Origin: Antedon mediterranea
Taxonomy: Eukaryota; Echinodermata; Crinoidea; Comatulida; Antedonidae
Direction of reading: 5' to 3'
Assembly (NCBI RefSeq): GCF_964355755.1
Contig: NC_092674.1
Coordinates: forward strand, 25,198,001-25,262,000
DNA length: 64,000 nt
The translations under genes were made by a program, and so were the position numbers. Positions 1-64,000 of this stretch are shown piece after piece (the first letter of the stretch is position 1; each line of letters starts with the position of its first letter). The notes beneath the pieces are model-generated. The model saw only the letters and a program-made list of their open reading frames with translations, searched no databases and was not told the DNA's origin.

Positions 1-83
1 TATGCAATCTATGCATATTGTAAGAGAAAATATTTTGTATCATTTGAAGCGTAATAAAAAATATCTTGGTCATATGTATTTAC

Positions 84-148
84 CTCAATAAACGAAGCGT
101 TAACATCATCATCACTGTTAACTTCTGTACTGAAGCAATCCTTTGTTA
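84..148 (-). CDS. Isolated exon of a receptor PTP second (D2) domain, probably a downstream exon of gene A
   Basis: A 65-bp minus-strand exon has an acceptor (TTTTAG, with a TACTAAT branch-like word upstream) and a donor (GAG then GTAAAT). It enters in phase 1 and leaves in phase 0. It encodes about 21 residues ending in DDDVNASFIE, the counterpart of the S-D-Y-I-N-A-S-F-I-D stretch of PTP domains. The F at this place is more typical of D2 than D1. Gene A's D1 ends at 3245 on the same strand, so this is probably a later exon of gene A separated by an intron filled with transposons. At least one exon is missing between them, because phases 0 and 1 do not join directly. It could instead belong to a neighbouring PTP gene. 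Confidence 0.55.
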
Positions 149-369
149 CTAAAACATGAAAATACTTATTAGTAACCACGATCAGAGATCTTACATCACC
201 TCTATATATAATCCACAGCATTGTCATTTTTCAGCAATTTGCCTTTATATATATATATATATGTACCTGCTCCCTAGCAGTTAGTTGTCATCCCCGACAC
301 TGTACTAAAAACATACCGTACAGTCAGGCATTACGTCTCAGACGTATCTGTTCTTCATATTTAGATCTT
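149..369. other. Non-coding stretch with a TA microsatellite
   Basis: Intron-like AT-rich DNA with a short (TA)n run near 247-262. I see no exon. Confidence 0.4.
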
Positions 370-2840
370 CAGAATCATACCGAAGAACTAACCGGACATC
401 TCCGGAATAGAAATTACAAGAAGGAATACATTGAAACTGCTATAAAGAAAGCAAAATATATTCCTCGATGTCAAACACTGACGTACAAACCACGTCAGCA
501 AAATTCGACCAGAGTGCCATTGATCACAACCTATCACCCTAGGTTGCCTCCAATACGGGCTATTATTGAGAAACATATGCCCATTCTACAGTCCACATAA
601 CGTCTCAGGACTGTTTTTCCGGAACCACCCATTATTGCATTTCGTAGACCTCCCAACCTTCGTGATATATTAGTCAGATCCAGTGGTGGCGCCAGCGGGG
701 GGGCTACGGGGGCTCTAGCCCCCTCGTCGGGGAGCCTAGCCCCCCCCCCCGTCGGGGAACACGGGTACTTTTTGTCGGGGAATATAATATACAGTAAAAA
801 ACGTTCGCGTTCACTTCATATAGCTTGTTCAGCGCCTAGAAAACCACGACGTTCCATTGACCGTGAGAGTACGTCAGAGGGCTATTATGCACTTTTATGC
901 ATTCATTTATTGCCAGCGATCTAACTTACTACTAAACATTTAGCGCACTTGTCTGGCGGTATCCCTTTGTACGAATCGTTCAACGTTGAGTCAAGACGCG
1001 TGATATCAAGTTCCATCCAGGGACCAAAATGTGTAATGTAGTTATTTTCCAGGCGAAGTTTACCGAGGGTTACCGAAGGGAACACGGGTACTTTTTGTCG
1101 GGGAATATAATATACAGTAAAAAGCGTTCGCGTTTACTTCGTAGCTAGCTTCAGCGCCTAGAAAACCGCGACGTTTCATTGACCGTGAGAGTACGTCAGA
1201 GTCATATTATGCACTTTATATGCATTCATTATTGCCAGCGATCTAACTTACTACTAAACAATAGCTAGGTTCGCACTTGTCTGGCGGTATCCCTTTGTAC
1301 GAATCGTTCAACGTTGGGTCGAGACGCGTGATATCATGTTCCATCCAGGGACCAAAATGTCTACTGTAGTTATTTTCCATGCGAAGTTTACTGACGGTTA
1401 CATCGTGTACTGCGTCGACGTACGCTACACTACAGCAAAAACGAATTATGTTAATTTTTCGTATGTTCACCAATTTTTTAATTTACAGGTAACCTTCTGT
1501 ACCGTGGGGCACCTAAAATAAATTTTTCATCCATTACTAAACAAAAAAACATGCCATTTTCGCTTAGCCAACATCTTATTATAGCTAAGTTATTACATTT
1601 TCAATGTCCTGTAATGTCATGAATTTCTCACCACTCGGAAGTCCAGATGGTACGCACGCATACACTTGGGAGGAATAAACTTATTTCCCCGACTGAAAAA
1701 GGTCTACGCTTGCGTTTTTTAAGCCTCTAGGCCTGATGTTTCCGAAGTATAAAATGCAATTTTTTGAAGACCTGTAGCTCTAGTTTTAAACAGTTTCTTA
1801 GCTCAGCCCCAACAATAAAGCTGGTCATATTTCGAAGTACAAGAAGTGCATTTTCCGGGACCTAACATCTCTATTTTTCAAACATTTCTTAGCTCAGTCA
1901 CAACCTTGATAGGGACTTATATATTTTGTTTCATGTTTTGAAGTATAATAAGTCCAATTTCCGGGACCTCCAACTCTATTTTTCAAAATTTTCTTTGAAC
2001 TTTTATTTTTTAAATTGAAAAATATGGATTGAAACAGTCATCGCGCATCGTTTTTTTGCACGCAGTATTTTATTTATGTATTATAAAAAAATGGAAAAAA
2101 TGGCTACCCTAAATCTGATTAAAATGACCTCAAATGACGCTAGAACGCGTTGCTTCCGGGGGCTTCGCCCCCTGGACCCCCACCGGGGGCCCTTGGCGGC
2201 CCTCTGGCCCCCAGCCTAGTGATGCTCGCATAGCCCCCTCGTCGGGGAATGTAGCCCCCGCGTCGGGAAGATCCTGGCGCCACCCCTGGTCAGATCCAAA
2301 TTTAAGAGTGAAATTAACTCTCATGACAGCCAACATTTGGGCAGTCACCTATGCGGCAAAACTTGTTCATTGATGATTCTACTGAAAAATGTAAAGAGTA
2401 ACCAAACTGGCCGCATTTTTCGGATAAGACAATCAATTAATTGTCTAACCAAAAACGTAACAAAAAACACTCTCCGTATGAGAAAGACATAACACAGATA
2501 AGCTATCAAAACATTAAAGCTTGATCAACCTGTAGCCGAACATTTTAATTTAGGTAGTCACTCGATTGCAAATTTCAGAGTTATTGCAATAGACCACGAT
2601 GTCAAATGGAGCAACAAAACTCGCAAAGACAAAGAAAACCACTGGGAATTACAACTTAAAGCCACAAAACCGTTTGGACTTAACATTAGAAAAATACTCC
2701 CAGATCGGTCAAATTATTCCATTGACTACCAACATTTTAGTTGTATTTCTTTTATTCCGTCCACCCAGGCAACACTTGCCAGTTCTTATACTATGACGTT
2801 ATCCAAATTCCTTCACTTGCTCTGATGAAGGGTTAGTGTT
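370..2840 (+). mobile_element. Penelope-like element fragment (GIY-YIG endonuclease end), split by a hAT insertion
   Basis: Conceptual translation of 395-672 gives a degenerate protein with PLITTYHPRLPPI and, further on, PPIIAFRRPPNLRDILVRS, typical of the region before the C-terminal endonuclease of Penelope-like retroelements. After the inserted hAT element, 2297-2830 continues with PVAEHFNLGSHS and HWELQLKATKPFGLN, which match the GIY-YIG endonuclease end of these elements. Stop codons and frameshifts are present, so it is dead. The 3' part carries the CTGATGAAGGG word often seen near the end of such elements. Exact ends are not visible. Confidence 0.6.
681..2288. mobile_element. Non-autonomous hAT-type DNA transposon (1.6 kb)
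   Basis: The element starts CAGTGGTGGCGCCAG and ends with the inverse of CAGGGGTGGCGCCAG, 14 of 15 bases matching. It is flanked on both sides by the 8-bp target duplication GTCAGATC (673-680 and 2289-2296). CAG-type termini plus an 8-bp duplication define the hAT superfamily. No transposase ORF is present. Inside are G/C-rich palindromic words near both ends (GGGGGCTTCGCCCCC near 2158) and a direct duplication of about 320 bp with offset 323 (about 758-1066 and 1081-1390). It interrupts a Penelope-like element and is therefore younger. Confidence 0.8.
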
Positions 2841-3244
2841 GCCCGAAAGCTCTTCTAACTTTTCTGGTTGTTTTAAATTATCGTTTTGATTTAGCTTTCG
2901 CTTTTTTTTGTATCTCCATTGAGATCCAGCCACTGATACCCACAGAATTTTTTCAGTAATTTGACTTTGGATTTATATATATATATATATATATATATTA
3001 TTTTAAGCATTTAATAGCCTACTTTCCAAAAACATAGATTTATTTAACTTACAAAACAAAACATCTTGAGATTTGTTTCCATCTTGTCGTGTGTGTCCAT
3101 GTGACGTAAGACAATCCATAGGAGGTGGAAACAAGCTGTTTAAAGTCTAGTTAAAAACAATGCCCAATAATTAAGTTATTTTATTTTTGTATTTTGTTTT
3201 TATTTAGATGAATTTAAATACGATTTAAAGTAAATTATTATTAC
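2841..3244. other. Non-coding stretch with TA microsatellite
   Basis: AT-rich intron-like DNA with a (TA)n run at about 2973-2999. A possible acceptor near 3137 on the minus strand leads to a frame without PTP similarity, so no exon is called. Confidence 0.4.
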
Positions 3245-6200
3245 CCTTAGTTGGTATTCAAAAATTGAAGAAGTTTTCAATTTGTGGTTTTGTATTATTT
3301 TTTGTATGTCACCCACGGGAATCACAGTCTGCCCACAGAACAACTCTTCAAGTAGAACTGCATAGATAAATGCATACTGCTCCTATAATACAAAAGAAAG
3401 ATTACCATTTCCGTCTTTTAATTAAATTCATATAGATATATCGGAAAACAAAACTAGAATGTACAATATTCAATATTGTGACAAAAAGCACGAAAAGAAA
3501 AAAAAAGTTACAAAATACCAGAAAACATAATACAAAATAAACATATATTGTAAAAAAAACATTGAAGCAGAAAGAAACAACGTTGAATGTCATTAATTTC
3601 TTTAATTAATAGCAAAACTTAAAATAAAAAGTTGCAAATAGCATAAGGTAATGTAATGTAAAGAAATATAAAACCTTTGTTTCAACCGTTTGGATACATT
3701 TCTGTCTCATGCTTCGTACAAAATTGAACACATCTACTTTCGATTCTTTTTCTGACATATCCAACATGGCTGCTATAGCTATCATGGTTCCACTTCTACC
3801 GCCCCCCGAACTATTTGACATAAATTAATACGTACGTTATTGTATCTGTCATTCAGTTATAGATTTCCTTAAGTGTATAGAATTAATACCTTTATGCCAT
3901 GGTAAATAGAACGTCTGGTGTTCTTTACATGCCAAGAGGTTTAGCCTTCCCCAACTGACATTTGGCACCTTTTTACAAAATATTTGAAGATCTAAAAAAA
4001 CTTGTAAATGCGATTTTATCCACACACCTGTGTACGATGACTGGTCCACTTTCTGTATCAAAATTCAGTTGAGTTTTCCTAAACTGTTTGATGAAATCAA
4101 GCAGGTGCGGGACTGTGCTGGAAACACTTTTGTCTGACCATTCAGTAAAATGATACTGATACACATTATGGATTACATCATCTTCTCCAACCTTTGAGAG
4201 AAGCAACGTTTTAATAGGTGCTTCCCGGAACGCGAAAATCGCTCCCGGTGACGTCACACTTTGGCTCAATAATTCCATAAATAATTGATTGCTACGTGAA
4301 AGAATCCTCTCGTTAAGAAACCTAAGACAACTATATGTCTCGTTCTGCTTTCATTGGAAAGTTAAATCATATTTACTTAGTATTTTAATGAGTTCATATT
4401 GTCTAAAAACTTTCTAATCTGTATTTTATGCTAAAGATAGGTGTATTAGTTGTTTTAGTATTCGGATGTGTCAAGCTAATATATTCGTACTAACCTCTAT
4501 GTAAAATTATTCTTACCTGTTGAATTTTGAAGTTTCGGAGGACATAGTATTTGTGATCAGTTTCTTTAACGTTCGTTAAAAGAAGATTTCCCAACTCTTT
4601 AGAATGGCCTAAGTATGGCCAATACTTTTTGCACTGTTGCTATAATACAAACAGATAATTTAAAAAGTGTTATAATGCACTTAATCAAATTAAAAAGCTA
4701 AAATGAATAACTACAACACTGGGGTCAACTAGGTACTAGGTGCATCTCCAACTAGCAATCGAGTTCAATAAGATCAGTTGTATTGATCATCTGTAATGTT
4801 AGATAGTCCTGTATTGGCAATCGTGTTGTTCTTTAGCAAAATTCACACTGATGTTGATAGGAAAGGTTTAGGTATATTTGTTGGAATATTGTTGTTATAG
4901 TGTAATTGTGTTTAGGAATAGTGTTGGGGTTCTGGTAACAAAATATAACCTGCCTGTTTTCCTTCAATAAGATTTGTAATCATGATGACAATTCTAGACT
5001 TCTCATTCCAGATCAGTCTCATCATATCGTTGAACGAATCAAATGTAGGCCCTACATACCGTGATATAAAATGAATAAGTCCATGTTATCATTCTGAACT
5101 GAACAGAAAACAATTTTATTATTTTCTATTAGGTCTACTTGAACACCAATTCACTTCCATACAACATTTTGAAGAAAAAAAATGGATCATAAAATCATCA
5201 GCTCGCATAACTAATACAAATAATGTATGTTATTGACATTAATTATAAATTAATTCAGACCCGTAGAGTCTTAAGTATTTGTTATTGCGTTTTAAAAAAT
5301 ATTATAGTCGGATATATTTTTTTAATGACGTGGTATGTATGTGTCGCTTGTTGAAATATGACAAGATAAACATAGTGTTTACCTTCGCATGCAATAAATT
5401 CGCGTGGTGTACGCCATCCCTACAAGAAAAACAAAACATTTTTATTGTATACAAAATGCTTCTTTAAAACATTGTGTGAAGTATTAATTTGAATGATAAA
5501 TTACACCGAATTTTACATTCTGCACATTCTACACATGGAACCAATCGAGCGTGGTCCCATATCATAGAAATACATCCGATACATTATATTTTGTGCATGA
5601 TAGCTGCCAGTCTTACATTACCACTAAATTAAATAATTACAATGCAATAAATAGAACATTGGGTTAACATCAGCACTTCATTTTACAAATTTTGAACCCT
5701 GTCACCACAATATGCCACTGTAAGAAATAAAGTTAAGTAATCGATTTATTGAGCAATAAATTATATCTTCTCAACTACGCCTTTATAAAGCAACTTACAT
5801 CTACATACGAGGCATTTATTTTTTCCGATCCAGGAACAATATCAACCTTGTTGTCATCAAACTCCTGTTGGGATTCCTAAAATAATATGAATGAAAATAT
5901 TACTGAGGATACGATGAATCATGAAATTATACTTCTCTAGTTGTGTACTGTTCTCTGTACTGTACAGATTCGATTCAAAACAAAAATTATTATATCTCGT
6001 CACATAAAGATCAATTCAATCAAAATGAAAGAGGCACTTTAAGCAAGAGATTTGGCTTGGATCCAAAAATTAATTTTTTTATATCGTTCGTTAGTGACTA
6101 GTAACAATAACCAAAATATACTGTAGAAAGTTATAACAATTTAGCGTACCTTAAATTCTTTCTCAAAACCATTTTCAATGCTTAATTGGCGCTTCATCAC

Positions 6201-6441
6201 ATAGTCATGTAACTTTGATAGCTCAATTGATTTGTAATACAGAGATCCAGATTCCCGTTGCGATACAAGCTCAGTATCTGTATAGATGGGATTGTCAACA
6301 GGACCATTTTGAAAATGAATAACTGCATATTCATTCCGTTCATATTTTGTAGACAAGTTTTGATAATCTGTATCTATGTTTAATGTGCTTAAATCCGATT
6401 GATTAGTTGAAGAAAGTGTTTCTTTTGTCGAGATAGTTCGT
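3245..6441 (-). other. Gene A cytoplasmic exons 13-20: ITAM-like juxtamembrane plus degenerate PTP D1
   Basis: The juxtamembrane exon (6150-6441) carries DTDYQNLSTKYERNEYAVI (residues 777-795), which fits D-x-x-YxxL-x8-YxxI. It also has an NPIY motif, a form bound by PTB domains, and ends in a PTP-wedge-like GFEKEFK. PTP landmarks follow: INASYVD, REFIACEGP, MMRLIWNEK, QCKKYWP, YQYHFTEWSDKS and GPVIVH, then SSGGGRSG after the splice. In active PTPs these are YINASY, YIATQGP, W-P-D and V-H-C-S-x-G-x-G-R-[ST]-G. Here the P-loop reads H-S-S-G-G-G-R-S-G (residues 1017-1025): one residue short and without Cys, while the Arg is kept. The WPD loop is W-S-D. The phosphotyrosine loop region is shortened to DDNKVDIVPGSEKINASY. 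The domain ends with EQYAFIYAVLLEELFCG. It is predicted to bind or scaffold rather than dephosphorylate. Confidence 0.75.
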
Positions 6442-9400
6442 CTAATATAGAAAAAAAGTATACTGACTTTTATTAATTACGTTTTAAAATATGTAGGCCT
6501 AATTTCAATTGTAGTGAATACAGAGAGATAGCCTACCGTTTAAGAATCATCAAGATAATAACAACAACGATAAATGAAACAAGCAGTGAAATCCATGCTA
6601 AACCTGAAAAATATAACATTGCAAAAACCTTGATTAAAACACGTACATTGTAACTTTACGGTGTGTACAGCGCAATAGGAACGATTCCTTTACAAAGGAC
6701 AATCTTGTAATGATATAAGAAGATGAAATTCTTTTTTAAACAATACTACTTTTCACTCTTTGTATCATTTTCTAATATCAGAGTCATGCGCTACATAGAA
6801 TTTGGGAAAATGTGATTTTAGCTTTAGTCCTACCGAATCGAAATTTCTTTTCGTCTGACAGGTTACAATTTGTTCCAAATATAAATGTCTTTGTGTCAGG
6901 TGTCCCATGACCGTTTAAGTATGACGCAAGTACTGTGAATGTATATTCTATACATGACTCTATTCCTTCGTCAAATAAAACTTCAGTTTTTGTAGTGTTT
7001 CCTTGCTGAAATAATCCATCACCTGACAGTTCATAATGGTAGGTCACATGATAGTCAAGGATGTCACATGTAGAAGTATTCCATTTTATAAGCAATGATC
7101 CATTTCCAAATGTAGTGCTTTTTATTGATGGCACTAAAGATGAATTAAATTAAATAAGTATTGAAAATTAAATAGCAAACTTTTTTTCTAGTTAAATTTA
7201 AACCAGTGTGGTCATGCAAGTTTTTGCTTTTAGTTTTGTATTTGTTTTCTTTCCTGAAGACAGGCAGTCGGATTAGGCCTAATATTCCTAAAGATTAAAA
7301 AATTGTGAGCTTAAATTGAACAAAATTAAAATCCCCCGCTGGTGGCACTGTTACAAAAAAATAATCAGCTTTTTAAGCTTTACAGATAGGCTTACACTAA
7401 CCTATCCCCAGCGTTATAATAACAATTAGAATCATATTAGCTTACTGAATGCGCTGTGTGTATCGTTCAGTTCCCAATTATTAGAAATCTCCTAAATTTG
7501 AATAACTAACATTACCCGATGGCGCTGTTTGCACCGTTATATTTTCTCCCCAATTACCAGCAATCTCCATGTTATTAATAACTCGAGCGTATGCGACATA
7601 ATCTGTACAGCTTGACAATCCGGATAGTTCAACTTCTAATTGAGTGCTACTTGATATGTTGACTACATCTTGTATATTTCCATCTATGTCCGAGTATTGC
7701 ACTTGATATCGAAGAATATAGTTACATTGGATTCGATCGTATTCACTAGAAACTGGCTGAAGATAATATAAAGGCTTATTTAATTAGGCGTAGTTTGTTA
7801 TTTAATATTAATATTTTTTTAAATAAAATGAGATGGGATAGCAATTTACAGATAAATGCATAAACAGACTATAGGCTTACCTTTAAACTTAAGACGACGT
7901 GGTATTCTTCATTAGCTTTCAATTCTATCCCAGGTTCTTCTAAAGGTTCTATATATGTCAAACAGTTGATAAATAAGCACACAATCAAATCTTCCCTAGA
8001 AATTAATTAGTTTTAAGGAGGACAAAGGAACGTTTATTTTGAGCTAACATTTCTAGCTGATTCTCTACTGAATACCATTAAGTCTAAAAACAAAAATGTG
8101 GAAATCGAAATGTCTCCAAACCGCTTACTTGTGCCCTGAAAATGCTATTTCATTAATCACCAGCTTTCTATAATAGAATTAGGCATACGTATGGTCATTT
8201 AAGATCCTATTTTAATTATAATACACATACAATCCATTGTTGATACCTATAATGGTTATAACATTCATTATGTTTTAATTGCACTATAGGGACAACTGAC
8301 CTGAACAGATTGTGTTTGTTGTTCCAAGTGTACTTCTTGGTCCATCTACCTCGATACCATCAACCATCCTCGAAAATTGAGAGTAGAATTGATATTGCAT
8401 ATTTGGAGTGAGATTATCAATAACAATAAATAAATGGTTATCCGGTTTAATTATCGATATAAATGAATCCATCTGAGATGATTTAGGCCTATATGACAAC
8501 TTTCGATTTGTAATTGTTCCTGTTCCATAGTTTTCACCAAGAACCCAAGTGACGTCAAACGTTAGAGTGGTTGCTGCCTGGTTTACAATATTTGGCGGTT
8601 CAGAACGATACGGTAATACTAATTTTTGTAACAAATAACAAAATAGAGTTATGATTACTAGTTGGTACGAAATTGAAATTTTAAATTCGAATAACGGAAG
8701 GCGTCATTTTTAAAATTGAGCGCAAAATTGTCATTGAACCCATTTAATTACCACGTGATTGGCCTAAAATAGATGGTGCAGTTTATAAGTCTCTGTATGC
8801 GGGAATGTCACTGGTAATATTGAATGTATGTTCTGTTTAAACTGTACATTTATAAATAAGGTTATTGAAATGTGGAATCTTATCTTGATTAGGTTTTCAT
8901 CAGCATGATGGGGTTTGACCTTTCTATATCCAGTTGATATTAATTATCATTTTTTTTTTGTATTCGGTTAGTAGAAAACAGTATTAAAAATAAAGATTCC
9001 TCCAATTATAAATATTGCTTTGGACATGCAGGCAATGATAGGTTCTTAAGACTTTTTTTGCGTTTTCACTACCAATCCACAGTTTAAAAACATTTTCAGG
9101 TCTTCACTTTGTGTCAGGTCTTTTCCTGTTTAAAGCAATATTACTCGCTATACTCATTTGTTTATTTGTTAGTATGTTTCAAGAAGATAATTTTTGTGTG
9201 TGTTTTTTTCTTTTTGGGGTATTCACACACATGTAATCTTTCTTTTCATTTTGTATATGACATAACATGAAGAATTAAGTTATTAACATTAAAATAGTAA
9301 AATAAAAATTGAAATTACATATAGATAGATATATAGGATTTTTAGTAGTTAGTGGGACAGTGAACATTTTTTTAACCAAAGACATTATTTTTAAGTATAG

Positions 9401-12400
9401 AGCATGTTGTTTCCCTACTAAATAAATGAACGTGCAGGCCGACCTGTGCTGCATGTTGGTCCGTACCAAGCCTCATGGCATCCATTAGAACACCTTCCAT
9501 CTCGTGTACAATCTGCCGAATCTTTGCAATGACATGGAAAATTACACAAACCACCAAAAAATCCAGACGAACAGAGTATAGGTTCTATAAAAAAAATTGT
9601 TTGCACAAAAATACAATTTTGCATTGTTTTTATATGCTATATAAATTCATTTGATTGGACGGGCAATAGATTTGCCCCAAGTGTGTATTTTGTTGTCTTT
9701 TTTATGTCATTCCACATTTCCTTGTTTTAATTTACACGTATGAAACGCCATATGTGCAAAATTATTTATCTTTTTAATAATATTAAGACAAAACTCCATC
9801 TGGAGCCCAGACTAGTCGTGAAATAATACGTACTGTTAAACGATCGCGTACCACAAGTAATGGTACTTAAAAAAAAATCATGCACGAAAAAAAAGTATGT
9901 TTAAACAGTTTGTTTACGGGAACACATCGATTAAAGGTACAACTATTCATATTATAAACAAAACGTAAAATCCATTCATACCTAAACACATATTACCAGT
10001 GTAACCTGACGAGCATGTTGACCCGGAAGTACATCCTGTATGTGGACTACAATCGACAATGTCACAATGACATGTTTGACGACAATCCGCTCCGTAGAAT
10101 CCAGCCTCGCAATCTTAACAAAAACAGGTTATCATGTTATACATCGAATACCCGGCCTATTTTTTTTTTCATTTTTGAGTGAAAAATTATGCTCCATATA
10201 TCTAAAATTGTTTAATGTTATTGGTTCTAAGAATTAGCTCACCAGTTTCTTGTCTTGTCGTTAAGGTATGATTGTTAATCTATCTTAATTGCCTAACATC
10301 GTATATACATACAGTACACCAATAATCTATTATTTTACAACCTTTTTTCAATACATTATTTTATTCTATTCTCCTACTATCTATTAGTTCACGAAGCAAA
10401 AAAAAAACGTGTATTGACATTTCACTCATACTTTCACTTTTACAATAATATAGAGAAACAGTGATGAGTATTAATAATAATTAAAATATGGTGAACTAGC
10501 ATCTATATATAAATTATGGTTAATTCTGACATAGGCGAGCACAATGGAAACATAGGACAAATCTCTGCCTTGGATACCTACCTGATCAATCTCAGATGTA
10601 CCGCGAAATGTAAATTTGATAACATTAGTTTTCACTATTACGATATTGTTCCATATTTCTATCTTAGGAAGATATTATAAAGAGTTTAAACAAAAATTTA
10701 TGATTTAATCGGTACATTTCAACTCAATTTCAATTGTACGCGGTCAAAGTAATTTACGGGTTCACAATGAGTTTACGAGTTCACATTGCAACTACCTGGG
10801 TGAAGATACAGTAGTTAAAATATAAAAATTATACTGCAAATTAATAAAGTTCAAATTTAATATACGCTATAAAGCATGAGAATATATTGTGGGGAATAGC
10901 ATTATAAAATGACATAGGGAGATATGATGATAAGACATTTTTTTTTAAATCGAGTGAAATCTCGATAGCTGAGTTTTATTGAATAAGCTGGCAGGAATAA
11001 CTGTAGGCTATCTGTGTTCCATTAGGACCGGGATGTCTGCCCATGTTGCAAGCCGTCTAAAACGTCTTCCTTCTTGGCCCACTCTGTCGCGAAAGTTAGT
11101 TTCAAAAGATGTTTAAATTAAATAATGTATTAATTATTAGGATGGTATTTATTTGAATAAACGCCTCCCCAATAAAACATCACTTTGAACAATAATCGCC
11201 CCCTTCCCCAAACCCAACTATCTAACGCCCATCCACGTTATACACACAATATTGTATTATCCATATATACATTTACCTAATGGCAAACTTCGGTAAATCG
11301 TGCGTTACCACTAGAATATTTACTCGATGGTATATAAAGTGGTTCGTACTTTCGGTACTGATTTTAACCACCTGATGTAACCCTGTTTACTAATTAAATT
11401 GAGTTAGATAATTAGTTACGGACAATTAAAACGAGTTTAGGTTCAAATTTGTCCCAAATAGGGGTGTTTTCCGAACGTGGTATACACGGTCCAATGGATG
11501 TCTATCTTGAAAAATACCCATATACAATATAATACGAGGATGCTTCGCATTTTCCTATCTCCTCCTACGATAATTGTTTTGATAACTGAAACCCGGTTGA
11601 ACAGCTCGAGTACAGCATCATAATGTTGAAGACAGACCGATTTTCTTTAAAAAAATACTATTTGATAGATTTAATATAGGCCTATTGTACGTTTATACAA
11701 ATGTATTGATTTCAGATGAACATTCCAATCTCTCAGACTCCCAGTTTGTAGATAAATTTATGAGCCCTTCCTTTGATTTAACGCAATTAGGTAAATCTAT
11801 GGGCCCTTGGAGAATAAACTATATGCAGGTAAAAAACGAACTCAACTAACGCAAACAGCAGTAAAGCGGTACTTTCATCTAGTTCAGTGTCGTCATTAAT
11901 CATTGGTAAAAATATAGGTAAAAACCCCGATAATAATAATAACTGAGGAAGCATTGTGTCGACGGATCGTTAAGGAGAAGAAGGAGAAGAAGAAGGAGGA
12001 GAAGGAGGAGAAGGAGGAGAAGGAGGAGAAGGAGGAGAAGGAGGAGAAGAATGTGAAGAAGGAGAAGAAGAAGATGGTGGTAGCGTGGGTGCGTATACGC
12101 AAGGAAATATAGCCCACAATACAGTGCCCTAACCTGTTCAACTGTACTTCCTGTTTGTGTCGGCGGGGTCGCGAGCACGTGATGCTTAAGTTATCTCGCC
12201 CTAACATGAGCCGTTGAACGCAATTTAATTAATTGAATTGAATTACCGCTCTCGTAAAATTTAACTAGATCAGTACTTATCTCGGCCTAAGTTCGTTATG
12301 AACCCAACTATAGTATTGCATACTTTGACAATATTGTAAATACTGTACGCCATTTGAATAGACATTTTCTTACTGTGAATGTGGTTACGGTACTGTTAGA

Positions 12401-15400
12401 TAAACACATATACAAAGAACATTTGTGACTGTGGGTAGGCTCTACTGCTGGATATATAAACACATAATATACTAATAAAACCTTTATTACTGACAGTTTC
12501 CTCTCAAAGTTTGTATTAAATAATAATTATTAAAAATATAAACGTCGTAGTGGTGTATCATTACATGTACTTTACTATTTCAATCGACTATAACAGGGAC
12601 AGTTTAACAAAAGTTTTAAATGTTTTACTTTGGTTATTGGTATATAAAACATTTAAAACAATATTTCGTTACTAAATGGATAAAGAATATATTTAAAAAG
12701 TTTCTTCCCATCCTCTTCCCCATCCCTCAACTCTAATGTGATATACAAAACACAAATTGGGTTTGTTTAAATGAGTTCAAATAAAAAGTTTCTCCTTCGG
12801 CGGTAGGCCTAATTCCCAGGGTGCTTATTTTAGTTGACTACTTTAACCATTTTATTTTATTTATTTTTTATTTTATATATTTAGGCAAATTGCCAAGAAT
12901 AACCATAAGCAAATTCAATCACTATCCTTCTTAAAGGTGGCAATCCGTTCATGAGACAAACATATACACACAATGCTCTACATAAACAAAGTCTTTATTA
13001 CAAGTCTTTGGGAGTGGAGTTGTAAATTGTCATTAGACAAAATCCTGACATATGACAGGACTTGAACCCAGGACCCTTGGATTGGCAGCCAAGCAGCATA
13101 ACCACCAGGCCACAACTCCACTCCACCAAATAAAATAAAAATAAATAAAAAAATAAAATTATCATTCCGAGAACCATCGTCTACACTTCCTAGAAGGGGA
13201 GCGAGCGCAGAGAGCTCACCCTCTAGTTGACCTGATTATGGTAACAAAAACGTAAGTAACCTTTTTTACAATCGTTTCCTCCAAAACCATTGATGCACGT
13301 ACAGCCAACTGGGTCCGGTGGACACAAAAGAGCTCCAATGCAATTCTGACCAGTACCACATACAACGTTGCAGTCACGACCCCAGTTGTTATTTCCACAA
13401 CCTATCGTAAATAGAGCACATGACATTATATTATTCAAAAACATGTAAATTATTTACACCATACCATACCATTATAATAATTAAATGATTACCGTTTTTG
13501 CAAGTATCGCCTTTAAATCCTGCTGGACAAATACAGACACCCGTCTTATCGTCACAAACTCCACCATTATAACATACGGGACAGTCCATTTCACAGTCTG
13601 GAGGATTCCATTTTGATGAGGGACAAGCTAATACATTGAATAATAAGTAGGTATAAACATAAATCATGAGACAAAACAAAGTATTTATATATATACCATA
13701 AATCAGAATTAGAATAAGGACACAAATCGACTTAGAGTGTTTTATAACATTAGCTTAAATTTCTGAATGTGACCATGCCTTAAAGTTTCCATACTTTGAC
13801 AATCTTCCACACTATTCCTGCTTTTTATTTTTATTATTTATGTTGAATTTTACACAGTGTACAGAAAAAGAAAGTTGTCGTAATGAGAAATGTTCTATTT
13901 AGAAAGACACGGGGTATTTGACCAGTATTTTTTAAGTCTGAGTCTTCACAAATTGAAATTGTTTGCAGACCATCTGTTTTCATATTTTTTTTCCAATTCC
14001 CAATATTAAAATCGTTATTTGTAATAAATTTATAATGAATAAAGAACAGTTCGTAACCTACCTCTGACAATAAGTCTCATGATGCCACGGTTATCATCCA
14101 GGATATCACCTGTTCCTGTATAACATTCATATACGCCATCATCTTTCATTCGTATGTTATCGATCACAGCAGACGTACTACCCCTCAGATTGTGTATTTC
14201 ATCACCGTAATTATGTCTCCAACGTAAATCATTAAGATAACCACCTTTACTGAGATTGATAGTGACAGACTCTCCAATACCGACGGTTATAGTTCTATAC
14301 TCCATTGCAATAGTGGCTGTGAAATAGTAATACGTACAGTATTAGCAATGTTGTGTAATCAATCTCCTATGAATAAATAGGCCTACATTTGAATCGATAG
14401 CAAAATTTCAGTCAGGGGAAAAATGGAAAAGGTTTCCTACTTTCTAGGATTTTTGACAACTCTTGTAACATGACCACAGTGCTGATTTTTCCATTTCCCT
14501 CTAACTGATATAGGCCTCTAAGCAAAATTACATTACTCACCAGAAGAGGATCCTAAGACAATTGCCGTGTTGGCGACTTCTCTATCTTTCTTTGCTTCAA
14601 ATGAAAATACACCAACTCTCTGGTATTCTATGTTAGCAACGCCAAGAAACGTAAACTCGGTATGTATTCGGTATATAATTTGGCTTCTTGTGTAAAATAT
14701 ATTGCCGTCTGGCATATCTTTATATTTCAAATCACGAGTATTACTACCCGAATACCCGGTATCGTCCCAAGTCAGGTTACTCTTCCCATGAATAGTCTTG
14801 TATAGTATTCCGACCGATAAATCTCTGATATCACTATCGTTTTGAAGTGCGTATCCTCGAAACCAGGCGCTCCTTTGCGACCATGGGCTACCCGAATATA
14901 GTGTTACATCCAATGGATCTAAAGATTATGGAAAATATTTATATAAATAATAATAACGTACAGTTATTCTCAGCTTACAACATTAATCCTTCAGTCTGTC
15001 ATAACAGAATCTGAGTAATGTATGCTTTTGTTTGAAAGCTTTCTTCTGAATATTAACGTAGAGCCTATTAGTCTCTTCATTCTTTATTCAATAATAAAAA
15101 CATTAAAATGTACATGTCTTCCAAAACAAAAGCAGGAATAACATGGTACTTATTTAAACACAAAAACACACTAAACAATAAAATAATAGTTGAAAACAAA
15201 TTGTTAGCTGAGTAGGGAACAGTTCTCCCACTTTATGCCTAGAATTCCAATATATACCAACAGACACAAACGCGTCTCTATGGCTTACTATGTCGTTCGG
15301 TTGGTCGGTCGGTAGGTAAACACTAACTCAAATTTACGCACGCCACTGCAGCCAAATATATGGCCTTTTTTTTCTTATAAGTGAGGGATAGAATTTCATT

Positions 15401-18017
15401 TTATTGATTTTAAAAATCTACGCTTAGTCTCCTACAACCTATCTCCACACATATTAACTTATAAGAGAAGGCTCTAGTAGGAAATTAGGGTTCCACCCCT
15501 GGGGCACAATAAAAAAAAATAAATACAAATAAATGTCTTACCAGATCAGGTTGATAACATTTACAAAGCGTGTCCTATGGGTTACGTTTGACCTATTTAG
15601 TCGAGATGTTTGATTTAACATAGACTTGCCCCAAGTCTGTATTTATCTTTTTTTAAATTTTTTTAATTTTATTTCGACCGCGATTTTTGTCTATCAAAAC
15701 TCAAGTAATACACGTATGAAACGCCATATGCTCAAAAATATTTATATGTTTACTAATATTAAGACAAAACTCTTTCTGGAGCCCAGACTAGATTTAACAA
15801 AGTAACTTTTTTTTTGGCATATCTTAGGAAGCAGAGGTCGTAGAAATATAATTATTTACCAAAGTACTCACAATACGTATGTTTGTATATACAATTTAAT
15901 GGCAGTTTCTCGCGCAAAATGATCTTGCTTTCAAATGGGGTACATATTTTAATAACCGATGTACATTGAATTTAACAATTTACTCTCAAATTATACAGAT
16001 ATATACATACAAAGCTTGGCCAAACTGACAGCAAATGGTATTTTTTACACTTGACATAATTGCACGACTAGGCCTATTATATATATTATTATTTTAACCG
16101 TTTAGCTGACCTTCTAATAAGATTCTAAGGGACAACCAAAACAGATACTATAACCAAATAACACAAATTTGACAAATATTTAAAGAAAAGCATATTCAAC
16201 TTCCTCCTAAGTTCATTAAGATGCATTAAAAACCAGTATGCTTAGCAGTCCAAGAGTTGTTCTTGGAGCCATGCTTTTCTTGACTTTGCTAAGGATTTCA
16301 ACTCAATAGATAGAAAACTAATGTTAAATGTTCTATTATACAAATAATGGATGGATAATGGATAAAAGTAATATACACAGGCACTATGGTTAAAAATAAC
16401 GGATGGGTTTCAGAATGTGGAGTACTTCAAGGTTGCCCATTGTCTGCCTTATTATTTACTCTTGTACAGTAGTCGAGGTAATGGCAATAAATATAAGAAT
16501 AATCCATTGTGTAAGGGAATTGAATTATATTATTATGATAATATTGTGAAAATACCTCAGCTCGGTGATGACACAGTGATTTTTACAAGTGAATATAGCT
16601 TAACATTTTTTCCTCTTGAAATTAATGCTTTTTGTAGTATTTCGGTGTTAAAGCTAAATAAAGGAAAATGTTGTAAAGGAATCTTGATTGGATCAATTCA
16701 AAATAACCTAGCAACCCCTCTTGGTATCACCAGGTAAATTTCTAGGAATTAATGTTGGCGATAAAAAACAAAACTGGGAAGATAAAATTGTGGACTTCGA
16801 GCATACTTTAAGGCTATGGGAAACATCTTACCTTCTTAGGAAAAATGATCATAATTAAAAGTCTAGAAATTTTAAAATGAATATACAATGCTAGTATTAT
16901 TGAGATACCAACACATATTTCCAATGGTAGAAAAGTTATTGCACAGATTCCTATGGGCAAATAAAAAAAAAATTAATAAAATAGAAGAAGAGGAAGAGGT
17001 TAATATGATTTTTATGTAGTTGTGAACTCGTTAAAGCTAAACTGGGTTAAGAGATTAATAAGCCCAGATCCAGGCAAGTGGAAATGTATTTCAAAATATT
17101 ACATGTAACCTATAGAAAGTACATTAGTGATAAGTATGCTTAATTTTAAAGAACATAAACAATTACAAATTATGCCTCAATTTTATTTAATTATGATTAA
17201 TGCGATTGTCAAAATATAATATTGAACTGTTAGATCCTCAAGTTACAGCAAATTAAATCTCAAACCCAAACGTATACTGTTAGAGAGAAAATCTTTATAC
17301 TTCAAAGATTGGTTAAAGTCGGGCTATAAAACATTGGTGAGATTTTGGTCAATAACAGATTTTTAAATCTTAGAGATTTGATTCCCACGTTATTTAAAAA
17401 GCGTAATGGGATACTTCAAGCTAATGAATGCTGTTCCCACTGAATGGAAGAGAGTATTGGCACAAACTAGAATAGAAAAAGAACAAGTTATTGTTGAAAT
17501 TAAAAATGCATTATTCCAATCCAATTCAGCAAATTACTGAAAAAATAAAAATGAGAGAGAGAGAGAAAAAGGAAAAAAAGTACTTATTTCCAACAAGCTT
17601 GCGTAACGCATACAATCCTAAATTATGAAACATAGAGGAAACTATAGATTGATAATTATTGGAATGTAAGATAAATATACATTTTTAGCCCTCACCTGGC
17701 CTTTAACAGTTTAAAAATGCCTGCTGTACAGGGCAGGGGTGCATGTAAAGGTCAAGACAACTGGATATGTAGGCCTACATAAAAATTACATTAAAAATAA
17801 AAGTTGACTTCCGCCACAAAAAGAAAACAAAATAAAGTATGAAGGTACATGATAGGTATATCAATGATCAAATAAGACAAACACAATTAAAAAAAATTAT
17901 GATTCTAAACTGTGTAAGCCTTGTAAACATACCTGATGACCCGGATTGAAACGTCAAAGAAGAAAAAGCTAGGTTTATGACCAGGCAGATGCAGTTTGGA
18001 AAACGTTTAGCCAACAT
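3245..18017 (-). CDS. Gene A: Tie-like ectodomain fused to an ITAM-like segment and a receptor PTP domain lacking its catalytic Cys (3' end open)
   Basis: Twenty exons join in frame to 1109 codons without a stop: 17933-18017, 14541-14918, 14062-14316, 13493-13627, 13261-13401, 9982-10113, 9444-9584, 8301-8618, 7881-7948, 7516-7756, 6834-7133, 6537-6603, 6150-6441, 5799-5876, 5383-5419, 4954-5051, 4517-4639, 4028-4191, 3675-3810, 3245-3382. Residues 1-28 are a signal peptide starting MLAKRFPNCI. Residues 29-154 are the cluster-specific N-terminal domain and 155-239 an Ig-like domain (motif DDGVYECY). Four EGF-like modules fill 240-422; the second has CPPDPVGCTC as in Tie receptors. FN3-like modules fill 423-731, then a helix at about 734-752. 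Residues 754-851 form a tyrosine-rich juxtamembrane segment, and the rest is PTP D1. This is a plasma-membrane receptor by inference. The start was chosen because the ATG opens a hydrophobic signal shared with C and D. The exon 7 donor (GTCGGC) is weak and intron 16 begins with GC. Residues needed for catalysis are lost (see the cytoplasmic entry). No stop codon was found, so the gene continues leftwards. Confidence 0.8.
11262..12850 (+). repeat. Dispersed repeat family R1, longest copy
   Basis: Parts of this stretch recur inverted at 31365-31520 and 19950-20640. Shared words include CTATTTGGG before GTG-rich sequence, TATACCATCGAGTAAA (inverted), TTACTGT..GGTACTGTTAGAT and CCAGGGTGC..ATTTTAGTTGACTAC. 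No ORF is supported. The repeat is probably a non-autonomous transposon; termini are not resolved. Confidence 0.45.
11973..12074. repeat. Purine microsatellite (GAAGGA/GAGGAGAAG)n
   Basis: About 100 bp of pure G/A on the plus strand inside gene A intron 5. On the transcribed minus strand it is a long polypyrimidine tract. The long open frames across it are low-complexity artefacts. Confidence 0.9.
13011..13124 (-). repeat. tRNA-derived SINE-like repeat flanked by inverted ends
   Basis: Read on the minus strand, it has a tRNA-like A box (TGGCCTGGTGG) and a B box (GGTTCAAGTCC) 40-50 bases apart, as in pol III promoters. GGAGTGGAGTTGT at the left and its inverse at the right bracket the unit. 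No intact tRNA fold is claimed. Confidence 0.5.
15268..15355 (+). repeat. Degenerate copy of the AGTCGCGTG/TCGG-repeat element
   Basis: CTATGTCGTTCGGTTGGTCGG followed by CACGCCACTGCAGCC matches the better copy at 26932-27018, with decayed ends. Confidence 0.5.
16260..17560 (+). mobile_element. Decayed LINE reverse transcriptase (L1/Tx1-like)
   Basis: Broken translations show LDFAKDFNSIDRKL (RT motif like DFAKAFDSVD), then ECGVLQGCPLSALLF (the QGCPLS motif), then QLGDDTVIF where the active-site ADD is expected, then LKLNKGK, FLGINVG and W..SYLLRK..IIKSL. The order is that of the palm and thumb of non-LTR reverse transcriptases. Stops and frameshifts are frequent. It lies antisense to gene A in its first intron. 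Confidence 0.65.
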
Positions 18018-18220
18018 CTCTACTAAAGTTCTCGCATATTCACTTTATGGTGTTCTCCAGAATTGTGCTTAGTAATTATAATACACTTGGTAATAATGCG
18101 GTCACACGTCTTATACATGAATGCACTACTCAAATGCATAGCTAATAACCTACAATATTAACATGACAAAGTATTCCCTCATGTATTCGTTGTCAACGCA
18201 ATTGATACCTATATTAAACA
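18018..18220 (-). promoter_or_regulatory. Gene A 5' flank/promoter, similar to that of gene D
   Basis: Read on the minus strand, the bases before the ATG share ordered blocks with the flank of gene D at 51830-52024: TTGACAACGAATA, AAGACGT, TTACTAAGCAC, TTCTGGAGAA and GTGAA...GAACTTTAGT. Conservation of non-coding blocks between paralogues suggests a shared core promoter and 5' UTR. The transcription start is not identified. Confidence 0.5.
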
Positions 18221-19162
18221 TGGAATGGTTTATTTAGAGTATTACACATTTTTTTCTTTGGTCTTTTATAAAGTTAAATACAATTCCAGCTAATTTAGCC
18301 ATGATTTAAACAACTGTTTAAAGCAGCCTAGCTAACTAGGATTAAAACATGAAGGTAATAGGCCTACAGATGTAAAGAGGAGCTATTGTTGAAGGATGAT
18401 TACTTTTTTAAGCAGCAATTTTCTTAATACAGTATATCTTCTTATTTTGTTCATTAATTCATCAACATTATTTGTAAATACTCTGAAACAAATGGTTTAT
18501 AGCAGTAGCTATGGTATACACATTTGTATCGAAAAGAATATATAAGAAGAAGATATAAACACGTATGTAAACATGCCAATAACAGTGAGTATACATTTAA
18601 GCAAGCATTTAACAATCTTATAATCACACGCAGGCATATAAGGAAATAACATGATTTTAAATAATATAGGCGAGGTATTGTTGCTTCTTTAGTCAATACA
18701 TTCTTTTGTTTGTATTATTTATAGCAAAGTCATTCTATCCAGTCGAGTCAGATTGTTGATGTAGGCTACTGACTATAATTATGTTGATGAAAAGACTACC
18801 ATAACCTGACATCACAAAGCATAACAATTCCAAACATAATATACATTCAGACTAGAATTAAACAGTCCTTTATTCACAATCACGTAAGCCTAATAATATA
18901 AGGAAATAAATTGCCGAATGAAACTTCTTTGTGTTTATAAATAGATCCGTTTTGTGACATTGTGAGTTTTAATGAATTTTGACAAAATAAAGTATTTACC
19001 ACCATGCTCTCACCAAGCCACAAATGTAGGCCCCTGACTGGATACATCAACGGACTATTACTGACGAAAAGATTTTTTTTTAATCAAATAAATATAACAA
19101 ATTAATAGATGTTAACTAACTACAGTATGTAGAAAGAAATATCAACATTCTAAGCAAATTCA
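18221..19162. other. Intergenic DNA between genes A and B, no gene seen
   Basis: AT-rich sequence. About 18840-19010 is loosely similar, in inverse orientation, to 41480-41660 (shared TTTATAAACACAAAGAAGTT and TATTTTGTCAAAA words), indicating another dispersed repeat. Confidence 0.4.
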
Positions 19163-19420
19163 TAGGCTACAATACAACAGCGCCACCTGTTTTGTACTTT
19201 CGCTGCAATTGAATGTTATGACTGGTTTCGCGATGAAAGCACATTTTTAGAGAGAGAGTTATATATATATACTAATTTGGATCAAAAAGCATTTAAATTA
19301 GCTTTAGATCGTTTGTAGGATTTTGATTAATTAATGAGAACATCTCTACAAGTCGTGGAATTGTTGGAAAAAAACACAATTAAGCTAGATGAGTTCCAGT
19401 TGACTGTCAAAGCTGATAAC
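19163..19420 (-). repeat. Dispersed repeat family R2, copy 1 (inverse of 54120-54380)
   Basis: Shared words with the other copy include ACAACAGCGCCACCTG, TTTAAATTAGCTTTAGATCG, TTTGATTAATTAATG and ACAAG.CGTGGAATTGTTGG. The two copies are in opposite orientation and flank different genes. Confidence 0.5.
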
Positions 19421-19499
19421 TACAATGAAACTTTAAATTGTATTAAACTACTGTGGAGTAGCTTTGCGTCAGGAGTTTAGTAATTGGTCAGATGTTTTA

Positions 19500-19700
19500 T
19501 ACTAACTACATTTGAGAATGCTTGCGAAAAAAATCGCAAATAATTCTCGGGTGGGACCCGAACCCACGACCTCCAGATCACTAGCCTGGCGTTGATACAG
19601 ACCACCAAGCTTGCGTTGGTGGCTAGTGGTTAGATTCGAGCCCAAGTAAGCAGCGGGTACTTCACCAACAGGGTTGTAATTTATTAAACTACTGACCACC
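19500..19700 (-). repeat. tRNA-derived SINE-like repeat with hairpin tail
   Basis: Minus-strand reading gives a GTCGTGGGTTCGGGTCCCACC B-box region, then CCGAGAATT and a TTGCGA..TTTCGCAA hairpin, then TCAAATGTA.TTAGTATA. The tail is nearly the same as the core of the palindrome at 55111-55286, so both belong to one family. Confidence 0.5.
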
Positions 19701-19949
19701 AATTACAATGAAACTGAAAACGAAGAATGGCATTATATCACACGGACATGACTTGACTGACTGCTACTGATAATGATAAGATGGTACGCTCGCTTCGCTC
19801 GTGTACCATCTAGGTCGTGCCCACAGATGGACGTTCTCGAATACACAGTTATTTAAGCGTAAAAAACTGACGATTTCAAATGTACGTACCGCAGGACTAT
19901 AATACATTGTCGTTTACAGAAACGAATAAATAGACACCATGATTTATGT

Positions 19950-20640
19950 AGTCAACTAAAATGAGCACCCTGGGAAAGTTGTCACAACATGAGTTCCAGT
20001 TTGTGTTTTGTATGTAACATTAAGGTTGACGAAAGGTGCAAAGAGAAACAATTTTCAAATATATTATTTATCCAATCAGCAACGAAATATTGTTTTCATG
20101 TTTTATAGGCCTATAAATAATATACCACTAAATACAGTAAAACGTTTGTGATTTAATACTTTGTTATAACTGTCACTGTCATAGTCGATTGAAATATTAA
20201 AGTACATGTGACGATACAGCACTACGAAGTTTTTATTTTTTGTAATTATTAATTGATAAAAACGGTGAAAAGCAACTGTCAGTAATATAGTTTATTTTGT
20301 ATATATGTTTATATTATATCTAACAGTACCAACACTTACAGTAAAAAAATTTGCGATTAAATTGGTGACCAAAATAGTTAATAGATATTTACAGTATCGT
20401 ATATACTATATCTTAGTTATCTTTATTTTCTAAGGGCACATAAATTGACATACTTGTGTTAAACCATGGAGGTATACCTTCATGGTTTAACCAAATCCTC
20501 GTATTATTGTATGTGGGTATTTTTCAAGATGGACATCCATTAGACAGTGTATACCATGATCGGAATACACCCCTATTTGGTGCAAATCGTTGAACCTAAA
20601 TTCGTTTTAATTGTCCTCTAGTAACCTCTAGTAATGAAAT
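19950..20640 (-). repeat. Dispersed repeat family R1, inverted copy
   Basis: Inverse copy of parts of 11262-12850; it lacks the middle section of that copy, including the purine tract. It lies just beyond the 3' end of gene B. Confidence 0.45.
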
Positions 20641-20752
20641 AATTATAATTTGTTTTATACGGAAGTGAACAGCTTGGTTAAAACTATTAAAAAGGCTTAT
20701 TATAATATTTTCTTAATCTTAATTTATACAAAAATCTTTAAATAATTCAATT

Positions 20753-20758
20753 TTATTT
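20753..20758 (-). promoter_or_regulatory. Polyadenylation signal of gene B
   Basis: AATAAA on the minus strand, about 40 bases after the gene B stop codon. Confidence 0.5.
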
Positions 20759-20793
20759 ATCAATAACATAACGGCTTGACGTAAATTCATAAC

Positions 20794-21913
20794 TTAATAT
20801 ATAGGCTTTTGCAAGGTTAGTAGTTCAGTAGTGGCAACGGGCTTAATATTGTTATATTCAATTTGATTGTCCAATTCAGTATCGTCATAGACCAGATCCG
20901 GTTTAGGCTTTGGTACAGTGTTTTCCAGTTCAGTAGGAGAAGTGGGAACGGGCTTAATGTTGTTATATTCAATTTGATTGTCCAATTCGGTGTCGTCATA
21001 GATAAGATCTGTTTCAGGCTTTGGTTCAGTGTTTTCGAGTTCAGTAGGAGAAGTGGCAACAGGTTTAGTATTGTTATATTCAGCTTGATTGTCCAATTCG
21101 GTGTCATCATAGACAAGATCCGATTCAGGCTTTGTTACAGTGTTTTCGAGTTCAGTAGGAGAAGTGGCAACATGCTTAATGTTGTTATATTCAATTTGAT
21201 TGTCCAATTCGGTATCGTCATAGACCAGATCCGGTTTAGGCTTTGGTACAGTGTTTTCCAGTTCAGTAGGAGAAGTGGCAACGGGCTTAAAATTGTTATA
21301 TTCAATTTGATTGTCCAATTCGGTATCGTCATAGACCAGATCCGGTTTAGGCTTTGGTACAGTGTTTTCCAGTTTAGTAGGAGAAGTGGCAGCGGGCTTA
21401 AAATTGTTATATTCAATTTGATTGTCCAATTCGGTGTCGTCATACACAAGATCCGGTTTAGGCTTTGCTACAGTTTTTTCCAGTTCAGTAGGAGAAGTGC
21501 CAACGGGCTTAAAATTGTTATATTCAATTTGATTGTCCAATTCGGTGTCGTCATACACAAGATCCGGTTTAGGCTTTGGCTCTGTGTATACGGGTTCAGC
21601 AACGGAAGTTGCAACATTTGACTTGCCATTTTTATATTCAATTTGATTTTCTATTTCGGTGACATTACATACAGGACCCCGTTGAGGCCTTGGTTCAGCA
21701 TATACGTGTTCAGTATTGGAATTGGTAACATTAGACTTACTATTTTTATACTCATTTTGATTTTCCAATTCATAGACATGATCAGATTCGGGGGTAGAAT
21801 TAGGAATTCTATATTGATATTTATAGTCTAATTCAGTGATATCATAAACAGTATATGGTCCAGGCTCCGATTTTGTTGGTTTCGCAGAAGAACTGGGTCT
21901 CGTGTGTCCAAAT
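20794..21913 (-). repeat. Gene B cytoplasmic exon: seven 37-residue tandem units (111 bp each) plus degenerate ones
   Basis: One exon encodes the whole tail. Seven near-identical units contain VYDDTELDNQIEYNN and a KPVATSPTELENT-like linker; they occupy about 20817-21600. Upstream units are diverged and include TVYDITEL, EHVYAEP and EPVYTEP. In each unit the second tyrosine is Y-N-N, fitting the pYxN core bound by Grb2-type SH2 domains. VYAEP and VYTEP fit pYxxP, the Crk/Nck type. Units differ by few bases, indicating recent expansion or gene conversion. EHVYANLKPP in gene C and IYTDTEL in gene A resemble pieces of the unit, so all three tails look related. Confidence 0.8.
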
Positions 21914-24900
21914 CTAAAGAGAAAGATAGTTACACGATGACTTTTTTTCATAAGCCTATATTTTGAATTCTAGTAACTTTATAGGAGTTATACTGAACTT
22001 TACCGTTTAAATATTGTCAACAATATACCAGCTGTGAAAACTGCAGAGATAAGTGAGCCAATCACAACACGTATTATTACGTAGCCTGCAAAATAATATT
22101 AAACGTAATCACATTTTATATTGGATATTTGTTGATGCTTATGTTGAGAAATTTATCGACGACGTGCACATTTCTTGACGTATGTCAAATAAACAGCTTT
22201 CAGCCATACAAGTCATTTATTTTGGACAAACCTTGTTCAAAACGGCTACATATTAAAGCCACATTTCCTACATTAAAAAAAATATAATTTAAGGTCACAA
22301 ACTAAATTTAATGTAACAATAAATAGCCTACTATATGGTCCTATTGCGATAATTTGTTTCGTCTTTAAAAAGACTTTAGGTTAAAAATGTGAAAAATAAG
22401 TTGATTCTGAAAATGTAAGCGGCCGCCGCCCGCTATAAATCCCAACATGCATTGCGCGCGGATTGATATTTTTGTTTTTCTTTTGTGATTCACCCACTTT
22501 CGATCGATCGTGAAGGACAAAACAAATGAAAGAATCGTAACTTTCGAGCGAAAATACCGGGTTTCCTCCAATTGTATTAACGGATTCTGGAAAAACAGAA
22601 AGATAATTAATGCAGAAAATCATATTAATCAACAGAAATCCGAAAAAGAAATATATGTTACAAACCTTGATTCTTTTGGTATGAGTTTTCTGAAGGTTTA
22701 CAATCGGTGCCAAACATAACTTCCTTTGATTCAGAAGTTCCGTTAACGTTTAAATATGATGCTAATACTGTGAATTTGTACTCTGTGCAAGACTCAATTT
22801 CTTCGCCAAATACAATCTCAGTTTCTGTGGTAGTCCCTTGCTGAAATATTCCATCACCTGACAATTCATAATGGTATGTCACCTTAAAATACGAGATGTC
22901 GCACGTGGAAGCTTTCCATTTCATCAGCAAGTGTGTTCCATTTCCAAACAAATCACTTTTTATTGATGGAGCTTAAAAAAGGAATACAAAATAAAATCAT
23001 TGTCATTAATATTAAAAGACTCAGTTTAGCATAGAACAAGTTCTTCTGGTTTCTGCTACTGTTTTTCAAATGTTATTTTGGTTAGATATAGACAGTAGGC
23101 TATTTTCTGGAGTCATGGCATTATGTTTGTAAAAAAAAACATCAACTACATACATTTACATAAATACATCAAACATATTTTAGAACAAAATGTTCTGTTT
23201 TGTTGTTACCCACTGCAATCTGCGAGTTATTTGTACCCACTTAACCTAATTTAATAATTGAATAACCAAATATGTTTGTTGCTCAGGGAAGAGTGAAATT
23301 CACACTTTTCCCTGGTTTGCCGCAACGCACTTTGCACACCGCTATCGCCTACCTGAAGGCGGTGTTCGTATCGTTAAGTTCTGTCCCCAATTACCAGCAA
23401 TCTCGAAATTATTAACAACTCGAGCGTTGAGGATATAAGCAGTACAGCTTGACAATCCTGATAGTTGAACTTCTAATTGAGTACTGCTTGTTGTATTGAT
23501 TACATCTTGTATATTTCCATCTATGTCCGAGTATAAAACTTGATATCGAAGAATATAGTCGCATCGGATTCGTTTAGGAGCTTTATTTTATTTATGACTA
23601 CAGTACATTTACAGAAAATTTATGACAATTAAAAACAAGTGAATACTATTATAATATACCGTTAAGCCCAAGATGACGTAGTTTTCTCCATTATATTTCA
23701 ATTCTATCTCAGGTTCTTCCAGAGGTTCTATAATTTCAAATCAAACAGTTGATTAGTATACATATATATATATAATTCAAGCAATTCTGTCTTTTTGATA
23801 TTTTTGTAGTAAGTTGTTCACATTCACTGAGTGTAGGCCTCTACAATGTGATTGTTTAGAAAGTTACCTGAACAGATGGTATTGGTTGTTCCAAGTGTAC
23901 TTCTTGGTCCATCTACCTCAATACCACCAACCATCCTCGAAAATTGAGAGTAGAATGTATATTGCGTATTTGGGATGAGATCATCAATAACAAGAAATAC
24001 ATCTGGTTCAATTACTGATATAAATGAATCCATTTGCGACGATTTATATGCAAGCTTCCGATTTTTAATTGTTCCTGTTCCATAGTCTTCACCGAGAATC
24101 CAAGTGACGTCAAATTTTAGGGTAGTTGCTGTCTGATTTACAACGGTTGGCGGTTCAGAGCGGTATGGTAATGCTAATTATTGTGACAAATATAGCAATT
24201 TAGTAGGCCTATACACTGTATTTATTAACGGTGAAATGAAAGAATTGTTTAACCTACTTACTCCTGATTCAATCCTAAACAACAACCCAGTAAACGGAAT
24301 TAGATGACACTTTGGTGGATTGCGATAGTCCGCAGTAGAATAGTCCGCAGTAGAATTGTTATATAGGCGGTCGTGCTTTAAACCACGATGGATGTAGGAA
24401 ATTGTTGTAAGAAAAATTACATTTTTATATAGGGCCAAAAGGCAGATAAAGAAACACAATTTAGGCATAATTATTGAATGATCAGTGATAGGACATATCC
24501 TCCCTACAATTTGTAGCTTTGGGTGACAAAACATACAGGGAATTTACATTAATTGTGCAGGTTTTTTCTTTACATAACCGAATTTAATTTTGTTTCCACG
24601 ATTTGCCTTTGATAGTCGCCTGAAGCAACATCATCCGGGAACATCGCGTAAATGCGACGAGGACCTTGATGTTTGAATAATTATTGTCCTATCTCTTTTT
24701 GGTTTTTTTCCTTGTTTTATTCCAGAACAAAAGCAAAATCATTCTTTACCTTTTTAGGCTGATTTAAATTATAGTTGTTTTAATTTGATTAAAGTAGGCT
24801 AGAATAAATTAATAGAGATAAGCCTATTGCTAATTTGTAAATGGTTTATTTTGATTCAGTAGTAGTCATTGGGGTATGTCTACTCCAGTTATTTTCTAAA

Positions 24901-27900
24901 TAAATTATTTTGGAGTATTAGGGTATATGGTTTTGTTTATAAGTTAAATTAAATTAAATCAAACATATGCTGTTACCTATGCTGCACTTAGGTCCAGCCC
25001 AAGCCTCATGACATCCATTATCGCAACTTCCATCTTGATTACAATCTTCAGAGTCTTTGCAGTGACATGGAAAGTTACACAAAACACCGAAGAATCCAAA
25101 TGGGCAGAATAATGGTTCTATGCGTATCCAAAATAAATGAATAGGCCTAATTAATGTTTGTTAAAGTATAAGTATAAGCTTAATTTGTAATGCAAAGTTT
25201 TTACAGCAATAGCCCTAGAGTTTATACTTTGATCAATTCTAATTTATAGGTCCATGCTTTGATGATCCTAATTAGGATGAACAAAATGTTTTAATTGTAA
25301 GAACTTAGAATGTAACGTTTTATCTTTATTGATCTACTATTCTATCTTTTGCGTGAATTATTATAGTGTGGTTGAGTTCAGAATGATTATATTATTGTTT
25401 GAACTATTTTTATATTAGTGTACTGCAGTACGTCGATGGTTTCGTAAGGTATAAACATTCCTAAAATATGATACATATAAATATCATACCCTGACACGAA
25501 CTGCCAGTGTAGTTTGAGAAGCATGCTGACCCGGAAGTACATCCTTTATGTGGATTACAGTCGATATTGTCACAGTGGCATCTTTGACGACAATCCGCTC
25601 CATAGAAACCAGCTTCGCATACTAAAAATAATTATTTGTTTATCGTGAACATTTCACTCGCCATTATTCCATGTTATTATATATGCATCATTTCATAATC
25701 TTGTGAAAAGAACAGAAGATGCTGAATTGACCTTTTTTTACTCCAGTGAACCTAGGTGACCTTTGGCTCAGATATTTAATTATTGTGATAATCATCCATA
25801 GACGCTGTTTGATTTGGTTTTGTTAAAACCAGATAAAGCATACAGGACTAATATTATAATTGTATTTATGTTGCTATATTCTAACCCTGTGACATTTGGG
25901 GTCAGACCAAGTAATAACTTTATTTTCAATCATTAATAGTTGCTTGTTTTCAAGTTTTATTAGCCTAAAATCATATAAGGCACCTGGAATTACATTATGC
26001 GGCCGACATTTCTTTTTAACTACTCTGACCCTTGTGACCTTTGGGATCATACCAAGTAATAACTTAATTTTGTAGTTAATTATCAATTGTTTGTTTCCAA
26101 GTTTTGTTAGAATCGGACCGAAATCTCTTGTTGACTACTTTGACCCAATGATCTTTTGAGGGTCACCACCATGTATAATCACCTTTGTAGTCTATCCAAT
26201 TGAAGAAGTATAATTTAATATCTAAATATATAAATATTATAAATATGAGATAAGATGGAATAGAAAATAGAAGGAAATTATAATAACATAATGATTAGCT
26301 CATACTAACCTGTATTACAATCGCTTCCTCCAAAACCATCAATACACGTACAGCCAACTGGATCAGGTGGACAGAAAAGCAACCCACCGCAATTCGCACC
26401 ACGTTTACTGCTACACACATTCAGGCAGTCACGCCCCCAGTTGTTATTTCCACACCCTAATTAGAAAATAACGAATCTGAAACTTCATTGAAATTAGCAT
26501 GTTTACAAGCTCTTTAGGCCTACATGTATTTTACATTAGTTATTTCTTACCGCGTTTGCAATCAGCGCCTTTAAATCCTGCTGGGCAAACACAGACACCC
26601 GTCTTATCGTCACAAATTCCACCATTGTAACATACGGGACAGTCCTCTTCACATTCTGGAGGATTCCATTTTGGCAAGGGACAAGCTAGTAAATTGATAG
26701 TACAATTTAAAATATATAGCATCGTGGTAACATTTGGGTCGGTCGTGGACACTAAACTCTCGGTGGCCACTTTTCTCAGAAGAGTATTCAAAACTACTAC
26801 AATCTAAAAACGCCACTGTGAAAACGTTTCTCCCACAGGCCTACTTTTGCTAATACCTTTTTAAAGGGTTTTGTTTATTAACTATATTACATGTAGCTTG
26901 CACAATATGCGTATTTGCGGGAGACGTTGTTAGTCGCGTGCAGCGCGACTAACTATGTCGGTCGGTTGGTCGGTCGGTCGGTCGGATGGTCGGCAAACAC
27001 TAACTTGAGCACGCGACTGCAGCCATGTATATAGCCTTGTTTATATTTATGATTCTTTTAACATTTTTGCAGTATGTACAACATCACATCACCGCCAACA
27101 ACAACAGCCCAACTTGCATAGACATAATCATTATCAAGATAAATAATAATTTGATAATAAATAGAAATGTAAAACCTACCTCTGACAATAAGTCTCATGA
27201 TACCATGGTTACCATCCGGACTATCACCTGTATAACATTCATATACGCCATCATCTTTTCTTCGTATGTTTTCGATCATAGCAGACGTATTACATCTCAG
27301 AGTGCCAATTTCTTCGCCGTAATTATGTCTCCAACGTAAATTGTTAAGATCACCACCTTTACTGAGATTGATAGTGACAGACTCTCCAATACCAACGGTT
27401 ATCGTTCTATACTCCATAGTAATAGTGGCTGTGAAATTGTGATCATCAACAGTGTCATTTTATAAAGTAATCTCATGGAATAAATAATAATAATTTAAAT
27501 CAACGAAAATAGTAGGCTTGGGTATTAATTATATCTAACCTCGTCCCACGGCGAGTTGGTAATCATGACGGACACCTAAATCATTTTTCCATAAACAAAA
27601 ATGACATTACTTACCAAAAGTGGAAGTCAAGATGATTGCTGAATTTGTGACTACTCCATCTTTTTTTGCTTCTAATGAAAATACACCAACTCTGTGTGTA
27701 GTCTCGTATACAACACCTAGAAACGTGAAATCGTTATGTACTCGAAACAACATCTTGCTTATACTTGAGTCAAATATTTTATCGTCTGGCATATCTATCC
27801 GATGTTCACGGCGAACATCACCGCTGTATGCAGTGTCATTCCAAGTAAGGTTATACCTGCCAGCAATATTCTTGTATAATATTCCAATTGATATATCTGT

Positions 27901-28467
27901 TGTACTGTCGTCTTTAAGAGTATATCCGCGAAACCAATTATCAGAAGATGTCGCCAATGGTTTTCCGGTTAAAAATGTTACATCCAATGGACCTTTAAAT
28001 AAATAAATAAACCGATTTAATTATTTGTATCTTTACTTACAATTTGTTTAGTTGTTTGATTACTTGAAAAATAACAGAACAAGTAAAATTAATTACTTAG
28101 TCTGCACATTATTTTTATCTGATGAGCCACTATTGGCGCCAAATCTCAAATCACAACTATTTTTTAACATTTGACATTATTCGCAAGAATTGATTACTAC
28201 TACTGCTACTACTGCTACTGCTGCTACTGCTGCTGCTTCTAATGCTACTGCTGCTACTTCTTCTGCTGCTTCTGCTGCCGCTGCTGCTACTGCTGTTGCC
28301 ACTGCTGCTAGTTGCCACTGCTGCTACTGCTGTTGCCACTACTGCTACCGCTGCTCTACTACCACCACCCTATATGATATTTAGCATATACCTGAAGATT
28401 CTGATGAACAGCTAAAACAAATAATTACTATAATAACCAGATACCAAACATAGTTAACAAACGACAT
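20794..28467 (-). CDS. Gene B: Tie-like ectodomain with a tandem-repeat tyrosine docking tail
   Basis: Exons read: 28392-28467, 27615-27992, 27180-27428, 26551-26685, 26310-26456, 25490-25621, 24977-25117, 23868-24173, (23660-23727), 23353-23580, 22666-22971, 22004-22085, 20794-21913. The plan matches gene A up to the membrane. The first exon encodes a signal peptide (start MSFVNYVWYL) unrelated to that of A, C and D. The TM exon (VIGSLISAVFTAGILL) has an Arg near its outer edge. The tail of about 370 residues ends at a TAA. The exon at 23353-23580 has lost its usual acceptor; the only usable AG follows A-rich DNA and has the wrong phase for exon 9. Skipping exon 9 gives 1100 codons in frame, including the stop; including it does not. 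There is no kinase or phosphatase domain. Probable role: membrane scaffold that recruits SH2 proteins when phosphorylated (inference). Confidence 0.75.
26932..27018 (+). repeat. Short AGTCGCGTG/TCGG-repeat element
   Basis: Starts AGTCGCGTG, ends CACGCGACT (inverse), with GTCGG-type tetranucleotide repeats between. It lies in gene B intron 3 and belongs to the family at 32472-32927 and 42988-46680. Confidence 0.6.
28194..28370 (+). repeat. CTG/CTA trinucleotide microsatellite
   Basis: Mixed (CTGCTA)n and (CTGCTT)n tract about 22 bases past the donor of gene B exon 1, inside intron 1. Open frames across it are low-complexity artefacts (poly-Ser or poly-Ala). Confidence 0.9.
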
Positions 28468-30101
28468 TTCGACCACCTTCCAATCCTATGTTCAGTTGGG
28501 CCTCAACATTCAGTATGGCCAGCAGTCTTCAAAGAGTCGTCTTTTATATATCAACACTGAATCATTAAACATTCTCGATTTTACCTAACTTTGCACCTAA
28601 ATACTAATAATAACGTAATAAAGGCTACGTCAAACGGATTTAACACCGTACGTTTTCTTGGCTGCAGGGGTCTGTTTCTATAGAAAATCTTCAAAGAACG
28701 GTACACTTTGAAACTGTTCTTGTAGATTGGTTGTAGACAAGGATCACATTGTACCCATTTTTACGCCTTATTTGGGGTTTTTTTAAAAACTATTTTTGGG
28801 GAGGGGTTGATTTTGTTATGTTGTTTTAAAGACTCATTTCTATACGAAAGAAAAATACCATTCGTTTTTGAAATTTTATATCCGTTAGTTCCCTTTATAG
28901 AAACGTGCTTAAGAAGAATGTTTTTATTGTTGTAGCACCAAATGTGAGTGGATCGAGAATGTTCCCCATCCTCTGTAATCAGTTTGTATAATGTACAGTT
29001 TTAAAAATAATATACCTCTACAAATTATGAGTATTTCTTCAACTGTTGATTTAAGTAATTGTACGGTGTCAAACTGAACTGAATAAATCATACAAAGTGA
29101 ATACGTATATGTGTTGTTGTTCGAGTTGTTTGTTTGACTTATTAGATGTTGTAATTTGGTTTCCATTTCATATTGATTTCTGACGTGACGCCAAAATACA
29201 CTGGCCTAACAGACAGAAGTACTTTTATATATGGTAACTGCGACGGCCGGCAAAAGGATATCTGGGACAATAACAAGTAGCTTAGCTGTTGACTTTTCAA
29301 TTGGATTATCAACTCCGTGACAATGTTAACATTACATGGAAACTCTTGTATAAACACTTATTGGTTGGGTCTGTTTGTTATTTTTGTGTTTTATTTCCTT
29401 ATACATTGTACGTGATCAGGTTGATTATATAAACTGAATGTTGGTGTAAATATGTGGCCAAACGTTTTCTGAATTTAATTAACTGAACTCAGACGGTATT
29501 CTTTCTATACAATTGATAATAAATAATACTAGTTACTTTATAAAGAAATAATAGGAATAATTAATGCTTTTGAAATATTTTGTTGGTTTTGTTTAACCAC
29601 CACCTCTCTCACACAATTCATCTAAGGTTTCTTCTTTCTTTCTCTACTCTTTTTCTTTATTCCCCTTCTTTCCTTTTATTTACTATCATGCCTTTTCCTC
29701 TGTTTCTCCGCTATGTTGAACATTATTATGTTTATTATTTATTGTTTATTTATATATTATTATTATTATTATTATTAGTGTTAGTGTTATTATTATTATT
29801 ATTGAAATTGTGTGAGTTTGTGTACCGGATTATCGATGAGGATATAAAAGGACTTCATATAATAGTTAAAGAATCAATGGACAAAGGTTGATGCAAGTTA
29901 TAGACGTCACATGTAGTAAAATAAACAAGGAAGCATTTTACAGTGAATGAGTATTTGTTTAGTTTACAGTTATTTATTATTTTCTATTGTAGGCCTACGT
30001 GTTTAGATTATTAGGTATAACCTAAGCCTCATTATACTAGCTATTAATACTGGTGCAAACGTACATGAGTGTACGAATAGTGACATGTAAACCTAGTGAA
30101 G
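28468..30101. promoter_or_regulatory. Head-to-head intergenic region of genes B and C
   Basis: The start codons of B (minus) and C (plus) are 1.6 kb apart with no convincing exon between them, so both promoters must lie here. A TATATAAA word occurs near 29424 but cannot be assigned. A (TTA)n tract lies at 29758-29803. Confidence 0.45.
29758..29803. repeat. (TTA)n microsatellite
   Basis: Two runs of ATT/TTA triplets separated by GTGTTAGTG. Confidence 0.85.
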
Positions 30102-33100
30102 ATGTTGGCTAAACGTTTTCCAAACTGTATAGGCTTGGTTATAGTCCTAGCCTTCTCTTCTTTGATGTTTCAATCTGGATTATCAGGTATATACACATAT
30201 TTGCATAAATATTTCTTATTTATTTTAGAGCGTGCACAAGCCCATTCTATATTCTTAATATATGTTGTTCATCAATATTAAAAAATATTAAGTTGTCTTA
30301 TTATTATTAGACGTCATTAAGAAGGTCGCGGCATCCCGCATCCCATACGTTTGTTACTTGGCGAAATATAATTTTGTATAGTAAAGTACCTGCTTTCTTT
30401 GTGTTATAGAGCCATTAGATATTGCAGTATATTCTGACACACCACTCACAACATCTAGTACTGATAATTACTTTCGAGGATACGCACTTCGAGACGACAA
30501 AAACATTCGAGATTTGTCAGTGGGAATATTATACAAGAATATTGATGGGAAAGATAACGTGACTTGGGAAGATACTGGTCATGTAGGTGGTAAAACTGGT
30601 GGTTTTCTAGTATCTACCAATATGCCAAATAATAAAATATTTCCCACAAGTAGCAGCATTGTATACCGAGTGTTCGATGTTTTTAGTTTTCTTGGTGTTG
30701 CTAACTTACAATCCCTGCCTCACAGTGTTGGTGTATTTTCATTTGAAGCGAAGAAAAACAGAGTTGTCAGAAATTCTGCTATTGTATTGACATCTAATTC
30801 CGGTATGTATGTTTTTATTTTAGAAAATTATTAACTAGAATTAGCCGTAATCCGGATACACTTACAGTAGGCCTATACAAATCCATTATTGGTTTACTAA
30901 AGCAATACTTATTATTTTACAGCCACTATTGCGATAGAGTATCGAACGATAACCGTTAGTATTGGAGAGTCTGTCACTATCAATCTCAGTAAAGGAAGTG
31001 ATCTTGACGAATTACGTTGGAGACATAATTACGGTGATGAAATACACAATCTGAGTGGTAATACGTCTGCTATGATTGAAAACATACGAATGAAAGATGA
31101 TGGCGTATATGAATGTTATACAGGTGATAGCCCGGATGGTAAACATGGTATCATGAGACTTATTGTTAGAGGTCAGTCATAAAGTGTTTTTACCTTCTCA
31201 AATACACAATTTGACTACTATATTCATATTATATATAATAATATATAATATAAGCTTTTTTTAGTTTCATTCCAAATCTCTACCAACCTACCTTCTTTGT
31301 TTTCTACTCTTATTAAGACTCCACCCTGTCTCCCTTTGTTGTATTTCTTTTATTCCTGTCCACTCGGTCGGAAAACACCCCTATTTGGGGTAAATTAGTA
31401 AACAGGGTTACATCTGGTGGTTTAAATCAGTACCGAGATTCTAACCAACTTTATATACCATCGAGTAAACATTCTAGAAATAACTTACCGAATTTTGCCC
31501 TTAGGTAAATGTATATATATATTACACTGTGATATCTATGGTATCATGTACTGTGGTTTACATTATAGCATTCGATTATTTTTTTCTAGGGAGTTGCCCA
31601 AAGACTCCTGGGATGTAGACACTGAGTATTTGAGCAAGCAAATTGTTAAATGACACCCCTAGATGGCCGCAAATGATACTCTCGCACGTAAAATTCTTGA
31701 TAAATTGTAGTTAGTTCGCCGGAAATGTCACTCACTCTATAGTGCGCTAGCAAACAGAGGATTGTAGCCTATATTATTCCGCCGGTAATTAAACTTACGC
31801 GACTACCATAGGATAACATTTTTTGTTTCGTTCAATGCGAACGTCACGGGAAAGTCCTCGATGAAGGTACTTTTGGTACGGTAATACATTCTAATAACTG
31901 TACTCAATGAATGTAAATTAATTATCAATTAATAATTTTACAAAGTTATACAAAGAATATAAACCTGTTGCTATAAACATATTGAGCAAAACGTTAAATT
32001 GTATTATTTTGAATTAAATGCTAAATAAAGTCAGATGTTAAAACCACAATTTCCAAAAATTCATTTTTATTTATCCAGTATAAACTTTGGAAAATTGTTG
32101 TTTTAAACCACACTCCAAAATAAAACAAAGAAAATAATAGGACATTTGCAGAAAAAAGCAAACTTTTCTCTGCTACCGGTAAAAAGCCGATACAATTTCG
32201 GAACGTCCATAATTTACTACGGAAATTCGGCTTATATTTACGGACGTACGGAAGTGAAGATAAATAGGGTACACGCATCGGAAATACAAAACTATACGCA
32301 CAATTATGATTTGGCCTAAAAATTGACCTTAGATTACGGAAACCTCCCCCCCCCCCCCCCCCCGCCGACAAAACGCAATAATTATGAACAAATCGATTAT
32401 TAGCCTTGGCAATATGCCTAATATTTAGAAGGAATGAATATAGGCTATATTTCGTTTGTCGATGAATTTTTAGTCGCGTGGACGTGACTCTATAGTTCAC
32501 CATGTCGGTCGGTCGGTCGGTCTGTCTGTCGGTCCGGTATCACTATGCGTTTTATCGCTTTTCTGTACTTTTTGAACTGTTTTGATGTACAGACAAGTTT
32601 TAACTATGTCGGTCGGTCGGTCTGTCGGGTATCACTTTGCGTTTTTCTGTACTTTTTGAACTGTTTTGATGTACAGAAAAGTTTTAGTCACGTGGACGCG
32701 ACTCTATAGTTCACTATGTCGGTCGGTCTGTCGGTCTGTCTGTCGGTCCGGTATCACTATGCGTTTTATCGCTTTTCTGTACTTTTCCAACTGTTTTGAT
32801 GTACAGACAAGTTTTAACTATGTCGGTCGGTCGGTCTGTCGGTCTGTCTGTCGATCCGGTATCACTATGCGTTTTATCGTTTTTCTGTACTTTTTGAAAG
32901 TTCATTTTTTTCTGAGAGCACGCGACTTATGGCTGTTGGCCTTGTTGATTTCATGTGAGGTAATCTGTGATGGCGCTAGTAACACTGCTGTGCGTGGGTA
33001 CTTTGTGATTGACGTAGTAGGCTACATACACGAGCCTAGATAGGAAGATCTGTACTGCCGTTCATTGCGAGAGGAGGGGGAAGTCCGGTAATGTGGCATG

Positions 33101-36100
33101 AAAATGTAACAAGCCAGAGATAAATAAAATCAAGAATACATTTAGCTGATTGTCGTTGTTTTATTCGTCGTCAGAAGTTTATCCACCGACATCTAATTCT
33201 CATGTGTAGTAGAGCGTTTCTTTGATTGAATAATTTTGTTTGTATTATAACACAAGTTCATTTTCGATTTTCAGTAGATTACCAATGGTTTAATCAAATT
33301 TAAAACTGCAACTAATATCACTATTCAATCAAAATGTTATTATTATACTACTAAATTTTTGAAAAATGAATTGCGTGATATGAACATGGATTGATGCAGT
33401 GATGAAGCGGAGGATTATTTTTGTAACTTTTCATTTAAAATAGATTTTGTTACAAAGAAATATTTTGATTGTGAAGGTTGTTAAATTTGTTGGCGCCAGC
33501 ATTACTTCTTTTACCAATTTTAACAATTAAGCTAACATCAAAACATCCAACAATGATAAAATGCCCTGCAACTATGTAACTACTTTATGACTAAGCCTAT
33601 CAAGTTTGGAGTCCGGATGGATATTTTATACGATGAAATTTAATTTAGTGGCAGAAACAACATTTAGTATGAAATTAATTGTCTTGCTCGGGGCAACACT
33701 AGAGCAACACCCATGGGTCCGCCCCTGGCTATAATAAGCATTGAATTTGCCTCTCACCAAAAGTTTGCTTTTTTCGGGGCTTGTAACTTGAACGCAAAAC
33801 AAAATACCGAGTGAATGATCAAAAAATTGGCGGTGGTTCCGCATACAGAGCACTGCCATCTAACATACGGCAACAAATATTATCGTCCTTTAAATAGTCC
33901 ATGTGTGTGAGAATGAGGAAAAAAGTACGAGCGTTTTTAGTAGGCATGTTAAGGTGCATATTTTAGGCAAATCCTTCAAATTGTGATAATATTTTGAAAC
34001 TTTGCACAGTTATTCATTAGGGTGTCAAAAACATGAAATTGAAGGGTTGCACACAATTTGGTCAGGGGAAAGCCGCCATTTTGGATTTCAAAATGGCGGA
34101 CCCCCAAATTTTCACTTTTCAGGTGCATCTCTGCTAAAAAGGCACCTAGAGTTCTGATTTTAGGTGCAAATTATATGGTAATGGGATCACCAAACATATT
34201 GGTATAACTAACATTTTGATTGCATGGCGGCCATGTTGGATTTCAAAATGGCGGACTTCAAATTTTCACTTTGTAGGTATATCTCTGCTAAAATGGTACA
34301 CAGAGTTCTGAGTTTAGGTGCAAATTATATGGTAATAGGTTACCAGACATATTGGTATAACTAACATTTTGATTGCATGGTGGCCATTTTGGATTTCAAA
34401 ATGGTGGACCCCAAATTTTCACTTTTTAGGTATATCTCTGCTAAAAAGGTACACAAAGTTCTGATTTTAGGTGCAAATTATATGGTAATGGGTCACCAAA
34501 CATATTGGTATTTAATTAACATTTTGATTGCATGGCGGCCATTTTGAATTTCAAAATAGCGAACTCAATATGGTACGTTACCTACAGTTATAATTTTAGG
34601 TACAACGTATAATATGGTATTGAGGTCAACAAACATATTGGTATAACGTCATTGATTGCATGGCGGCCATTTTGAACGTAGCTCAAACCGTACTGGCTTT
34701 ACACTATTTGTTTATGTTTATAGTTACATGCATTTAACACGGACAAAATTATTGTAGGCCACATTTTCCCTGGCAACCACACAGCTCTGTACATCGTAAA
34801 TCACTCTTTCTGCATTTACAGCGTCCAAGATCACAGTCGGTGTGTCCACAGCGAATTAAAACCTTTGTGACAAATGAAAGTTCCAGCAATGAACTCCAAA
34901 CTGGACTAAATGTGTTGCCGTCCTTCCTCCATCCCCAGTTCGCTGGGTCCTGTTGAACCCTGAAAGCATCTCTAGACAGACTTCCTGGCTTGTAGAACAG
35001 ACCGTTTCACATGTTCTCTTAATGCCGCAGATGTTGGGGGGATATTTTCAATAGTCTTTCCTCTTGTTGTAAAAAGATATCGTCTTGCATCATTTACCTT
35101 CTTTTCATTAAATTTTCTGCAGTACATAGTTACAACAAACTGTTCTAGATAATCTGTGTCTGTTTCCCTTACATCCCCTACAGATAATGACATCCTCTCG
35201 AAAACTAGAGTCATACAGGGCTCTTTTTCCAAGTCTCGTTAAATGTAGCTTTACCTTTTCCTTGAACAGATGAAGTTGTATCGCAACCGCTAAAGGAAAG
35301 TAAGCGGCTGATGCTTGTGGTCCAAGAGAAGAATCAATCTCGTGGGAAAAATTTTAAGTCCGCCATTTTGAAATCCAACATGGCCGCCATGCAATCAAAA
35401 TGTTAGTTATACCAATATGTTTGGTGATCCCATTACCATATAATTTGTACCTAAAATCAGAACTCTGGGTGCCTTTTTAGCAGAGATGCACCTGAAAAGT
35501 GAACATTTGTGGGTCCGCCATTTTGAAATCCAAAATGGCGGCTTTCCCCTGACCAAATTTTGTGCAACCCTTCCATTTCATGTTTTTGACACCCTAATGA
35601 ATAACTGTGCAAAGTTTCAGAATGTTATCACAATTTGAAGGATGGGTTCACTTAACAGGCCTACTATTTGCTCATTGGTAGCATATGGTGCATGAGAGTG
35701 TTTTTTCCGGCCAACAATTAGAGGTGCCATTTATCATGAATCTTATGTGCGAGAGTAGGCTACCATTTCCGGCCATCAAGGGGTGTAATCAAAATTCTTC
35801 TCAGACCACACGGGGGGGGGGGGGGGTGGGCAGTGACCCAAATACTTAGTTTCCAAACCCCCTTTACACAGATCCTGGCTACGGCCCTGATTTCATTGAT
35901 GTTGTTGTTGTAAATAGGTTGTCCCTCACCAAAATGGAATCCTCCAGAATGTGAAGAGGACTGTCCCGTATGTTATAATGGTGGAATTTGTGACGATAAG
36001 ACGGGTGTATGTATTTGCCCAGCAGGATTTAAAGGCAGTGATTGTCTAACTGGTAATAATAACATAATAGTTAAGTTATCATAGTAAAAGATAACCTTTA

Positions 36101-39100
36101 ATTATTTGTTCAGCCAAGAAAGATACATTACAAAAAATATCAACAGATAAAATAAACAAGAAGGTAAGAAAAATCATAATTACAAGCTGCTTAGAAAAAT
36201 ACAAAGCTGTAAACCTACACAATCTATGTTTTATTGACGCAATACAGAAATGATTAAATTCATTCTTGAAGCTGATCGATTAATAAACTTGAACTAAACT
36301 TGTTTACTCCGAAATTGCAATCAGAAAGATTTTATTTTGAATATGCAATTTAACACTCTTAATATCCTAATTTACACTTCATAGTGAAAAGGTGTGGTGG
36401 GGTTTTATGATTATAGAACTTGATTTGGGCTTATTTAGGGGATCGCAGATAATGCTTGGCAGATAATTAAGTCGTGACCGCCAGCTAATATTAGGTATAG
36501 CGATAATGATAGTGAATTCGCTTACGTACGTCGTCTTTGCGTTGCGCCCTAGTGGGAACCAAGCTTAATAAAAACGCTTTCCATCAAACCGACTGTGTAG
36601 CCGAATGGCTTGGACTATAGGCATGTCGATGTAAGGAGTTAAAATCCCATGAACAACTTATTTTTACTTCATAGTGAGAGAGAAGAGATTATTTAGAGGA
36701 TTATGTTAAGTTATATTTAGGAAATAGGTCGGCTATCTTGCAATTCAATCACGTAGAAAACTATATATGATTCATGATTTCTGTCTCTCTTACCTAAGAG
36801 AAAGAAAATCGCCGACTCCTAAATTAAAATTCATTAGTGGCCTGAACGGGTAAAAAAATAGGTCTGTACTTTCTAAAATGGAAAAAACAATTATGTTAAC
36901 AGGTTGTGGTAATAACAACTGGGGTCGTGACTGCAACGTTGTATGTGCTGCTGGTGGAAATTGCAGTGGAGCTCTTTTATGTCCACCTGATCCAGTTGGA
37001 TGTACATGCGTCAATGGTTTTGGAGAAAACGATTGTGAAACAGGTTTTTAAAAAAATTACATTTATTCCATGTATAATATTCTAGCGTCTAACTACATTT
37101 ATTACTATAAATGTTGTACACATCTGATTGATTGAATATTACTGTTATCAATAGCATTGTATTATTAGACCTAAACTATTTTATGAAAATAATAATATAC
37201 GGTCGTTAATAATTTGAATAAATGCGAACCTTTGTGTCATAATTTAGTTTATTAGTGTTTAAATTTTCTATAAGTTTCTTAAACTTTATGGTTTTAAGAT
37301 TGTGAGGTTTTATATCCAGACACCAATGCCACAGATGAGGATTTATACTATGGAGCAGATTGTCAGCAAAAATGTAACTGTGCCAATGACGATTGTAATC
37401 GAAGTCCAAGCCTGTCCAATCAAGATATAGGATGTACTTCCGGGTCAACATGTTCGACTGGTTTCACTGGAGACAAGTGTCTAGGTAGTATGATGCTTCT
37501 TTTTATGAATTCATTCCTTCGATCTTCTTAGTATTAAAGTTTGTTAATAAATATTATTTTATTAACTTCTATGATATTAAACACTGTTTGATACATTTTT
37601 CTTTTTGATAATCATAAAAAAAAAGGTTAATACTATTATATTATACAGAGACATAGACAAACCTTTCACTATTATTACATTTTTTTTCTCCGGAAATAGT
37701 ATGTACAGCTGGGCCTGTATCCTTTTTAAAAGTCAATATTAAAAAAAATACATCGCTGTAGTTGAACGTCGTTCGCAATCATTAGTACTTTTCTCATCAT
37801 TTTGTAAAACTCAAAATGACCGCTATTTCTATACAGCTTTACCATGCGTAATCATAAAACATGTTTTCCATTGTCCTCCTGAAAACAGTGACAGTGACAT
37901 TAACATTAACATTTCATAGGTACAGAAGAATTTCTGAACCATCCGGTTATTACTGAATAGTAATTAATTGACTTGAAACGATAAAGATGCTTATGAAAAC
38001 CTTAGTTATGTAACGTTTAGTTATAAAACTGCAACAAGCTTGTTTTTGTTTTACTTTAGACATTCATTTACTTTACTTTATAGTTAACATATTAATTACA
38101 TATTTTGTTTGTACAGAGCCTACGACATGTCCGTCTGGATTCTTTGGTGTTTTGTGTAACTTTCCATGTCATTGTAAAGATTCTGAAGATTGTAATCGAG
38201 ATGGAAGTTGTGCTAATGGCTGTCGTGAGGCTTGGGCTGGACCAAGGTGCAGCATAGGTAACGAAATACTTCTTATAAAGTATAGACCCTAACTATTTGT
38301 ATATAGAGTATCATTTATGCCTCGCATGTTGCCTGAAATGAATATTATTGGAGTCCGGGAGGAAGTCGCATTCTTCATGATAGGCCTATTAGTACTGTTA
38401 CTTTCATTGTTAGTTTAGGCCTATGGAAATTTGTACTGTCACTCTAAATGAAATATGGTAGGACAGCTAAGTATAATCATCTAATGCCTAGCGGATTTTC
38501 ATTTTTAGCATTACCGTACCGCTCTGAACCGCCAACTGTTGTAAACCAGACAGCAACCACTCTAACGTTTTACGTCACTTGGACTGTTGGTGAAGACTAT
38601 GGAACAGGAACAATTACAAAACGGAAGCTTTTCTATAAATCATCGCAGATGGATTCATTTATATCAATAACTGAAAAACCAGATAACAATGTAGTTTTTG
38701 TTATTAATGAAATAATTCCAAATACAGAAATTCAATTCTACTCTCAATTGTCGAGGATGGTTGGTGGTGGTATCGAGGTAGATGGACCAAGAAGTGCAAT
38801 TGGATCAACAAGCATCATATGTACAAGTAATCAGAATATAACTTAGACTGTTTTAAAGTGTTTTTTTTTAAAGTTTACTAAATTAAGTTTATTAAAATAA
38901 GTAATAAAAGGGCGTTCTTTGTTATCATTGCTGTTAGTTTTTGCCATATGATATATTGTAGTATATTTTATGTAGAGATGAGAATTCTTTCAATTTCTAT
39001 ATAATTATCATAATACATACCTACAGTAATGAATTAGCTAATATATAAAAATAAAACCACAAATATTAAAATATTAAATATTGCGAAAGTCATTGTGCAT

Positions 39101-40879
39101 CAGATACTAATCAATTACATTACCTAATATAGAACCTATCGGCGAACCTGAGATTGAATTGGAAAAAGTTGAAGACTATCGCATAATTTTGAGTGTAAAG
39201 GTATGATTAAAAATATAAGTATAAACTATTGGGATTTTTTAATGCACAGAACAACATATTGAATTATTTTTCTCTATACTGCAATTCATTTACTTATGTT
39301 TAGCCTCTTTCTTGAGTTTAAAAGTATTATTAAAGTAAAAGAATACATTCCTTGGGGTTTGTAATGTACAATAAAAAAACATAGTATAGCCTAGATCAAT
39401 GTTATATTCACATAATAAAACACTATATTTTTTTTTTGTCTCCGTCACTTCAATTCCTGTACTTCTATTAAAATTATATTCAGCCCGTATCTAGTGAATA
39501 TGATCACGTCCAATGTCGGATTCTCCGATATCAAGTACGATACTCGGACGTGGATGGAAATGTACAAGGCCTAGTCAGCACAAGTAGTTCCCAATTGGAA
39601 GTTGAATTTTCAGAATTGTCAAGCTGTACTGATTATGTCATCAACGCTCGAGTTGTTAATAACCTGGATATCGCTGGCAGTTGGGGACAAGACCTTACAG
39701 TGCAAACAGCTCCCTCAGGTTGGTTTGTCGACCTACTAAATATGTTTACATTTGTCGTGAAACGCTATATTACATTCTAGTATTATAGTACTTATTTTGG
39801 TATTTTATTTATTTTTTTATTCCAATAGAGGCATCGATAGAGAGTAATCCATTCACAAACGGAACACATTTGTTGATAAAGTGGAAAGCTTCTACGTGTG
39901 ACATCCCAGATTATCAGGTGACCTACCATTATGAATTGTCAGGTGATGGAGTATCTCGGCAAGTGATAACAACAGAAACTGAAGTTGTATTTGGCAAAGA
40001 CACTGAGTCATGTAAAGAATATACATTTACAGTATTGGCAACATATTTAAGCGTTAACGGAACATCTGACAGCAAGAAAGTTGTGTTTGGAACAGATTGT
40101 GCTAACCAAGGAAACTCAAACCAGACTGAAGGTGTGTAACATCTTTTCCTTGTTTACCTTTCAGATTGATGTTATGCAGTTGATTTTTCGCCAAAAAGCT
40201 TACACGTTGTTGAGGAAACCATAGAAATAAATGTGTTCTTTTATTTTTTCCAGGTTACGTAATAAGTTTTGTAATTGGCTCAATAATTTCGTCAGTTATC
40301 ACAGTTGCTTTCACCTTGATATTACAACGGTAAAGTAATGTTTCTATGGTTAAAAAAGAAATTAAATATTGACTGACACAGTTACTATTAAAGTTCTTCT
40401 AACAAAATAAAAGTAGTTATCGTTGCAATAAATCAATGGAATTTGCAAGTGAAATTGGAAGATGTAGGCAGGATTTGTTTAGTTAATTCTTTTACCGTAC
40501 CGACCCAGAATTCTATTTCATTTTTCAATAGATCATTATTTTTATGAAAATATTGCTGACAAATCCCACAACGATACTTGATCCTTTACCTTCGTTGATC
40601 GATGAAATATAACACAACTATTCAAACTTTACTAATTTTAGATTTCGTCGTAAACATTTGGAAAAGGACGTTGGTAAATCTACTCAACCCTCTACTCAAC
40701 ACAATGTATGCACAATAGATACGGATTATCAAACTTTGTCGAAAAAATGTGAAGAAAGTGCATACGACGATATTAACCTTACTGTTGCTACTTCTTCTAC
40801 TGAACACGTTTATGCAAACCTTAAACCGCCTTTAGCGGAACATGTTTATGGTCACACGAAGACAACCTATTCCTACTAG
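30102..40879 (+). CDS. Gene C: Tie-like ectodomain receptor with an ITAM tail
   Basis: Thirteen exons join in frame to 855 residues plus stop: 30102-30186, 30410-30802, 30923-31171, 35918-36052, 36903-37043, 37299-37484, 38117-38257, 38509-38826, 39133-39200, 39484-39718, 39829-40131, 40254-40329, 40642-40879. Domains: signal peptide 1-28, N-terminal domain to 159, Ig-like 160-242, EGF-like modules 243-443, FN3-like modules 444-751, TM 752-776 (SFVIGSIISSVITVAFTLIL), tail 777-855. All extracellular introns are phase 1 except the one inside the second FN3 (phase 0). The EGF3 exon is 186 bp against 132 bp in A and B; it adds an acidic insert (TDEDLYYG). The FN3-1 donor is A then GTAATC, slightly off consensus. 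The ATG shares its signal sequence with A. No lesion was found, making this the cleanest member of the cluster. Likely a cell-surface activating receptor (inference). Confidence 0.85.
31365..31520 (-). repeat. Dispersed repeat family R1, inverted partial copy
   Basis: Inverse of about 11270-11480: shared CACCCCTATTTGGG, AAACAGGGTTACATC.GGTGG and TATATACCATCGAGTAAA words. It lies in gene C intron 3. Confidence 0.5.
32346..32363. repeat. Poly-C tract (18 C)
   Basis: Uninterrupted C run in gene C intron 3. The minus-strand open frame crossing it is not supported as a gene. Confidence 0.9.
32472..32927 (+). mobile_element. AGTCGCGTG/CACGCGACT element with TCGG/TCTG repeats
   Basis: Begins AGTCGCGTG and ends with its inverse, CACGCGACT. 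Inside, a unit (ACTATGTCGG then GGTCGG/TCTG runs, GGTATCACTATGCG, TTTTATCG, TTTCTGTAC) is repeated four times. The same ends and core recur at 26932-27018 and 42988-46680, with a decayed copy at 15268-15355. It is a non-autonomous element by structure; its superfamily is unknown. Confidence 0.55.
33940..35664. mobile_element. Foldback transposon with long inverted arms
   Basis: The left arm (33940-34230) and right arm (35360-35664) are inverse copies over about 290 bases: ATCCTTCAAATTGTGATAA, GAAACTTTGCACAG, TCATTAGGGTGTC, GGTCAGGGGAAAGCC and CCATTTTGGATTTC. In the left arm a unit of about 153 bp with GATTTCAAAATGGCGGA is repeated three to four times (34080-34560). The centre holds a broken Cys-rich ORF on the minus strand. 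It lies within gene C intron 3. Target duplications were not resolved. Confidence 0.7.
34749..35232 (-). pseudogene. Broken transposon ORF with a C-terminal Cys-rich (CxC-like) motif
   Basis: The first frame (35232-34972) ends SAALREHVKRSVLQA and then breaks. One frame over, DPANWGWRKDGN, FSPVWSSLLELSF and the Cys-rich end CGHTDCDLGRCKCRKSDLRC plus TELCGCQGKCG follow, ending in TAA at 34749. The order (REHVKR...AxWGWxxxG...Cys-rich end with CRKxxLxCT) is one I recognise from a protein end found in transposon-like repeats of marine invertebrates and fish. Its function is not known to me. Confidence 0.5.
35812..35826. repeat. Poly-G tract (15 G)
   Basis: Uninterrupted G run about 90 bases upstream of the gene C EGF1 exon acceptor. 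Confidence 0.85.
40642..40879 (+). other. Gene C last exon: ITAM and further tyrosine motifs
   Basis: Encodes residues 777-855. The segment DTDYQTLSKKCEESAYDDI (803-821) fits the ITAM consensus [DE]xxYxx[LI]-x6-8-Yxx[LI], with eight residues between the half-sites. SAYDDI alone also fits the ITIM consensus. VYANL (834-837) fits YxxL and the pYxN Grb2 core; VYGH and a C-terminal TYSY follow. Known ITAMs bind tandem-SH2 kinases (Syk/ZAP-70 family) after Src-family phosphorylation. That this one does so is inference. Confidence 0.75.
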
Positions 40880-42275
40880 ACCCAAAGAAAAAATCATAGT
40901 ACCAAAGAAAAATATATGAAGTCGATAGTTATAACTAGTATATAGTAAGAAATTATGAAGTTTGACAAAAAAAAAAAAAAACAAAAACGAGCAAAACGTA
41001 ATCTGTAAAACTGGTGGTTGTGAAAAAACGCGCATTATAAAAAAAATTGCCTTTTTAATAAAGCAACAAATTGTATAGAGTATAGAATAGGAATAATTAA
41101 GGTAAACTGAAAATACAATTAACCCTTTTAACCAAATACATTGTTTAGTTTGTAGGCAATTAATATGGGATTTTAATCCAAACCGCTTTATCTCCACATT
41201 TTCGAAAACCGAAATCTTCTTAATCAACATAATAAAATAATAAAAGATTACATTTTCGAACTTCTAACAACAAGTGTGTAATACTCAATATCTAACACAC
41301 CCTACGCAATTAACCGACGATAACTTTTTCTTTTCATTTTCTTTCTTTCATACCATGACACTTAAGCCGAAATAGCTCCTGAAAAACCTTGAATGATGCT
41401 TGAAAATGTATGTACAGTATATATTTCCAACAATGTTGTAGTATGACCATTTTTAGTATTAGAGTAACATTATATGTTGACATAGTAATAGTTCATATAT
41501 CCAATCAGAAACCTACATTTGTAGCTTGATGAGAGCACGTATCTACTTTATTTTGTCAAAAGCCATGTCATGTCACAAAAATTATTTATAAACACAAAGA
41601 AGTTCCTTTCGGCACTTTCTTTTGAAATGATTATATATCCATACGATATGCTTAAGTGATTGTGATAAACAAATCTTTAATAATAGTTTGAGTGTATATT
41701 ATTGTTGGAATTTTGTTTGCTTTGTGATGTCCGGTTATTGGTAATCTGTTCATCAAAATACACTTATCAACAATCTTAGTGTCTGAACTGATTTGCAATG
41801 ATTTTGCTATAAATTTGCTATAAATAAAAAAACCCCAAAAGGATTGATTGAAGCCCTCTACAGTATAATAATCGTTTATTTCATTTCTCTTTTTACTTAT
41901 TTCATTAGACATATCTGATAATAATAATATTATATTCTTAGAAAGTTTGTATGGCGAAATCTACCTTTTATGATTAAAAGTTCGAGGAATTTCTAGTTTT
42001 ATCGATATAATACAATTATGTGACAATTCTGTGCAGACATTATTAACTTTCCTCATACATAACGCACATAGTTATGTCATGTAGTACATAATTAATTCTG
42101 TTTAATTAGAATAATAATTCTGTCCATACAAAATTAAATATATTCTTTGAAAAGGACATAATTGATTATCTCGTGTCAACAAAAGGAATTATATGTCGAC
42201 AGAATGGAGACAGAATTAATTTTATGTCAAGAAAACTATTTCTAGACGTAGTCAATTATATTTCGACAATTCTTA
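40880..42275. other. Gene C 3' flank, no gene seen
   Basis: AT-rich DNA. It includes an A-rich tract at about 40968-40986, a probable poly(A) signal (AATAAA, 41057-41062), and a segment at 41480-41660 loosely inverse to 18840-19010. Confidence 0.4.
41057..41062 (+). promoter_or_regulatory. Candidate polyadenylation signal of gene C
   Basis: AATAAA about 180 bases after the stop codon; the only canonical hexamer found close behind it. Confidence 0.4.
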
Positions 42276-42466
42276 ACAGGGGCGGATTGCAATAAAGGTC
42301 TTAACCGCGGTCTTAGACTTAAGCCTAGGCTTTATACCGCCCTCAATGGAGGTCTTAGAATAAAGCCTCTTGCAATATAAAGTCTAAGCCTACGAGAGGA
42401 CGTTTCGCGGTCTTAGATTCTAAGCCTCCTCGTAGCAGGCTTAGAATTCGTCGCGAAGACAAAAAA

Positions 42467-42700
42467 ATGGCGAACTTTATCGCGGTGCAAGGCTATCGAG
42501 AGAGAATAGGTCGTATTTTTCGCGATAGATTGCATCCGCTTTATATATATGATGACAACGAATTAAATAGAAAATTTCGGTTCCACCGGCAAACTATAAT
42601 GACGCTTAGCGATAATCTAGCAATTGATTTGAATGTTACAAATAGGAATAATGCACTGCCACCGGTCCTCCAAGTGTGCACATTTCCGGCGATCTTTCTG
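42467..42700 (+). CDS. Harbinger transposase, N-terminal exon
   Basis: ATG start, 78 codons, donor GTAAGT. RERIGRIFRDRLHPLYIYDD and NRKFRFHRQTI resemble the N-terminal region of HARBI1-like transposases, where F-R-F-x-R-x-x-I is common. It leaves in phase 0 whereas the DDE exon enters in phase 1, so a small middle exon is missing or destroyed by the nested insertions. The protein is probably no longer made intact. Confidence 0.6.
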
Positions 42701-43035
42701 GTAAGTATTAATATTAATAATTAGTACAACTACAATAATAATATTGTTTAGTTTTTAGTGATATTAAATGAAGGTATAAAATTAGTAAATACTTAGTCTA
42801 ATTAAGTAAAATAAATTATAATTATTTATACCTAGGCCTAGGCTATGACTATCGCGCCGGCGCTAGTTTACTCTCGCACCTTTACCCGTTTAAAAAAATT
42901 CACCCGCTGCACGGCGGCGGTATGGTGATTGAGCGGAGTCAATAAGCCAATTAGTAAGCTTGTACTAGTAAATAGGCTGCTTTTTTTAGTCGCGTGGACG
43001 CGACTCTATAGTTCACTATGTTGGTCGGTCGGTCG

Positions 43036-43066
<31 letters not shown>

Positions 43067-43630
43067 GGTCCGGTATCACTATGCGTTTTATCGCTTTCTG
43101 AACTTATCTTGATATCAGTTTAATCTAGCTATGTCAATTTTTCACAGAATATTGCTTATGGCCAGGAATCGATGTGGTTATGTTTTCACGATGCGCAATA
43201 AAAAATTACGCGGTCTACGCACGATTTAACGAAATCACGTTTGTAATCATATCTTCACAACCATGAATCACAATTAAATAAAATTTGGTACTCATAAATT
43301 TCAGGGCATAAATCATCATATGGCAATACAATTACGTGCGTAGCGCATGTAACGCATGCGTACGCGCGCTTAAAATGTTCAAAATTTATTTTCGATGAAA
43401 TAAGAGTACATTTCAGGCAATTTTAAGCGTTTACAAAATTGCCATGACTGCGCAGATTTTTGCGCGCGCACTGCGCGTTAAATGTTATTGCGCACTCTTT
43501 TTGCCCGATTTCTGTTTTCTTGACTTACTTAACTCGAAATTACTCATTCTTTCTTGGAGATCCAAGAAACATTTATTATATATGGCCTTTGGCCCAAATA
43601 ATATACAATGTAATACATGTTAAATAAATA

Positions 43631-44716
43631 TCAGTTGAGTGCGTTTAAAAATTCTGTTCTACGTTTAAATGAAAAAAATAAATATTTTCCAAGTTTAACA
43701 ATAAGATCAGTATTTGTGGCAGACATAAGATGAATATATTTTAATTTAGTTGGGTTGTTTGTATAAAAGGAAAACATATATTTAGTTCTAATATCTGAAT
43801 AAAATGGACAAACTAAAGTGAAATGATATTCATCTTCAATTGATTGTAAAGCACATAATTTGCATAATCTTTCATTTCTATTTATACAATTCCATCTTCC
43901 TTTTTCAATTTCTAATTCTAAAATTCCTAGTCGTATCTTAGTCATAATTTGTCTATGTTTGTAATTTGTTACTTTTGTTAGATATTCTTCAATCCCAAAC
44001 TTATATTTAACGTGCTTGTAATATTGGAGCTTAGAGTGTAGCCTAGTATCTTCGTAGAATTTCTGTCGTTCAATGTCTGTAAGCCTTTGTTTAAAATTTG
44101 AAATAAAAGTATATATATTATTAACCTGTTGTGAGTACCATATGTTACCAAATCCATTTATGCATAGTATTTGTTTTACGTCATTGGCCCAACATTGCTC
44201 ATTTCTTTGAGCTTTTCTATATTGAAAATCATAACATTGTTTAATAAATTTGTCATTATCCATTTGGATTACTCTAAGCCAATAACGAATTATATTAATG
44301 ATAATTTGAATTTGGATAGTGAATCTTCCACATTCTCCTCTCACTGCAACACTTGGTGCAGAATTACCTATTCCTAGAATGTATTTACAGAATCTTAGAT
44401 GAACTTTCTCTAATACTGATATATCATTTAAACCCCATATTTCGCTACCATAAAGTAAGATTGGCATAATCTTAACATCAAATATATGGTTCCATATATT
44501 AACTTGGAGGTTACCAAAACGTCTATGGGTCAATCCTTTTAATGTGAACAAAGCCTTATTAGCTTGTTGACAATTGTATTCTTTGGCTTTATTCCAATTA
44601 CCATTTGAGTTGAAAACAACTCCTAAATATTTAAAGGATTTGACAATGTCAACTGTATTTCCATTGTAATTCCATTTTTCAAATTTGTTAAGATTACCAC
44701 CATTCTTAAACACCAT
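43631..44716 (-). pseudogene. LINE C-terminal region with CxxC...H...C finger-like motif
   Basis: Frame-shifted continuation of the RT (SFKYLGVVF thumb motif, PILLYGSEIWG), then a typical LINE C-terminal finger with LCKLC, EYHFTLVCPFY and SDIR. Ends in a stop at 43631. Confidence 0.75.
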
Positions 44717-44742
44717 AATATTACTCTTGTTAACATTGACAG

Positions 44743-45792
44743 TTACTTCCCATCTTGTACAATAGGTAACTTGTTTAAATAATATTGTAGACCATAAACG
44801 ATATCACCAAATAACATAAGGTCATCTGCATAGAGTAAATGATTAATTTTTAGATTTCCTATTTGGATTCTATGCTCGTCGCCTTCCTCATTTAATGTTT
44901 CACTCAAATCATTAATAAAAACATTAAATAAAAAGGACGAGAGTGGCGAACCCTGTTGTATACCTATTAGACATTTGAAAGAATTACTAATATTGCCGTC
45001 GACCTTAACATGTGCTGATAACTTATTGTACATTGAATTAATAACGTTTAACATTTTTCCTTTTACTCCTGAATTTTTTAGTTTTATATGAAGGTATTGA
45101 TGTCCTACGGAGTCAAAGGCTCGTTTAAAATCAATGAAAGCAACATATACTTTCCCACGTTTTTTTCCTAGGTATTTATTAATGATTGTGTTAAGAATAA
45201 ATACATTATCCGATGTTCTGAACCCCTTTCTAAAACCGGCTTGTTCCTGATGTAGAATGTTATTATCTTCTGCCCAAAATTGTAATCTTTTATTGATAAT
45301 ATGTAAGAAAATTTTAGCAAAAACAGGAATAAGTGATATTCCTCTATAATTCTCTGGTTGTTCTTTGTCACCTTTTTTAAATATTGGGACAATAAGGCTG
45401 GTTGCCCATTGCTGTGGAAACTGTCCTGTATTATAAATTATATTATATAATTTTGTTATTAGATTGATTACATTTTGAGATGAGTGTATAAAAAGTTCTG
45501 GTAATAATCCATCGATTCCAGGTGATTTACCTGTTTTTTGGGATTTAATGGCATGAATTACCTCATCTACTGTAATGTCATTATTTAGGTTAGGTTCGTT
45601 TTCATTTACAGCAGGTTCATCATTAATGATACTTTCTACATTTTGATTATCTCTATTTTCATCAATATGAAATAAGGATTCGAAATGAGTGCGCCATGTA
45701 TTAATACATATGTTACTTGGAAAATTTGGTTTTGTTTGTTTTAGTTTAATCCAGAATGATTTGGAGTTTTTTTCTCCTAATGATCTAATCAA
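44743..45792 (-). pseudogene. LINE reverse transcriptase domain
   Basis: Shows the ordered RT motifs KTGKSPGIDGLLPELF, IVPIFKKGDKEQPENYRGIS, QAGFRKGF, VAFIDFKRAFDSV, GIQQGSPLSSFLFNVFIND and the YADD catalytic box in LLYADDLMLFG. The frame is lost shortly after the YADD box. Confidence 0.85.
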
Positions 45793-45836
45793 TTCTGTAC
45801 GTGATCTTTTAATATAGCTGTATTTCTTATTTTTTA

Positions 45837-46475
45837 TTAATGTTTTATATTCTTTTTTTTTATTTCCAGGTATGCATTAAGCAATGTTTGTGTACGATTG
45901 TGTCGGAATCTATTTAAATTTCTTCGAACTTTGTTTTTAAGTGCAAGACATTGATTGTCATACCATGTGTCTTTAGCTTTAGTTGTTTTTTTGTTGGAAT
46001 TCCTATGGATAATTCCTTTACATGCATATTCATACAATCTGCCTACAGTTGAAACCGCTTCATCAATTAGGTTATCATTAATCAAGTTAGTTATTTCATT
46101 TTTAAGTTCATCGATTTTATTATGCTGTAATCTTAATTTAAATGTTTCAGTATATGTTTCTGACCAATTGAATTTAGTTTGTTTAGGATTAGGACAATTT
46201 TCAATATTTAATTTTTTTATTTTTATATTATCTTTAGTTAGTAGGCCTAATTGAAACGTAATTGGCATATGATCAGATTCTATTCTATTTTCTACTTTCA
46301 AATCTTCTATGTACCTGAAGTTATCAGCTTTTGTCAATATATAATCGACTACGCTTTTGCCTTGTTGTCCTATGAAAGTGTAGCTTTTACTATACATTGG
46401 GTTAATTCTACCATTAGCAATTCTTAAATTCGTTTCTTTACAAAAATTGAGAAGATCTATGCCATAATTATTACG
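45837..46475 (-). pseudogene. LINE endonuclease, C-terminal part
   Basis: GIDLLNFCKETNLRIANG, then SVVDYILT and ESDHMPITF match the end of APE-type LINE endonucleases (S-D-H box). The 5' half is absent. One extra A in an A-run at about 45835-45850 breaks the link to the RT frame. Confidence 0.75.
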
Positions 46476-46895
46476 TTATACGAGCACGTCAAAAGTGACA
46501 GGCTACGCACGTGTAAATTAAAAAAATATAAATGTTTTTAAACATTTCAACATTTTTAATTAATGTTCAGTAATTTCGGTCAGTATAGTTCACTATGTCG
46601 GTCGGTCGGTCGGTCGGTCGGCTGTCGGTCTGTCTGTCTGTCGGTCGGTCCGGTATCACTATGCATTGTAGCACGCGACTTAATGGCTGTTGGCCTTGTT
46701 TTTTGTATCTTTTAGTTTAGTTTTTAATAAAAATAAAATTATGGTAAAAATATCTATAATTTTAATATATAAATTAAGTTACATTTTTCTTATAAATTTA
46801 TAAAATTAAATTTATACATATTCTCTATTATCAATTGTTATTTAATACTTTAGTTTAATTCAAGATTATAATATGTTGTATTCCTTTGTTTGTAG

Positions 46896-47647
46896 GAATT
46901 CATGAATCGACAGCTTGCCGAATTGTAAGGCAAGTTTCACTGGCCTTACAGAGACATATGAATGAGTATGTGTTTTCCCCGATGGATGCAGCAAGCATTA
47001 GGTTAACAAAAATTAAATTTCATGACATATCTGGTTTCCCTAATGTCATTGGAGCGGTTGATGGCACTCATGTCCGGATACAAGCTCCAACAGTCGACGA
47101 ATTTGTTTATGTGAACAGAAAAGGATATCATAGCCTGAACATCCAAGTCGTCTGTGACGCAAACATGCGGTTCACAAATTGTGTAGTGCGTTGGCCCGGT
47201 TCAACGCATGATTCCAGAATTTTCAGAGAGAGTGGTCTTGGCGTAGCCTTTGAAAATGATGAAATGCCAGAAGGATATTTGTTGGGGGATTCTGGGTATG
47301 CTTTACGGCCATTTCTGTTGACACCTTTTATAAATCCAATTACTCACGAAGAACGAAGGTATAACAATGTACATTCCATAACAAGAAGTATTGTCGAGAG
47401 GACAATAGGTGCTTGGAAAAGGCGAAGAAAACCGTATGCAGCCTCACAGAACCTGCAGCCTCACAGAACCTGCGCTGTGGTAGCAGCAACAATGGTCCTT
47501 CATAATATGGCTCGTAATTTGGGTTTACCAGAAATTGAAAATGATGAGGATATTGATATAGGGAATGCAGGGCAGCGCAATGAACACATTGAAGACAACA
47601 ATGGACGTGCAATCAGGCAGATGGTTGCAAATGCAATCGCTAATTAA
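46896..47647 (+). CDS. Harbinger DDE transposase (HARBI1-like), catalytic exon
   Basis: About 250 codons, acceptor TTTGTAG, stop TAA at 47645-47647. GIHESTACRIV is a DNA-binding-type helix segment. FPNVIGAVDGTHV carries the first catalytic Asp, WPGSTHDSRIF the second, and RSIVERTIGAWKRR the Glu. The D, D and E residues are all present and this exon is intact. It is superfamily-typical (DDE_Tnp_4 type), but its upstream partner exon is incomplete. Confidence 0.85.
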
Positions 47648-50375
47648 ATTTTGTTATGTAAAAAACTGTTAAAGGTTTATTAGATTAAATTTTTATTTAA
47701 AATAATTATGGCGCTGTCATAACAGCATCATCATTGTACATAATACAGGTATTAGATATTAAATATTCTTAAATTATTTGTAAACACCCATAAAAAATTA
47801 ATGAATTATTCATTAAATACAGTATATTTAAATTGTATATAAATTGTAATTTATATATAATATATTATATATAAATTACAATATTAAAGATTTTTAAATT
47901 ATTTGTAAACATCAATTGAATTTTAATGAATTATTCATTAAATACAGTATATTTAAATTGTATATACATTGTAATTTATATATAATATATAACTAATAAT
48001 TTATATATTTATATATAACTGTATTATATGCAGTACAGTAGTACTACTATTCTAATAATACTACTAGCTAGCTAGGCCTAGATAGAGAGGAGCTTAGGCC
48101 TAGAGTAAAGTAGTTGCAATAAACAATATAAAACTTACTAATTAGGCCTATATGTAATTAATATTCAGCCGTCAGTGGTATAAAAATGTGTTTCGATTTT
48201 GTTCTAATATTTCGTTTACACACACCTCCTTAAAATCCACACGTGCAATGTACACGGTTGCGAGGTCTCATAAATATTCATAAATCATCCCTTTTTTGTT
48301 GTAAATGGCGTGTTATTGGTTGTTAGAAAAGTCATTTAATGATTGATAATAATAATAAGAAATAAGATCAAATATAGAACATTTGCAAAGATGCCGATTT
48401 CCAGACCGATTTCAAAGCTTAGACTAATTCCGCCGCCGGGCTAGGCCTTAGGCATATACGAAGTCGAGTTTTTAAAGTAGAAAACTCCATCACCTAAAAT
48501 TTTGAAGTCGCATCTGGATAGTTGAATTTTTAACAAATATCATAAATATCATAGGTGATTATGTATAGTAATAAGTATAAGTGCAATTCTGGGCTCTATT
48601 CTCATTATTAGCTCTGCCCCAACCATGGTGGGCTAGTACTGGAGACTTCATATTTAATTTCATATTTCAATGAATAGGTGCACTTTCCGGGGACAAGCTC
48701 TATTGTCCTGGTGAGTCTTATATAGTTTGTTTCACATAATTTCAAATCATGTAAAGTGCCATTTTTCGGGCGGGAATCTATGTAGCTCCATTTTTCAAAA
48801 TTGTCTTTGCTCAGCCCCAATTATGGTGGGGTACTGAAGATTCTTATGCATGTTGTTTGAAAAAATAATAGATGTCATTTTCGGGGACCTTGCAGCTCTA
48901 TTTTAAACAGTTTGGTATGCCGTCGTGGTTGTTATGCAAATGAGTTTGTGCACGTGTATTATGGGGAACATAATATGTTAGTCATTCGCGGTCAACACGC
49001 CAGGGTAGTAACAAAGTGCGAGGCAGCGAGGCACGCGAGGCAGGGAAGGCATGCGAGGCAAGTCAGAAATTTATGCGAGGCATCGTTTTACCATCATCAA
49101 AAAATGCGATGCATCATTTTATCATTTCTCAAAATTGCAAGGCAATCACCGAAATTGAAGTAGCCTAGGCCCGCTAGGCTAGTTTCCTTTTGCACCTGCC
49201 TTGTATTTTAACCAACTTTATCCTGAATACCACAGCTTAGAATTAGTAGGCCTACTTTAATGAAGAAAAATCACATAAAAGTAACAATAAATCCATTAAA
49301 TTGGTGATTTTACAGACGTTGTTTTTCTCGCATTTCGCACACTCAATGTTCAATATTTTGGTTTCTATGGAACGCCAAAAGAACAAAATTAATTAGAGGG
49401 CTAAAAACTCTGTGGAATCCATTTATATTTAACGCATTATTTGGTGAAAATCAAGTACAATTTCAATAGATTTTGTCACTGTCAGTAAGGAAAAATGTTA
49501 CTGTTGATAATGTACACGGTTTCGTTAACCTTTTAAAGAATAAAATAGAAAAATTCATCATAATATCCTTAGTAGGATGTCCTAGGTCTAGACCAAAGAA
49601 CTTATAACACAAGAATCTCCTGTTCTTCAATTTGCATTCAAAACACAGTATCGGAAGTACAGGGTTAAAAGGTCAAACTGGGCGACGCCATTTCACAGCA
49701 CGGAGCAGCTCCCCCGGCCGCGATTTTTTTTTCGTACATAAGTTGGGGACCCCCTCATGAAACGTCACAACATAAACATGAATAATTCATCAGTTAAATT
49801 TTCTTGTTCCGTGTGCACCCAAGCGTATAGCAACAACAAGTGATTACACAAGTGCGGTACGATTCTAGGCCTATCTCCGCTGTGGTTGCCGCGTGGGATT
49901 TCATAAAAGAATAGCGGCGTTTTGTTGTGTGGATTGTCAAAATAATCAGCCTTTAGTTTATGGTGTTTTTAATATAATTTTTTACTAAAGAATTACGTGT
50001 TAAAATTATAGTTTCTATTAATACTATTAGGCCTAATTATTAGTCTCTAAACCCATGTCTATTCTAGTAGTAGCTGTGTGGGTGTGTGTGACGTGTTTAT
50101 AGGTATGACGACACAGTCCGAGTAATAAGTCAGCAAAATTAAACAATAAACATTACACCAAAATATATTTTTTATTCTCGTGGGTCTAATCTTCCCATCT
50201 CGTGTTCATATAGGGCCTACGCGCATTTTTAAAGTTCCTTTGAGTACATGCATATATTTTGATAATAAAATAGCAGAAATTAAAAAATTAAAAAATTACA
50301 GTACACAAATTATACTCATTTTTATTCTTGTGGGTCTAAGCTTTCTTTGGGCTATATCAATTACTACTTAGTTTA
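47648..50375. other. Harbinger right half, no gene recognised
   Basis: AT-rich DNA with TATATA runs at 47820-48030, including a near-duplicate of about 110 bp (47800-47880 and 47920-47990). At 49005-49140 there are repeated GCGAGGCA words. A minus-strand open frame at 50631-50825 begins MARESKNTSSKKPF; I could not assign it to the Myb-like Harbinger protein. Confidence 0.4.
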
Positions 50376-50590
50376 GAGTGCGAGGAAGAATTACCTACTG
50401 AGGCGAACTGCATGCGTGAGTGATTTGAACATCTCACGTGACATCAACATCCAATCAGAAAACAGTATTCTGGCTAGCTGGCAGTTTCGTTGAGCGAAAA
50501 AAAATATCGCGGCCGGCGAGGGCGATATTTTTTCAAATCACTCACGCATGCAGTTCGCCTCAGTAGAGTAGGTAATTCCTCCTCGCACTC
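50376..50590. repeat. 215-bp palindromic (foldback) element
   Basis: GAGTGCGAGGAAGAATTACC through ACTGAGGCGAACTGCATGCG and TGAGTGATTTGAA at the left is repeated inversely at the right, over about 60 bases per arm, with a central loop containing AACATCTCACGTG. It is a MITE-like structure inside the Harbinger element. Confidence 0.75.
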
Positions 50591-51119
50591 TCAGAGCGGT
50601 TGCGACTCGCACTGCTCTCTAGGCTAGCAATTAATTACGTGTTGTAGGAATCGTACATTTCAATGGCTCGCTGCCTGAGAGCGCGCTGCCTGAGACAACT
50701 ACTAGCTCCTTGCACAAAACAGACAGAGGAGGCTTACAATTTCCCGCATAAGAGCGGCTAAACCCAAAAAGCGGAGAACTTGTGAAGGGTTTCTTGGAAG
50801 AAGTATTTTTACTTTCTCTCGCCATGGAGTAATATATTAATTAATTTTATTTCCATGGAGGAATTGGCCTCTCTCAATGTTTATTTACGTTTCGCGTACG
50901 TTTCATGCATTAATTTCAATTTCACGTGGGAAAAATCTTTTTAGGGCCTTCATGACGGCAACATCGGGTTGGCACGGTCGAAATACACTTTTGTCATCGT
51001 CATCCTTTTATATACTGTCAAAAAAAACTACTAAATTAAGATAATTCTGAAAATTGCAGTTTGCAAATAATTATTACGGATTTGTTTAAATGTTTATAAT
51101 AATAATAATAATTTACTTG

Positions 51120-51452
51120 TTCACTGTTCTCCACTCGCGCCAAATTGGGTCCACTTGAGCACAGTGTATTAACATACTAAAAGATATTAAAATTAAGTGG
51201 CTTTATTTCTATTTTATATCACTGTGCTCCACTGGCGCCAAATTTGGTCCCCTTGAGCACAGTGTATTAATACGAAAATATTGAATCTTAAGTGACTTTA
51301 TTTTTATTTTATATCACTGTGCTCCCCTGGTGCCAAATTGTGTCCACTTGAGCACGGTGTTTTAACATACGAAAAGATATTATAATTTAGTGACTTTATT
51401 TCTATTTTATATCACTGTGCTACCCTGGTGCTAAATTGGGTCCACTTGAGCA
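51120..51452. repeat. Tandem array of about 105-bp units next to the Harbinger right end
   Basis: Three to four units share CACTGTGCTCC, TGG(C/T)GCCAAATT, GTCCACTTGAGCACAGTGT and a TTTATTTCTATTTTATAT spacer. CACTGTGCTC and GAGCACAGTG are inverse, so each unit can form a hairpin. The array ends about 185 bp from the terminal repeat. Confidence 0.8.
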
Positions 51453-51829
51453 GTTACCGTAGTATTATTTCTATTATTGAAGTTAATAAAGGCATAAATG
51501 GCGCTCCGTAGGAATGAATGCTCCAGTCGTCAGAATGACGCTCTGAATATACCTCTTATTTTTGTACACACAAATAATGCCCTCAACGGTGGTAACTAAG
51601 GTTTTCTAAAGTCTTTATAATGCAATCCGCCCAAGGATTATAATTGTCTGCAATCAAAAACAATTAAAAGATAACATGATATACCGTAATGCATACTGCT
51701 AAAAATTATTAATAGGTCTAAGTGAAAAGATTAAATTAATCAATTAAAGGATTTTGTTGTAGGTATAGGCCTAACTAGTTGGAATGTTTGCATGCGTCGT
51801 GATGATGTTATTGTCTCTTTGTTGCCAAC

Positions 51830-52024
51830 ACAACAATAGGCGTCATGAATTGACAACGAATATGATGCAATATTATTGACTTGACTTATGTTACAGTTGC
51901 TATTATATTTCTTCGCATTAAGACGTATAACATCATTAACACCAAGTTTACATGAGGCGCATGTTACTAAGCACTAACTGATTCTGGAGAATACACAAGT
52001 GAACATTTGTGAACTTTAGTGAAT
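51830..52024 (+). promoter_or_regulatory. Gene D 5' flank/promoter, similar to that of gene A
   Basis: Ordered blocks (TTGACAACGAATA, AAGACGTATAA, TTACTAAGCAC, TTCTGGAGAA, GTGAACTTTAGTGAA) correspond to the flank of gene A at 18018-18220. The Harbinger element ends about 190 bp upstream of this block. Confidence 0.5.
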
Positions 52025-55000
52025 ATGTTTGCTAAACGTTTTCCAAGCTGTATTCGCCTGGTCATAGGCCTAGCTTTCTCTTTGACGTTTCAATCCGGGT
52101 CATCAGGTATGCTACACAGGCTTACACACAGTGTAGAATTATTATTTTTAAATATTTTTTTTGCGCCTTATTACTTTTTTTGTTTTTGTGTAGGAAGTCG
52201 ATTTTTATTTTTAATATTTATAAAATGCCAGATTATAATTAAAATATATATTATTTAAATTAAATCAACTTTGATATCCGGAAAGCAACTGTTTTCTCGA
52301 AAAATTTCCTATATATTACCCACCGTTCACTTACTTGATTAACGTATAATATTAAAAGTAAAGTGACTAAAATAAGTAATTAAAATATTATTATTTTTTA
52401 GATCCATTAAATATAGTCGTTTTTTCTGGCTCACCACTGACATCATCTAGTACTGATAATTACTTTCAAGGATACGTACTTCAAAACGACAAAGACATTC
52501 GAGATTTGTCAGTTGGAATATTATACAAGAATATTGATGGGAAAGATAACGTCACTTGGGATGATACTGGCTATGTAAGTGGTGGTAGCTCAAGAGATAT
52601 GCCAGACGGTAAAATATTTAACACAAGTAGCAACATTGTATACCGAGTACACACCGATTTCACGTTCCTAGGTGTTAGTAACTTACAACCCCAGACTGAT
52701 AGAGTTGGTGTATTTTCATTTAAAGCAAAAAGAGAGGAAGTAGTCACAAATTCAGCAATTGTATTGGTCTCCGAATCTGGTGAGTAATGCCATAAAATAC
52801 ACTAGTATACAAATAATGCCATGAGGTAAATGATTATTAAATGGTTACATTTCAACGAGGCGAGCCGAGTTGATAACCTTTCATCATTTACCAAATGCCA
52901 TTATTTTGTACCATTACACAAATACAAATCATTCATTATTTTGTATTATATGATTTCTGTCAATTGAATCAGATTGAATTGAATCATAAGGCCTCTAGTA
53001 GCCTATAGCCTACATTTAATTGACATTGAAACAGTTTTTTAAAATAATATATTATTTATTATATTTATTTGGATTGAAATACAGTTTATAAATTTAAAAA
53101 AAGAGAAATAGATTTCATAAAATACCACTGTTATCTAAATGATTAAAAGTACTATTTATATATATATACTGTATATTTACTATTATTTTAATTTTTAAAC
53201 ATATTTTGTCACAACATTGTCAAATTCAATCAAATAATAATGATACTACATGTTTATTAAATGATAAAAACGAGTGTTTTGTTTAACCTCATTCAAAGAA
53301 TTTTAATAAATTATTTTCCCGTGTGTTTGACAGTCCTTCTGCAGTGTGTTGACCAATCAAAGGGCAAGAATCCAAAATCGTTCAACCGTGAGCCCTCATA
53401 CTCTCTTTTCCCAAAGGCGATATTTCGTACACGGAAAGTACTATTGAACGGCCGTTCAATAGTGCATACTATTGTACACCATGTGACACACAATCGTCAA
53501 ATGACAGGAATTTATTTTGGTGTTACAATATCTCATCTTATCAATTATCTATTTTTGTTTTTGATATAATTTTCAATTCGAAATCTTGACATAGTTAGAA
53601 CCCTGCCTCTCTTCGTCTGTTTTATTCACACTTTAAAAATTTCATTTTAATAATATACAAATAATGAATGTTTATGAGTGTAATGGTACAAATAATGGCA
53701 CGAGGTGAATGATGAAAGGTTATATTTCAACGAGGCGATGAGCCGAGTTGAAATATAACCTTTCATCATTCACCAAGTGCCATTATTTGTACCATTACAC
53801 GAATACAAAACATTCATTATTTGTTTTATATAACATCTAAATAAATTCTTGTCATTTGAATCAAATAAAAGGTAGCCCTAGCCAAAGCCTACTACATTTC
53901 ATTCACATTGATTAAAAACAGTAACATTTGGTTTTTAATAATTTTATATTAAATGTTATATTTATATGGATTTCGTAAACACACCTACTTTTGTGTTAAT
54001 TATGTTAACAAACGACCAAACAATCCTAGGCCTAGCAAGGCTAAAACGCCTAAGCTAGGCCTAATACTAGCATGGCCTAGGCTAGACCTAGTAACCTAGT
54101 ACTAGCTTGGCTGAAAGGCAAAACTTCGACAGACAATTGGAACTTATCTTGGCTAATTATGGTTTTTCCAACAATTCCACGTCTTGTAGGGATGTCCCCA
54201 TTAATTAATCAAAATCCTAAAAACGATCTAAAGCTAATTTAAACGCCTTTTTGAATGAAATTAGTACATATATGTCCAAATCGTACACAAATATCTGCTG
54301 CTGTTGCATATCTCGCGGTGGTGTTTACAAATGAAACCGAGACTGGACAACAGGTGGCGCTGTTGTATTTCACAGTACAGAGCCATATCATAGGGTAATT
54401 TGTGTACTAGATTTTTTTTTCATCCGCAAGACGTTTTTTTTTTCGTACACAAAAATGTTTCAAAAAGTACTATTAAACGATCGTTTAATAGTGCGTACTA
54501 TTGCACGCCATGTGACCCACAATCGTCCAATCAAATGACAGGAATTTATTTAGGTGTTATATAATACTGTATAATATACTGCAGTATATTAAAATGAAAT
54601 TTATTAATATTATATAATAATTGTTTGAAATAATGAAATTGGAGCATAATACTGTAGTTGATACATTATTAAGTAACGCTGTTACACTTTAGTAGTATAA
54701 ACGTTATTATTTACAGCCACTAATGCTATGGAGTACAGAACGATAACCGTCGGTATTGGAGAGTCTGTTACTATCAATCTTAGTAAAGGTGGCTTTCTTA
54801 ACGATTTACGTTGGAGACATAATTATGGCGAGGAAATTGGCACTCTTAGGGGTAGTACGTCTGCTGTGATTAATAACATACGGATGAAAGATGATGGCGT
54901 ATATGAATGTTATACAGGTGATAGCCCAGATGGTAAACATGGTATCATGAGACTTATTGTTAGAGGTAAGTTCTGAAAGTGCGTTTAATTGATGATGCAT

Positions 55001-58000
55001 TATAACTCCACACTCTTCTTAAGGTTCTTGAAAAAGAAAAATGTTATTCTAACATTCTGTGAGATCATTAATTGCAAATAGCATAATAGCAATATGTTTT
55101 GTATTTGGTAATTAGATGTTTTGCCCTACTCTGACGTAATTTGTACTTTATACTAAGTACATTTGGGTAATTTGAGTCGTGGGTTCGAATCCCACCCGAG
55201 AACTACTTGCGAATTTTTTCGCAAGCTTTCTCAAATGTACTTAGTATAACGTACAAATTACGTCAGAGTAGGGCAAAACATCTAATTACTCAACTCCCTG
55301 ACGCAAAACTACAATTACAATCCTATTTGTATTGGTTTAGAAAATCATGTTTAAACTCAAATCCGGTCATAATGATGAAATGTTAAATTTTCTATTTTGT
55401 CTATTAGCTTGCCCTTCACCAAAATGGAATCCTCCAGATTGTGAAATGGACTGTCACGTATGTTATAATGGTGGAATTTGTGACGATAAGACGGGTGTTT
55501 GTATTTGTCCAGCAGGGTTCCAAGGCAGCGATTGTCTACAAAGTAATAACATAATTATTATTATAAATCATAGTTTTTAATTTTATTTTATATAACTCAT
55601 TCTAAATGTGATGATGATTTCTGGTCTGTGATTACACTTTATTCACAATAATAGTGAAATTTGTGATTACAAGACGGGTGTCTGCATTTGCCCAGCAGGA
55701 TTTAAATCAATAATTGTACGTCTAACCGGTAATAACATAGTTTTGTTTAAAATCATTCTAAATTGATTTATGCGGATTGGTGGTCGATGGTCAAGAACTT
55801 ATTTCACTTACCACTAGTCAATTACAAATAATGTAATAGTAAAATAAAGCTGTTTTCAAATTAAGTAAAACATATAATTGAAAGCAATCTGTGTTTGTTG
55901 GTATTTCTACATGTATCATGCATTTTTAAAATTTGTTATTTGCACAGGTTGTGGAAATAACTATTATGGTCGTGATTGCCAAATTATATGTAGTTCTAGA
56001 GGATTTTGCGATGGACATCTGATATGTCCACCAGATCCAATTGGATGTGCATGCATCAATGGTTTTGGAGAAAATGATTGTAAAAAAGGTTTGTTTTTCG
56101 TAACTTTTCATTAAATGGAAATTAGTTTATAGTTTAACTTTGTTTACTGTTTATTTATTTAATTTATTTTTTTATTTTTTTTGCTATACCTGTAGGGCAG
56201 TCTTTTCTTAAACACTTTTTCATAATTTTCTAATATTCTTCTATATTTCTCTTTGATCTACTAAAACTTTACACACATAAGTAATAAAAATGAGCGAGGA
56301 CAGACTTTTAAACATTTTGTGCCTGTTTATAGTTTGTTGCCGAAACCACTAAGCCACTTTCATTAATGGTAGTTATAGGCTTACTATTCTATTAGTATGA
56401 ACAAAATATAAAATTGTCTATGGTTTTAAATATTTCAAAACATAACAAAATGACTATTATGTTTTTAAGTGTGTACGGATTTATACCCAGACGACACCAA
56501 TGTCCCAGATGAGGATTTATACTATGGAGCAGATTGTCGGCAAAAATGTAACTGTGCCAATGAAGATTGTAATCGAAGTCTAAGCCTATCCAATCAAGAT
56601 ATAGGATGTACTTCCGGGTCAACATGTTTGACTGGTTACACTGGAAACAAATGTCTAGGTAGTATGATGATGTTCAGATAAATATCAATATTATACAGGT
56701 AGAATGTCATCAAGCAGATTGCATGTGCGTTTTTTCTCATTCCTACATATTTCCTCAATCTCGGTGTTTACAAAATATTTAATTTCCAGTATAAGGCCTA
56801 TCATATATATACATATAATATTAGACCACTGGGCTTTCATGGTATGGGTCAATTCGATAACGACTCTAACACCATTGGCGTTGTGCGGAGAAACAACACT
56901 AGTAGGCCTATTTAGTTTGTACGAGCGATCAACTTACGCCCTCATCTTTAAGATTATTGAAAACCTATAAATAGGCGTAAACAAATAATTACTGTAAGGA
57001 TTTTTTTTAATACGTAGGGTATTCTTGACATTACAGATTACATTTTTTTCATTTTTAAAATGTTATTTTTTACCACGTCGTTACCTACACAAATATTGCA
57101 TTTTGTACAGAACCTACGTCATGTCCTTCTGGATTCTTTGGTGTTTTGTGTAACTTTCCATGTCACTGCAAAGACTCTGAAGATTGTAATCGAGATGGAA
57201 GTTGTACTAATGAATGCCACGAGGCTTGGTCTGGACCAAGGTGCAGCATAGGTAACGAAACACTTATGATTTCTTATAAAGTATAGACGTGACCCTTACT
57301 CGATGTATATAGAGTATCATTTAAGCCTTGCATACTACCTGAAATGAATATTATTGGAGCCTGAGAAGAAGTCACATCTTTTATGGTATTAGTCCTGGTA
57401 CTTTTATTGTTAGTTTAAGCCTATGGAAAGTTATACTTTCATTCTCAATAAAATATGGTATGATGGCTATGTAGAATCATCTCACTGTGCCTAGCGAATT
57501 TCTTTTTCAATTTCATAATTAGCACTACCATACCGTTCTGAAACGCCAACTGTTGTAAACCAGACAGCCACTACTCTAATGTTTAACGTCACTTGGATTC
57601 TTGGTGAAGACTACGGAACAGGAACAATTAAAAATCGGAAGCTTGCATATAAATCGTCGCAAATGGATTCATTTATATCAGTAAATGAACCAGATGATGA
57701 TGTATTTCTTGTTATTGATGATCTCACCCCAAATACGCAATATAAATTCTACTCTCAACTCTCAAGGATGGTTGGTGGTATTGAGGTAGATGGGCCAAAA
57801 AGTACACTCGGAACAACCAATACCATCTGTTCAGGTAAACTCTAATATCTGATCTTTCTTTCATTCATTCAATCAATCAATCAATCGTTCGATTTATATA
57901 GCGGCATTCCAACATTCATTGCTCATGGCGCTGTAGAAAAATGACCAAACAAAACATCCTAGTCCTACCATGCAGTAACGTAACACAGCATTTTTTAAAC

Positions 58001-60416
58001 GTAATTTGTGTCAAGTCATAACAATTAATTACATTTCTTCTGTATTGTTTTTGGGGATTGTTTTTATTTTATCCAATAAAATATTTCCGCTAGCTTTACA
58101 TCAATTGTGTAAATGGTTTTAAAAAATCATTATTAATTGATTGTGAGGCTACTTCATTTATTTCTTAGTACTAATCAATTACATATTTATAGAACCTCTT
58201 GACGTACCTGAGATAGATTTTAAAACAGTTGAAGACAATCGTATCATCTTGAGTCTAAAGGTACAGTGACATCAAGTTTTAAATAAACTACATTGTAGGT
58301 TATATGAAATTCTCTATTGACATTCATGAAAACAATAGCTGATGATTATATTATATAATAGACTTATTTATTTCTATTAAACTATGTTCTTCAGCCAGTT
58401 TCTAGTGAGTATAATCGAATCCAATGTAACTATATTCTTCAATATCAAGTGAAATATTCGGACATAGATGGAAATGTACAAGGCTTAGACAGCCCAAGTA
58501 GTGCTCAATTAGAAGTTGAATTTTCGGATCTGTCAAGCTGTACTGCGTATGTTATAAATGCTCGGGTTGTTAATAACATGGATTTTGCTGGGAGTTGGGG
58601 ACAGGACATAACAGTACAAACAGCACCCTCAGGTTGGTTGATTAGTTACTCGCTAAGTAACGTGGTCTATAAATAAAACATTTTGTTTTTGTCGTAAAAA
58701 TACTACTATTTACTTTTTTCCTCATATAACTGTATTTAATAGGCTTTATTTTGAATAATTGATTTTGTATTCCAATAATAGAGCCATTGATAGAAAGTAA
58801 TCCATTCACAAATGGAACGCATTTGCTGATAAAGTGGAAAACTTCTATGTGCGAAAATCAGGTGATCTACTATTATGACCTGTCAGGTGATGGATTAGTT
58901 TTGCAAGGGAACACAACAGAAACTGAAGTTGTATTTGGAGAAGGAATAGAGTCAAGTAAAGAATATACATTCACAGTATTAGCGTCATATCTAAATGTCA
59001 ATGGGACGTCAGAAAACACGAAAGTTATGTTTGAATCCGATTGTGATCAAATGAAAGGTATGCTATATTGGGTTATAATAGTAGACCTAATTCGACTTTT
59101 TGTTGTTAAGGAACATTGTACATGGTCCAGAAAATACTACGTTTTGTCTCAAGGGATATGACCATATCATAGCTGTTGGCTTGTTAATCTTGGTTCCCAC
59201 TAGAAGAACAATCTTGCCGCAACGTAATTTCATGTACCAAAAGAACAAGCGCAAGCAGAACACAAATCAGCTTTCCGCAGTTTTGCGTTGCTTGTGGCAG
59301 ACCTTATGTCGTTTTCGTAATAGATTCAACTTTACGCACCGCAAACTGGCAAACGCAAGGAATATGTTATTTGCGCATGCTCATCAAGGGGATGTCAATT
59401 TTTGTCACACATGCTTAATGTATATATTATTTGGCTATGTGATACGCCAGAAGCCATGTTTCGACTACATTGTAGTAGGCCTACCTAATTTTTGTGAAAT
59501 TAAAAAAAAAAGATTTTCTTACTTTGCCCTGCGGCAGCTTAAGCACGGCGTAAATAAATATTTAAATTTTACATAATATAAATAAATGTGTTCTTATATT
59601 TTTCAGGTTACATAATAGGTTTTGTAATTGGTCCAGTTATCACAGTTGCTATCACCTTAATATATAAACGGTAAATAATAAATTGAAAAACATTTTTAGA
59701 CGCGACACATTAAATGATATAGTTACAATAACGATGGAAATATGTAATTCAACTTTAATAAATACAATGGTCTATATAAATAATACAAAATGAGATTAAT
59801 AAAAACTATACCATTGAAATTTAAATACAGTAACTTGGGAAATGTACACAAAATGTGTTAATTAGTTCGCTATCGAATTAATTAATATGTAACAGGATAT
59901 TACATGACGATTTTTGAACTTTTGTAAAACTTCCACTAAGAGAGGTTTGGAAAAAGGTCAAATATTAAACATGCCCAATGAATAAACATGCCCAATCAAT
60001 CTGCACTTATACTAACTTGTTTTATTGTTGTTTTGTTTTCATTTTTTTATATCTGTTTTTGTGTACTAATTACAGTATACATTGTTTTATTTATTTATTT
60101 TCATGGATGCACAAATTGTTTTTGAGTGCTATCGATATAATGGTGTATGTTCAAAGAATGAATGAATATTAATTCTTTCATCTTACCGACACCTGACTTC
60201 CCGACACACTTTGTGTACATCTCCGACTTTCACTTCCAAATCTCATTGTTTTATTATTAATCATATTGTTCTGTATAGAACATTGTTATTGTGCAAGTTT
60301 TATCGACTATATTGCCACCATAACTAAAGACACATTATATTGTTCTCATTGTTATAATTAAATATAACCACTACTCACACTTTTTACTAATTTTAGATTT
60401 AGACGTAAACATTGAG
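52025..60416 (+). CDS. Gene D: Tie-like ectodomain receptor with a six-residue cytoplasmic end
   Basis: Thirteen exons join in frame to 763 residues plus stop: 52025-52106, 52402-52779, 54717-54965, 55408-55542, 55948-56088, 56470-56658, 57111-57251, 57523-57834, 58193-58260, 58395-58632, 58782-59057, 59607-59670, 60398-60416. Domains: signal peptide 1-27, N-terminal domain to 153, Ig-like to 236, EGF-like modules to 438, FN3-like to 736, TM 737-757, tail R-F-R-R-K-H then TGA. The last exon starts exactly like that of gene C, but two substitutions turn the Leu codon after R-R-K-H into a stop; the downstream DNA keeps little similarity. The EGF3 exon has the long form as in C. The EGF1 donor is A then GTAATA, so its junction codon is Ser rather than Gly. 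The open ectodomain argues that it is still expressed, as a non-signalling or partner-dependent receptor (inference). Confidence 0.8.
52795..53570 (+). repeat. MITE-like element, copy 1 in gene D intron 2
   Basis: Left part: AATAATGCCATGAGGTAAATG ... its inverse, around a TTTCAACGAGGCGAGCCGAGTTG centre. Right part: AGTACTATTGAACGGCCGTT palindrome, then CACCATGTGACACACAATCG and ATGACAGGAATTTATTT. The order is repeated in copy 2 at 53660-54560. Confidence 0.6.
53660..54560 (+). repeat. MITE-like element, copy 2 in gene D intron 2
   Basis: A near-perfect palindrome at 53663-53825 (GAATGTTT..GTGTAATGGTACAAATAATGGC with its inverse) is followed by sequence related to copy 1, interrupted by an R2 repeat copy, then AGTACTATTAAACGATCGTT, CACGCCATGTGACCCACAAT and ATGACAGGAATTTATTT. 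Confidence 0.6.
54120..54380 (+). repeat. Dispersed repeat family R2, copy 2
   Basis: Inverse of the copy at 19163-19420, inserted within the second MITE-like copy of gene D intron 2. Confidence 0.5.
55111..55286. repeat. Palindrome around a SINE tail
   Basis: ATTAGATGTTTTGCCCTACT and CTGACGTAATTTGTAC at the left reappear inversely at the right, about 55 bases per arm. Between them is a tRNA-SINE tail (GTGGGTTCGAATCCCACCCG, then a TTGCGAA..TTCGCAA hairpin) like that at 19500-19700. It lies in gene D intron 3. Confidence 0.7.
55648..55740 (+). pseudogene. Vestigial duplicate of the EGF1 exon in gene D
   Basis: GAAATTTGTGATTACAAGAC, then GGGTGTCTGCATTTGCCCAG and CAGGATTTAAA match the 3' half of the EGF1 exon, and even the start of its downstream intron (GGTAATAACATAG) is kept. 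The 5' half and acceptor are gone and the last cysteine region is scrambled, so it is not a usable exon. It closely resembles the gene C version. Confidence 0.7.
59058..59606 (+). other. Gene D intron 11 with an inserted repeat-like block
   Basis: A long open frame (59100-59576) crosses words such as GGTTCCCACTAGAAGAAC and CGCAACG/GCGTTGC that also occur near 36520-36560. I read it as MITE-like repeat DNA, not an exon, because genes A, B and C go straight from FN3-3 to the TM exon. Confidence 0.4.
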
Positions 60417-60484
60417 AAAGGGACGTTGGTAATTCCTCAGTTGAACTCAATGCAAGATAGAGAGTGATAGACCGGGCGCCCAGA

Positions 60485-61380
60485 AGATTTATTCATGTGA
60501 AAAGCCACAAAAGGTCTGATGGGCTGATTATGTAGATATATGGCCAAGATTCAATAATCAATATTGCTGCCGGGTCCTATCCTGTAAATTTACCCTGGGG
60601 ACACCAAATAAGAGGGGTAAAAAATGGATTTAATCATGTGAAAAGCCACACGGATAAAAGTTGCTGGACATTGTTCCCATATGTGTATACAATATGTTAA
60701 AACAGCAATGACAGCAACTTTATTCTGTAAGTTGCCCGAGACAGTAGCCCCAAGTGACCACTAAAAAATGGTGTTATTCATGTCAAGAGCCACACGGCTA
60801 ATTCCTTTTGCATTGCAACTGTTACACATTGGGGTGCACAAAATATCATTGACAGCAACTTTATCCTGTAAGTTGCCCCAAACAGTAGCCCCAGACAGTA
60901 GCCCAGATGCCCGTTGGGCCATACAAAATTTAATCACACGAAGAGCCACACGGCCAATTCCTTTTTTATTGGAACAGTTACGTCTTGGGATAGACAAAAA
61001 TACTCATGACAGCAACTTTATCCTGTAAGTTGCCCCAGACAGTAGCCCCAGGCAGTAGCCCAGAAATGCCCGTTGGGTCCGGGCCTACAAGATTTATTCA
61101 CACGAAGAGCCACACGGCCAATTCCTTTTTTATTGGAACTGTTACGTCTTGGGATAGACGAAAATACTCATGACAGCAACTTTATCCTGTAGGTTGCCCC
61201 AGACAGTAGCCCCAGAGACAGTAGCCCAGAAATGCCCGTTGGGTCCGGGCCTACAAGATTTACACGAAGAGCCACACAGCCAATTTCCTTTTATTGGAAC
61301 TTTTATGACTTGAAATATACGAATGTATTTACGACAGCAACTTTAGCACGTTTCCCCAGTCAGTAGCCTAGCCACTTTCC
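60485..61380 (+). repeat. Tandem array of 145-165-bp units after gene D
   Basis: Six diverged units share CACGAAGAGCCACACGGCCA, ATTCCTTTTT, TGACAGCAACTTTATCCTGT, AAGTTGCCCCAGACAGTAGC and ATGCCCGTTGGGTCC. Units become more alike towards the right (about 60930-61260). It begins about 70 bases after the gene D stop codon, so it may form part of its 3' UTR. Confidence 0.8.
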
Positions 61381-62362
61381 GGCTATTGCACGAATAATAG
61401 GATAAGCTTTTAAACTAAACAAATTAGAATAAATTTCTGATTTATTTAGTCGACTTTAGTCAAGTTTTCGTTTAAATAAAACTGAGAACGTAATAAACGG
61501 TCTTTAAAAATAGCCCCTTTATTTACAGTAAACCCAATTAATACAGTGTGGAACAAAACAATACTTGGTACATTGATGTATATATATCAAATGTTAACAA
61601 CTATTTTCCTACCAATATTTCAGTTAGGCCTATGCAAAGAATGTGGTTTACAGTGATAATATTAAGTTTGATTTCAATCTAATTTAAGTTGTTTCAAAAC
61701 TAAATTTTCGTAACATTAACTAAAAAACAACAAGTTTGGTTTCACAATCTATTTAAAAGGTGTGTAAGCTGTTTCAACTAAATTTCGTAACATCAACTCA
61801 AAATATAACAAGAAGCATTAACTAACAATAATAATTATAACCTTGATCCATCAGTAAGTTTTAAATGTAGTAATATCAAATGAAAAATATAAAACTATGA
61901 TACTAAAAGTATTAACTAACAATTAATTCTAACATCGGATTCCTTATAAAACAAGTTTGTCAGTAGTGTTCAGTATCAGTAGAGAGGGCGCTGCACTGTG
62001 GCGACCAGAATTCTGGAAAATTTGTCTATAGTATAAGATTGTTCTTTTTCTCACTTTATGCACCCATTATATATATATACTTTTCTGTCTGTACGTTTTT
62101 ACTCGGGGTACCCGAGTCTAGTACTTACTCATTTTCTCCTCCACCATCTGGACACTATTGAGTAAAAAGTGCGATTTTTAAAGTACTACTCCTCCCTTAT
62201 TAGTTGTAGTATTGAGCTGGGATTTGGCATGAACATACTACAGGGACATGTCCTCAAAGCTATAGAGCCGGATTTTTAATTTTTTGTTAATTAATTTGTT
62301 TAATTAAGAATCCACAATGTGTGACACACACCACAGCATTATGTAGTTATATGGTTATATCC
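61381..62362. other. Non-coding stretch, no gene seen
   Basis: AT-rich with AAACTAA..ATAAC-type words repeated between 61700 and 61930. A candidate AATAAA lies near 61475. No exon is supported. Confidence 0.4.
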
Positions 62363-62434
62363 GGCTTCTTGGCGTAGTGGTTATCACGTTTGCTCAATAC
62401 GCAGAAGGTACCTGGTTCGAGCCCGGGCTAAACC
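62363..62434 (+). repeat. tRNA-Val-like pseudogene or SINE head
   Basis: GTAGTGGTTATCACGTTTGC and GGTTCGAGCCC match the D-arm and T-arm region of tRNA-Val genes, and an eight-T run follows. The acceptor stem has several mismatches and the anticodon loop (TCAATAC) lacks the normal U33 layout, so it is not called a functional tRNA. Confidence 0.55.
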
Positions 62435-62769
62435 TTTTTTTTAAACTTTATGGTGAAAAGTACTGTATACGCAATATGATAATTATACACAGTATATCTT
62501 ATTATTATTTTTTTAAATACTTATTTTGTGTAATCGGTAATTATCACTTTTACACATGTTTATTTTGCTTTGTGCTTATTGTGATATAAAGATATACTTT
62601 TATATTTAAGAAATTGACCTTTGTATCGGAATTAAATAGGTTCACAAACTTGACCCAGAAAGTCCAAAGGAGAGTTTGTCCAGATGTTTTAATGACCATT
62701 TAGTTTATAATAGAGTCCCTAAAGAAAACACTTAGCTTAATTTTGTGACCTTTCCCATCGTTAAACCAG

Positions 62770-63172
62770 GAGTGATGGACACTATTTAAGTACAGATTTG
62801 ACAGTGTCATCCATCACAGAAATACCTTATGATACCGTTAATCACTCCCACTTAAACACCCCTGGATCAACTTAGGACCAATCGTTACCCTCACAGATGA
62901 TGTAATGACATTATGCAAATGAACTGAGCCAATATACTCCCAAGTTTCAGAAGGGCCCAGACACACCATACAGCCACTTCTCCAGAAGCAGACTAACACA
63001 CTTCACACCTCACCGACAGCATCATTGATTGTCCGTTCCTTATGTATACTTATAGTTGTATATTGTACTGAAGTATTATACTGAATAAATAATATATGTG
63101 TTACGACAGTCAAGCGAGTTAGAGTCTTTCATTAGTACCTCAACAACGCAACATTATAAACACTATATTACA
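62770..63172 (+). mobile_element. 5' LTR of an LTR retrotransposon (start uncertain)
   Basis: Ends ...ATATTACA immediately before a TGGTGGAAGACCCGA sequence (63173 on) that looks like a primer-binding site, and contains AATAAATAATATATG about 90 bases before its end. A hairpin (TGATGGACACT with its inverse) lies near the proposed start. The partner LTR is outside the window, so the left limit is a guess. Confidence 0.45.
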
Positions 63173-63307
63173 TGGTGGAAGACCCGAATTTCATAAGGAA
63201 CGGAGTGAGAAAACAAGAAATAAACACTTAACAAGACACGAAGACGAAGACGAAGACAAAAATAACCATATTTGTTTGAAAGGAGAGAAATTTACTTTGA
63301 CTCAAAA

Positions 63308-63513
63308 GACAAGCTGAAATTATATTTGAATGAGATCGAGACAAGCAGAAATTTGATCAAATTATTACCATTGGATGAAGACAAAAAAGATAATCGAGGA
63401 AGACACAAAAGACAAGCTGAAATTATATTTGAATGAAATCGAGACAAGCAGAAATTTTATGAAATTATAACCATTGGATAAAGACAAAGAAGATAATCGA
63501 GGAAGACCCAAGA
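63308..63513 (+). repeat. 103-bp direct duplication in the LTR-element leader
   Basis: GACAAGCTGAAATTATATTT starts at 63308 and again at 63411, and the two units are nearly identical. They lie between the primer-binding site and the gag start. Confidence 0.85.
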
Positions 63514-63893
63514 AGAATCAAAACAGAAGCAAGCGGACAAGAACTGTTTCGTTTAGAGACTTTCAACTTCACGCCGTTTTTTTTCGATCGTTTTTTTTAA
63601 CATTTACCTTTTTTGAACATTGATGAACACCTATCGCATTTTTTTTAATTCGTTGTTTGAAAATTTGAACATTGATGAGCACCTTTAACATTTCTTTAAT
63701 TCGTTGTTTGAACATTTAGACATTTTTTGAACACTTTTTGCATTCCTTTAATTCATTTTTAATTGGATCCGAAGCATTTGGGGTAAGTCAAAACCATTTT
63801 GATTTTGATTTGTAACCTTGATTGAAAAAGTGAGAGTTTACATATATATACACTAAATTGTTTTGATATTTTGATTAATTAATATTATAAAGT

Positions 63894-64000
63894 ATGGTCG
63901 ACGTTGTTGATAACGAAGTAATTTTAAATGAGCCCGTCAATCCTCACCCCGTGCCCCACCTAAGACAAACCGATTTCCTTCCCAAAAGATATGACGGTTC
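63894..64000 (+). CDS. LTR retrotransposon gag, N-terminus, cut by the window edge
   Basis: ATG opens a frame that runs to the window end without a stop. It ends in TDFLPKRYDG, like the L-P-x-[KR]-[FY]-D-G motif before the first helix of Ty3/gypsy-type Gag proteins. Position after an LTR, primer-binding site and leader supports the call; the clade is not certain. Confidence 0.55.
   Translation, partial: MVDVVDNEVILNEPVNPHPVPHLRQTDFLPKRYDG

Follow-up and report, generated by a model that had tools for sequence, protein, structure and literature searches.

Four clustered crinoid genes join a Tie-type receptor head to different cytoplasmic tails

Introduction

What kind of receptor is encoded when one Tie-like extracellular head stands on several different cytoplasmic tails, none of them a kinase? 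A 64-kb stretch of Antedon DNA (the window) raises this question. A Tie-2-like receptor and an F-like RPTP have been reported from starfish coelomocytes (PMC13409769); the same source cites work on SpTie1/2 in the coelomocytes of sea urchins, and PMC10855541 lists a Tie-1-like kinase in a sea urchin. In Botryllus, FcoR carries a hemITAM or an ITIM (PMC12065747). The literature searched, which covered few subscription papers, yielded no study of phosphatases with a Tie head or of paired Tie heads.

Exon structure of the gene cluster

An all-versus-all comparison of stop-to-stop frames, in which the same exons paired repeatedly, identified four paralogous Tie-headed genes in the window, A and B on the minus strand and C and D on the plus strand. 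Gene models were built from acceptors, donors and phases. Each gene was modelled with 12 exons (signal peptide, NT, Ig, EGF1 to EGF4, FN1, FN2a, FN2b, FN3 and TM), and the head introns of A, C and D are of the GT-AG type. Approximately 1.6 kb separates the first coding exons of B and C, which are arranged head to head. The cluster itself is real, and the claim of the first-pass annotation that it holds four receptors with one type of head is borne out by these models. Exon lengths and phases had also been said to match. This is true of the incoming phases of A, C and D, which are identical (1 for the first eight, 0 at FN2b, then 1 and 1, and 2 at the tail exon), but not of the lengths, as the EGF3 exon measures 132 bp in A and B, 186 bp in C and 189 bp in D, and the NT, Ig, FN1, FN2b, FN3 and TM exons vary by a few codons among the four genes; nor is it true of B at its FN2b junction. 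Overall, the first-pass observation was partly confirmed. In B, the FN2b acceptor (AATAAAATAAAG|CT) does not match the phase in which FN2a ends, and the frame is kept only by skipping FN2a. Five AGs were inspected as alternative acceptors, and none of them preserves both the frame and FN2a. The signal-peptide exon of B, which is unlike those of A, C and D, was chosen by eye as being hydrophobic, ending in SSG and having the right phase; blastn with the C and D exons recovered that of A, not that of B.

Part of this picture would be an artefact of modelling if real transcripts joined the exons otherwise, for example by linking the N-terminal portions of A and C with other genes. Annotated P0021 (98.9% identical to A over 739 aa, with two differing junctions within the phosphatase domain) and P0001 of Antedon mediterranea (identical to C over residues 336–855) do start mid-head, without the N-terminal parts of A and C respectively. 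We regard such misjoining as very improbable, because the annotations of P0002, P0004, P0005, P0008 and P0009 show signal peptide, NT, Ig and EGF arranged as in our models, and because A, C and D have the same exon order and phases. Among the 138 proteins fetched, 28 are named Antedon, and 13 of these lie on a contig as long as that of P0001.

Several other elements were found in the window. Between C and D lie the remains of a non-LTR retroelement (44746–46475, minus strand), with a reverse transcriptase (PF00078, 7.7e-29) and an endonuclease fragment (PF14529, below its cut-off), and a transposase frame (46859–47644, plus strand; DDE_Tnp_4, 4.4e-36). A partial second copy of the EGF1 exon is located inside an intron of D (55632–55763, plus strand). 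Tandem arrays occur at 755–1401 (328-base unit), 34075–34561 (153), 51121–51452 (98) and 60785–61345 (164).

Identity of the extracellular head

The head of D matched Tie2 at 1.8e-24 and the next family at 3.1e-4. It has the order Ig2-EGF1-EGF2 with a Tie-type EGF2, and the EGF2 motif CPPDPxGCxC is present in all four genes. A Tie2-like Ig1-Ig2-EGF fold was predicted for an Antedon paralogue, not for A–D themselves. The Tie-type identity of the heads, which had been suggested together with a check against Tie sequences, is well supported by these matches and by the predicted paralogue fold. We take the NT exon to be the counterpart of Tie Ig1 and the Ig exon to be that of Tie2 Ig2. In Tie receptors, a third Ig domain separates EGF3 from FN3; all four exon models go directly from EGF4 to FN1. 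A–D share with Tie1/Tie2 (TEK) the Ig1-Ig2-EGF1-3 arrangement, the CxPDPxGCxC motif in the second EGF and the FN3 repeats, with a match in sequence and predicted fold, but differ from them by having four EGF-like exons, by going from EGF to FN3 without a third Ig, and by lacking a kinase. The lack of a kinase had been claimed before, and a Pfam scan of the four proteins found no kinase family.

The cytoplasmic tails

Gene C (30102–40879, plus strand) joins its head and TM to an ITAM-like tail, whose exon (40642–40879, plus strand) encodes YQTL-x8-YDDI and two further tyrosine sites. This motif conforms to YxxL/I-x6-8-YxxL/I, as does YQNL-x8-YAVI in A. The ITAM ascribed to C is hence present as a pattern, which was also seen in 1.2% of 5000 shuffled C tails (3.2% for A and 0.3% for P0003, 5000 shuffles each). 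A relaxed form of the pattern also matches P0025, P0055, P0068 and P0078; the matches in P0025 and P0078 fall, at least in part, within or next to enzyme domains. ITAM-like tails are found in P0003 and P0010 as well, and the tails of P0002 and P0005 have 35 and two residues. Gene D (52025–60415, plus strand) has the Tie-type head and TM and ends, as previously read, in the six residues RFRRKH. Its tail exon can be aligned with the first 39 bases of the C tail exon and then stops.

Gene B (20794–28467, minus strand) carries behind its head and TM a tyrosine-rich docking tail of 373 codons. A 111-base in-frame repeat (20830–21579, minus strand; 6.8 copies) encodes units of VYDDTELDNQIEYNN, and the tail contains seven YDDTEL motifs, nine Y-x-N sites and 25 tyrosines, mostly inside this array. 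Across the six complete units pN/pS is 0.40, and YDDTEL and EYNN are invariant. The array, in which both tyrosine motifs are kept, upholds the tyrosine-repeat docking tail attributed to B. Y-x-N fits Grb2-type SH2 domains. Among annotated proteins, B-like tails gave two weak matches (7.6e-7 and 1.2e-4). For B and D no match above 90% was found among 83 fetched proteins, the nearest heads in the later tree being 83% and 81% identical. P0030 of Anneissia japonica has a Tie-type head and a 255-residue tyrosine-rich tail with no Pfam domain.

Gene A (minus strand) starts at 18017, extends to about 3054 and continues beyond the left edge of the window. Its tail contains, in this order, YQNL-x8-YAVI, IYTDTEL, a juxtamembrane segment and PTP D1. 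The D1 exons (5876 to about 3245, minus strand) match PF00102 with an E-value of 3.3e-50; the read-through end of the model at 3200 was replaced by a splice at about 3245, as in P0021. Exons ptp5 and ptp6 (3687–4191, minus strand) meet in the D1 loop VIVH|SSGGGRSG (VIVHSSGGGRSG), which does not form an HCX5R catalytic loop, lacking the Cys and being one residue short, and which is identical in P0021. The KNRY motif is also missing from D1. A had been described as ending in a PTP domain without its Cys. The loss of the Cys is confirmed, but the protein does not end there, as P0021, a single annotated protein of 989 residues, continues from D1 into a D2 with HCRDGVCRSG, a CX5R loop, and its residues 736–766 identify by tblastn (100%) the D1–D2 linker exon at 3054–3146 on the minus strand. 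P0021 and this exon rule out a receptor that ends in a single dead phosphatase domain. The bulk of D2 lies beyond the left edge of the window. With D2 read from P0021, A combines TM, D1 and D2 and is a two-domain RPTP that also has an ITAM-like stretch. The solved structures closest to P0021 are LAR, RPTP S and RPTP alpha.

P0004, annotated on the same contig as the cluster, is a Tie-headed RPTP with HCSAGAGRTG in D1 and HCLDGVCRSG in D2. A and P0004 share the D1–D2 arrangement with known two-domain RPTPs (LAR, RPTP alpha and the mu/kappa groups), but their ectodomain is Tie-type, D1 of A has no Cys, and B, C and D have no PTP domain at all. An HCX5R-type loop was found in 33 of the 39 listed PTP-bearing proteins; none was found in P0021, P0035, P0069, P0112, P0123 and P0125, where incomplete models or off-pattern loops would score alike.

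Kinship among the tails

Four different outputs had been proposed for the four genes. The tails do differ, but they are not unrelated, since they resemble one another. Alignment scores exceeded all 2000 shuffles for C with P0003 (177), A with P0004 (148), C with A (59) and the B unit with P0004 (45). Weaker alignments were obtained for the B unit with A (score 36; 39 of 2000 shuffles), P0003 with P0011 (38; 86), C with P0004 (33; 142) and the B unit with P0011 (33; 152). The B unit resembles VYGNTQLDNQ of the P0004 juxtamembrane segment. Judged by sequence, segments of the A, B and C tails are related to one another or to P0004, and these alignments suggest that A bridges the phosphatase and ITAM-like forms and that the B unit is like that of P0004. 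In Anneissia, P0012, P0014 and P0018 possess the juxtamembrane segment and end there or soon after; they may therefore be PTP-less receptors or truncated models.

Constraint and exon exchange

From signal peptide to TM, dN/dS was 0.34–0.45 in all six gene pairs, with dS of 0.37–0.56. When the present coding sequences of A, B and D were mutated at random, the fraction of 400 runs that acquired no stop was 0 to 0.0075 at 0.05 substitutions per site; at 0.1 or 0.2, no run escaped. These values bear on the alternative of a decaying array of Tie-headed RPTP copies, in which A (dead D1), B (splice anomaly) and D (early stop) would be young pseudogenes while C and the intact paralogues work. The broken D1 loop and missing KNRY motif of A, the out-of-phase FN2a–FN2b junction of B and the want of a fetched annotated counterpart for B and D would agree with decay, and the three Anneissia proteins end as truncated or decayed models would. 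Nevertheless, decay is unlikely in our view: A, B and D have long open frames, dN/dS is low in every pair, both tyrosine motifs are kept across the B units, D1–D2 of A is annotated within one protein, and ITAM-like tails recur in P0003 and P0010.

Mean dS was 0.27 for Ig, 0.30 for EGF1 and 0.30 for FN1, compared with 0.51–0.68 for the other seven exons tested. Column permutation of single exons gave dS as low in 1 (Ig), 10 (EGF1) and 1 (FN1) of 400 trials; a joint test of the three (0 of 1000) grouped the exons after their values had been seen. Recent exchange of these exons, the counterpart of Tie2 Ig2 among them, may explain the low dS. As the aligned DNA blocks between genes are mostly exonic, and longer in C–D, where they take in introns, exchange or a local effect could be responsible. 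Gene conversion tracts extending into introns were considered and rejected on the distribution of the same blocks. With exon exchange, the heads would remain similar even if selection did not favour a single ligand.

The second Ig domain of Tie2 binds angiopoietin, and Tie is a developmental receptor. A–D could be Tie-type receptors with separate ligands and jobs, for example in development, adhesion or regeneration, their tail differences reflecting functional drift and not opposed readings of one ligand. Such a division of labour is consistent with the developmental role of Tie itself and with the far stronger divergence of NT, the presumed Tie Ig1 counterpart (mean dN 0.294 versus 0.081 for Ig). 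We consider it doubtful in view of the lineage-specific copies in one cluster, the low divergence of the exon matching Tie2 Ig2, and the matched kinase and phosphatase heads of sea stars described below.

Phylogeny of Tie-type heads

A search with the P0004 head and a head profile detected the Tie-type head module in crinoids, sea stars, a brittle star, urchins, sea cucumbers, hemichordates, amphioxus and chelicerates. The 138 proteins and the four window genes, less P0001 and P0021, gave 140 head-matching rows, of which 20 weak or partial heads were dropped. The tree of the remaining 120 was a quick one, midpoint-rooted and built without vertebrate Tie or a non-Tie outgroup; 37 of its 115 inner branches are starred and 41 open. 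Outputs were labelled from precomputed Pfam lists (35 PTP, 13 kinase, 2 GPCR, 67 unlabelled and three single window labels), and the '-' label covers ITAM-like and short models as well as some that may be truncated. Pfam domain scans were run on about 18–21 of the 138 fetched proteins. Some taxon labels were guessed (P0099, P0100 and P0106 as chelicerate, P0047 as sea star).

In this tree, A–D fall inside a 28-row crinoid set (97*). The six-row set beside the crinoid clade comprises four PTP proteins and two without a recognised domain, with no kinase among them, and no kinase is found among the 44 rows on one side of the midpoint root. These two observations make a Tie-headed RPTP a likelier ancestor than a Tie kinase and, in a tree lacking an outgroup root, disfavour the idea that A–D are Tie receptors that lost their kinase. 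The seven output labels require 36 changes on the tree, compared with 46.4 in shuffles.

A model for the crinoid array

Because A has a D2, the tails are related to one another, and the nearest outside heads stand on PTP domains and on no kinase, A–D look like offshoots of a Tie-headed phosphatase and not like kinase-less Tie receptors; descent from an RPTP is likely. The ancestor would have been a single-pass Tie-headed RPTP with a head of Ig1, Ig2, four EGF and three FN3 domains, copies of which would have retained the head and altered the tail. P0004 would retain an active-looking D1 plus D2. A would retain both domains after loss of the D1 catalytic Cys, together with its ITAM-like stretch, C would have been reduced to an ITAM-like tail, B would have multiplied a tyrosine unit like the one in the P0004 juxtamembrane segment into a docking tail, and D would terminate just inside the membrane. 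The family is best read as Tie-headed phosphatases in which tails were shortened, modified and multiplied, as part of a broader pattern in which Tie heads have different outputs.

The shared head, the differing tails, their kinship and the constraint on the head are read from the DNA itself. We infer a common ligand, signalling roles and a cell type or immune setting for A–D. The alike heads would bind this ligand and the tail would set the response: C, and perhaps A, might recruit a kinase, B might assemble adaptors via Y-x-N, the intact RPTP paralogues might dephosphorylate, and D might titrate ligand. Activating, scaffolding and decoy roles would follow this scheme.

Clustered paralogues with alike ectodomains and different tails constitute the layout of paired receptors. 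As in vertebrate paired receptors (FcR-like, KIR, SIRP and others) and Botryllus fester/FcoR, genes with similar ectodomains lie in a cluster and have ITAM-type, docking or short tails. A–D differ from these systems in that the ectodomain is Tie-type and the tails seem to derive from the juxtamembrane region of an RPTP. The interpretation of one Tie-type head on different clustered tails is supported, and the earlier reading as a whole is partly supported. That the window is part of a crinoid array of Tie-headed receptors, descended from a Tie-headed RPTP and working like paired receptors, is a reading to which we give an even chance.

Tie-type heads in other animals

A search of other echinoderms for the same arrangement had been suggested as a check, and one head with different outputs does recur there, as in sea star kinase and phosphatase pairs. 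P0123 (PTP) and P0126 (kinase) are 75% identical over 1182 residues, through TM; P0130 (PTP) and P0132 (kinase) are 81% identical over 865 residues; P0128 (PTP) and P0129 (kinase) are 84% identical over 710 residues and share a second block through TM. Both members of each pair are listed on equally long contigs. The P0126 kinase matched 9p9u (an entry named EGFR) at 3.5e-94, Tie2 at 1.8e-83 and FGFR1 at 9.2e-69. As in A–D, one Tie-type head carries different outputs within a species, but the sea star proteins have F5/8C domains and more FN3 repeats, and both of their outputs are enzymes.

In a broader and more tentative reading, which we hold at somewhat less than even confidence, the Tie ectodomain would not be tied to a kinase but would be an ancient recognition module of animals, found on kinases, phosphatases, ITAM-like, docking and stub tails, and adhesion GPCRs. 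Echinoderms would run ligand-matched arrays of it, setting kinase against phosphatase in sea stars and, in crinoids, combining phosphatase, pseudophosphatase, ITAM-like, docking and stub forms, and vertebrate Tie1/Tie2 would be one remnant of a paired-receptor-type system. If true, the angiopoietin-receptor head would have to be seen as an exchangeable sensor, and an invertebrate would offer an example of graded outputs behind one head, with kinase and phosphatase on nearly the same head. How tail choice lets one ligand be read as go, stop or ignore would become testable, as would the origin of vertebrate Tie signalling.

Two further combinations were observed. The sea cucumber proteins P0108 and P0111 carry a Tie-type head on an adhesion GPCR (7tm_2 and GPS). 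In chelicerates, Tie-type heads occur on RPTPs in spiders (P0103, P0107, P0131) and a tick (P0136), and P0103, which was also covered by a Pfam scan, has both head and PTP; if these are not convergent, the combination is older than the deuterostomes.
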